From the NCBI RefSeq assembly GCF_002149035.1, contig NZ_NGFP01000061.1, positions 1-37,109 on the forward strand: a stretch of DNA of 37,109 nucleotides. Direction: 5' to 3'. The translations under genes were made by a program, and so were the position numbers. The notes below the pieces were generated by a model, which saw only the letters and a list, made by a program, of their open reading frames with translations, was not told the origin of the DNA and did not search any database. The stretch comes from Streptosporangium minutum (lineage in GTDB: Bacteria > Actinomycetota > Actinomycetes > Streptosporangiales > Streptosporangiaceae). Shown here one piece after another: positions 1 to 37,109 of the stretch (positions are counted from its first letter, which is position 1; every line of letters begins with the position of its first letter).

Positions 1-83
1 CTGGTGTAGTCGGTGTGGATCTTGGCGCCGACGAACCGGCCGGTCGGGAGATACTCGCGCAGGTCGCGCTCGGCGTCGGCGAG
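1..83 (-). repeat. 83-bp perfect inverted copy of part of the second amidohydrolase gene
   Basis: Bases 1-83 are, base for base, the reverse complement of 1278-1360, which lies inside the amidohydrolase gene at 1059-1820. Identity stops abruptly at base 84. The match reaches the window edge, so the duplicated segment may be longer. It encodes no product here. It could be a real inverted partial duplication (rearrangement scar) or a fold-back artefact at the end of an assembled contig; the sequence alone cannot decide. Confidence 0.93.
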
Positions 84-119
84 GCGGGCTCTCGCGCCCG
101 GAGCGGCTCGGGTCCGCGG

Positions 120-145
120 GGCGGCATGCTCCGGAGCGTGCCGCC
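120..145. other. 26-bp near-perfect palindrome
   Basis: GGCGGCATGCTCC is followed directly by GGAGCGTGCCGCC, giving 13-base arms with one T/G mismatch and no loop. It lies between the inverted-duplicate segment and the operator region of the amidohydrolase operon. It could be a terminator for something upstream or a cruciform-prone rearrangement site. No T-tract follows. Confidence 0.5.
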
Positions 146-173
146 GCCGTGTCGCGAGTCCATTGTTGTTCGA

Positions 174-191
174 TTTGGGCCCTGACCGTAA
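174..191. promoter_or_regulatory. Half-conserved copy of the island operator
   Basis: The right arm GACCGTAA (184-191) is identical to the consensus arm of the island operator, while the left arm TTTGGGCC is poorly conserved. It lies 84 bp, about eight helical turns, upstream of the good site at 258-275, so the two may act cooperatively. Inferred from sequence similarity only. Confidence 0.4.
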
Positions 192-257
192 TTTTTTGAG
201 CATCCGCTGTCAACAGTCTTTCACTGGCTTGACGCTTGTGGATCGCAAGAAAGGCAA

Positions 258-275
258 TTATGGTCAAGACCGGTA
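258..275. promoter_or_regulatory. Island operator ahead of the amidohydrolase pair
   Basis: TTATGGTC-AA-GACCGGTA fits the palindrome TTACGGTC-NN-GACCGTAA seen at three other promoters in this window. It lies 31 bp before the chosen ATG at 307, as expected for a repressor or activator site of this operon. Confidence 0.6.
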
Positions 276-306
276 TAGAGAACTCGGAGAACGGATCGTT
301 GCCGGC

Positions 307-1062
307 ATGACAGCTTTCGACGCGGAGGGCCTGATCGGGGACCTCACGGTGACCCTCGACGTCGACGTACTCGTCGGCGCCTACCCCGACCGCGACGGCC
401 CGCCCGGCACCCCGGCCGAGGTGTGCGAGACGCTCGCCCGGCACCGGATCACGGCCGGCGCGGTGGCCGGCCTGCGCGCCGCGCTGTTCGACGTGCGCTC
501 CGGCAACGACGAGATCCTCGCGCTGGACCGTCCCGACCTGCTCCCGGTCGGCGCCGTCGACCTCCGCGACCCGGTCGGCGCGGGCGGGGAGCTGGAACGG
601 CTCGCGGGCTCCGGAGCGCGCGCGGTCCGGCTCTTCCCCGACGAGCAGGGCGTCGAGGCGGACTTCCCCTCGGTACGGCACGTCGCTCGGCGGGCCACCG
701 ACCTCGGGCTGGCCATCCTCACCGGCGGGGACGTGCGGCGCTTCTGGCGTCCTTTCGCCGGGCTCGGCGCCCGGGTGGTGTTCCTGGACACGCACTTCTA
801 CCACCTCGGCGACTTCCTCGTGACGGCCGCCGACGAGCCGGGCTTCCACACCTCCACCCGGCTGCTCAACTCCCCCGACGCGCTGGAGACCGCCGCGGGC
901 CACGTCGGCGCCGAGCGCCTGCTGTACGGCTCGCGCACCCCCCACTACGAGCCGGTCGTGCCCCTGCTGCGCCTGGCCACCAGCGGGCTCACGCCCGGCG
1001 AGGTGGCCGGCGTCGCGGGCGGCAACGCCCGCCGCCTGCTCGGCCTGGAGGCACAGTCATGA
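307..1062 (+). CDS. Amidohydrolase-fold protein lacking the metal-binding motif (possible pseudoenzyme)
   Basis: A 251-residue protein related to the amidohydrolase-2 (PF04909-like) TIM-barrel family, inferred from its layout, its C-terminal LLYGS and NARRLLGL motifs, and its pairing with a better-conserved paralogue. The N-terminal strand reads LDVDV (17-21) where active members have an HxH metal motif, and the usual barrel-end Asp is Ser209. Catalytic metal binding is therefore doubtful, and it may be a structural partner of the next protein. ATG 307 is preferred because the upstream frame runs through the operator and the inverted-repeat segment; a GGAG at 287 is rather far away, so the start is not certain. 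Its TGA overlaps the next ATG, so the two are translationally coupled. Substrate unknown. Confidence 0.75.
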   Translation: MTAFDAEGLIGDLTVTLDVDVLVGAYPDRDGPPGTPAEVCETLARHRITAGAVAGLRAALFDVRSGNDEILALDRPDLLPVGAVDLRDPVGAGGELERLAGSGARAVRLFPDEQGVEADFPSVRHVARRATDLGLAILTGGDVRRFWRPFAGLGARVVFLDTHFYHLGDFLVTAADEPGFHTSTRLLNSPDALETAAGHVGAERLLYGSRTPHYEPVVPLLRLATSGLTPGEVAGVAGGNARRLLGLEAQS

Positions 1063-1820
1063 TCATCGATGTGCACGCCCACTGGGGACCGTGGTTCTTC
1101 ACCATGGACGTGGCGGAGGTGAACCTCGCGGTCATGGACCGCTACGGCATCGACCTGGCCGTGGTGTCCGCCACCGAGGCCGTCATCTACGACGCCCCCT
1201 CCGGCAACCGGGCGCTCGCCCCCGTCCTGGAGGGCACGGCCCGGCTCTACGGCTACGTGACGGTCAACCCCAGGCGGCTCGCCGACGCCGAGCGCGACCT
1301 GCGCGAGTATCTCCCGACCGGCCGGTTCGTCGGCGCCAAGATCCACACCGACTACACCAGGTCACCTGTGACCTCCCCCCAGATGCGCGAGGCGCTGGCC
1401 ATGCTGGCCGAGCTGGGCTGCCCCGCGCTGGTGCACACCTGGGACGCCTCCGTGCTGGACCTCGCGCAGGTGTGCCTCGATCTGCCCGGCCTGCGGGCGA
1501 TCGCGGGCCACATGGGGGCGACCGGGTGGCGGCACGCGATCGAGGCGGCCCGCGCGTGCGACCGCCTCTACCTCGAACCCTGCTGGTCCCACGCGCCCGC
1601 CGGGCGGTTCGCCGAGGTCGCCGCCGCCGTCGACGCCCGCCAGCTGCTCTTCGGCACCGACGCCACGCTGATCGACCCCGCCTCCGCGTTCGGCGCGGTC
1701 GCGGCGGCCGGACTGACCGGCGAGACCGCCGAGCGGGTCGCCTGGCGCAACGCCGCCGACCTGTTCGGCCTGGAGATCCCACCCGGTCACGGCTCCCCGT
1801 CAGCTCCCCCGGAGCGGTAA
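1059..1820 (+). CDS. Amidohydrolase family protein (metal-dependent hydrolase or decarboxylase)
   Basis: A 253-residue amidohydrolase-2 family TIM-barrel protein. It begins MIIDVHAHWG, so the HxH metal pair is His6 and His8. Later barrel-end motifs are visible: KIHTDY, LVHTWD, AGHMG and LFGTD with Asp201. Family members hydrolyse C-N or C-O bonds or decarboxylate aromatic or lactone substrates in the cytoplasm. It starts on an ATGA overlap with the degenerate paralogue, suggesting a heteromer or paired function. Part of its coding sequence (1278-1360) recurs inverted at the window start. In the context of an ABC importer, aldolases and oxidoreductases under the same operator, a role in degrading an imported carbon source is inferred; the substrate is unknown. 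Confidence 0.85.
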   Translation: MIIDVHAHWGPWFFTMDVAEVNLAVMDRYGIDLAVVSATEAVIYDAPSGNRALAPVLEGTARLYGYVTVNPRRLADAERDLREYLPTGRFVGAKIHTDYTRSPVTSPQMREALAMLAELGCPALVHTWDASVLDLAQVCLDLPGLRAIAGHMGATGWRHAIEAARACDRLYLEPCWSHAPAGRFAEVAAAVDARQLLFGTDATLIDPASAFGAVAAAGLTGETAERVAWRNAADLFGLEIPPGHGSPSAPPER

Positions 1821-1868
1821 GCGGCCCGCCGGAGTCTGTCTCGGAAGCAGATCAGGCCGGAGCATGAC

Positions 1869-1970
1869 TCAGCCGTCGTCGCGGCACAGGCGGAAAGGAT
1901 GCCCAGCGGGGCCGAAGAGCACACGCACGTTCTCCTGCGATTGAACCGGCGCCACCGGGGCCGTCAACGA
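1869..1970 (-). pseudogene. 3' remnant of a VOC/glyoxalase-fold gene
   Basis: Only the last 33 or so codons can be recognised. They end in VRVLFGPAGHPFRLCRDDG and a stop, the typical C-terminal strand of VOC (glyoxalase/bleomycin-resistance) proteins. Upstream in the same frame the sequence turns into arginine/alanine-rich nonsense, so the gene is broken. It marks the left edge of a patch of gene debris between the two converging arms of the catabolic island. Confidence 0.55.
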
Positions 1971-2071
1971 GTGCCTACGACCAGTACTTTCGCAACAGGC
2001 ACTACACGCAGAGGCCGACCCGGCCCGGTCCCGCCTCCGGCGAGGGGCGGCGGGGCCACACAACACGGCAG

Positions 2072-2713
2072 TCAGCGAAGCAGTCCGGCAGCGAGGGAAT
2101 CCGCCGTGGCGACATGCGGGGCAGCCCGGTACGGCTGCCACTCCTGGCGAAGCTGCCGCAGTTCACGGTGGACGCGGGCGGAGGCGATCCCCGCGAGGTC
2201 CTCGCGGAGACTGAGCACGGTCGCAGCGGCCCGCTCAGCGTCGCCGCCGCGTAGGTGAGCATGGGCGCACCGCAGACCGATCATGGCGCGGGTACGTCGC
2301 TCCACCGGCCGTCGCGTGCTCATGGACGCGACGAAGTGCTGTGCAGCGCCGGCATGGTCGCCCAGCGCGGTGAGCGCCAGCCCTGTCTGGTGCTGCAGCG
2401 CCTCCCGCCTGTAGTTACCGACCCACTCCTCCTCGGGCGGAGAGTCGGCGTGCTCAAGCTGAGCCTCAGTGCGGCGCAGCAGCGCCAGGGCATCCCAGCG
2501 ATCAGCGACACCGGCGTGCGCCTCAGCCTGCATCCCGGTGATCCACGCCACGATACGCTGCGGACCGCAGGCACCAAGGGCGGATGCGGCAGCGTCGGCC
2601 AGGGCGAGCGCCTCCCGGTTGTGGCCGACCTCTCGGGCTTGGACCGCCATGGACCGCAGCACAGTAGCTCGCAACGCCCGGTCGCCGGCCTCGTCGGCCA
2701 GCCGGACCCGCCT
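2072..2713 (-). pseudogene. 5'-truncated TPR regulator (XRE/TPR type)
   Basis: About 210 residues of helical repeats are readable, including LADEAGDRALRATVLRSM, a style common in the C-terminal TPR part of actinomycete XRE-family regulators. The frame stays open up to about base 2713, but no N-terminal helix-turn-helix is present and no good start with a ribosome site exists; a TTG at 2674 is the only candidate. The reading frame breaks where the ATP-grasp remnant on the other strand begins. I read it as the 3' part of a regulator gene that lost its DNA-binding half. The C-terminus appears intact at the TGA at 2072. Confidence 0.6.
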
Positions 2714-2895
2714 ACCTTGATGTCTTTGGGCTGGTGTTCGGCTGTTTCGACTTCGCTCTCAGCGCCGCCGACAAGCGACCCGAAACGTGGACCTTCATCG
2801 AATGCAACCCGAACGGCCAGTGGGCTTGGTTACCTGATGCCGACGCGATGGCGCACGCCTTCGCCGATGTGATCTTGGAGGGATGGTGGTCGTGA
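2710..2895 (+). pseudogene. 3' fragment of an ATP-grasp peptide-maturation ligase
   Basis: The frame reads AYLDVFGLVFGCFDFAL and then FIECNPNGQWAWL, ending at a TGA at 2893. A C-terminal FxExNPNGQW(A/G)W block is the metal/ATP-binding signature of the ATP-grasp enzymes that modify small peptides in actinomycete ATP-grasp RiPP clusters. Only about 60 codons remain, and no upstream coding sequence continues it. Its stop overlaps the GTG of the downstream methyltransferase gene (GTGA), the arrangement expected for an original ligase-methyltransferase operon. Function is lost: the ATP-grasp N-terminal and central subdomains are missing. Confidence 0.7.
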
Positions 2896-4022
2896 GCGAC
2901 ACCGCCGCAAAGCTCCGCCACACGCTGGCGGACATCGCGGGATCCGCCGGCTGGCGTGAGGCGCTGGAGAAGGTGCCGCGTGAGCTGTTCGTCGGCGACG
3001 CCGTCTTCCTGCGCGACGCGGTCCGCGGCGACCTGTGGACAGCCGTCCGCCGCGCCGAGATGGACGAAAGCGACTGGCTGAGCCTGGTCTACACCGACGA
3101 GACGTGGGTGACCCAGGTCGACGGGGTCCTGGCCGAGGACGCTTCTGGGGCGGTGACGGGCTCGCCCAGCTCGTCATCCACCACTCCGAGTCTGGTCGTG
3201 CGGATGCTGGAGACCGCCGGCATCGGCGAGGGTGACAGGGTGCTGGAGATCGGCACCGGCACCGGCTACTCCACCGCGCTGATGTGCCGGCGCCTCGGCG
3301 ACAGTGCGGTGACCTCGATCGAGTACGACCCCGCCGTGGCCGAGCGCGCCGGCAAGGCCATCGCCATGGCTGGATACGCGCCGACTCTGGTCGTGGGTGA
3401 CGGCCTGCACGGTTACCACGACGGCGCCCCATACGACCGGCTGATCAGCACCTGCTCGGTACGGACCATTCCCCCGGCATGGACGGGGCAGGTCCGCGCC
3501 GGAAGGACCGTCACGACACCGATGTGGGGCTGGATGGGCGGGGTCGCGTTCGCGCACATCACCCTCGCCGACGACGGCAGCGCCAGTGGGCGTTTCCTCA
3601 AGGACGACCTCTACTTCATGACCGCCCGAACCCACTTGGCGCCGCCGCGGCCACCTGTCGAGACCGGCATAGGCCAGGCCCGAGAGTCCAGGATTGATCC
3701 GGCGCTCCTGGACGGCGACGCCGCCCTGTTCGTCGCCCAGCTCGCCGCGCCGACCGCCCAGCGGGCCACGATTGGCGACATGACGATCCTGTTGGACGTC
3801 GGCACCGGATCACGGGCCGACACCCGGCCCGACCCGGCCGGAGGGTGGACGGTCCACCAGCACGGCCCGCTACGACTCTGGGACGCGGTCGAGGACGCCA
3901 TCTTGACCTGGCATGCGGCCGGGTCGCCGCACCAGTCCTCGTTCGGGCTCACCGTCACCGGGGACCGCCAGTACGTCTGGCTGGGCGAACCGGACGGCCC
4001 ATCTTGGGATCTGCCCGCCTGA
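2892..4022 (+). CDS. PCMT-like methyltransferase of ATP-grasp peptide maturation type
   Basis: A 376-residue SAM-dependent methyltransferase of the protein-L-isoaspartate methyltransferase superfamily. The serine/threonine stretch SSSTTPSLVVRMLE (93-106) precedes the SAM-binding strand and loop VLEIGTGTGYST (117 onward). A C-terminal domain of about 150 residues is typical of the versions paired with ATP-grasp RiPP ligases. GTG 2892 is preferred because it overlaps the ligase stop and lies about 10 bp after GGAGG; ATG 2883 and GTG 2886 are in frame but close to that site. With the ligase truncated and no precursor peptide visible, it is probably an orphan, although its frame is intact. The assignment to the ATP-grasp system rests on the adjacent ligase remnant and overall layout. 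Confidence 0.8.
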   Translation: MSDTAAKLRHTLADIAGSAGWREALEKVPRELFVGDAVFLRDAVRGDLWTAVRRAEMDESDWLSLVYTDETWVTQVDGVLAEDASGAVTGSPSSSSTTPSLVVRMLETAGIGEGDRVLEIGTGTGYSTALMCRRLGDSAVTSIEYDPAVAERAGKAIAMAGYAPTLVVGDGLHGYHDGAPYDRLISTCSVRTIPPAWTGQVRAGRTVTTPMWGWMGGVAFAHITLADDGSASGRFLKDDLYFMTARTHLAPPRPPVETGIGQARESRIDPALLDGDAALFVAQLAAPTAQRATIGDMTILLDVGTGSRADTRPDPAGGWTVHQHGPLRLWDAVEDAILTWHAAGSPHQSSFGLTVTGDRQYVWLGEPDGPSWDLPA

Positions 4023-4064
4023 GCGGCGTTCCGGCAGCTCAGCGGCGTGACGAAGTGATCAGTT

Positions 4065-4093
4065 CGCCCCTGGTGTCTCCCTATGAAGGGGCG
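4065..4093. terminator. Hairpin between the convergent methyltransferase and aldolase genes
   Basis: CGCCCCT (4065-4071) pairs with AGGGGCG (4087-4093) across a 15-base loop, in the 89-bp gap between two converging genes. There is no T-tract. Placement suggests a bidirectional terminator. Confidence 0.4.
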
Positions 4094-4111
4094 GGGCATT
4101 CCCGACCGGCC

Positions 4112-5179
4112 TCAGGAGATCCGGGCGGGCCCGGTCGCGAAGGCCGCCAGGAGTGCCCGGTCCTCCGCCAGGTCAGGGCCGTACGGGTCGTGGGCGTGGC
4201 TGTCCGGGATCCGTCCCTCGGCGGCGGCCAGCCAGAGCATGCGCTGGACGTAGCCCTCCATCGGCTCGGTGAAGGTCGCGGCGGCCAGCCGGTCGAGCCG
4301 CGCGGACGCCCGTTCGAACGCGCGCAGGTCGGAGCCGGCGAAGGCGGTCATCACCTCCGCCGTGACCTCCACCGCCGCCGCCGCGATGCCCACCAGGGCG
4401 GCCTCGGCCCCCCACAGCAGCGACGGGCCGAACATCCGGTCCTCGCCGGTGATGGGGAGCCTGCCCGCCGCTCGGGTGACGGCGATCGCCTCCTGGCAGC
4501 CCATCGCGTCCGACAGCAGCGCCGTCTTCAGCCCCGCCACGCCGGGGTGGCGCACCAGCCGGCGCAGGACGCCGGGCGGGTAGGGCTTGACGTAGAGGTC
4601 GAAGGCGATCATCGGCAGGCCGGTCGAGCGCCAGATCGCGTCGTGGGCGGCCCAGGGGTCGTCGGTGGGGAAGACCATGACGGCGTCCGCGCCGAGGCCG
4701 GCCGCGACCCGGGCCTCGGCCACCATCCGGTCGACGGCCCCACCGGCGTGCCCCGCCGTACCGGACGGACCTGCCGCATCGGACGGGCCCGCCACATCGG
4801 ACAGGCCCGCCGTACCGGACGGCCTCGCCGTACCGGACGGGCTTCCCGCACCGGATAGGCCCGCCGTACCGGACAAGCGTGCCGGGCCGGATGTGTCTCC
4901 CGTACCGGGTGAGCCGCCGACGCCCACGATCACCGGCACGCCCGTCGCGACGGCCCTGGTGATCAGGCCCGCGCGGACCTCCGGGGCGAGGAAGGGGCCG
5001 CGCCCGGTGTGCGCGAGCACGGCCAGGCCGTCGGCCCCGTCGGCGACCAGGCCCGCCAGGTAGTCGCCGGCCAGGTCGAGGTCCACCTCTCCGGCCGCGG
5101 TCATGGGGGTGGCCGCCGCCGCTACCAGGGTACCGCCCAGCCGGTCGCGCAGCTTCGCCGCCCGTGAGTCGATGTCCAT
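4112..5179 (-). CDS. DHDPS-superfamily aldolase/lyase with a hexapeptide-repeat insert
   Basis: A 355-residue (beta/alpha)8 protein of the dihydrodipicolinate synthase / N-acetylneuraminate lyase superfamily. The predicted Schiff-base lysine is Lys218 in GVAGLKTALL. A tyrosine in AFDLYVKPY fits the position of the family's catalytic tyrosine. The usual G-T-T-G loop is replaced by AHTGRG, so this is not housekeeping DapA. Residues 97-144 are eight imperfect SGTAGL-type hexapeptides inserted after the strand PVIVGVGG; without them the length matches the family. It is the last gene of the ABC importer operon, 9 bp after the second permease, so its substrate is probably derived from the imported compound. 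Likely reaction: aldol cleavage or dehydration of a 2-keto acid (inference). Confidence 0.85.
   Translation of the reverse strand: MDIDSRAAKLRDRLGGTLVAAAATPMTAAGEVDLDLAGDYLAGLVADGADGLAVLAHTGRGPFLAPEVRAGLITRAVATGVPVIVGVGGSPGTGDTSGPARLSGTAGLSGAGSPSGTARPSGTAGLSDVAGPSDAAGPSGTAGHAGGAVDRMVAEARVAAGLGADAVMVFPTDDPWAAHDAIWRSTGLPMIAFDLYVKPYPPGVLRRLVRHPGVAGLKTALLSDAMGCQEAIAVTRAAGRLPITGEDRMFGPSLLWGAEAALVGIAAAAVEVTAEVMTAFAGSDLRAFERASARLDRLAAATFTEPMEGYVQRMLWLAAAEGRIPDSHAHDPYGPDLAEDRALLAAFATGPARIS
4748..4891. repeat. In-frame 18-bp minisatellite, eight units, inside the aldolase gene
   Basis: Eight consecutive 18-bp units encode, in gene order, SGPARL, SGTAGL, SGAGSP, SGTARP, SGTAGL, SDVAGP, SDAAGP and SGTAGH. 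The period is exact, so copy-number change by slippage would keep the frame. Units differ by several bases, which suggests the array is not very recent. Confidence 0.92.
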
Positions 5180-5188
5180 CCGGCGAGC

Positions 5189-6058
5189 CTATTTCAGGCC
5201 GGTCATGGCGATGCTGTTGACCAGGTAGCGCTGGAGCAGGGCGAAGACGAGCAGGCAGGGCAGCACCGAGATCGTCGCGGAGGCCATCAGCACGGCCAGC
5301 GGGACCTCCTCGCCCCGCAGCGTGGTCAGGCCGACCGTCAGCGTGCGCAGCGCGTCGCCCTGCGCGGCGACGAGCGGCCACAGGAAGTCGTTCCAGTGCC
5401 ACAGGAAGACGAAGACCCCCAGCGTGGCGAGGATCGGCTTGGTGAGCGGCACGACGATCCGCCAGTAGACCAGCCACTCGGAGGCGCCGTCCACCCGGGC
5501 CGCGTCGAACAGCTCGTCCGGCAGGTCCTTGATGAACTGGCGCATCAGGAAGACGGCCTGGGAGTTTGCGAGCGTGGGGACGATCAGACCCCAGTAGGTG
5601 TCGATCCCGCCCAGGTCGGAGACCAGCACGAACGTCGGGATCAGCGTGGCCTGGAAGGGCACCATCATCGTCGCCAGGAAGACCCACAGCAGGGCGTCCC
5701 GGCCGGGGAAGCGCTTCTTGGCGAAGGCGTAGCCGGCCATCGACGCCGTGATCAGGATGATCACCACGGAGACGAGCGCGTAGATCAGCGAGTTCATCGT
5801 CCATCCGATGAACCCGGAGGCCGACAGCGTCCGCACGAGGTTGTCGAAGGTCAGCTCGGAGGGCCACTGCGCGGGCACCGTCGGGCTGCTCGCGGGCGAG
5901 AGCGCCACCACGAGCATCACCAGGAACGGGCTGACCGTGAGGATCGAGACCAGGCCGAGCAGGACCGTCAGCGGCCACTTCCCGAACGTACGGCGCGGCG
6001 CGGGGGCCGCCGCCTTCTTCTTCTCCGTGGTGGTGGGGCGGGAAGCGGTGATCGTCAT
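5189..6058 (-). CDS. ABC transporter permease, carbohydrate type (MalG-like)
   Basis: A 289-residue inner-membrane permease of the carbohydrate-uptake ABC family. A short charged N-terminus is followed by a first membrane segment (about 30-50) and five more. The cytoplasmic EAA loop is DAARVDGASEWLVYWRIVVP, where the shared ATPase docks. The MalG-like terminus ends in NSIAMTGLK. Its ATG overlaps the stop of the upstream permease (ATGA), and the aldolase gene follows after 9 bp. No ATPase gene is present in the island; actinomycetes commonly use one shared MsiK-type ATPase for many such importers, which is assumed here. Confidence 0.93.
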   Translation of the reverse strand: MTITASRPTTTEKKKAAAPAPRRTFGKWPLTVLLGLVSILTVSPFLVMLVVALSPASSPTVPAQWPSELTFDNLVRTLSASGFIGWTMNSLIYALVSVVIILITASMAGYAFAKKRFPGRDALLWVFLATMMVPFQATLIPTFVLVSDLGGIDTYWGLIVPTLANSQAVFLMRQFIKDLPDELFDAARVDGASEWLVYWRIVVPLTKPILATLGVFVFLWHWNDFLWPLVAAQGDALRTLTVGLTTLRGEEVPLAVLMASATISVLPCLLVFALLQRYLVNSIAMTGLK

Positions 6059-6921
6059 GAGGTCCCCCGGTCGAGCAGGCGGCGCTGGACCAGCGAGACG
6101 ATCAGGACCATCGCGAACAGCACCATGCCCAGGGTCGCCGCGTAGCCGAAGTCGAAGAACTTGAAGCCCTGTTCGTAGAGGCCGTAGATGAGGGTGTAGC
6201 TGGCCCGGGCCGGGCCCCCTCCGGTCATCACGTAGATGGTGTCGAAGGTCTGGAAGGCCCCGATGGTCTCGATGATCAGGACGAAGAACAGGGCGGGCCG
6301 CAGCAGCGGCAGCGTGATCCGGCGGAAGCGCTGCCAGGCGCTGGCCCCGTCGACACGGGCCGCCTCCAGGTAGGAGCCGGGGATGGACTTCAGGCCGGCG
6401 AGCAGGATCAGCATGGAGTAGCCGAACCCCTTCCAGACCGAGACCACCGCCAGGGCGGGCAGCACCAGCGAGGACTGCTCCAGGAATCCGACCGGGCCCA
6501 GGTCCACCTTGGCCAGCAGCCCGTTCAGCAGGCCGTCGAACTCGTAGATCCAGCGCCAGATCACCCCGGCCAGCACGAAGCTCGTCACGTAGGGCAGGAA
6601 CAGCATCCCGCGGAACAGCCCCTTCGCGTAGATCGCCGCGTTGAGCATCAGGGCGGTGCCGAGGGAGACCAGCATGGTCAGCGGGACGTAGATCGCCACG
6701 TAGAGCAGCGTGGTACGCAGGCTGGCCAGGAAGAGCGGATCGTCCAGGAGCCTGGCGTAGTTGTCGACCCCGACGAAGCTCCACTCTCCGCTGACCTTGT
6801 AGTCCGTCAGGCTCATGCCCGCCGCCCCCAGCGTGGGGGCGATTCGGAAGATCAGGAAGAGCACCAGCATCGGCAGGACGAACAGCAGCCCCGTCATGGG
6901 ATCTCGCAACCGCTGTCGCAC
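6055..6921 (-). CDS. ABC transporter permease, carbohydrate type (MalF-like)
   Basis: A 288-residue membrane permease with six predicted transmembrane segments, the first at about residues 8-30. The EAA loop reads EAARVDGASAWQRFRRITLP. The start is GTG 6921, with AGGTG about 8 bp upstream; ATG 6897 is an alternative. It is the second gene of the importer operon, 65 bp after the binding-protein gene, and that gap contains a strong stem-loop. It overlaps the second permease by four bases. Heterodimer with the next gene product is expected. Confidence 0.93.
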   Translation of the reverse strand: MRQRLRDPMTGLLFVLPMLVLFLIFRIAPTLGAAGMSLTDYKVSGEWSFVGVDNYARLLDDPLFLASLRTTLLYVAIYVPLTMLVSLGTALMLNAAIYAKGLFRGMLFLPYVTSFVLAGVIWRWIYEFDGLLNGLLAKVDLGPVGFLEQSSLVLPALAVVSVWKGFGYSMLILLAGLKSIPGSYLEAARVDGASAWQRFRRITLPLLRPALFFVLIIETIGAFQTFDTIYVMTGGGPARASYTLIYGLYEQGFKFFDFGYAATLGMVLFAMVLIVSLVQRRLLDRGTS

Positions 6922-6944
6922 AGGGTCACACCTCTCAGTCGGAC

Positions 6945-6973
6945 CTCCCCGCCGCGGCCGGCGCGGCGGGGAG
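6945..6973 (-). terminator. Intra-operon stem-loop after the binding-protein gene
   Basis: CTCCCCGCCGC and GCGGCGGGGAG form a perfect 11-bp stem around a 7-base loop, 14 bp beyond the binding-protein stop and 24 bp before the permease start. Such hairpins commonly attenuate or protect the 3' end so that the binding protein is made in excess of the permeases. The role is inferred from placement. Confidence 0.6.
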
Positions 6974-6986
6974 ATGCATGGTTGGC

Positions 6987-8234
6987 TCAGCCGCTGGCCA
7001 GCAGCGTGTTGGCCTCCTGGGCGGCCGCGTCAAGGGCCTTCTTCGCGTCCTCCTTGCCGAGCAGTGCCGCCTGGATGTGCGGTGCGATCAGCGCCATCAC
7101 CTGCCGGGCCTTGGGGTGGGTGTCGCCGGGGAAGGCGAACTCCAGCGACTTGGCGAACTCCGTGGCCTCCGGCGTCTGCCCCGGCACGGTCGCGTCGGTG
7201 CGCGCGGGGAAGAAGCCGGACTCCTTGGCGAGGTCGGCCGCCACCTCGGGCGAGGAGAGATACTCGGCGAACTTCCTGGCCTCGGCCTGCCGGGAGGAGT
7301 GCTTGGCCAGTACCAGCCCGCCGGGGATGCCGAACGCCACGCGCTTGCTGCCCTCCAGCGGCAGCCCGATCCCGACGTTCTCGGCGCCGATCGCGGCGCC
7401 GAGCTGGACCGCCTGGAGCGCGGTCGCCGCGTGGTACATGGCGGTCTTGCCGGCCGCCAGCGGGCCGCCCTCGATCTCGTTGGTCTTGGTCGCGGCGTTC
7501 TCGGGGATCCCGCCGACGGCCTTGAGGTCGAGGAGGAGCTGCAGGGCCGCCACGCCCTCAGGGCCGTTGAAGGCGACGGACTTGCCGTCCTGGGCGAACA
7601 CGCTGCCGCCGTTGGACCACAGCAGCGGGTAGAAGCTCTGGTTGAGGCTGATCTCGGGAGCCCCCGGGTAGTCCAGGACGGCGATCTTCTTGGCCGCCAG
7701 CTTGGGCGCGGCCTCCTTGAGCCCGGCCCAGGTGCCGGGCACCTCGGTGACCCCGGCGTCGGCGAAGGCCTTCTTGTTGTAGATCGGCGCCGTGATCGTC
7801 TGGTAGATCGGCACGCCGTACAGCGCGCCGTCCACCGTCAGGGCGTTCAGCGCCGCGGGCAGGTAGGCCGACTTGGCGGGGGCCACCAGATCGTCGAGTG
7901 CGACGAGCGAGCCCTGCTGGGCGTACTGCGGGATCTGGTCGGGGCCGAGGACGACCAGGTCGAAGCCCTTCTTGGCGGCCAGGGCCGTCGTGACCTTCTC
8001 CTGGCGGCCCTCCCAGGGCTGCAGGTCGATCTTGAGGTCGATGGTGGCGTTCGCCGCCTCGAAGTCCTTCTCGACCTTGCCCCAGAACGCCTGGCTCTTG
8101 GCCTGGTCGGAGATGACGGGGTACATCCACATGGTGACCGTGCTCTTGCCCGACCCGGAGTCGGAGCCGGATCCACATCCGGCGAGCACGACTCCCAGGG
8201 CGGCCGCGAGGCCGGCTGCGGCGACCTTCCTCAT
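6987..8234 (-). CDS. ABC transporter extracellular solute-binding lipoprotein
   Basis: A 415-residue family-1 (sugar-type) solute-binding protein. The N-terminus has a positively charged start, a hydrophobic stretch and the lipobox VLAGC, so Cys20 is the lipidated residue and the protein is anchored outside the membrane. The mature protein starts with a GSGSDSGSGK linker. MWMYPVISDQAKSQ and YGVPIYQTITAPIYNKKAF are family-like blocks. First gene of the importer operon; an island operator lies 27 bp upstream of its ATG, so it is probably induced by the pathway substrate or an intermediate. The ligand cannot be read from sequence; sugars, sugar acids or oligosaccharides are typical. Confidence 0.93.
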   Translation of the reverse strand: MRKVAAAGLAAALGVVLAGCGSGSDSGSGKSTVTMWMYPVISDQAKSQAFWGKVEKDFEAANATIDLKIDLQPWEGRQEKVTTALAAKKGFDLVVLGPDQIPQYAQQGSLVALDDLVAPAKSAYLPAALNALTVDGALYGVPIYQTITAPIYNKKAFADAGVTEVPGTWAGLKEAAPKLAAKKIAVLDYPGAPEISLNQSFYPLLWSNGGSVFAQDGKSVAFNGPEGVAALQLLLDLKAVGGIPENAATKTNEIEGGPLAAGKTAMYHAATALQAVQLGAAIGAENVGIGLPLEGSKRVAFGIPGGLVLAKHSSRQAEARKFAEYLSSPEVAADLAKESGFFPARTDATVPGQTPEATEFAKSLEFAFPGDTHPKARQVMALIAPHIQAALLGKEDAKKALDAAAQEANTLLASG

Positions 8235-8260
8235 CGGCGCCTTCCTTTCCTTTTTGCTAA

Positions 8261-8278
8261 TACCGGTCTAGACCGAAA
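8261..8278. promoter_or_regulatory. Island operator ahead of the importer operon
   Basis: TACCGGTC-TA-GACCGAAA contains the perfect 12-bp palindrome CGGTCTAGACCG and matches the consensus TTACGGTC-NN-GACCGTAA. It lies in the gap between the binding-protein gene (starting at 8234) and the aminotransferase stop at 8358. The core GGTCTAGACC also resembles HutC-type GntR sites such as the DasR element. Confidence 0.75.
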
Positions 8279-8357
8279 CCTAGTCACCTGGTTAAAGGCG
8301 GGTCAATGCCTGAAATACGAACGTAACTAACCGCCAAGGCCGGTACCCGATAAGTGA

Positions 8358-9509
8358 TCATCGACCGAACCCGGCGGCCACCGCGTCGACGTGCTCGTCG
8401 GTGTAGTGCTCGTTCCAGTCGATGACCAGCAGGTTCTCCGCGACCAGGCGTTCGGCCTCGGGACACGGCGCGGGCGGGCCGTCCAGCGGGAAGCGCGAGG
8501 TGCCGTAGACGGGCCCGTCCCACACCGGGGCCCGGTTGAGCGGCTCGGCCAGGTAACCGGCCCTGGCGGGGATCCCGGCACCGGCCAGCCGCTCGGCCAG
8601 CTCCGGGGCTCCCCCGCCGGGCAGCACCAGCGGGAACAGCCACCAGGCATGCCCCTCGGGATCCGGCAGGCAGACCCCGTCCAGCCCGTCCAGAGCCTTC
8701 AGCAGCCGCGCGGCGGTGCGCCTGCGGGCCTCGACCACCCAGGGCAGCTTCACGAGCTGGGCACGGGCGACCGCCGCCTGCAGCTCGGTCATGCGGTAGT
8801 TGAGCCCGAAGCTCACATGATGGCGGCCGACGGCCCTGTCCCAGCCCTTGTCGGCGAAGAGACGCATCGTGTGGGCCAGCCGGTCGTCGTCGGTGATCAC
8901 CAGGCCGCCGTCGCCGCAGGTGATGTGCTTCCACTGCTGGAGGCTGAAGCAGCCGACCTGCCCCACCGTGCCGACCGGGCGCCCGCCGGGCGACGTCGCC
9001 AGCCACGCCTGGGCGCAGTCCTCGATCAGCGCCAGGCCGTGCTCGTCGGCCAGGGCACGCAGCTCGGCCGTCCGGGCCGGGGCCCCGAACAGGTGGACGG
9101 CCATGATCGCACGGGTGCGCGGGCCGATGAGCGCCGCCACCGCGTCCGGATCGAGATTCCCGGTCTCCGGATCGACGTCTGCGAAGACAGGGACGGCGTT
9201 CTGCGCCAAGATAGGGGCCACCGTGCCGAAGTCGGTCAGCGGGGTCGTGATGATCTCGTCTCCGGGGTCGGGCGCGGCGGCCACGACGGCCAGATGGAGG
9301 GCCGCGGTGCCGGAGCTGCAGGCGATGGCGTGGCGGGAGCCGTACAGCTCCGCCATCTCACGCTCCAGCGCTCGCGCCTCGGTCCCCCACACGGAGCTGA
9401 GCATCCCGGAACGGATCACCCGCTCCGCGGCGGCGACCTCCTCGTCGCCGAGTGTCCGTCCGTCCGGTCCGGCCATGCTGGGAAATGTCAGAGCCAACGA
9501 GCACCTCAC
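8358..9509 (-). CDS. DegT/DnrJ/EryC1/StrS family PLP-dependent aminotransferase
   Basis: A fold-type I PLP enzyme of up to 383 residues in the sugar aminotransferase family. The predicted PLP lysine is Lys194 in SLQQWKHITCGDGG, matching the family's S(F/L)...K..T.G(E/D)GG block. EDCAQA contains the PLP-ring aspartate, and ACSSGTAAL is the phosphate-binding turn. Family members transaminate keto-sugars, or dehydrate or epimerise them. Start is either GTG 9509 or TTG 9497; the TTG has AGGTG at a good distance. It is divergent from the regulator gene with one operator between them. In this island it suggests an amino or keto group on a sugar-like substrate. Confidence 0.88.
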   Translation of the reverse strand: MRCSLALTFPSMAGPDGRTLGDEEVAAAERVIRSGMLSSVWGTEARALEREMAELYGSRHAIACSSGTAALHLAVVAAAPDPGDEIITTPLTDFGTVAPILAQNAVPVFADVDPETGNLDPDAVAALIGPRTRAIMAVHLFGAPARTAELRALADEHGLALIEDCAQAWLATSPGGRPVGTVGQVGCFSLQQWKHITCGDGGLVITDDDRLAHTMRLFADKGWDRAVGRHHVSFGLNYRMTELQAAVARAQLVKLPWVVEARRRTAARLLKALDGLDGVCLPDPEGHAWWLFPLVLPGGGAPELAERLAGAGIPARAGYLAEPLNRAPVWDGPVYGTSRFPLDGPPAPCPEAERLVAENLLVIDWNEHYTDEHVDAVAAGFGR

Positions 9510-9530
9510 AAAAGGTAGAGTCAGACCATA

Positions 9531-9548
9531 AAGCGGTCTTGACCGTAA
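9531..9548. promoter_or_regulatory. Island operator between aminotransferase and regulator genes
   Basis: AAGCGGTC-TT-GACCGTAA lies in the 59-bp divergent gap and so can control both the aminotransferase (-) and the regulator (+). An extra half-site, GACCATAA, lies at 9523-9530. The position suggests autoregulation. Confidence 0.7.
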
Positions 9549-9568
9549 TAGGGAACGGAGAGGCCTGG

Positions 9569-10774
9569 GTGGGCATCGTCATCGGAGTCGTCGGCCCCCA
9601 TGATCTGGTTGACGAGGTGGCCGCCACCTGTGAGGAGCAGCTCGGGGTGAGCGCCTTGCGGCTGGACTACGACCACGAGTCGCAGGCGCCCGCGATCGTG
9701 GAGGCCCACGCCGCGTCGGTCGAGGGATGGCTCTTCACCGGCATCGTGCCCTACATGCTGGCACGCGACGCCGACGTGCTGTCGCGGCCGGCCTCCTTCG
9801 TGGACTACTCCGGCGCCACCCTGCTCAGCGCCCTCGTCCGCCTCCAGCACGAGGGACAGGACGTGACCCGGCTGTCCATCGACACCCTGGCCTCCGCCGA
9901 CATCGTGACGACCTTCGCCGAGGCGGGCCTGCCCACCGAGGACATCCGGACCCTCCCCTACCGCCAGGGGATGAGCTCGAAGAAGGCTGTCGCGTTCCAC
10001 CGCCGGGGCGGGGGACACGCCGTGGTCACCTGCCTCAGCTCGGTCCACGAGGCGCTGCGCGGGGAGATGCACGTGCTGCGCCTGGTCCCGTCGGTCCACT
10101 CGGTCCGCGTCGCCCTGCGCCAGCTCCTGCAGTCGGCCGAGGGGCAGGCCCAGGAGGACGCGCAGATCGCGCTCGGGCTGATCGAGGTGGAGAGCGAGGA
10201 GGGTCTGCTGCGCGAGGCCACCGCGCTGGGCGGCACGCTGGCCGCCTTCCGCGGCGGCACGCATCTGCTCGTCACCACGCGCGGCCCGCTCTCCGACGCG
10301 ACGGGGGGCTTCTCCTCGCTGCCCATGCTGTCGCGCCTGGCGAGCCACAACCAGGTCGTGCGGGTGGGGTTCGGGCTGGGGCGCAGCGCGGCGGAGGCCG
10401 AGAGCCTGGCACGCCGCGCCCTCGCCCGCGCCCGCCGCATCGGCGAGGTGGCCGCGGTGCTGTCGCTCCGTGCCGACACCGACATCGTGCTCGAATCGGT
10501 CACCGCCGCGCCGGCGGGCGGCAAGAACCTCAACGTGATCGCGCGCCGGGTGGGGCTGTCGGTCCCGACGCTGGAGAGGTTGATCGAGGCCCGGGCCGCC
10601 GTGGGCGACGAGCCGCTCACCACCCGCGAGATCGCCGAGCGCCTGGGGGTGCAGCAGCGGACGGCCCGCCGGATGCTGCACCGCCTGGAGCTGTCGGGGC
10701 TCGCCGAGCGCACCGGCAACCTTTCCAGCGGTTCGAGCGGCCGCCCGCTGACGATGTACCGGCTGACCCTCTAG
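9569..10774 (+). CDS. Transcriptional regulator with C-terminal winged HTH and GGDEF-like central region
   Basis: A 401-residue protein. Residues 1-170 resemble a Rossmann-like ligand-sensing domain (MGIVIGVVGPHDLVDEVA; VEGWLFTGIVPYML). Residues of about 190-310 have a weak GGDEF/nucleotidyl-cyclase-like pattern ending VGFGLGRSAAEAESLARRAL, but no GGDEF signature, so catalysis is unlikely. The C-terminus (about 325-401) has two helix-turn-helix-like segments, NVIARRVGLSVPTLERLI and TTREIAERLGVQQRTARRML, plus a wing. GTG 9569 is chosen because it follows ACGGAGAGG at a proper distance and leaves the operator outside the gene. It is the only regulator in the island and the best candidate to bind the shared operator. 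The family is not one I can name firmly. Confidence 0.8.
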   Translation: MGIVIGVVGPHDLVDEVAATCEEQLGVSALRLDYDHESQAPAIVEAHAASVEGWLFTGIVPYMLARDADVLSRPASFVDYSGATLLSALVRLQHEGQDVTRLSIDTLASADIVTTFAEAGLPTEDIRTLPYRQGMSSKKAVAFHRRGGGHAVVTCLSSVHEALRGEMHVLRLVPSVHSVRVALRQLLQSAEGQAQEDAQIALGLIEVESEEGLLREATALGGTLAAFRGGTHLLVTTRGPLSDATGGFSSLPMLSRLASHNQVVRVGFGLGRSAAEAESLARRALARARRIGEVAAVLSLRADTDIVLESVTAAPAGGKNLNVIARRVGLSVPTLERLIEARAAVGDEPLTTREIAERLGVQQRTARRMLHRLELSGLAERTGNLSSGSSGRPLTMYRLTL

Positions 10775-11826
10775 CCCAGCCACCGGCCGAGACCCTCGGC
10801 GACGAAGTCGTCGTCACGCAGCCAGGGGTAGGCGGCCCAGATCCGGTCGATCTCGGCGAGCTGGCCCGGGGACAGGTCCTCGGCCGGGTCCAGGCACCAG
10901 CGCCCGGCGAGCAGGCCCTGGCGCCGGAGCACCTCGTGGATGCCGGGGATGCAGCCGTGGAAGCCGCCGGCCACGTCGAAGATGGCCGCGTTCGCGTCGG
11001 TGAGGTGGCCGTCGAGGGTCAGCAGGCGCCGCACGGCCACGTCGTCGCCGGCGCGGGCGCGCTTCGCCTCCTCCAGCAGCTCGACCGCGCGCCGCACCCA
11101 GACCGCCCACTGGCCCAGCAGCCCGCCGACGAACTCCAGCTCGACCTCGCGGCCGTCGACGACGACCCGGTGAGGGGTGATGAGGTCGGCGAGGATGTGG
11201 TCGTCGTTGCCCGTGTAGAGCGCGACCTCGCCCTCCCGGCCCGCGCGGCAGACGCCGTGCAGGACGTCCAGCGTCCGGTAGCGGTCGAAGGGCGCCACCT
11301 TGATCCCGACCACCGAGTCGATCGCGGCCAGCTCCGTCCAGAAGTTCCGGGACAGCTGCCTGCCGCCCACCGCGGGCTGGAGGTAGAAGCCGATGACGGG
11401 GAGGACCTCCCCCACCGCGCGCGCCCGTTCGATCAGCTCGTCCTCGTCGAGTCCCCGGGCGGGGCTGAGCAGGACCATGTGGTAGCCGAGCGACGCGGCC
11501 AGCTCGGCCTCGGCCACGGCCTGGGCGGTGGGGCCGGTGGCCCCGGCCACGAGGAGCACCTCCCGGTCGTACTCGCGGGCGGTCTCGGCCGCCAGTTCGA
11601 GCACCGGGGGCAGCAGCGGGGTGCCGTGGATGGCGAACTGCGTCGTGTGCACCCCGACGGCCAGTCCGCCCGCCCCCGCCTCGATGTAGTAGCGGGTCAG
11701 CGCCCGCTGGCGCCGCTCGTCCAGCCGGCGCTCGCCGGTCAGCGCCAGCGGGTGGGCCGGGATCACACATCCCCGCCGGAACAGATCATGTACGGACGCG
11801 TGCGTCCCAGGTGCCGTGCTCAGCAC
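10771..11826 (-). CDS. DHDPS-superfamily aldolase-like protein (second paralogue)
   Basis: A 351-residue (beta/alpha)8 protein related to dihydrodipicolinate synthase. The predicted Schiff-base lysine is Lys176 in VVGIKVAPF, and the tyrosine in VIGFYLQPAVGG fits the catalytic tyrosine position. The GTT loop reads VGVHTTQF, and a C-terminal extension of about 90 residues follows the core. It is far from the aldolase at 4112-5179, so the two are unlikely to be isozymes. The start is GTG 11826, which follows GAGGGGGATGG; the open frame continues upstream but would overlap the epimerase gene. It lies 16 bp behind that gene, forming a two-gene unit. Its stop shares CTAG with the stop of the convergent regulator gene. 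Confidence 0.82.
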   Translation of the reverse strand: MLSTAPGTHASVHDLFRRGCVIPAHPLALTGERRLDERRQRALTRYYIEAGAGGLAVGVHTTQFAIHGTPLLPPVLELAAETAREYDREVLLVAGATGPTAQAVAEAELAASLGYHMVLLSPARGLDEDELIERARAVGEVLPVIGFYLQPAVGGRQLSRNFWTELAAIDSVVGIKVAPFDRYRTLDVLHGVCRAGREGEVALYTGNDDHILADLITPHRVVVDGREVELEFVGGLLGQWAVWVRRAVELLEEAKRARAGDDVAVRRLLTLDGHLTDANAAIFDVAGGFHGCIPGIHEVLRRQGLLAGRWCLDPAEDLSPGQLAEIDRIWAAYPWLRDDDFVAEGLGRWLG

Positions 11827-11842
11827 GTGCCATCCCCCTCGA

Positions 11843-12859
11843 TTAGAACTTGCCGTCACGACGCTCGAACTTGGTGGGCTTTCCGAGGAGCGGCCCGCCA
11901 TCGGCCACCCATCGCGCCGTGTGCCCGATAAGCTCGGTGAGCGTGAGATCCGGGTAGCCGAACAGCCCGTGGCAGCGCGCGGCGTTGGACAGCAGCGCCG
12001 TCGGGGCCTCCTCGCCGGTGAACACCGGCCGCCTGCCGAGAGCCTCGCCGAGGGCCTCCGCCGCCTGCCGTACCGAGACCAGCTCGGGGCCGGTGACGTT
12101 GAGGACGTACGGCTCGGCGCCGGCCAGCGGCAGCGAGCGGAGCGTGACCTCGTTGGCGTAGCCCTGCCAGACGACGTTGACCTGTCCGGTCGTCAGGTCG
12201 ATCGGCTGGTCCGCCAGGATCCTCTGCGCGAGGTCGACGAGCACGCCGTAGCGCATCTCGACCGCGTAGTTGAGCCGGATCAGCGACAGCGGCGTGCCGT
12301 ACTCGGCCGCGAAGTGCGTGAGCACCCGCTCCCTGCCCAGACAGCTCATCGCGTAGTCGCCCACCGGGCCGGTGGGGCCGTCCTCGGTGCTGCCGCCGCT
12401 CGCGACCGGCACCAGGGGGTAGACGTTGCCCGTGGACAGCGCCGCGATCCTGCTGCCGCGGAACCGGTCGGCCACCCGTCCCGGCAGGTAGGTGTTGGTG
12501 AACCAGGTCGCGTGCTCGCGCCCGGCGGTGCCGAACTTGGCGCCGACCAGGAAGACCACGTTCGCGGCGTCGGGCAGGCCGCGCAGCGCCTCCTCGTCGG
12601 CGACGTCGGCCGCCACCACCGTGGCGCCGCTCTCCTGGAGAGACTGCGCCAGCCCGGGCTCGGAGAACCGCGACACCGCGATCACCCGCCGGGGCACCCC
12701 CGACGCCCGCACACCGCGCAGCGCCAGGCGCACCAGGCTCGGTCCCAGCTTGCCGCCGGCCCCAAGGATCATGATGTCGCCGTCGAGCTTGCCCAGATCG
12801 TCGGCGAGCCCGTCACGCGGTCGTGACAGCCGCTCGTCCAGTTCCGCCAGCGTGCGCAT
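11843..12859 (-). CDS. Extended-SDR NAD-dependent epimerase/dehydratase-like protein
   Basis: A 338-residue Rossmann protein. The nucleotide-binding loop is GAGGKLG (about 33-39), AADVAD follows the usual acidic-residue position, and LSTGNVYP carries the catalytic Ser/Thr region. The catalytic YxxxK is Tyr169 followed by Cys173 (YAMSC), so the general lysine is replaced by cysteine. The enzyme may therefore bind NAD without normal SDR chemistry or use another base. ATG 12859 has a perfect AAGGAGG upstream, and an island operator lies 20 bp before it. The DHDPS-like gene follows. Expected role: oxidation, epimerisation or dehydration of a sugar-like intermediate (inference). Confidence 0.85.
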   Translation of the reverse strand: MRTLAELDERLSRPRDGLADDLGKLDGDIMILGAGGKLGPSLVRLALRGVRASGVPRRVIAVSRFSEPGLAQSLQESGATVVAADVADEEALRGLPDAANVVFLVGAKFGTAGREHATWFTNTYLPGRVADRFRGSRIAALSTGNVYPLVPVASGGSTEDGPTGPVGDYAMSCLGRERVLTHFAAEYGTPLSLIRLNYAVEMRYGVLVDLAQRILADQPIDLTTGQVNVVWQGYANEVTLRSLPLAGAEPYVLNVTGPELVSVRQAAEALGEALGRRPVFTGEEAPTALLSNAARCHGLFGYPDLTLTELIGHTARWVADGGPLLGKPTKFERRDGKF

Positions 12860-12878
12860 CCGGCCTCCTTGTTCTCAT

Positions 12879-12896
12879 TTACGGTCCAGACCGTAA
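12879..12896. promoter_or_regulatory. Island operator, best-conserved copy
   Basis: TTACGGTC-CA-GACCGTAA has perfect 8-base inverted arms around a 2-base spacer, 20 bp upstream of the epimerase ATG and downstream of the Gfo/Idh/MocA stop. It was used as the reference for the consensus. Confidence 0.8.
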
Positions 12897-12935
12897 CTTC
12901 GACAGGCTCCGGATGTCAATGGGCGCGGCGCGGCG

Positions 12936-13835
12936 TCAGCTCGGCGGGACGGCCTCGCGCGCCGAGATCAGCACGTCGAGGATGGCGCGGGTCTGCTCCC
13001 ACGGGACGGGACTGGGCGCTCCCCCGACCATGGCGAGGAACGCCTCGATCGTGCCCTCGTAGCCGAGGCCCCGCAGCACGTCGTCCCCGCCCTGGATCAC
13101 GATCGTCTCGGCGGCGTCGCGGGTGTGGACGGTCACCGTGTAGGACTCCTCCTCGGTGACCCCGAGGATCTCGACGGTGCCGGGGACGCCGTTCCCCCAC
13201 TGCAGCGCCATGACGCCGGTGTCCTCCGAGCGGAGCGAGCCGTAGTGACGGGTCGCCCCCGCCGCGCCGACGAGCCGTACGTCGGGGCCGAGCAGGGCGA
13301 CGAGCAGTTCCACGCCGTGGATGCCCATCGTCACCATCGTGCCGCCCCCCTCGGCCGGATCGTCCTGCCAGGGGTTGTAGCCGGTGGCCCAGAGGCCCAC
13401 GTCGTGCCGGACCGTCGCCCGGACCGCCAGGACCTCCGCGGGGTCGACCCTCCGGCCCGCGAACCCGGGGGCGAAACGGAGCACCGAGCCGGACATCACC
13501 CGCTCGGCGACCGGCGCGATCAGCGCGTCCAGCTCCCGCAGCCCCGCGCGGGTGGCGGCGGCCGGCTTGTTGACGAAACAGGGCGCCCCCGCCTCCAGGA
13601 CCGGCCCCAGCGCCTCCGCCGTCCGCGGCGTGGGCACCGTGAGGACGACGCCGTCGGGCTCGGCCGCCAGGAGCTCCTTCAGGGTGGGGACCACGGTGGC
13701 CGCCGAGTGTTCCTCGGCGAAGCGCGCCAGCCGGACGGCGTCCTCCTCCCACACCACCAGTTCGGCGCGGCGGGCGACGGTACGGGCGTCGGTGAAGGGG
13801 TGGCTGGTGGCCAGGCCGGCGAATGCGATGCGCAC
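12936..13835 (-). CDS. Gfo/Idh/MocA family NAD(P)-dependent oxidoreductase
   Basis: A 299-residue protein. The N-terminal Rossmann fold starts MRIAFAGLATSHPF. The family EKP motif appears as VNKP (in CFVNKPAAA), keeping the catalytic lysine but changing the acidic residue. The C-terminal sheet domain includes GGGTMVTMGIHGVELL with the conserved histidine. The family oxidises or reduces sugars, inositols and related polyols. The start is GTG 13835, after AGGAGG; a longer upstream frame has no ribosome site. It lies upstream of the epimerase/aldolase unit in the same direction, separated by 76 bp containing an operator, so it could be read through or separately expressed. Confidence 0.85.
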   Translation of the reverse strand: MRIAFAGLATSHPFTDARTVARRAELVVWEEDAVRLARFAEEHSAATVVPTLKELLAAEPDGVVLTVPTPRTAEALGPVLEAGAPCFVNKPAAATRAGLRELDALIAPVAERVMSGSVLRFAPGFAGRRVDPAEVLAVRATVRHDVGLWATGYNPWQDDPAEGGGTMVTMGIHGVELLVALLGPDVRLVGAAGATRHYGSLRSEDTGVMALQWGNGVPGTVEILGVTEEESYTVTVHTRDAAETIVIQGGDDVLRGLGYEGTIEAFLAMVGGAPSPVPWEQTRAILDVLISAREAVPPS

Positions 13836-14015
13836 GGCATCCTCCTGAGCAGTCGGGCTACCGACCTTACGACAGCAACCGCGACGGCCTCGGTCCCGCC
13901 CGGCCGCGCCGTCCCCGCGACCGGCCCGGACCGCGCCCCCTCCCGCCGGGCTCTCCCCGGGCCGGAGCACATGCGCCTCTCCCGGGCGAGAGCGGGCGCG
14001 GGCCTCCCGGCAGGG

Positions 14016-15248
14016 TCAGCTGACAGGCCAGTGACCGAGTCCGCGGTCCATGGAGTCGGGATGGTGGACGAAGCTCGGCGACAGCTCCGCCTCGTCGTAG
14101 TAGCGGTGGAAGACCGGCGTGGCCGAGCCCGAGATGGGAGGGACGATCCAGCTCCAGTCGGCCGGGCAGACCCGCCCCGCCTTCTCCTCGCGCGCCACAT
14201 GGGTCAGGAAACGCCGGGACTCGGTGTGGTGGTCGGTCATCGTCACCCCCGCCTGCCCGAAGGAGTGCAGGACCGCCACGTTCAGCTCCACCAGGGCGCG
14301 GTCGCGCCAGAGCGAGCGGTCGTCGGTGGCGTCCAGCCCGAGGAGGTGGGCCATGACCGGCATCAGGTCGTAGCGGTCGATGTCGGCGAGGTTGCGCGCG
14401 CCGATCTCGCTGCCCATGTACCAGCCGTTGAACGGCGCCGCCCGGTAGTGGATCCCGCCGATCTCCAGGCACATGTTGGAGATCGCCGGTACGGCGTGCC
14501 AGCGCAGCCCGAGGCTCTCGAACCACCGGTAGGACGGATGGGAGAGCGGCACCTCCAGCACGGCGTCGCCGGGCACCGCGCACATCAGCGGCGGCCCGTT
14601 CCCCTCCGAGACGAGCAGCGGCAGCACGTCGAAGTGGGAGCCGGGCCCACCGGACCAGCCGAGCTTGCGCACCATCGTGGTGAAGTCCACGTACCGGGGG
14701 TCGCCGATGACGGACCCGTCGTCCATCGCGTATCCGGCGTACCGGATCAGCTGCTCGTTCCAGATCCTCGGCCCCGGCCTGCCGGGCCGGTCCGGGGCGA
14801 ACACCGTGATCGTCGGCCGGACCTTGTTGTTGGGCGCGGCCTCCCTCAGATGGTTCACGCACTCCACGGCCACGCCCTCGGCCGTGTTCACCTCCCGCCG
14901 GTCACGCACCTGCAGCGAGTGCCAGTAGAGCCGCCCGATGCACCGGGAGCTGTTGCGCCAGGCCACCCTCGCGCCGAAGGTGAGTTCTTCGGGGGTGTGC
15001 GTGTAGGTCCCCGTCATGTGGATCTCGGCCTGCGCTTCGCGCAGGCGGGGTTCCACCGGCCCCGCGGCCGGGTTCTCCGCGTGGAACAACCTCAGGAAGT
15101 CCGCGGCCGCCGCGACATCGACCTCCCGCACGGCCGGAACAGGCCCTCTCGCCTTCAGGAATGTGGACACGGCGCGTCGGACACCCTGGATCAGATCCGG
15201 TGCACGCCGCCGGGACCTCCGCCATATCAGCACAGAACAACCACCCAT
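14016..15248 (-). CDS. nos: Bacterial nitric oxide synthase, oxygenase domain only
   Basis: Makes NO and citrulline from arginine using haem, a pterin and electrons from a separate reductase. With the ATG at 15248 it has 410 residues, slightly longer than the usual 350-400. The haem thiolate is Cys103 in RNSSRCIGRLYW, and Glu281 in GWYMGSEIGARN is the arginine-binding glutamate. NTAEG, NNKVRPTITVF and IWNEQLIRYAGY are further family blocks. The start is uncertain because there is no good ribosome site; an internal GTG near residue 27 is possible. The open frame continues upstream through the tRNA, which cannot be coding. No reductase or tetrahydrobiopterin gene is nearby, so it presumably borrows cellular flavodoxin or ferredoxin reductases. 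Confidence 0.95.
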   Translation of the reverse strand: MGGCSVLIWRRSRRRAPDLIQGVRRAVSTFLKARGPVPAVREVDVAAAADFLRLFHAENPAAGPVEPRLREAQAEIHMTGTYTHTPEELTFGARVAWRNSSRCIGRLYWHSLQVRDRREVNTAEGVAVECVNHLREAAPNNKVRPTITVFAPDRPGRPGPRIWNEQLIRYAGYAMDDGSVIGDPRYVDFTTMVRKLGWSGGPGSHFDVLPLLVSEGNGPPLMCAVPGDAVLEVPLSHPSYRWFESLGLRWHAVPAISNMCLEIGGIHYRAAPFNGWYMGSEIGARNLADIDRYDLMPVMAHLLGLDATDDRSLWRDRALVELNVAVLHSFGQAGVTMTDHHTESRRFLTHVAREEKAGRVCPADWSWIVPPISGSATPVFHRYYDEAELSPSFVHHPDSMDRGLGHWPVS

Positions 15249-15396
15249 GCGTGGCTCACGGGCACAGACAGCCGTTCCGGGCGGCGCGGTGCCCTGTGTG
15301 CAGCGGCCCTTGTCCCACTGCGATCGCTGGTGTTCCGCGGCAACCGCGCCATCTTCGCTTGACAGGCGAGCACAGCGATACACGACGCAGCGTCTG

Positions 15397-15419
15397 TCAT
15401 CTTCTATGACTGAAGATGA
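15397..15419. promoter_or_regulatory. Operator-like inverted repeat upstream of nos
   Basis: TCATCTTC and GAAGATGA are perfect 8-base inverted arms separated by TATGACT, in an AT-richer patch 149 bp upstream of the nos ATG and just beyond the tRNA-Asn terminator. A regulator site for nos is plausible but unproven. Confidence 0.45.
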
Positions 15420-15447
15420 TTTGTCTTCCGAATGGGGACATGGAACG

Positions 15448-15484
15448 CCGAAGGCCCCCGGAGCTGGGCTCCGGGGGCCTTCGG
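15448..15484 (-). terminator. Terminator of tRNA-Asn
   Basis: A perfect 17-bp stem (CCGAAGGCCCCCGGAGC with its complement) around the loop TGG begins 4 bp beyond the tRNA CCA end. There is no T-tract, as is usual in high-GC actinomycetes. Confidence 0.85.
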
Positions 15485-15487
15485 ATG

Positions 15488-15563
15488 TGGCTCCCGCGAT
15501 AGGACTCGAACCTATAACCTGCCGGTTAACAGCCGGCTGCTCTGCCGATTGAGCTACACGGGA
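15488..15563 (-). tRNA. tRNA-Asn (anticodon GUU)
   Basis: Read on the minus strand, a complete cloverleaf is visible. The 7-bp acceptor stem TCCCGTG/CGCGGGA contains one T-G pair. The D arm reads TAGCTCAATCGGCAGAGCA, the anticodon loop CTGTTAA has GUU, and the T loop is GGTTCGAGTCC. A discriminator G and an encoded CCA end follow. The 76 nt include CCA (15488-15490). A 17-bp terminator stem lies immediately downstream. No integrase gene or 3'-end duplication of the tRNA was seen, so there is no sign of use as an attachment site. Confidence 0.97.
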
Positions 15564-15637
15564 TCGTGCTTTGCGCTGCTCCGGCCCGGGGAGGTTTTCC
15601 CCGCTCCTTGCGGCGCAGGAATAGATTAGCGCACTCT

Positions 15638-15683
15638 GAGCGTGTGTGTCGCATCGCTCCGAGCGTGTGTGTCGCATCGCTAC
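15638..15683. repeat. Two tandem 23-bp repeats upstream of tRNA-Asn
   Basis: GAGCGTGTGTGTCGCATCGC occurs twice in units of 23 bp that differ at one base. They lie 75 bp upstream of the tRNA and 70 bp before the YtxH-like gene, so they could be regulatory for either or a simple tandem duplication. Confidence 0.85.
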
Positions 15684-15753
15684 ACCGGGGTAGGTCGGAG
15701 AGAACTCGCGATCCGCGGGTAGGGTCCGGCGGAGCACGGCTGTGGAGGTGGAG

Positions 15754-16068
15754 ATGCGTTACCGATTGATGTTCGGGGTGGGTCTTGCGGTGGGCTACAT
15801 CCTGGGGAGCCGCGCCGGGCGCGAGCGATACGAGCAGATCAAGCGGATGGCCCAGCGGGTGTCCGACAACCCCTCGGTGCAGGAGGCCGCCGGCCTGGTC
15901 GGCGCGCGGGTCTCGAAGGTCACCGACGTCGCCAAGACGAAGGTGAGCCATGTGGCGAAGAACCGGCTGCCCTTCCTGCAGTCGGAGAACGGCGTGCAGG
16001 CCGCCAAACACGACGAGACGGGCACCGGCTGGCCGGAGGACGACAGAGCCGTCTCCCCGCACCCGTGA
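15754..16068 (+). CDS. Small YtxH-like membrane-associated protein
   Basis: A 104-residue protein. Residues 1-20 form one hydrophobic segment (MRYRLMFGVGLAVGYILGSR) with the GYxxGSRAGRERYEQI pattern common to actinobacterial YtxH-like proteins. An amphipathic helical region rich in Lys, Val and Ala follows (about 30-70), then a polar tail. ATG 15754 is preferred over GTG 15742 because GGAGGTGG precedes it at the proper spacing. Function is unknown; related proteins are described as stress-associated or membrane-linked. It is divergent from tRNA-Asn and is followed by a short minisatellite and a palindromic terminator. Confidence 0.8.
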   Translation: MRYRLMFGVGLAVGYILGSRAGRERYEQIKRMAQRVSDNPSVQEAAGLVGARVSKVTDVAKTKVSHVAKNRLPFLQSENGVQAAKHDETGTGWPEDDRAVSPHP

Positions 16069-16131
16069 GGGACGGCGGCCCTGAAGGACCGGCGACCCGA
16101 AAGGACTGGCGCCCCTGAGGGACCGGCGGCG
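16065..16131. repeat. 17-bp minisatellite, about four imperfect copies
   Basis: Units such as CTGAAGGACCGGCGACC, CGAAAGGACTGGCGCCC and CTGAGGGACCGGCGGCG follow one another from the stop codon of the YtxH-like gene up to its terminator. Confidence 0.75.
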
Positions 16132-16158
16132 GAAGGCCCCCCGCGGGGGGCCTTCCGC
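16129..16158. terminator. 30-bp perfect palindrome, probable bidirectional terminator
   Basis: The 15-base arm GCGGAAGGCCCCCCG and its exact complement meet without a spacer. It lies between the convergent YtxH-like gene and the 153-residue hypothetical gene, where a shared terminator is expected. Confidence 0.7.
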
Positions 16159-16249
16159 GCGTCCGGGCCCGGGCGCGGTCCCCCTCCGCGTGGACGGAGC
16201 CCGGGAGCCGCCCCCTTCCCCGTTGCCCGAGGTCCGAGGTCCGAGGTGG

Positions 16250-16711
16250 TCAGACGCCGAAACTACGGCGTGTCTCCTCCAGCGCCTGCTCCGCCAGGGC
16301 CCGCAGGCCGGGGTCGGCGGGGTCCATGCCGGAGTCGAAGACGAACTCCCAGATCATGCGGTCGTCGTCGGCCTTCCTGGCCACCAGCCGGACTCCGCCG
16401 CGCGCGTCCAGCGGGGCGTACTGGCTGACCACGATCGAGGCGGTCACCCGCTCCCGCACGGCCTCGGGGATCCGCCCCGGCTCGGGCAGCAGCGCCCGGT
16501 GCGACTGCCCGGCCGTGGTGACGACCGTCAGCCCCTCCTCGTCCCAGACGCCGCGGTCCACCTGGAACCACGGCAGCCGGACACCGCCCAGATAGAGCGC
16601 CCGGTCCGTGGCGATCACGTAGCCGTCTGGCCCCTCGGCGTAGGTCAGCACCCGGTCGGGAGGGACGACGGCCGCGCGGACCTCGGCGGGCATGCGGTTG
16701 AAGAGCTTCAT
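16250..16711 (-). CDS. Conserved actinobacterial protein of unknown function
   Basis: A 153-residue soluble protein with no signal peptide or membrane segment. It alternates short strands (RVLTYAEGPDGYVIATDRALYLG; LPWFQVDRGVWDEEGLTVVT) in a style reminiscent of bacterial PH-like domains, and ends in a helix (RALAEQALEETRRSFGV). I do not recognise a named family. Its ATG overlaps the stop of the upstream glycosidase gene (ATGA), so the two are translationally coupled and co-expressed. The C-terminal half carries an acidic patch, DDDRMIWEFVFDSGMDPADPG. Function cannot be inferred beyond a link to the glycosidase unit. Confidence 0.8.
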   Translation of the reverse strand: MKLFNRMPAEVRAAVVPPDRVLTYAEGPDGYVIATDRALYLGGVRLPWFQVDRGVWDEEGLTVVTTAGQSHRALLPEPGRIPEAVRERVTASIVVSQYAPLDARGGVRLVARKADDDRMIWEFVFDSGMDPADPGLRALAEQALEETRRSFGV

Positions 16712-18006
16712 TCTCCCACGTTATCCGCGAGCAGATCGAGGGTGAGCGCGGCCGAGCAGGAGAAGTCCCCGCTGCCCCGGCCGCTGCCGTCGAAGGGGTC
16801 GAAGCACTCGCGGAAACCCGCCTGCCGTACCAGGCGCAGCGTGCCCGCGCCGAGCAGCCGCACCAGGTCCGTCCGGCCGTGTACGGCCAGCGCCAGCCGG
16901 AGCAGCCAGTTGGCGTTCACCCAGGACGGCCCCCGCCAGTATCGGGACCGGTCGAACTGCGGCGCGCGGATCTCGCAGCTCGGCACCGGATACCCGGCGG
17001 CGCCCATGAACCGGGGCGACTCCAGCACGCCCACCAGTTTCTCCACCCTGTCGGCGGGCAGGCCCGGGTCGAGCATCGGCCCGAAGCACCCGACCGTGCT
17101 GACGGGGCTGAGCCGCCCGCTGCGCAGATCGCGGGCGCGGAAGACACCGTCGGACCAGAGGCGCTCCAGCAGGCCCGCGCGGATCCGCTCGGCCGCCTCC
17201 AGGTGCGGCCCGGGGTCGGCGCCCGCCAGCGGGGCCAGCTCGGCGAGCACCTGGCAGGAGGCCAGCCAGATCCCGTTGAACATCGGGTCCTCGACCGCGA
17301 ACGGATGGTCGTCCCGCAGGTAGGCGGCGTCGTAGCCGGAGTCGCGGTAGCGCAGGGCCAGCCAGACGTAGCGGTCCTGGTGGCTGTCGGAGTGGCAGCC
17401 GGGAGGCTCCTCCCGCCGGTACGCGTAGCGGACGGCGGGCAGCGCCCCCACCGGGGCGTCCCACACGGGGCTGTCGTCCATCCCCGACTCCCACGGGTGA
17501 ACGATCGCGGCCAGCCCTCCCCCACCCAGGTCCCTGGTCGTGGCGAGGTAGGCGTGCTGGGCCACCAGCATCGGGTACAGCCGGCGGACGAGGGCCGCGG
17601 CCTCCTCGCGGTCCGCCGCGTGCCGCCACACCCACCAGGCGGCCAGGGCGTGCAGCGGCGGCTGGGTCAGACCGGAGGTGGGCGTCCCGTTGGGGGACGC
17701 CGGGTTCTCCTGCGAGCGCCACACAGAGGGGCCGGGGAAGTAGGCCTCGGCGCGGGCCGGGCGGAAGACGATGTGCGGCACCATCCCGGTGCGCCACTGC
17801 CCGGCCAGCAGGCCCAGCAGTTCCGCCCCCGCCCTGCGGGTGTCCCAGCGGGCCAGGCCGATCGCCACGAAGGTGGAGTCCCAGTTCCACTGGTGGGGGT
17901 AGAGGCCGGGTGCGGGCACGGTGGCGGACCCCGTCCGGTTCGCGTCGAGCACGGACCACGCCCCGCGCCCGAGCGCGGCGTCGTCTACCGCGGGCCGCGC
18001 CTCCAT
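16708..18006 (-). CDS. GH63-like glycosidase (mannosyl/glucosylglycerate hydrolase type)
   Basis: A 432-residue (alpha/alpha)6-barrel glycosidase of the GH63/MGH1-like group. YPHQWNWDSTF (37-47) is the N-terminal substrate-binding block. The general acid is predicted as Asp177 in HPWESGMDDSP (170-180), and the general base as Glu400 in FRECFDPFDGSG. Known relatives with this size and these motifs hydrolyse mannosylglycerate or glucosylglycerate, so compatible-solute turnover is a likely role. ATG 18006 is chosen because the open frame upstream runs over the convergent end of efeB; the ribosome site is weak, so the start may be slightly off. No signal peptide, so cytoplasmic. Coupled to the downstream hypothetical gene by an ATGA overlap. 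Confidence 0.87.
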   Translation of the reverse strand: MEARPAVDDAALGRGAWSVLDANRTGSATVPAPGLYPHQWNWDSTFVAIGLARWDTRRAGAELLGLLAGQWRTGMVPHIVFRPARAEAYFPGPSVWRSQENPASPNGTPTSGLTQPPLHALAAWWVWRHAADREEAAALVRRLYPMLVAQHAYLATTRDLGGGGLAAIVHPWESGMDDSPVWDAPVGALPAVRYAYRREEPPGCHSDSHQDRYVWLALRYRDSGYDAAYLRDDHPFAVEDPMFNGIWLASCQVLAELAPLAGADPGPHLEAAERIRAGLLERLWSDGVFRARDLRSGRLSPVSTVGCFGPMLDPGLPADRVEKLVGVLESPRFMGAAGYPVPSCEIRAPQFDRSRYWRGPSWVNANWLLRLALAVHGRTDLVRLLGAGTLRLVRQAGFRECFDPFDGSGRGSGDFSCSAALTLDLLADNVGE

Positions 18007-18073
18007 TTGCCCAGTCTGCCCCTGTATGCGCCGGGAGAACAGGGTCTCCCCCGGGCCGCGGGTGGAGGTGCGG

Positions 18074-19282
18074 TCAGTCCAGGAGCCCCTGGCCCCAGAA
18101 CGAGCCCGGCCGCACCCCGCCCGGACAGGCGAAGACTCCGGACCCGACGTGCTGGATGTATTCGTTGAGCGTGTCCTTGGCCGCCAGGGCGCGCTGGATC
18201 GGGATGAACCCCTTCTCCGGGTCACGCTGGTAGGCCAGGAAGAACAGGCCCGCGTCCAGCCGCCCCAGGCCGTCGCTGCCGTCGGTGAAGGAGTAGCCCC
18301 GGCGCAGGATCGTCGCCCCGCCCAGGGCCGCCGGGTTGGCCAGCCGCACGTGGGAGTCGATCGGCATCCTGTCCAGGACCACGGGGTCGTGCTCGCGCGT
18401 GCCGCCGTAGGGGGCGCCCTCGCGCTTGGTCCGGCCGAAGATGTCCTCCTGCTCCTTCAGGGAGGTGCGGTCCCAGGTCTCGATGTGCATCCGGATCCGC
18501 CGGGCAACCAGGTAGGAGCCTCCGCGCATCCACTCGGGCCCCTCGTCGCCGACCCAGACGTGCTCGTCCAGCTGCTTGTGGTCGGTGCCGGCGATGTTGT
18601 TCGTGCCGTCCTTGAAGCCCATCAGGTTGCGCGGGGTCTGCGCGTCCGGCGTGGTCGAGGACGTCTTGCCGAAGCCGAGCTGGGACCACCGGACCGACGC
18701 CGTGCCGAAGCCGATGCGCACCAGGTTCCGTACGGCGTGCACCGCCACCTGCGGGTCGTCGGCGCAGGCCTGCACGCAGAGGTCACCGCCGCTGCGGGCC
18801 GGGTCGAGCTTGTCGGCGGGGAAGTGCGGCAGCTCCTTGAGCCGGTCCGGCCTGGGCAGCTTCAGCTTGTCGAAGAACGAGGGGCCGAAGCCCACCGTCA
18901 GCGTGAGCCGCGAGGCGGGCAGGCCGATGGCCTCGCCGGTGTCGTCCGGCGGGGCCAGCTCCGCGCCCGTCGCCCCGCCGCCGACCTCCTGCGCCGCGGT
19001 CAGCCGGACGGCCGCCGCGGTCCAGGCCTTCAGCATCGCCACCACCTTCTCGCGGGAGTCGGTGCTCAGGTCGAAGGCGGCGAAGTGCAGCCGGTCCTGG
19101 ACCGGCGTGGCGATCCCGGCCTGGTGGGCGCCGTGGAAGGGGATCGACCCTCCGGGGGCGTCGGCCTGGACCGGCGCCGGCTGCGCCTGCCGTACCAGGC
19201 CGGCGCCGGCGACCGCGGCGGCTCCGGCGCCCACGGCGATGCCCGCGCCGGTCAGGAGCCGGCGGCGGCTGAGATCGGGCAT
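18074..19282 (-). CDS. efeB: Deferrochelatase/peroxidase EfeB (DyP family)
   Basis: A Tat-exported haem peroxidase of the EfeUOB iron system, 402 residues. The N-terminus has the twin-arginine motif SRRRLLTG followed by a hydrophobic alanine/glycine stretch. The DyP signature GFKDG is at 222-226. The proximal haem histidine is probably His311 in IDSHVRLANP, and Arg327/328 in ILRRGYSF fits the distal arginine. The enzyme oxidises substrates with peroxide and is proposed to help extract or oxidise iron outside the membrane. ATG 19282 has GGGGGAGAA upstream. It lies 51 bp after efeO in the same direction; the gap contains a partial duplication of the efeO 3' end. No efeU permease gene is adjacent. 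Confidence 0.95.
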   Translation of the reverse strand: MPDLSRRRLLTGAGIAVGAGAAAVAGAGLVRQAQPAPVQADAPGGSIPFHGAHQAGIATPVQDRLHFAAFDLSTDSREKVVAMLKAWTAAAVRLTAAQEVGGGATGAELAPPDDTGEAIGLPASRLTLTVGFGPSFFDKLKLPRPDRLKELPHFPADKLDPARSGGDLCVQACADDPQVAVHAVRNLVRIGFGTASVRWSQLGFGKTSSTTPDAQTPRNLMGFKDGTNNIAGTDHKQLDEHVWVGDEGPEWMRGGSYLVARRIRMHIETWDRTSLKEQEDIFGRTKREGAPYGGTREHDPVVLDRMPIDSHVRLANPAALGGATILRRGYSFTDGSDGLGRLDAGLFFLAYQRDPEKGFIPIQRALAAKDTLNEYIQHVGSGVFACPGGVRPGSFWGQGLLD

Positions 19283-19290
19283 TTCTCCCC

Positions 19291-19352
19291 CTTCGGTAAA
19301 GATCGGCTCGCGGCGACCGCGCTTCGGCAAGGATCAGCTCGCGGCGACCGCG
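19291..19352. repeat. 31-bp tandem duplication at the 3' end of efeO
   Basis: Bases 19291-19321 and 19322-19352 are copies with three differences (core GCTCGCGGCGACCGCG). The second copy contains the efeO stop codon and last codons, and the first fills most of the efeO-efeB gap. A slippage duplication is the simplest reading. Confidence 0.85.
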
Positions 19353-20524
19353 GCGAGGCCGGACAGCGGCTCGGCGAGGGCGTTGACCGCGTCGGCGAGC
19401 TCCTTGACCTGGTCCTTGGACAGGTCGGTGTAGGAGACGTAGCCGTCGCCCTCGGCGTACTTGGCCAGGAGCTTGTCCAGGTCGGCGAACTCGGCGTCCA
19501 GCGTGGTGACGAGGCCGGGGTTCTTCTCCATCACGATCGGGGTGAGCAGCTGGTAGACCTTGAGCGCGCCGTCCACGTTGGCCTTGAAGTCCCACAGGTC
19601 GGTGTGCGAGAAGGCCTCCTCCTCGCCGGTCACCTTGCCGGTCGCGACCTCGTCGAGAAGCTCCTTGGCCCCGTTGGCCATGGAGCTCGCGGTGATCTCG
19701 GCCTTGGGCAGCCTGGCCTTGAGCTCCTTGAGGTCGGTCAGGAGGGTGTCACCGTACTTGGCCTCCTTCTTGACCGTGTCCGGGGCCTTCCACAGCGCCT
19801 TCTCCAGGCGGTGCCAGCCGGTCCACTTCTGGCCCTCCTCCAGGTCGGCCTCGCGCAGGTCCACCTTGGGGTCGATGTCGCCGAACGCCTCGGCCACCGG
19901 CTCGATGCTCTCCCAGCCGAAACGGCTCGGGGCGTAGAGGGCCTTGGCCTTCTTCACATCGCCCTTCTTGACCGCGGCGACGAACTTCTCGGTCGTGGCG
20001 ATGGTGTCGTCCACCTGGGTGGCGACGTAGGCCCGGTAGTCCTCGACGGCGCGGGTGACGCGCGGATCGGCCTGGACGGCGAGCTCACCCGTGACCGTGA
20101 CCTCCTGGCGGATGCCGTCGCCCTCATGGTTGGGCTTGCAGGCGAGCTGGTAGGTGCCCGCGGCGAGCTCCACGACCAGGTCGCCGGTGGCGCCGGGGGC
20201 GATGTTGGCCCGCTCGCCGACCACGGTCTTGTCCGCCCGGAAGAGATACAGCCAGGTGGGCTGCTTGCCGTCGTTCTTGGCCCGGAAGCTGACGACGCCG
20301 GCGGGCAGCGCGGTCTTCGCCGCCACGCACGTGGTGTCGGTGGCCGCGACGTCGACGGTCTCGGTGACCTTGCCCGTCGGGGCGGCGTGGGTGGCCGAGC
20401 CGGCGGCGCTGCCGCTGCCGGTCGTCAGACCGCCGTCGGCGGCACCGTCGTCGGCCGAGCCGCAGGCTGTGAGCGCGATGGCGAGAAAGCCGCAGGTGGC
20501 GACAGAACGGAGGACGGGGGGCAT
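19334..20524 (-). CDS. efeO: Iron-uptake lipoprotein EfeO (cupredoxin plus M75 domain)
   Basis: A 396-residue extracytoplasmic iron-binding protein of the Efe system. The lipobox is LTAC with Cys21, so it is a lipoprotein. A cupredoxin-like domain (about 50-150) includes GVVSFRAKNDGKQPTWLYLF and YQLACKPN. An M75 (imelysin-like) helical domain (about 155-396) carries the metal motif HxxE at His238-Glu241 (GWHRLE) and the block FGWESIEPVAEAFGD. It precedes efeB and is the first gene of the unit, with an iron-box palindrome 19 bp upstream of the ATG. Length and domain order are those of full EfeO. Without EfeU nearby, the inner-membrane permease must come from elsewhere in the genome or be absent. 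Confidence 0.95.
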   Translation of the reverse strand: MPPVLRSVATCGFLAIALTACGSADDGAADGGLTTGSGSAAGSATHAAPTGKVTETVDVAATDTTCVAAKTALPAGVVSFRAKNDGKQPTWLYLFRADKTVVGERANIAPGATGDLVVELAAGTYQLACKPNHEGDGIRQEVTVTGELAVQADPRVTRAVEDYRAYVATQVDDTIATTEKFVAAVKKGDVKKAKALYAPSRFGWESIEPVAEAFGDIDPKVDLREADLEEGQKWTGWHRLEKALWKAPDTVKKEAKYGDTLLTDLKELKARLPKAEITASSMANGAKELLDEVATGKVTGEEEAFSHTDLWDFKANVDGALKVYQLLTPIVMEKNPGLVTTLDAEFADLDKLLAKYAEGDGYVSYTDLSKDQVKELADAVNALAEPLSGLAAVAAS

Positions 20525-20542
20525 GAAGGCTCCTGAAAGTCA

Positions 20543-20558
20543 GTTAGGCGTCCCTAAC
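20543..20558. promoter_or_regulatory. Iron box (IdeR/DmdR-type) of efeO-efeB
   Basis: GTTAGG-CGTC-CCTAAC has perfect 6-base inverted arms with a 4-base spacer and matches the TTAGG-N-CCTAA core of DtxR/IdeR/DmdR sites. It lies in the efeO promoter region, so iron repression is expected. Confidence 0.8.
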
Positions 20559-20650
20559 TTAGCTTCCCCTTACCTCGTTTCACCAATCCAGGTGGCCCCC
20601 AGCTCGGTGTGATAAGCGTCACCGGCTCGCGAGGCGCCGCCGGCCGGGAA

Positions 20651-20692
20651 CGGCGAAAGCCCCCGGGACGTGGAACCAGGGGGCCTTCGCCG
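20651..20692. terminator. Terminator downstream of the sigma factor gene
   Basis: CGGCGAAAGCCCCC pairs with GGGGGCCTTCGCCG (one mismatch) across a 14-base loop, 9 bp beyond the sigma factor stop. Confidence 0.75.
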
Positions 20693-20701
20693 TAAGGACT
20701 C

Positions 20702-21850
20702 TCAGTCGAGATAGTCGCGGAGCATCTGAGCTCTGGTCGGATGACGGAGTTTGGCCAGGGTCTTGGACTCGATCTGCCGGATGCGCTCCCGCGTCACGCC
20801 GAACTCCCGGCCGACCTCCTCCAACGTCCGGGGATGGCCGTCGGCCAGGCCGAAGCGCAGCTGGATGATGCGCTGCTCACGGTCGGACAGCGTCGCGAGG
20901 ATGTCGTCGAGCTGGTCCTGCAGCATGATGAAGGCCGCGGCCTCCATCGGCACGACCGCGTCCGCGTCCTCGATGAAGTCGCCGAGGTCGGAGTCCTCCT
21001 CGCCGATCGGCGACTGCAGCGAGACGGGCTCCTGGGCGATGCGCTGGATCTCGATCACCCGGTCGATCGGGAGGTCCATCTCCAGTGCGATCTCCTCGGG
21101 CGCCGGCTCGCGGCCCAGATCCTGGTGGAGCTGGCGCTGCACCCGGACCAGCTTGTTGATCGTCTCGACCATGTGCACCGGAATGCGAATGGTGCGCGCC
21201 TGGTCGGCGATGGCCCTCGTGATCGCCTGGCGAATCCACCATGTGGCATACGTGGAGAACTTGTATCCCTTGGTGTAGTCGAATTTCTCGACCGCCCGGA
21301 TGAGCCCGAGGTTGCCCTCCTGGATCAGATCCAGGAACAGCATCCCGCGGCCCACATATCTTTTGGCGATCGAGACGACGAGCCGCAGATTGGCCTCGAT
21401 CAGCCGCTGCTTGGCCCGCGTGCCCTGCCAGACCAGCTCCTTGAACTCCGGGAAGGCCAGCCGCGAGACGACGCTCGTCAGCTTGTCCTCGGCGAACAGC
21501 CCGGCCTCGATGGACTTGGCGAGCTCCACCTCCTCCTCGGCCGTGAGCAGGGGCACCCGTCCGATCTCCCGCAGGTATATGCGGACAAGATCGCTGGTCG
21601 GAGCACGTTTACCGACATCCTCCTCATCGGAGCGGGTGGTCTCCTCGTCGCCCTGGGGTTCGAGGACCTCCACTCCGTGTTCGGCGAGCATGCGGACGAC
21701 GCGTTCGAGCGCGTCGGACGGCAGCTCGGATTTGTCGAGAGCGGCGGCCACGTCATCGACCGTGACGCTTCCGCGCTCTCTCCCTTTCGCAACGAGGTCG
21801 GCCACCTGGTCTACCGATGGCGGCCCACTTGGCAGCACCGATGCACCCAC
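20702..21850 (-). CDS. Primary-type RNA polymerase sigma factor (SigA/HrdB family)
   Basis: A group 1/2 sigma-70 factor that directs RNA polymerase to promoters. A short N-terminal region 1.1-like segment ([23 protein letters not shown]) and an acidic linker are followed by region 1.2 ([16 protein letters not shown]). Region 2 includes [22 protein letters not shown], which binds and melts the -10 element. Region 3 follows, then region 4 with the helix-turn-helix [23 protein letters not shown] 21850 gives 382 residues. ATG 21943 would give 413, but the added stretch is AT-rich and looks like promoter DNA. Adjacent to dnaG as in the classical macromolecular synthesis order. Whether it is the essential principal factor or a group 2 relative cannot be settled here. 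Confidence 0.9.
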
Positions 21851-21990
21851 GGGACACAGTCTGCTGTATTGGGTCCCCAAAATGGCAGACCTATTTTTGT
21901 CACCGAAGGTAAGGCCCCGATCATTATCGAACCGAGACCTCATTAAGGTTTGGTCGAATCAGCGCATGGAAATTAAAGCCAATTACGCGA

Positions 21991-23850
21991 TCAACTTCCG
22001 GCGGCACGTTCCTTCAGCACGCGCCGCTGCTGCTCCAGCGCGACCAGCTCACCGAACAGCCGGTTGTACTCCTGCTGCTCCTCGACCGGGTTGGTCCGCT
22101 GCATGCGCGACTTCAGCTGCTCGATCGCCCGGACCACCGAGACGAGCTCCAGCGCGGCCAGCATGGCCGAGGCGTAGCGCTCCTCGCTCGCCACGTCCGC
22201 GCGCAGCTCCTCCACCGCGAACCGGGTGACCACCCCGCGCAGCGCGTCGGTCACCCCGCCCAGCAGCCGGTCCACCCACTCGCGGCCGCCGTGCCCGGCC
22301 GCCGCGGTGCCCCCGGCGTCCATGACCAGCTTGTAGAGCGCGACGTGTTCGGGCAGCGTGAACGCCGCCGGGCCGATCGTGTCGAAACCGGGCCCGAGCA
22401 GCGCGGGACGCTGCACGGCCAGCTTCAGCACCTCGGCCTCGGTCCGCACGCCGGGATCGGTGAGGTCGGCGACCTTCCGCGGCCCGGCGGGCCGCTGCTG
22501 CCGCTGCTGGCGCGGCTGGGCCGTGGCGGAGATCTCGGCGATCCGGTCCATGACGAAACGCTCGTTGTTGAAGCCCAGCCACCGGTCGAGGTCCACGCCG
22601 TAGAGCTGGCGCAGGGCCCGGTCCTTGATCCCGGCCACGATCGGCGCGGCGGCGTCCAGCGCGGAGAGCCGGCCCTCGTTGGTGCTCACGTCGTAGCGGG
22701 AGATCATGCTGCGGATCGCGAACGCGAACAGCGGCTCCCTGCTGGCGACCAGGTCCCGCACGGCGGCTTCGCCCTGCCGTACGCGCAGGTCACACGGGTC
22801 GAGCCCGTCGGGCTGCACGGCCACGAAGGTCTGGGTGACGAACTTCTGCTCGTCGGCGAAGGCCCGCAGCGCCGCCTTCTGCCCCGCCGCGTCGCCGTCG
22901 AAGGTGAAGATCACCTCGCCCTGGGACCCGGACTGGTCCAGCAGCAGCCGCCGCAGCACCTTGATGTGCTCCTCGCCGAAGGCGGTGCCGCAGGTGGCCA
23001 CCGCCGTCGGCACGCCCGACAGGTGGCAGGCCATCACGTCGGTGTAGCCCTCGACGATCACCGCCTGGGACCGCTTGGAGATCTCCCGCTTGGCCAGGTC
23101 GACGCCGTAGAGGACCTCGCTCTTCTTGTAGAGCGGGCTCTCGGGGGTGTTGAGGTATTTCGGGCCGTCCTCGGCGTCGTTCAGCTTCCGCGCGCCGAAA
23201 CCGATCACGTCACCGGTGATGTCGCGGATGGGCCAGACCAGCCGCCCCCGGAACCGGTCTATCGGGCCTCGCCGCCCCTCCTTGGCCAGGCCGCCCTTGA
23301 TCAGCTCGGCGCTGGTGAACCCCCGGGCCATCAGGTGGCGCGCGAGCGCCTCCCACTCGGCCGGGGCGTATCCCACCCCGAAGTGCTCGGCGTCGACCCG
23401 CTCGAACCCGCGCTCCGACAGGAACTTGCGCCCGATCGCGGCGTCCGGCGCCGACAGCTTCGAGGCGTAGAACTCCGCCGCCGCCCGGTGCGCCTCGATC
23501 AGTCGGCTCCGCTCGCCCTGCTCGCGGCCGGGGACGTAGCCGCCCTGCTCGTAGCGGAGCTGGATGCCGGCCCGGTTCGCCAGCCGCTCCACGGCCTCGC
23601 CGAACGACAGGTGCTCCAGCCGCCGGACGAAGGTGATGACGTCTCCGCCCTCGGCGCAGCCGAAGCAGTACCAGTAGCCCCGGGTGGGGGTGACGTTGAA
23701 GGACGGGCTCTTCTCGTCGTGGAAGGGGCACAGCCCCTTCAGGTTTCCGCCGCCCGCGTTGCGGAGCTGGATGTGCTCACCCACGATGTCCGCGATCGGT
23801 GAGCGCTCCCGCACGAGCGCGATGTCCTCGTCACTGATCCGGCCTGCCAC
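21991..23850 (-). CDS. dnaG: DNA primase DnaG
   Basis: Synthesises RNA primers at the replication fork. 619 residues. The CHC2 zinc finger is Cys41, His44, Cys62 and Cys65 (CPFHDEKSPSF; YWYCFGC). The catalytic core with TOPRIM acidic motifs reads IVEGYTD and FDGDAAG, and the C-terminal helicase-binding region is helix-rich (about 470-619). The start is GTG 23850 (MAGRISDEDIALVRERS), which matches the usual family N-terminus. It lies upstream of the sigma factor gene in the same direction, with about 140 bp between, and downstream of dgt, the standard actinobacterial order. Confidence 0.97.
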   Translation of the reverse strand: MAGRISDEDIALVRERSPIADIVGEHIQLRNAGGGNLKGLCPFHDEKSPSFNVTPTRGYWYCFGCAEGGDVITFVRRLEHLSFGEAVERLANRAGIQLRYEQGGYVPGREQGERSRLIEAHRAAAEFYASKLSAPDAAIGRKFLSERGFERVDAEHFGVGYAPAEWEALARHLMARGFTSAELIKGGLAKEGRRGPIDRFRGRLVWPIRDITGDVIGFGARKLNDAEDGPKYLNTPESPLYKKSEVLYGVDLAKREISKRSQAVIVEGYTDVMACHLSGVPTAVATCGTAFGEEHIKVLRRLLLDQSGSQGEVIFTFDGDAAGQKAALRAFADEQKFVTQTFVAVQPDGLDPCDLRVRQGEAAVRDLVASREPLFAFAIRSMISRYDVSTNEGRLSALDAAAPIVAGIKDRALRQLYGVDLDRWLGFNNERFVMDRIAEISATAQPRQQRQQRPAGPRKVADLTDPGVRTEAEVLKLAVQRPALLGPGFDTIGPAAFTLPEHVALYKLVMDAGGTAAAGHGGREWVDRLLGGVTDALRGVVTRFAVEELRADVASEERYASAMLAALELVSVVRAIEQLKSRMQRTNPVEEQQEYNRLFGELVALEQQRRVLKERAAGS

Positions 23851-23938
23851 GCCGCGAGTCTAGTGGCGGCCCGCGACAGCTCGGAGCCTGACGGTGGAGG
23901 CGACTTTCCGGAACGGGCCATGACCAATCGGAAGGTCG

Positions 23939-23952
23939 GTTACAAAGGTAAC
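23939..23952. promoter_or_regulatory. Inverted repeat upstream of the LytM lipoprotein gene
   Basis: GTTAC-AAAG-GTAAC lies 34 bp before the ATG at 23987. Repeated GTAAC-type elements occur at cell-wall hydrolase promoters controlled by MtrA in actinobacteria; this link is tentative. Confidence 0.35.
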
Positions 23953-23986
23953 GGCCGATTCTCGATAAGTTACGCGGGTGGAGATC

Positions 23987-24865
23987 ATGCGATCGGGGCA
24001 TATAGCGCGATTGGTCGGCGTAACCGGCGCGGTGCTCGTCACAGGGGCCTGCGCGTCACCGAGTGGAGTGGCGGGCATCAGCACGCTGCCTCCGCCCCCC
24101 TCCGCCGAGGCGGTCGCCGCGGCGCCGGGCGCGGTGACCGCGACCATTCCGTCGCCGACACAGACGGCTGTCCCCAAGGTGCCGGTGCCGGTGCGGGTGA
24201 CGGTGGAGCGGCCCAAGGCCGGCGACCCGGTGCAGGTGCCGCCGCCGAAGGTGTCCGGCCACACCTACGCCTTCCCCGTCAAGGACTGCAGGGTGACCTA
24301 CGAGAGCAGGCTGCTGGTCCTGCCCAAGACCACCGTCTGGGCGGCCAAGGGATGCTCGTTCGTCTCGCCGGTGAACGGCGTGGTCCACGAGGTCAACACC
24401 AAGAACCGCTGGAAGCGCTCCACCGACCGGGGAGCCGACCGCGAGGGCCGGTTCGTCAGCGTCATCGGCGACGACGGCGTGCGCTACCTCGGCGGCCATC
24501 TGGACAGGGTGACACCGGGGATCGTGCCGGGGACACGGGTCAGCGCGGGCCAGGTCCTCGGCCAGGTCGGCAACTCGGGCAACGCCCGCTACACCGCCAG
24601 CAACCTCTACTTCGCGATCTCCTGGAAGACCGAGCCCTCGCTCTGGTGGGTACGGCGGGGCATGGTCAAGCCGTGGAACTACCTGGACGCCTGGCTGAAC
24701 GGCAACCGCACGCTGTCGCCCAAGGACGAGATGCAGGCCGTGATGGCCCAGACCGGGGCGGCGCCCAGATGCGTGACCCTGTGCAAGTCCAAGCCGGGGG
24801 CCAGGCCCAAGCGCACCGAGAAGCCCCCGAGGCCGGACGACGAGCACATCACGGTGGGCGGTTAG
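23987..24865 (+). CDS. LytM/M23-fold lipoprotein lacking most zinc ligands
   Basis: A 292-residue exported protein. The lipobox is VTGAC with Cys22, followed by a long proline-rich linker (about 35-90) and a LytM fold (about 125-235). The fold has the family spacing: FVSPVNGVVHEVN, VSVIGDDGVRYLGGHLD, GTRVSAGQVLGQVGNSGNA and LYFAIS. Active M23 enzymes need HxxxD near the first block and HxH at LxHxHFE-like positions. Here these read SPVNG and NLYFAIS, so only the GHL histidine is left. It is probably a non-enzymatic regulator or binder of peptidoglycan hydrolysis. ATG 23987 follows GGGTGGAG. It is divergent from dnaG and ends at a hairpin shared with dgt. Confidence 0.85.
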   Translation: MRSGHIARLVGVTGAVLVTGACASPSGVAGISTLPPPPSAEAVAAAPGAVTATIPSPTQTAVPKVPVPVRVTVERPKAGDPVQVPPPKVSGHTYAFPVKDCRVTYESRLLVLPKTTVWAAKGCSFVSPVNGVVHEVNTKNRWKRSTDRGADREGRFVSVIGDDGVRYLGGHLDRVTPGIVPGTRVSAGQVLGQVGNSGNARYTASNLYFAISWKTEPSLWWVRRGMVKPWNYLDAWLNGNRTLSPKDEMQAVMAQTGAAPRCVTLCKSKPGARPKRTEKPPRPDDEHITVGG

Positions 24866-24882
24866 CCCCCACCGGGCGGAGG

Positions 24883-24915
24883 CCCCGGGGAGCCGCGGAT
24901 TCGGCGGCCCCGGGG
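24883..24915. terminator. Hairpin between convergent LytM and dgt genes
   Basis: Two CCCCGGGG blocks (24883-24890, 24908-24915) with adjoining GCCG/CGGC pairs form a bulged GC stem directly before the dgt stop. Likely bidirectional terminator. Confidence 0.55.
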
Positions 24916-26148
24916 TCAGCGGCCGGACAGGCGCCGCTGCCAGGTGACGGCGGAGGTGTCGGTGAGCGAGGCGATCTGGTCGACGACCACGCGGAGCCGC
25001 CCGGCGTCGCTCGCGGCCTTGACGAAGGAGGGCCGGAGGGCGGGCTCCAGCGTGCCCGGGGCGCCCAGCATGATCAGGTGGGCCAGGTCATGGATGAGCT
25101 CCCGCTGCCTGGCCTGGTTGGCGTTGTGGGCGTCCCTGGTCATCACGTAGTGGGCGGTGAGCCCCTTCAGCAGGGCGCACTCCAGGCGGGTGGCCCTGGG
25201 CACGATCAGGTCGGCGCTGTAGCGCCCCGCGGCCGGGCCGTAGGACTCCCGGGTGGCGATCTGCGCGGACCGGCAGAGATGGCCGATGAGCGAGCTGGTG
25301 AGGCCCTTGATCGCGGCGAGGGCGGCGAGTGAGCCGTCGAAGTGGCGGGGCCAGAGCGGCTGGGCGACCAGGCGGCCGAAGAGGTCCTCCAGCTCGCCCG
25401 GTTCGGCCTCCGGGGCGTACCAGGCGCGGGTGGTCGCGCAGACCTCACGGCGCTCGGCGGGGTCGCGCAGGGCCTCCGGCGCGACGGCGCCGGAGTGGAG
25501 GGCGTCTTCCAGGTCGTGCACCGAGTAGGCGACGTCGTCGGCCCAGTCCATGATCTGGGCCTCGAAGCTGACCCGCCCCCTCGGCGCGCCCTCCCTGATC
25601 CACTCGAAGACGGCCATGTCGTCGCCGTAGGCGCAGTATTTGGGGCTCGTCTCGCGGGTCCAGGGGTATTTGACCGCGGCGTCCAGGGAGGCGCGGGTGA
25701 GGTTGAGCCCGGCGCTGCGGCCGTCCTCGGTGAGGACCTTGGCCTCCAGCCGGGTCAGCAGGCGCAGGCTCTGCGCGTTCCCCTCGAACCCGCCGCACCC
25801 GGCGGCGAGCTCGTTGAGCGCGGTCTCCCCGTTGTGCCCGAACGGCGGGTGCCCCAGGTCGTGGGCCAGGCAGGCGGTCTCCATCAGGTCGGGATCCCGG
25901 CCGAGCGACTGTCCCATCTCCCGGCCGACCTGCGCGCACTCCAGCGAGTGGGTCAGCCGGGTGCGCGGGATGTGCTGCCCGCTGCCGAGGGTCTCCCCCG
26001 GCCCGACCACCTGGGTCTTGGCCGCGAGCCGCCGCAGCCCCGCGCTGTGCAGCACCCGCGCCCGGTCCCGCTCGAACGGGCCTCTCTCCGGGTTGCCGGG
26101 GGGTTCCGGCACCCATCTGGCCTGATCGTGCTCGTCATAACCGTGCAT
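24916..26148 (-). CDS. dgt: Deoxyguanosinetriphosphate triphosphohydrolase-like protein
   Basis: An HD-domain dNTPase that removes triphosphate from dNTPs. 410 residues. Metal ligands are visible as His67 (RLTHSLE), His96-Asp97 (LAHDLGHPPFGHNGE) and a later Asp in MDWADDVAYSVHDLED. The N-terminal block FERDRARVLHSAGLRRL is typical of the family. ATG 26148 (MHGYDEHDQARW) fits the usual N-terminus; GTG 26205 would add 19 residues without a ribosome site. A TAAAAT element 10 bp before the ATG hints at a leaderless or short-leader transcript. It lies between ppdK and dnaG, a common actinobacterial context. Confidence 0.93.
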   Translation of the reverse strand: MHGYDEHDQARWVPEPPGNPERGPFERDRARVLHSAGLRRLAAKTQVVGPGETLGSGQHIPRTRLTHSLECAQVGREMGQSLGRDPDLMETACLAHDLGHPPFGHNGETALNELAAGCGGFEGNAQSLRLLTRLEAKVLTEDGRSAGLNLTRASLDAAVKYPWTRETSPKYCAYGDDMAVFEWIREGAPRGRVSFEAQIMDWADDVAYSVHDLEDALHSGAVAPEALRDPAERREVCATTRAWYAPEAEPGELEDLFGRLVAQPLWPRHFDGSLAALAAIKGLTSSLIGHLCRSAQIATRESYGPAAGRYSADLIVPRATRLECALLKGLTAHYVMTRDAHNANQARQRELIHDLAHLIMLGAPGTLEPALRPSFVKAASDAGRLRVVVDQIASLTDTSAVTWQRRLSGR

Positions 26149-26236
26149 AAGTGCAGTGATTTTATCCACTAAAGGAGCGGTCCATGCCGAACGGGAGGGA
26201 AACACCTGATGACTCCGGACCTGCGGTCACGGGGTC

Positions 26237-26262
26237 CCCGGCCAGGGACCGTCCTGGCCGGG
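26237..26262 (-). terminator. Terminator of ppdK
   Basis: CCCGGCCAGG and CCTGGCCGGG form a perfect 10-bp stem around GACCGT, 8 bp beyond the ppdK stop. Confidence 0.7.
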
Positions 26263-26269
26263 AGCCGTC

Positions 26270-28912
26270 CTATCGGGTGTCGGAGTCCGCGCAGACCAGC
26301 GCCGCGCGGCCCGCCTCCAGCCGGGCGACCGGGATGCGGAACGGCGAGCAGGACACGTAGTCCAGGCCCGCCTGGTGGCAGAAGTGGATCGAGTCGGGGT
26401 CGCCGCCGTGCTCGCCGCAGATGCCGAGCTTGAGGTCGGGACGGGTCCTGCGGCCCTCCTCGGCGGCGATCCGCACGAGCCGGCCCACACCGTCGCGGTC
26501 CAGGGACTCGAACGGCGAGACACCGAAGACGCCCAGCTCCAGATACTTCGAGAAGAACGCGGCCTCGACGTCGTCCCGGGAGAACCCCCAGGTCATCTGG
26601 GTCAGGTCGTTGGTGCCGAAGGAGAAGAACTCCGCGGCCTCGGCGATCTGCCCGGCGGTCAGCGCCGCGCGCGGCACCTCGATCATCGTGCCGACCAGGG
26701 CCTCGACGCCGACCTCGGCGAGGATCGCCCGCGCCTCGTCCCTGACGGTCTCCAGCTCCTGGACGGCGGCGACGAGCGGGATCATGATCTCCGCGCGGGC
26801 GCCGGGGACGGCCTTGGCCGCCTCGGCGATCGCCCGGACCTGCATGGCGAACAGGCCGGGGATGACCAGGCCGAGCCGTACACCGCGCAGGCCCAGCATC
26901 GGGTTCTGCTCGTGCAGGCGCTTGACCGCGGCGAGCAGCCGGCGGTCCTTGTCGTCGGCCCGCTCGCCGGCGAGGGCGACCTTCACCGACAGCTCGGTGT
27001 AGTCGGGCAGGAACTCGTGCAGCGGCGGGTCGATCAGGCGGATGGTGACGGGCAGGCCCTCCATCGCCTGGAAGATCCCGGTGAAGTCCGCCTTCTGCAG
27101 CGGCTCCAGCGCGGCCAGCGCCCGCTCCCGCTCCTGCGGGGAGGTGGCCAGGACCAGGTCCTCGACGAGCTGGCGGCGGTCGCCGAGGAACATGTGCTCG
27201 GTACGGCACAGCCCGATCCCCTGGGCGCCGAACCGTCGGGCGCGGGCGGCGTCCTCGGCGTTGTCGGCGTTGGCCCGCACGTCCAGCCGCCGGGAGGCGT
27301 CGGCGTGGCTCATGATGCGGTGCACGGCCTGGACGAGCTCGTCGTCCTGGTCGAGCGCGCCCTCGAAGTACTCCACGACCGGGGAGGCGACCACCGGCAC
27401 CTCGCCGAGGTAGACGGCGCCGCTGGAGCCGTCGATGGAGATGACGTCCCCCTCGGAGACGACGACGCCGCCGGGGGCGGTGAACCTGCGCTCCTTCGCG
27501 GAGACCTCCAGCTCCTCGGCGCCGCAGACGCAGGTCTTGCCCATGCCGCGGGCGACCACGGCCGCGTGCGAGGTCTTGCCGCCGCGGCTCGTCAGGACGC
27601 CCTGGGCGGCGATCATGCCCGCCAGGTCGTCGGGGTTGGTCTCGTGGCGGACCAGGACGACGGCCTCGCCCCGGGCGGCGAGTTCGACGGCCCGCTCGGA
27701 GGAGAAGACGGCCTTGCCGACGGCCGCGCCCGGGGAGGCGTTCATCCCCGTGGTGATCTTCGTGCTGTCCGCGTCCTTGCCGAAACGCGGGAACATGAGC
27801 TGGGCGAGCTGGGCGCCGGTGACGCGGGCCACGGCCTCGTCGAGGTTGATCAGGCCCTGGTCGACGAGCTGTACGGCGATGCGGAACGCGGCGCCCGCCG
27901 TCCGCTTGCCCACGCGGGTCTGGAGCATCCAGAGCTTGCCGCGCTCGACCGTGAACTCGATGTCGCACAGGTCGCGGTAGTGGTTCTCCAGCTTCTCCAT
28001 GATCTGCATGAGCTCGTCGTAGACGGGCTTGTCGATGCCCTCCAGCTCCTGCAGCGACATGGTGTTGCGGATGCCCGCCACCACGTCCTCGCCCTGGGCG
28101 TTCTGCAGGTAGTCGCCGTAGACGCCCTGGTGGCCGCTGCCGGGGTCACGGGTGAAGGCCACACCCGTGCCGGAGTCCATTCCGCAGTTGCCGAAGACCA
28201 TCGAGCAGATGTTGACCGCCGTGCCGAGGTCGGCGGGGATGCGCTCCTGGCGGCGGTAGAGGATGGCGCGCGGGGCGTTCCAGGAGTCGAAGACCGCCTT
28301 GACGGCCATGCGCATCTGCTGGTGCGGGTCGGCGGGGAAGTCCTGTCCGGTCTGGGCCCGGACGACGCCCTTGTAGGTCTCGACGAGCCGCTGGAAGTCG
28401 GCCGCCTCCAACTCCAGGTCGTCGCGGCCGTTCTTGAGCTCCTCGAGGGCGTCGTCGAACAGCGCGGCCTCGATGCCCTGGACGGTCTTGCCGAACATCT
28501 GGATGAGACGCCGGTAGGAGTCCCAGGCGAAGCGCTCGTTGCCGCCGGCCTGCTTGGCCAGGCCGTGTACCGACTCGTCGTTGAGCCCGATGTTGAGGAC
28601 GGTGTCCATCATGCCGGGCATGGAGAACTTCGCCCCGGAGCGCACGCTCACCAGCAGCGGGTCGTCGGCCTGGCCCAGGCGGCGCCCCATCTGCTTCTCC
28701 AGCGCGGCCAGGTGCAGGGAGACCTCCTCCTCCAGCCCGGCGGGGAGCGTGCCGTCGTCGAGGAACCGGCGGCACGCGTCGGTGGTGATGGTGAAGCCGG
28801 GGGGCACCGGCAACCCGAGATTGGTCATCTCGGCCAGGTTGGCCCCCTTACCGCCGAGCAGATCCTTGAGATCTTTGTTGCCCTCGGTGAAGTCGTAAAC
28901 GTACTTGGGCAC
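26270..28912 (-). CDS. ppdK: Pyruvate, phosphate dikinase
   Basis: Interconverts pyruvate, ATP and phosphate with PEP, AMP and pyrophosphate. 880 residues. The N-terminal nucleotide-binding part begins KYVYDFTEGNKDLKDLLGGKGANLAEM. The central swivelling domain carries catalytic His449 in GGKTSHAAVVARGMG. The C-terminal PEP-binding barrel contains RLIDPPLHEFLP, FGTNDLTQM and GICGEHGGDP. The start is GTG 28912, with AGAAGGAG 5 bp upstream; the longer frame is not supported. Length is normal. A 350-bp upstream region contains a tandem operator at 29097-29124, suggesting dedicated regulation at the glycolysis/gluconeogenesis node. Confidence 0.96.
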   Translation of the reverse strand: MPKYVYDFTEGNKDLKDLLGGKGANLAEMTNLGLPVPPGFTITTDACRRFLDDGTLPAGLEEEVSLHLAALEKQMGRRLGQADDPLLVSVRSGAKFSMPGMMDTVLNIGLNDESVHGLAKQAGGNERFAWDSYRRLIQMFGKTVQGIEAALFDDALEELKNGRDDLELEAADFQRLVETYKGVVRAQTGQDFPADPHQQMRMAVKAVFDSWNAPRAILYRRQERIPADLGTAVNICSMVFGNCGMDSGTGVAFTRDPGSGHQGVYGDYLQNAQGEDVVAGIRNTMSLQELEGIDKPVYDELMQIMEKLENHYRDLCDIEFTVERGKLWMLQTRVGKRTAGAAFRIAVQLVDQGLINLDEAVARVTGAQLAQLMFPRFGKDADSTKITTGMNASPGAAVGKAVFSSERAVELAARGEAVVLVRHETNPDDLAGMIAAQGVLTSRGGKTSHAAVVARGMGKTCVCGAEELEVSAKERRFTAPGGVVVSEGDVISIDGSSGAVYLGEVPVVASPVVEYFEGALDQDDELVQAVHRIMSHADASRRLDVRANADNAEDAARARRFGAQGIGLCRTEHMFLGDRRQLVEDLVLATSPQERERALAALEPLQKADFTGIFQAMEGLPVTIRLIDPPLHEFLPDYTELSVKVALAGERADDKDRRLLAAVKRLHEQNPMLGLRGVRLGLVIPGLFAMQVRAIAEAAKAVPGARAEIMIPLVAAVQELETVRDEARAILAEVGVEALVGTMIEVPRAALTAGQIAEAAEFFSFGTNDLTQMTWGFSRDDVEAAFFSKYLELGVFGVSPFESLDRDGVGRLVRIAAEEGRRTRPDLKLGICGEHGGDPDSIHFCHQAGLDYVSCSPFRIPVARLEAGRAALVCADSDTR

Positions 28913-29208
28913 GGTTGCTCCTTCTGCGACTTCAAACGACGCGTGGTTCCGCCTCCCTTCGGACTCTACCGACGAATAAGCCGATGAAACGTCACACAAC
29001 CGGATGCACTGCGTTTACCCACGTCAGCGCCCGCATGGCGGTCTAATCCAATTCAAATCGGGGTCAAAACAACCGCGATATCGGCCGCCCCAAGAATTGG
29101 TATAAACCAATTGGTATAAACCAATTGTCTCAGCATTCAGGCGCGTTCACCGGGGGTTCAGGCCATGGTGTACAAGGCGCTCCCGGACCACCGGCCACAG
29201 CGGAAAAG
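28913..29208. other. Long ppdK leader region without genes
   Basis: The stretch between the ppdK start and the glyS terminator is clearly more AT-rich than its surroundings and shows no plausible coding frame. Apart from the tandem operator at 29097-29124 and a related AATCCAATT at about 29045 I see no tRNA, riboswitch or small gene in it. A long 5' leader for ppdK is possible. Confidence 0.6.
29097..29124. promoter_or_regulatory. Tandem 14-bp palindromic operators upstream of ppdK
   Basis: TTGGTATAAACCAA occurs twice back to back, flanked by AA and TT. Each copy has TTGGT/ACCAA arms around ATAA, and the junction makes a further CCAATTGG palindrome. The pattern GGT-A-TA-A-ACC fits the NGT-N-TA-N-ACN layout of HutC/YtrA-type GntR operators. 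The nearest downstream gene in a sensible direction is ppdK, 185 bp away. Confidence 0.7.
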
Positions 29209-29245
29209 CGACGGCCGGCGGCCCCCGTGGGGCCGCCGGCCGTCG
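29209..29245 (-). terminator. Terminator of glyS
   Basis: A perfect 17-bp stem (CGACGGCCGGCGGCCCC and its complement) with loop CGT starts 20 bp beyond the glyS stop. Confidence 0.88.
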
Positions 29246-29265
29246 TCGATCGGAAGGAGCGCTCG

Positions 29266-30651
29266 TCAGTCGTTGAGGTGCAGGCGGAGGTAGGACTCCA
29301 CCTGGTCGAGGGCCACGCGCTCCTGGGCCATCGAGTCGCGCTCGCGGATGGTCACCGCCTGGTCGTCGAGGGTGTCGAAGTCGACGGTGATGCAGAACGG
29401 CGTGCCGATCTCGTCCTGGCGGCGGTAGCGGCGGCCGATCGCGCCCGCGTCGTCGAACTCGACGTTCCACCGGCGGCGGAGCTGGGCGGCCAGGTCCTTG
29501 GCCTTCGGCGACAGGTCGGCGTTGCGCGACAGCGGGAGAACCGCGACCTTGACCGGCGCGAGACGGTGGTCCAGACGCATGACCGTCCGCTTCTCCATGA
29601 CGCCCTTGGCGTTGGGCGCCTCGTCCTCGGTGTAGGCGTCGAGCAGGAAGGTGAGCGTGGCGCGGTCGACACCGGCGGCCGGCTCGATCACGTACGGGAC
29701 GTAGCGCTCGCCGGTGTCCTGCTCGAAGAAGCTGAGGTCGGTGCCGGAGGCCTTGCCGTGCGCGGTCAGGTCGAAGTCGGTGCGGTTGGCGACGCCCTCG
29801 AGCTCGCCCCACTCGCTGCCGGTGAAGTTGAAGCGGTACTCGATGTCGACGGTCCGCTTGGAGTAGTGGGACAGCTTCTCCTGCGGGTGCTCGTAGATGC
29901 GGAGGTTGTCCTGGCTGATGCCCAGGTCGGTGTACCAGCGGAAGCGCTCGTCGATCCAGTACTGGTGCCACTCCTCGTCGGTGCCCGGCTTGACGAAGAA
30001 CTCCATCTCCATCTGCTCGAACTCGCGGGTGCGGAAGATGAAGTTGCCCGGGGTGATCTCGTTGCGGAACGACTTGCCGATCTGGCCGATGCCGAACGGG
30101 ATCTTCTTGCGCGCGGACTGCTGCACGTTGAGGTAGTTGATGAAGATGCCCTGGGCGGTCTCCGGCCGCAGGTAGGCCAGGCCGGACTCGTCCTCGACCG
30201 CGCCGAGGTAGGTCTTCAGCAGGCCGCTGAACTGCTTGGGCGTGGTGAAGGAGCCCTTGTTGCCGCAGTTGGGGCAGGTGATGTCGGCCAGGCCGTTGAC
30301 CGCCGGCTTGCCGTGCTTCTCCTCGTAGGCCTCTTCGAGGTGGTCGGCGCGGTAGCGCTTGTGGCACGCCTGGCACTCGGTCAGCGGGTCGGTGAAGGTG
30401 TCCACGTGGCCACTGGCCTGCCACACCTCGCGGGCCAGGATCACCGAGGAGTCAAGGCCGACCACGTCGTCACGGCCCTGCACCATGCTCTTCCACCACT
30501 GCCGCTTCACGTTGCTCTTGAGCTCCACGCCCAGCGGCCCGTAGTCCCACGAGGCGCGCAGGCCGCCGTAGATCTCGCTGGAGGGATAGACAAGGCCACG
30601 TCGCTTGGCGAGGCTGACGATGGTGTCCATGATGTCCGTACGGCGTGCCAT
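29266..30651 (-). CDS. glyS: Glycyl-tRNA synthetase, single-chain class II type
   Basis: Charges tRNA-Gly. 461 residues, the normal length for the homodimeric form. N-terminal block [19 protein letters not shown]. Zinc-ribbon-like cysteines CQACHKRY and CPNCGNKG lie at about 93-135. Class II motif 2 is [25 protein letters not shown] and motif 3 includes [13 protein letters not shown]. The C-terminal anticodon-binding domain starts near [13 protein letters not shown] 30651 ([19 protein letters not shown]) is supported by the usual family start. Strong terminator downstream. A stand-alone housekeeping gene. Confidence 0.97.
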
Positions 30652-30801
30652 AAGGGAAAATCTCCATCCGGCTGGAGGTCGGCGAGGAATGATTGAGTTC
30701 CCAGCTTAGGGGAGTCGGACGGGCGGGACGCGCGCATGAACCATCGCGCCGCCTCGCCCGGCGGAGGCCGCTCGGGAGCGGTCCACTCCGGGGAGGACCG
30801 G

Positions 30802-31080
30802 TCAGAGGCGGTCCACGTCCTCGAAGGCGCTCGGCTCATTGATCATCAGTGTCATCAGCGGATACATCGCCATCCGCGCGGCCCCCAGCGCGCGCCGGTA
30901 GAACCCCGCCCCCTCCCACTCGCTGACCAGCGCCCACAGCTCCGGCTCGTCCACCGACCGGGTCACGCGGCCGCGCACGTAGCCGGGCTGCCCGGCCAGG
31001 GTGTCGACGATGTCATGCGCCTGGGCCAGGAACTCCTCGGTCTGGCCGGAGGGCACCGTGTAACGGATGAGAGCAAGCAT
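30802..31080 (-). CDS. Antibiotic biosynthesis monooxygenase (ABM) domain protein
   Basis: A 92-residue single-domain protein with the ferredoxin-like ABM/dimeric alpha-beta barrel pattern: strand MLALIRYTV, helix GQTEEFLAQAHDIVDTL, strand PGYVRGRVTRSV, strand LWALVSEWEG, then a helical segment. Such small proteins act as cofactor-free monooxygenases or bind small aromatic molecules as dimers. ATG 31080 or GTG 31086 could be the start; neither has a strong ribosome site. No pathway partner is adjacent. Confidence 0.78.
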   Translation of the reverse strand: MLALIRYTVPSGQTEEFLAQAHDIVDTLAGQPGYVRGRVTRSVDEPELWALVSEWEGAGFYRRALGAARMAMYPLMTLMINEPSAFEDVDRL

Positions 31081-31162
31081 CCGCACAGCATGCCAGAGCC
31101 CGCCGTTCCCCCTGCTCCCGGCGTTCCCGGGAACCGGCGCGACCGTGCCGCACCGCGGACCC

Positions 31163-31200
31163 GCGACCTGGCGACCTGGCGACCCGGCGACCCGGCGACG
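31163..31200. repeat. 8-bp tandem repeats
   Basis: GCGACCTG twice, then GCGACCCG twice, then a partial unit. This is a short microsatellite in the gap between the divergent ABM and small membrane-protein genes. Confidence 0.85.
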
Positions 31201-31243
31201 CCGGAGCATGTCGCCCGGGGCGTCCCGGCGTTAGGCTCGGGCC

Positions 31244-31636
31244 GTGGCCGACAAACGCAGCGAGCGCCCCGCACACCCTCTGGCCCGGCAGCGCCCTCAG
31301 CAGCGCAGACAGCGTCCGCTCCCGCCCGGTGAGCAGTTCTTCACCCCGGGGGCGACCGGTCTGCGGAAGAAGGTGGAGAGACGCAGCGCGGCCCCGCTCG
31401 TCTTCCTGTTCCAGCTTCCCCGCTGGATCGCCCCGGTGGCGCTCGTGGTCCTGCTCCTGGTCGGCTTCGCCGTACCGTCCTTCTGGGGCGGTCTCGCGGT
31501 GCTGCCGGTGATCGGGTTCGTCGGCTGGCTCGCCTACATGTCGTGGCCCTCGCTCGGCGTCCGGGGCCGCGTCCTGCGCGTCGCCCTCCTCACCTTCCTG
31601 CTGCTTCTGGCGGCCGACCGGTTCGGCGCCTTCTAG
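31244..31636 (+). CDS. Small actinobacterial membrane protein of unknown function
   Basis: A 130-residue protein. The first 50 residues are basic and proline/glutamine-rich (RQRPQQRRQRPLPPGEQFF), with PGATGLRKKVERRSA before the membrane part. Three hydrophobic segments follow at about 60-78, 82-97 and 108-122. It ends at AADRFGAF. The pattern is common in actinobacteria as an uncharacterised family. The start is GTG 31244. It ends about 10 bp before the Zur box of znuA but is not obviously part of that operon. Confidence 0.75.
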   Translation: MADKRSERPAHPLARQRPQQRRQRPLPPGEQFFTPGATGLRKKVERRSAAPLVFLFQLPRWIAPVALVVLLLVGFAVPSFWGGLAVLPVIGFVGWLAYMSWPSLGVRGRVLRVALLTFLLLLAADRFGAF

Positions 31637-31643
31637 GACGGTT

Positions 31644-31673
31644 TTGACAACCGTTTTCATTTGCACGCATACT
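31644..31673 (+). promoter_or_regulatory. znuA promoter with overlapping Zur box
   Basis: A perfect -35 TTGACA (31644-31649) is followed after 18 bp by CATACT (31668-31673). The 15-bp palindrome TGACAACCGTTTTCA (31645-31659) fits actinobacterial Zur sites and covers the -35 element, so Zn-Zur would block polymerase. The -10 ends 7 bp before ATG 31681, as for a leaderless transcript. Confidence 0.75.
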
Positions 31674-31680
31674 GGTGGAC

Positions 31681-32643
31681 ATGTTGTCCGACTTTTCCCG
31701 ACGTATACGTATGCGTGGCGCGGGTCTGCTTGCCCTCACGACCGTTCTCGCCACCACCGTCGCCTGCGGTTCCGGCTCAGCCGACTCCGCCCGGCCAGGC
31801 GGCGCGCCGGGAGGCAGGACCGACGTCACCGCCGCCATGTATCCGCTGCAGTGGCTGGTCGAGCGGGTGGGCGGCCCCGACGTCGCCGTCACGGGCCTGA
31901 CCAAGCCCGGCGTCGAGCCGCACGACCTGGAGCTGACGCCGATCCAGGTGGCCGGACTGGAGAAGACCAGCCTGGTCGCCTACATCAAGGGCGTGCAGCC
32001 CGCCGTGGACGAGGCGGTCGAGCAGCACGCCGCCGACCGGGGCTTCGACGCGGCGGCGGCGGTCAGGACCCTCCCGGCGGTCGCCGGCGAGGAGGAGCAC
32101 GCGGGCGAGGAGGAGCACGGCCACGAGGTCGCCTACGACCCGCACCTCTGGCTCGACCCGTCCCGCTTCGCGACCGTCGCGACCCTGCTCGGCGAGAAGC
32201 TCGCCGCCGCCGACCCGGCGCACGCGCAGGGCTACAGGGACCGCGCCGCCGAGACCGCCGCCGATCTCGGCGTCCTGGACGGCGAGCTGGCGCGGGGGCT
32301 GAGCAAGTGCGCCTCCACCGCCATCGTCACCAGCCACGGCGCGTTCGGCTACCTCGCCGACCGCTACAAGCTCCGCCAGATCGGGATCAGCGGCCTCGAC
32401 CCGGACGCCGAACCCTCCCCCGCCCGGCTGGCCGAAGTGGCGAAAGTGTCCAAGCAGGAGAAAGTGACTACGATTTTCACCGAGACCCTCGTCAGCCCCA
32501 AGGTCGCCGAGGTCCTCGCCCAGGAGGTCGGCGCCAAGACCGCGGTCCTGGACCCGGTCGAGAGCCAGCCGGCGGGCGGCGACTACCTGTCCGCCATGCG
32601 CCAGAACCTCACCGCACTTCAGGCGGCACTCAGCTGCTCGTAA
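31681..32643 (+). CDS. znuA: Zinc ABC transporter substrate-binding lipoprotein ZnuA
   Basis: High-affinity zinc-binding protein of the cluster A-I family. About 320 residues. Signal with Cys29 as the likely lipidated residue (TTVACGSGS). Metal ligands fit His in GVEPHDLELT, His in DPHLWLDP and His in TSHGAFGYLADRY, and FTETLVSPK follows the family pattern. An acidic/histidine-rich loop (EEEHAGEEEHGHE), typical of zinc rather than manganese binders, precedes the second ligand. ATG 31681 is preferred; GTG 31675 is in frame just upstream. First gene of znuA-znuC-znuB-zur. Confidence 0.94.
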   Translation: MLSDFSRRIRMRGAGLLALTTVLATTVACGSGSADSARPGGAPGGRTDVTAAMYPLQWLVERVGGPDVAVTGLTKPGVEPHDLELTPIQVAGLEKTSLVAYIKGVQPAVDEAVEQHAADRGFDAAAAVRTLPAVAGEEEHAGEEEHGHEVAYDPHLWLDPSRFATVATLLGEKLAAADPAHAQGYRDRAAETAADLGVLDGELARGLSKCASTAIVTSHGAFGYLADRYKLRQIGISGLDPDAEPSPARLAEVAKVSKQEKVTTIFTETLVSPKVAEVLAQEVGAKTAVLDPVESQPAGGDYLSAMRQNLTALQAALSCS

Positions 32644-32652
32644 AGGCAACAC

Positions 32653-33432
32653 GTGACATCCAACCAGGCAGTTTTCACCATGAGCGGCGGCCAGGTCAGC
32701 CTGGACCGCCGCCCGGTGCTCCGCGGCATCGACCTGACCGTCAAACCCGGTGAGGTCGTGGCCGTGCTCGGCGCGAACGGGTCGGGCAAATCCACCCTCA
32801 TCCGCGCCCTGCTCGGCCTGACGCCGCTCTCCGGCGGCTCGACCCTCCTGTACGGCGCGCCGCCCGCCCGCTTCCGCGAGTGGTGGCGGATCGGCTACGT
32901 GCCCCAGCGGCTCTCGGTAGGCGGCGGCGTGCCGACGACCATCCGCGAGGTCGTCGCCTCGGGCAGGATCGCCAGGCAGCGACGGCTCCGCCCGACCAGC
33001 CCGGCCGACCGCGAGGCGACCGAAAGGGCGCTGGAGACCGTCGGCATGGCCCACCGCGCCGCGGACCCGGTCCAGGCCCTGTCCGGCGGGCAGCAGCAGC
33101 GGGTGCTGATCGCCCGCGCCCTCGCCGGGGAGCCCGACACCTTCGTCATGGACGAGCCCACGGCGGGCGTGGACGCCCAGAGCCAGCAGCTCCTGGCCGA
33201 CACCCTGTCCACGCTCGTCGATCAAGGCAAGACGGTCCTGCTGGTGGCCCACGAGCTCGGCCCCCTGGAGCCGCTCATCACCCGCGCGGTGGTGCTCAGG
33301 GACGGATTCGTCTGCCACGACGGCCCGCCGCCCCATGCCGTCGGCGCGCACGCGCTGCCCGGCCACGACCACGTGCATCCGCACGCCGAGGAGAAGCCCG
33401 CGAGCCCGCTCGACTGGAGACCCACATCGTGA
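32653..33432 (+). CDS. znuC: Zinc ABC transporter ATP-binding protein ZnuC
   Basis: A 259-residue ATPase. Walker A GANGSGKST, signature LSGGQQQRV, Walker B TFVMDEPTAGVD, and switch histidine in LLVAHEL. The C-terminal tail (about 221-259) has seven histidines in a short run (PHAVGAHALPGHDHVHPHAE), probably a cytoplasmic metal-sensing or buffering tail. The start is GTG 32653, 9 bp after the znuA stop. Its stop overlaps the znuB GTG (GTGA). Confidence 0.95.
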   Translation: MTSNQAVFTMSGGQVSLDRRPVLRGIDLTVKPGEVVAVLGANGSGKSTLIRALLGLTPLSGGSTLLYGAPPARFREWWRIGYVPQRLSVGGGVPTTIREVVASGRIARQRRLRPTSPADREATERALETVGMAHRAADPVQALSGGQQQRVLIARALAGEPDTFVMDEPTAGVDAQSQQLLADTLSTLVDQGKTVLLVAHELGPLEPLITRAVVLRDGFVCHDGPPPHAVGAHALPGHDHVHPHAEEKPASPLDWRPTS

Positions 33433-34262
33433 TCGACCTTCTGCAGTTCGACTTCATGCAGCGGGCGCTGATCGCCGCCCTCCTGGTCGGTCTGGCCGCC
33501 CCGGCGATCGGCACGTTCATCGTGCAGCGCCGCCTGGCGCTGCTGGGCGACGGCATCGGGCACGTCGCGCTGACCGGCGTGGCGCTCGGCTTCCTGACGG
33601 GCACCGCCCCCGTGCTGACCGCGGTGGCCGTCTCGGTGCTCGGCGCCGTGGCGATCGAGCTGGTCCACGCGCGCGGCAGGACCAGCGGCGACGTGGCGCT
33701 CGCGCTGCTGTTCTACGGCGGCATCGCCGGAGGCGTGCTGCTCATCTCGCTTGCCCCGGGCGGCAGCAACGCCACCCTGATGTCCTACCTGTTCGGCTCG
33801 ATCAGCAGCGTCAGCACCCAGGACGTGTGGGTGATCGGCCTGCTGGCGGCCGCCGTGCTCGGCATGGTGGCCTTCTTCGGACGCGAACTCTACGTGCTCT
33901 GCCAGGACGAGGAGGTCGCCAGGGCCAGTGGCCTGCCGGTCCGCTTCCTGAGCCTGCTGATCGCCGTCACCGCCGCGCTGACCGTGGTCATCGCCATGCG
34001 CGTGGTGGGGCTGCTGCTGGTCAGCGCGTTGATGGTGGTCCCGGTGGCGACCAGCCAGCAGTTCACCCGGGGTTTCAGGAGCACGATGGCGCTCTCCATG
34101 CTTTTCGGGATGATCTCCACGGTGGGCGGGCTGACCTCCTCGTTCTACATCGAGGTCCCGCCGGGCGCCATCATCGTGATCGTGGCCCTCGCAGGGTTCG
34201 TCCTGGCCCTCGGGCTCGGTAGATTCGTACGCCGAAGCCGACCACAGGAGTCCAGCCCATGA
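33429..34262 (+). CDS. znuB: Zinc ABC transporter permease ZnuB
   Basis: A 277-residue integral membrane permease of the ABC-3 family with about eight membrane segments. The family block LALLGDGIGHVALTGVALGF is near residues 37-56, and AMRVVGLLLVSALMVVPVATSQ is the typical loop before the last helices. It is coupled by four-base overlaps to znuC upstream (GTGA) and zur downstream (ATGA). Confidence 0.95.
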   Translation: MIDLLQFDFMQRALIAALLVGLAAPAIGTFIVQRRLALLGDGIGHVALTGVALGFLTGTAPVLTAVAVSVLGAVAIELVHARGRTSGDVALALLFYGGIAGGVLLISLAPGGSNATLMSYLFGSISSVSTQDVWVIGLLAAAVLGMVAFFGRELYVLCQDEEVARASGLPVRFLSLLIAVTAALTVVIAMRVVGLLLVSALMVVPVATSQQFTRGFRSTMALSMLFGMISTVGGLTSSFYIEVPPGAIIVIVALAGFVLALGLGRFVRRSRPQESSP

Positions 34263-34669
34263 GCAACAGACGTGATGCCGTCCATGAAATCCTCCGCCAG
34301 AGCGAGGGCTTCCGCAGCGCGCAGGACGTCTACGCCGAGATGCGCGCGGAAGGCGCCAAGATCGGACTGACCACGGTCTACCGGGCGCTCCAGGCACTCG
34401 CCGACAGCGGCCATGTCGACACGCTCAGGACCGACGACGGAGAGTCGGTCTACCGCGCGTGCGCCAGCGGCGATCACCACCACCACCTGGTCTGCCGCCG
34501 CTGCGGGCGGACCGTGGAGGTGGCCGGGCCGGCGGTGGAGCGCTGGGCCGAGGCGGTCGGCTCCGAGCACGGCTTCACCGGGATCACTCACACGGTCGAG
34601 GTCTTCGGCACCTGCGCCTCCTGCTCCTCGGCCGCCGCCAAGCCCGCGGGAGTGCCGAGCCGGGCCTGA
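34259..34669 (+). CDS. zur: Zinc-responsive Fur-family repressor Zur
   Basis: A 136-residue Fur-family regulator. The N-terminal winged helix includes FRSAQDVYAEM and KIGLTTVYRALQAL, the recognition helix. The metal-binding half has GDHHHHLVCRRCG, CRRC (Cys pair 1) and CASC (Cys pair 2) for structural zinc. It is the last gene of the zinc operon with a start overlapping znuB, so it is autoregulated through the Zur box ahead of znuA. Its last 82 bases overlap the 3' end of the convergent EamA gene. Confidence 0.94.
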   Translation: MSNRRDAVHEILRQSEGFRSAQDVYAEMRAEGAKIGLTTVYRALQALADSGHVDTLRTDDGESVYRACASGDHHHHLVCRRCGRTVEVAGPAVERWAEAVGSEHGFTGITHTVEVFGTCASCSSAAAKPAGVPSRA

Positions 34670-35604
34670 GGGCGCGGGCGGCCGGCGCGGGCCGCCCCGC
34701 CGTCCAGGGCTCGGGACGGGGGCGTACGCGGGCTCCGCTCCGGGCGGGAGCCGTACAGGACGCCGAGGGCGATCACCGCGCACCCGGCGAGCTGGACCGC
34801 CGACGGGCGCTCCCCCAGCGCCAGCGCGGACAGCGCGAGCGTCCCCGCGGGCTGGATGAGCAGGAGCAGCGCGGTGAGGGCCGCGGGCTGGCGGGGCAGC
34901 GCGTAGGTGATCAGCCCCCAGCCGAGCACCTGGGGCCCGAGCGCGAGCAGCAGCAGCCAGCCGTGCGAGGGCCAGTGCGGGGTGAGACCGGCGGCGCCCG
35001 GCCGGGGGCCGGCCAGAGCGATCAGCACCGTGGCGGACGCGACCGCGTGGGCCAGCGGCCCGGCGCTCCGGCGGCCCTCCTCCGAGCAGCCGCGCAGGAT
35101 CAGCATGAAGGCCGCGTAGGCCGGCGCGGTGGCCACGCCGAGGATCACACCGAGACGGGGGTCGGAGCCGTAGGCCGCGGCGTCGAACAGGCCGGAGATC
35201 AGCACCACGCCCGCGAACACGGCGGGGGCGGCGACCAGGAGCCGGGCGGGGGGCCGCTCGCGCAGCAGGGCCCAGGCCGCGAACGCGACCACGAACACCT
35301 GCAGGTTGCCCAGCACGGTGGCCAGGCCCGCGCCGACGTAGTCGATGCTGTGGTGCCACAGCAGCAGGTCCAGGCCGAGGATCAGGCCCGCGAGCCAGGC
35401 GAGCGCGCGCCGCCGGGCCGCCATCGGGCCGAGCCGGCGGCCCTCCCGCCAGGCGAGAATCGCCAGGAACGGCAGCGCGTAGGCACACCGGAACAGTGCC
35501 GAGATCGCGGCGGGCTCACCTGACAGGCGGACGAGCGTGGCCGACGTCGCGATGACCGCCGCTCCGGTCACGGCGGCCAGGACGGTGCGGCGGTGTGCGG
35601 TCAC
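34588..35604 (-). CDS. EamA/DMT-family transporter
   Basis: A 338-residue membrane protein with about ten predicted transmembrane segments in two EamA repeats (for example AISALFRCAYALPFLAIL and LLLWHHSIDYVGAGLATVL in repeat 1; LGWGLITYALPRQPAALTALL and GTLALSALALGERPSAVQL in repeat 2). Family members export metabolites or amino acids. The GTG at 35604 (MTAHRRTVLAAV) is chosen; the longer frame runs into the divergent CGNR gene. The last 60 or so residues after LGVLYGSRPERS are a polar tail of low complexity, part of which is simply antisense to zur, so stop usage there may have drifted. Confidence 0.85.
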   Translation of the reverse strand: MTAHRRTVLAAVTGAAVIATSATLVRLSGEPAAISALFRCAYALPFLAILAWREGRRLGPMAARRRALAWLAGLILGLDLLLWHHSIDYVGAGLATVLGNLQVFVVAFAAWALLRERPPARLLVAAPAVFAGVVLISGLFDAAAYGSDPRLGVILGVATAPAYAAFMLILRGCSEEGRRSAGPLAHAVASATVLIALAGPRPGAAGLTPHWPSHGWLLLLALGPQVLGWGLITYALPRQPAALTALLLLIQPAGTLALSALALGERPSAVQLAGCAVIALGVLYGSRPERSPRTPPSRALDGGAARAGRPRPQARLGTPAGLAAAEEQEAQVPKTSTV

Positions 35605-35701
35605 GACGGGCCCCCGAACACGCGCCGGAGAGATACGCTTCCGAGACGGCGAGCCGCCGTACGCGCCCCCCACGTTAGAACCGCATTCAACAGGAGGCAA
35701 C

Positions 35702-36250
35702 ATGCCATTTGGACATGACATGGTGTACTCGCTCGCCACTGTGGTCGACCTCGTCAACACCTCTCCCTCCACCGGGGGCGAAGACAAGTTGACCGATCTG
35801 GAGCAACTGACTGAATTCGTGGAGAACCGGCAGGTCAGCGGCGTCGGCGAGCTCGGCGAGGCGGACCTGGGCCAGGTGCGCGCCCTGCGCGAGGCCTTCC
35901 ACAAGGTCTTCACCGCCCCCGACCAGGCCACCGCGGTCATCCGGCTGAACACGCTGCTGAGCGGCACCCGCATCACCCCGCGCCTGACCGAGCACGACGG
36001 CCACGCCCTGCACGTCCACTACTTCGCCCCCGGCGCCTCCCTCAGCGAGCACCTCTCGGCCGACCTGGGCGTCGCACTGGCCCACCTGCTCGTCGAGGGT
36101 GAGTGGGAGCGCCTGCGCACCTGCTCGGCACCCGACTGCGGCCATGTCTTCGTGGACGAGTCGCGCAACCGCTCCCGGGTCTACTGCGACAGCCGTACCT
36201 GCGGGAACCGCATGCACGTCGCGGCCTACCGGGCCCGCCGCCGCGCCTGA
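35702..36250 (+). CDS. CGNR zinc-finger transcriptional regulator (ABATE domain)
   Basis: A 182-residue protein of the ABATE plus CGNR zinc-finger family. The N-terminal helical ligand-binding-like domain starts SLATVVDLVNTSP. The C-terminal finger is CSAPDCGHVFVDESRNRSRVYC followed by CGNRMHVAAYRARRR, with four cysteines and the CGNR signature. Predicted stress or metabolite-responsive regulator. ATG 35702 follows a strong AGGAGG. It is divergent from the EamA transporter gene with a gap of 97 bp, a pairing in which the regulator may control the exporter. Confidence 0.9.
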   Translation: MPFGHDMVYSLATVVDLVNTSPSTGGEDKLTDLEQLTEFVENRQVSGVGELGEADLGQVRALREAFHKVFTAPDQATAVIRLNTLLSGTRITPRLTEHDGHALHVHYFAPGASLSEHLSADLGVALAHLLVEGEWERLRTCSAPDCGHVFVDESRNRSRVYCDSRTCGNRMHVAAYRARRRA

Positions 36251-36374
36251 GGCCACCCTCCGCCGACCACCGCGGGCCGGGACGGGACGACGGTGGTGAC
36301 GGGGCCCAGGCGTTCGATCCTGACGGCCATCCGGGTGCGCCTCTCAGCGGGCCGGCGTCACCCGGAACGTGACA

Positions 36375-37109
36375 TTATTCTGCAACCGCGTTCGGCAGGG
36401 CTCCGCCGTACCGCCTGTCGCGCTTGGCGTAGGTCTCGCAGGCCTCCCACAGGTCCCGGCGGTCGAAGTCGGGCCACAGGCGGTTGAGGAAGACCATCTC
36501 GGCGTAGGCCGTCTGCCAGATCAGGAAGTTGGAGGTGCGCTGCTCACCCGAGGAGCGCAGGAACAGGTCGACGTCCGGGATCTCCGGCTCGTCCAGGTAG
36601 CGGGCGAAGGTCTCCTCCTTCACCCGGCCCGGCCTGACCCGCCCGGCGGCGATGTCCTGCGCCAGGCGCAGCGCCGCGTCCACGATCTCGGCGCGGCCGC
36701 CGTAGTTGACGCAGAACTGCAGGGTCAGTGTGGAGTTGCCCTCGGTCATCCTCTCCGCGTCCTGCAGCTCCTGGATGACGCTCTTCCACAACCGGCCCGG
36801 ACGGCCGGCCCAGCGGACCCGCACGCCCATGGCGTGGAGGTCGTCCCGGCGGCGGCGGATGACGTCGCGGTTGAACCCCATCAGGAAGCGGACCTCGTCG
36901 GGGGAGCGCTTCCAGTTCTCGGTGGAGAAGGCGTAGGCCGACAGGTAGGGGACGCCGAGCTCGATCGCTCCCTCGATGACGTCGAAGAGCGACGCCTCGC
37001 CCGCCTTGTGACCCTCGGTGCGCGGCAGGCCGCGTTGTTTGGCCCACCGGCCGTTGCCGTCCATCACGATCGCCACGTGCCGGGGCACGAGAGCGCGAGG
37101 GATGGGGGG
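36375..37109 (-). CDS. uppS: Isoprenyl transferase (cis-polyprenyl diphosphate synthase), 5' end outside window
   Basis: Condenses isopentenyl units to the polyprenyl lipid carrier for cell-wall assembly. The catalytic block is [27 protein letters not shown]. Other family blocks are [28 protein letters not shown] and [24 protein letters not shown]. The GTG at 37088 is internal, since the frame continues in PRALVPRH upstream, so the real start lies beyond 37109. The C-terminus at 36375 is complete. At least 244 codons are inside the window. Confidence 0.95.

Follow-up and report, generated by a model that had tools for sequence, protein, structure and literature searches.

When several transcription units seem to share one palindrome, one may ask whether they are controlled together, by which regulator, and for the use of which compound. 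Such a case is presented by a stretch of 37,109 nucleotides from Streptosporangium minutum ('the window'), which contains most of a conserved gene island of soil actinomycetes. An earlier note had placed a shared palindrome at 258, 8261, 9531 and 12879, with a weaker half-copy at 174. The operator is an 18-bp inverted repeat, TTACGGTC-NN-GACCGTAA, together with close variants. Five matches with at most 3 mismatches were seen where 0.04 were expected by chance, and none of 100 shuffles contained five. The palindrome is thus a non-chance operator, but only the copy at 12879..12896 (TTACGGTCCAGACCGTAA, 19 nt 5' of the SDR start) is exact. Those at 258..275 (TTATGGTCAAGACCGGTA, 31 nt 5' of the AH1 start), 8261..8278 (TACCGGTCTAGACCGAAA, upstream of the SBP gene) and 9531..9548 (AAGCGGTCTTGACCGTAA, between DegT on the minus and REG on the plus strand, 20 nt 5' of the REG start) have 3 mismatches each. 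The site at 174..191 (TTTGGGCCCTGACCGTAA) also has 3 mismatches and is therefore no weaker than these three. Its orthologues in Nonomuraea are upstream of AH1, and in Streptosporangium canum it separates AH1 from a divergent beta-propeller gene, which in the window's own genome sits on contig C191. The 258 site is present in Streptosporangium canum too (L158:18230).

The gene types listed in the earlier note were all found at about the places given; the probable regulator, REG (9569..10774, plus strand), is missing from that list. Two amidohydrolase-fold genes, AH1 (307..1062) and AH2 (1059..1820), overlap by 4 bp on the plus strand. On the minus strand, an operon encodes a sugar-type solute-binding protein, SBP (6987..8234; PF01547 at 127.8 bits, PF13416 at 130.4 bits), the permeases perm1 (6055..6921; UgpA/GlcT/MalF-like by profile search) and perm2 (5189..6058; UgpE/GlcU/MalG-like by PF00528 and NCBIfam) and, last, DHDPS1 (4112..5179). 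An SBP_bac_1 protein with two permeases makes this a CUT1-type importer; no ATPase gene for it was seen in the island. Also on the minus strand are a DegT/DnrJ/EryC1/StrS aminotransferase (8358..9476), the divergent DHDPS-superfamily protein DHDPS2 (10771..11826), an epimerase-type SDR (11843..12859) and a Gfo/Idh/MocA oxidoreductase, GFO (12936..13835; PF22725 and PF02894, NKP motif with K90). A TIGR04188 peptide-maturase methyltransferase gene (2883-4022) lies inside this span and looks foreign to the island. By synteny with Streptosporangium canum, the island goes on to the left of the window for about 11.5 kb on contig C191; encoded there are a tandem of four beta-propeller proteins and another DegT with an amidohydrolase pair. 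Besides REG, the earlier description lacked this outlying part and the odd active sites of SDR and AH1 described below.

Orthologous operator sites are kept in Streptosporangium, Nonomuraea, Pseudonocardia and Micromonospora relatives, which supports the proposal of a single-operator regulon. The operator was found with at most 2 mismatches in 42 of 43 SDR upstream regions, with at most 3 in 48 of 53 REG regions, and with 3 to 4 in 38 of 39 SBP regions. On these three sets the reversed pattern was never better than 5 mismatches, and single-base shuffles were so once (4, SBP set). Upstream of AH1 the proportion was just 18 of 29 (at most 3 mismatches); at the loci of the 9 regions with more than 4, AH1 follows DegT on the same strand. 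For GFO, it was 3 of 37 (at most 2 mismatches), and since its own upstream region mostly has no operator, GFO is a candidate regulon member, by its position. On contigs C191 and C135, too, operator sites lie upstream of propeller genes. A similar site, C227:6571, is some 60 nt upstream of a gene annotated without function (L071, 3835-5013), while one at C157:51561 was set aside, being inside a gene that by eye reads like dnaK.

The position of the sites relative to promoter elements was also computed. In all 42 cases TTGAC occurs 16-17 nt upstream of the SDR operator, and the site at 12879 overlies the putative -10 of the SDR promoter. The SBP operator (8261) adjoins a putative TTGACC..TAGGTT promoter, TTGAC being present upstream in 33 of 38 cases, 2 of them 34 nt off. 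No such -35-like TTGAC was found upstream of the REG operator in 48 cases. Because it covers the putative -10 of SDR/DHDPS2 and adjoins the ABC/DHDPS1 promoter, the operator was read as a repressor site, and repression is the mode of action that the sequence around the SDR site suggests.

Which protein would read this operator? Judging from a structure model and from co-occurrence, REG is its probable cognate regulator and, given where the sites lie, most likely a repressor. The AlphaFold2 model (pLDDT 86.8) has a PrpR_N-like domain (1-196), a cyclase/GGDEF-like domain (199-311) and a winged HTH (317-400); fold matches had VIA-align Z values of 17.4 (2q5c) and 15.9 (2pju), both for residues 1-196, and of 10.5 (2qv6) and 9.2 (6cmv). 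Among 25 of 30 REG Pfam matches listed, neither PF06506 (PrpR_N) nor an AAA+ sigma-54 activation domain was present, and the best stretches all fell within 316-383; in the model, residues 199-311 and 317-399 are taken up by the cyclase-like and winged HTH folds. The match to the GntR HTH PF00392 (residues 336-382) reached 18.8 bits, under the cut-off of 27. The architecture is that of a putative repressor type so far unlabelled, and the combination of PrpR, GGDEF and winged helix had no match in the literature covered, most subscription journals being outside its scope. Among the papers listed for PrpR_N/PF06506, one dealt with sigma-54 regulons in Clostridiales.

Among 150 family genomes, an operator with at most 1 mismatch was found in 16 of the 18 with REG (a count that includes the window's own genome) compared to 6 of the 132 without (Fisher P = 8e-15), leaving 2 REG genomes without a site at this threshold; the reversed pattern occurred in 1 of 150. 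Perfect copies were seen in 13 of 18 genomes with REG and in 0 of 132 without. The operator was kept in all three loci checked with orthologues at 40-45% identity (L007, L055, L145); no site was found in three REG loci without island genes (L106, L117, L121), nor, up to 3 mismatches, in 7 loci with relatives at 28-31%. One genome (G377) keeps the cluster operators with no REG in the 19.9 kb examined, and has REG elsewhere. At 43 of 53 loci, DHDPS2 is a neighbour of REG. As 29 of the 53 are from Nonomuraea, the counts over loci are not independent. The check proposed in the earlier note, conserved co-occurrence of the genes in other actinomycetes, thus gave a positive answer.

The enzymes fall into well-kept and altered members. 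AH2 matched PF04909 at 88.6 bits (cut-off 26.4), with its metal-site residues H6, H8, H126, H151 and D201 in 50 of 50 sequences. AH1 still matched PF04909 at 36.6 bits despite the loss of the DxHxH metal site, which reads D18-x-D20-x-L22 with both metal histidines replaced in 41 of 41; AH1 is perhaps a partner subunit of AH2. DegT (PF01041, 300.2 bits, cut-off 19.8) has its PLP lysine K183 in 58 of 58. DHDPS1 and DHDPS2 scored 43.1 and 26.2 bits against PF00701 (cut-off 22.1), with K218 in 20 of 20 for the former and K176 in 69 of 69 and Y148 in 67 of 69 for the latter; K218 and K176 are presumably, from family knowledge, the Schiff-base lysines. The SDR (PF01370, 35.9 bits, cut-off 20.9) keeps the GxxGxxG glycines G33, G36 and G39 and Tyr169 in 68 of 68, and has at the lysine position of YxxxK a cysteine (Cys173) in 66 and a valine in 2. 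No relative of it was found in viral contigs, and among solved structures it matched TerB oxidoreductase entries alone (E about 1e-8). Sequence searches of solved structures with DHDPS2, SDR, DHDPS1, REG, DegT and one propeller gave no functional assignment.

The propeller proteins have, by eye, signal-like N-termini. Their Pfam matches were mostly generic, one member having a CBM_4_9, and the 50 fold matches listed for a model were generic tandem propellers alone, including Bacteroides two-component sensor propellers (3ott, 4a2l). Relatives of them are at one locus with SDR/DHDPS2 and a sugar ABC system in Streptomyces atratus and, within the Bacillota, in Paenibacillus; Mesobacillus, also of the Bacillota, has them together with SDR/DHDPS2. 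An Arthrobacter propeller locus had no island genes by annotation. No glycosidase was identified among the island genes scanned.

Taken with the operator, we consider it somewhat probable from these sequences that the island serves the REG-repressed catabolism of an amino-sugar-type glycan product, the likeliest kind of substrate. The earlier guess of an amino sugar gains indirectly from the neighbour genes of relatives. In the haloarchaeon Natribaculum, the propeller locus has GH20, GH123 and GH109-like genes and a sugar ABC system; at L135, glucosamine-isomerase/6-phosphogluconolactonase-family and GlcNAc-2-epimerase-family genes stand beside SDR-DHDPS2; and at L143, in the same genome, BadF-family kinase and SIS-domain genes adjoin a divergent REG and an amidohydrolase pair. 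The guess fits poorly with the P. equi variant, which keeps REG, SDR, DHDPS2, DHDPS1, GFO and the operator, where no DegT, amidohydrolase, importer or propeller match was found. This variant carries genes for M20 peptidase, MFS and serine ammonia-lyase proteins, of which the peptidase and the lyase would speak for a different substrate of the same regulated island, for instance a uronic acid, a cyclitol or an amino-acid-linked sugar acid; a keto-sugar would then be the DegT substrate, and the amidohydrolase-fold proteins would be lactonases. Amidohydro_2 includes sugar lactonases; in the same genome, a heparinase II/III gene is next to a related pair of amidohydrolases and to a divergent REG, and Streptomyces atratus and Glaciihabitans have a hydroxyacid dehydrogenase gene close to DHDPS2. 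The glycosidase-like neighbours of the haloarchaeal propeller, the amino-sugar-family neighbours at L135 and the two DegT genes of the whole island argue against such a substrate, which we regard as possible though doubtful.

The best profile matches of both DegT proteins, far under curated cut-offs, were to biosynthetic transaminases such as PseC, ArnB and LegC, as might be expected if DegT, SDR and Gfo/Idh/MocA made an amino sugar to decorate a wall polymer or a product, with the transporter recycling it. Against this biosynthetic role, which we find improbable, stand the sugar importer, the signal-like N-termini of the propellers and the two DHDPS-fold enzymes; moreover, neither a glycosyltransferase nor a nucleotidyltransferase was seen in the island genes scanned. 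The regulator, too, could be another: the inner GGTC-NN-GACC resembles the DasR site TGGTCTAGACCA, and a DasR-kind GntR/HutC protein encoded elsewhere might bind the operator, with REG just a target. Given that the operator follows REG from genome to genome, and that the operator lies about 20 nt 5' of REG in most loci, we find this very improbable.

For catabolism of an amino-sugar-type product, we infer the following working. REG would bind the operator upstream of the AH1/AH2, SBP/ABC, SDR, DegT and propeller genes and, through the site upstream of its own gene, autoregulate, until a small-molecule intermediate in the PrpR_N-like domain lifted repression. The tandem propellers may bind or cut an extracellular glycan, whose product the SBP/permease system would take in. 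The amidohydrolase pairs, each with one intact and one degenerate metal site, could then remove N-acyl and amino groups together with the DegT enzymes, Gfo/Idh/MocA and SDR could alter oxidation state or stereochemistry, and both DHDPS-superfamily enzymes could split or dehydrate the resulting keto acid. A more specific route, in our estimate unlikely, would start from a diamino sugar: a 2,4-diamino-2,4,6-trideoxy sugar, or the nonulosonic acid derived from it, of the bacillosamine, legionaminic acid or pseudaminic acid type. Secreted tandem propellers, as a new glycan-active family, would release it, each of two modules of DegT and an amidohydrolase pair would take off a single acylated amine, and DHDPS-type enzymes would split the carbon skeleton, under an undescribed repressor family.

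An unlabelled regulator architecture is now linked to a defined operator and regulon, so that culturable strains, Streptosporangium canum among them, allow a direct test in the search for ligand and pathway. A widespread pair without assigned function, an SDR lacking the catalytic lysine and a divergent DHDPS, is tied to sugar import, as is a tandem-propeller family that occurs in actinomycetes and as far away as a haloarchaeon. Many genomes would gain annotation from a single one of these assignments.

In agreement with the earlier note, no named pathway with this gene set was found in titles and abstract openings of the literature covered, that on the catabolism of pseudaminic, legionaminic and bacillosamine sugars included (most subscription journals outside its scope); for the operator half-sites, the listing gave unrelated papers. 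Known systems resemble the island in part. In sialic acid catabolism (NanA, NanE, NagA, NagB) a DHDPS-fold lyase occurs with amino-sugar genes, as the isomerase- and epimerase-family genes by SDR-DHDPS2 at L135 recall; however, that pathway has no role for DegT, SDR or amidohydrolase pairs, and DHDPS2 is far under the cut-off of the curated N-acetylneuraminate lyase NCBIfam (15.7 bits, cut-off 281). The non-phosphorylated L-fucose and L-rhamnose pathways use an Amidohydro_2 lactonase and a DHDPS-type aldolase, and the island likewise has a dehydrogenase, an Amidohydro_2 protein, a DHDPS-fold enzyme and a sugar importer; unlike them, it has DegT and amidohydrolase pairs, and profile searches gave no sugar-acid dehydratase among the genes scanned. 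The island operator resembles the dre site of DasR/NagR (GntR-HutC) in its palindromic GGTC-NN-GACC core and in a putative control of sugar uptake; the outer half-sites TTAC/GTAA are different, and REG is under the GntR cut-off. Finally, by fold match, REG 1-196 resembles 2q5c and the N-terminal domain of PrpR, the sigma-54 propionate regulator (2pju), and REG then carries a cyclase/GGDEF-like domain and a winged HTH in place of the sigma-54 activator domain.

The palindrome that the earlier note had described as shared by four transcription units is an 18-bp inverted repeat with half-sites split by two unspecified bases. It matches the window at 174, 258, 8261, 9531 and 12879; five matches against 0.04 expected cannot be attributed to chance. 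Operator sites do lie at all the positions named, but the copy is exact at 12879 only. The other four carry 3 mismatches apiece, so that 174 is not the 'weaker half-copy' it was taken for, being equal to 258, 8261 and 9531.

Coding analysis and profiles gave the following order, left to right: the amidohydrolase-fold genes AH1 (307-1062) and AH2 (1059-1820) on the + strand; a methyltransferase (2883-4022); on the - strand, a unit transcribed from SBP, in which the DHDPS-superfamily gene DHDPS1 (4112-5179) and perm2 (5189-6058), perm1 (6055-6921) and SBP (6987-8234) of a sugar-type ABC importer follow one another, and the aminotransferase gene DegT (8358-9476, -); the putative repressor gene REG (9569-10774, +); a second - strand unit, DHDPS2 (10771-11826) and the epimerase-type SDR (11843-12859), transcribed from SDR; and the oxidoreductase gene GFO (12936-13835, -). 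The methyltransferase is of the type that goes with ATP-grasp peptide maturases (TIGR04188, 406 bits versus 380) and looks foreign to the island. It occupies the position that a propeller gene holds in many Nonomuraea loci. The protein at 14016-15737 (-) had no NCBIfam match at 1e-10; by its sequence, we take it to resemble a nitric oxide synthase oxygenase domain.

A REG search with one genome per species gave at least 53 loci. Nonomuraea accounts for 29 of these; others include Streptosporangium canum (98%), Sinosporangium, Pseudonocardia, Actinophytocola, Micromonospora, Rugosimonospora, Plantactinospora and Virgisporangium. Co-occurrence of island genes in other actinomycetes, the check proposed in the earlier note, was observed: DHDPS2 adjoins REG in 43 of 53 loci, and the remaining ten include three (L109, L112, L124) whose stretch stops at or just past REG. 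The best operator match was then scored in a region reaching from 300 bp before each gene to 30 bp into it, the window being counted in; as many loci are from Nonomuraea, these counts are not independent. Ahead of SDR, 31 of 43 regions had 0 mismatches, 8 had 1, 3 had 2, and one had 6 (L090, a partial match at a contig edge). Ahead of REG, the operator was present at 3 mismatches or fewer in 48 of 53 regions and at 4 in one (L108), and was worse in L106, L107, L117 and L121; L123 was too short to be scored. For SBP (n = 39), 36 regions had 3 mismatches, 2 had 4 and one had 7; in this last locus, L098, the script had chosen a paralogue, and a 3-mismatch site lies near the orthologous SBP. For AH1, three regions being too short, 18 of 29 had at most 3 mismatches and 2 had 4; all nine misses came from loci in which AH1 follows DegT on the same strand. 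Sites were rare ahead of GFO (2 mismatches or fewer in 3/37) and DHDPS2 (0 mismatches in 1/44, L077, which lacks an SDR match; the remainder at least 5), and no match better than 6 mismatches was found ahead of DHDPS1 (n = 41). The reversed pattern was never better than 5 mismatches in the SDR, REG, SBP and AH1 sets; single-base shuffles got down to 4 mismatches in one case (SBP) and to 3 in another (GFO). Every site keeps its own form, mostly TTTCGGTC-NN-GACCGGTA at SBP and, in many AH1 regions, TTT-x-GGCCC-x-GACCGTAA, as at window 174. The sites of Micromonospora, Pseudonocardia and Actinophytocola agree.

In a set of 150 genomes from the family, 18, the window's own among them, have REG (E ≤ 1e-60), and 22 carry an operator with no more than 1 mismatch: all REG genomes except G298 and G319 (16 of 18), versus 6 of the 132 without REG, which had a single site apiece. 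Perfect copies occurred in 13/18 versus 0/132, and the reversed pattern matched in one genome of the 150 (G206). The operator is kept with REG orthologues of 40-45% identity (L007 from P. equi, L055, L145); no site at 3 mismatches or fewer was found in loci of distant relatives (L130-L134, L143, L144, 28-31%; L009, 24%), and L008 (26%) had a single 3-mismatch match, distant from REG. The REG helix VQQRTARRML is kept or nearly so in L055 and L145, more altered in P. equi, and altered in all four distant relatives aligned. Near the SDR start of loci without a close REG (L059-L067, L135-L142), no site at 3 mismatches or fewer was found; L136 had one 3-mismatch match on the opposite side of SDR. 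The G377 cluster (L147) retains sites at 0, 3 and 3 mismatches with no REG within the 19.9 kb fetched, REG being located elsewhere in that genome. We conclude that the conserved single-operator regulon is real, and that REG is its probable repressor.

TTGAC precedes the SDR operator in all 42 regions with a site (by 17 nt in 40, 16 nt in 2), and the operator start would therefore double as a -10 box (TACGGT, spacing about 18), a weak one by its sequence. At SBP, TTGAC lies upstream in 33 of 38 regions (21-23 nt in 31, 34 nt in 2), with TAGGTT mostly at the operator edge; it was found in none of the 48 REG regions. Since the operator covers the putative -10, about 20 nt ahead of the start codon, this layout suggests repression.

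Among the best 25 of 30 Pfam matches to REG, all were C-terminal, the best stretches lying within 316-383, and NCBIfam gave an excisionase-type HTH domain barely over cut-off plus weak HTH matches. In an AlphaFold2 model (26 sequences, pLDDT 86.8, pTM 0.58), residues 1-194 matched the NtrC-family regulator domain 2q5c (Z 17.4, rmsd 2.9, 184 residues) and PrpR 2pju (Z 15.9, rmsd 2.6, 179 residues); 199-303 matched GTP cyclohydrolase III and 198-315 matched cyclases and proteins with GGDEF domains (for this middle part, 2qv6, Z 10.5, rmsd 2.7, 98 residues); and 317-399 matched proteins of the winged HTH type (6cmv, Z 9.2, rmsd 2.8, 81 residues).

The island extends past the window. Left of AH1, S. 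canum contig C58 holds four tandem-propeller genes, followed up by further copies of two island modules: another DegT (DegTb) and another amidohydrolase pair (AH2b, fam7). This stretch is matched at 96-98% by the window's own-genome contig C191 (12,378 bases), whose end falls, by S. canum synteny, about 20 bases from the first matching base of the window. Window 1-86 is an inverted copy (85/86) of 1275-1360, within AH2, probably a snap-back artefact of the contig end. Two propeller genes of C191 have operators ahead of them, one perfect and one with 3 mismatches, and C135 holds a fifth such gene, whose site has 2 mismatches. A third amidohydrolase pair is found on C523, another contig of the window's own genome (L143, 568-9907). 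Next to it stand a heparinase II/III gene and the genome's second REG-family gene, a divergent one, and the locus also has BadF-family kinase, SIS and AraC genes; a third REG-family gene (L144, own-genome contig C531, 3935-7794) is flanked by EPSP-synthase-family and EamA transporter genes, without island genes. In L052 and L056, tandem REG paralogues (46-51%) adjoin propeller genes, and the related inverted repeats TAACGGTCGCTACCGTAA and TTACGGTAGCGACCGTTA lie near the propellers; a sister regulon is possible there.

In all three amidohydrolase pairs, one partner has DxHxH and the other lacks the second or both histidines: D20 and L22 replace the metal histidines in 41/41 AH1 sequences, and AH2 keeps them in 50/50. 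Lysine is invariant in DegT (K183, 58/58) and DHDPS2 (K176, 69/69; Y148 in 67/69). Across 68 SDR sequences (67 distinct) from several phyla, the cofactor glycines and Tyr169 are always present, and the catalytic lysine is replaced by Cys (66/68) or Val (2/68), so that SDR may be no ordinary dehydrogenase.

As for the substrate, the propeller family (structure model pLDDT 89.8) has members encoded close to SDR and DHDPS2 in Mesobacillus foraminis (E 4e-156), in Paenibacillus cellulositrophicus (E 1e-112; this member also carries a CBM_4_9 domain) and in Streptomyces atratus. Counting against an amino sugar, the P. equi version of the island carries genes for an M20 peptidase, an MFS transporter and a serine ammonia-lyase, and the 31 kb fetched gave no match at E 1e-3 to DegT, the amidohydrolases, SBP, the permeases or the propellers; also, SDR-DHDPS2 loci of other phyla have, by annotation, other ABC or tripartite transporters alongside. 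We nevertheless think it more likely than not that the island is catabolic, for a glycan-derived and probably amino-sugar-like compound. N-acetylated amino sugars are the class favoured by two neighborhoods: that of L135, where glucosamine-isomerase/6-phosphogluconolactonase-family and GlcNAc-2-epimerase-family genes adjoin SDR-DHDPS2 and a propeller, and that of the haloarchaeon Natribaculum longum, in which the propeller adjoins a sugar ABC importer, a GH109-like oxidoreductase, GH20, GH123 and a creatininase-family protein.
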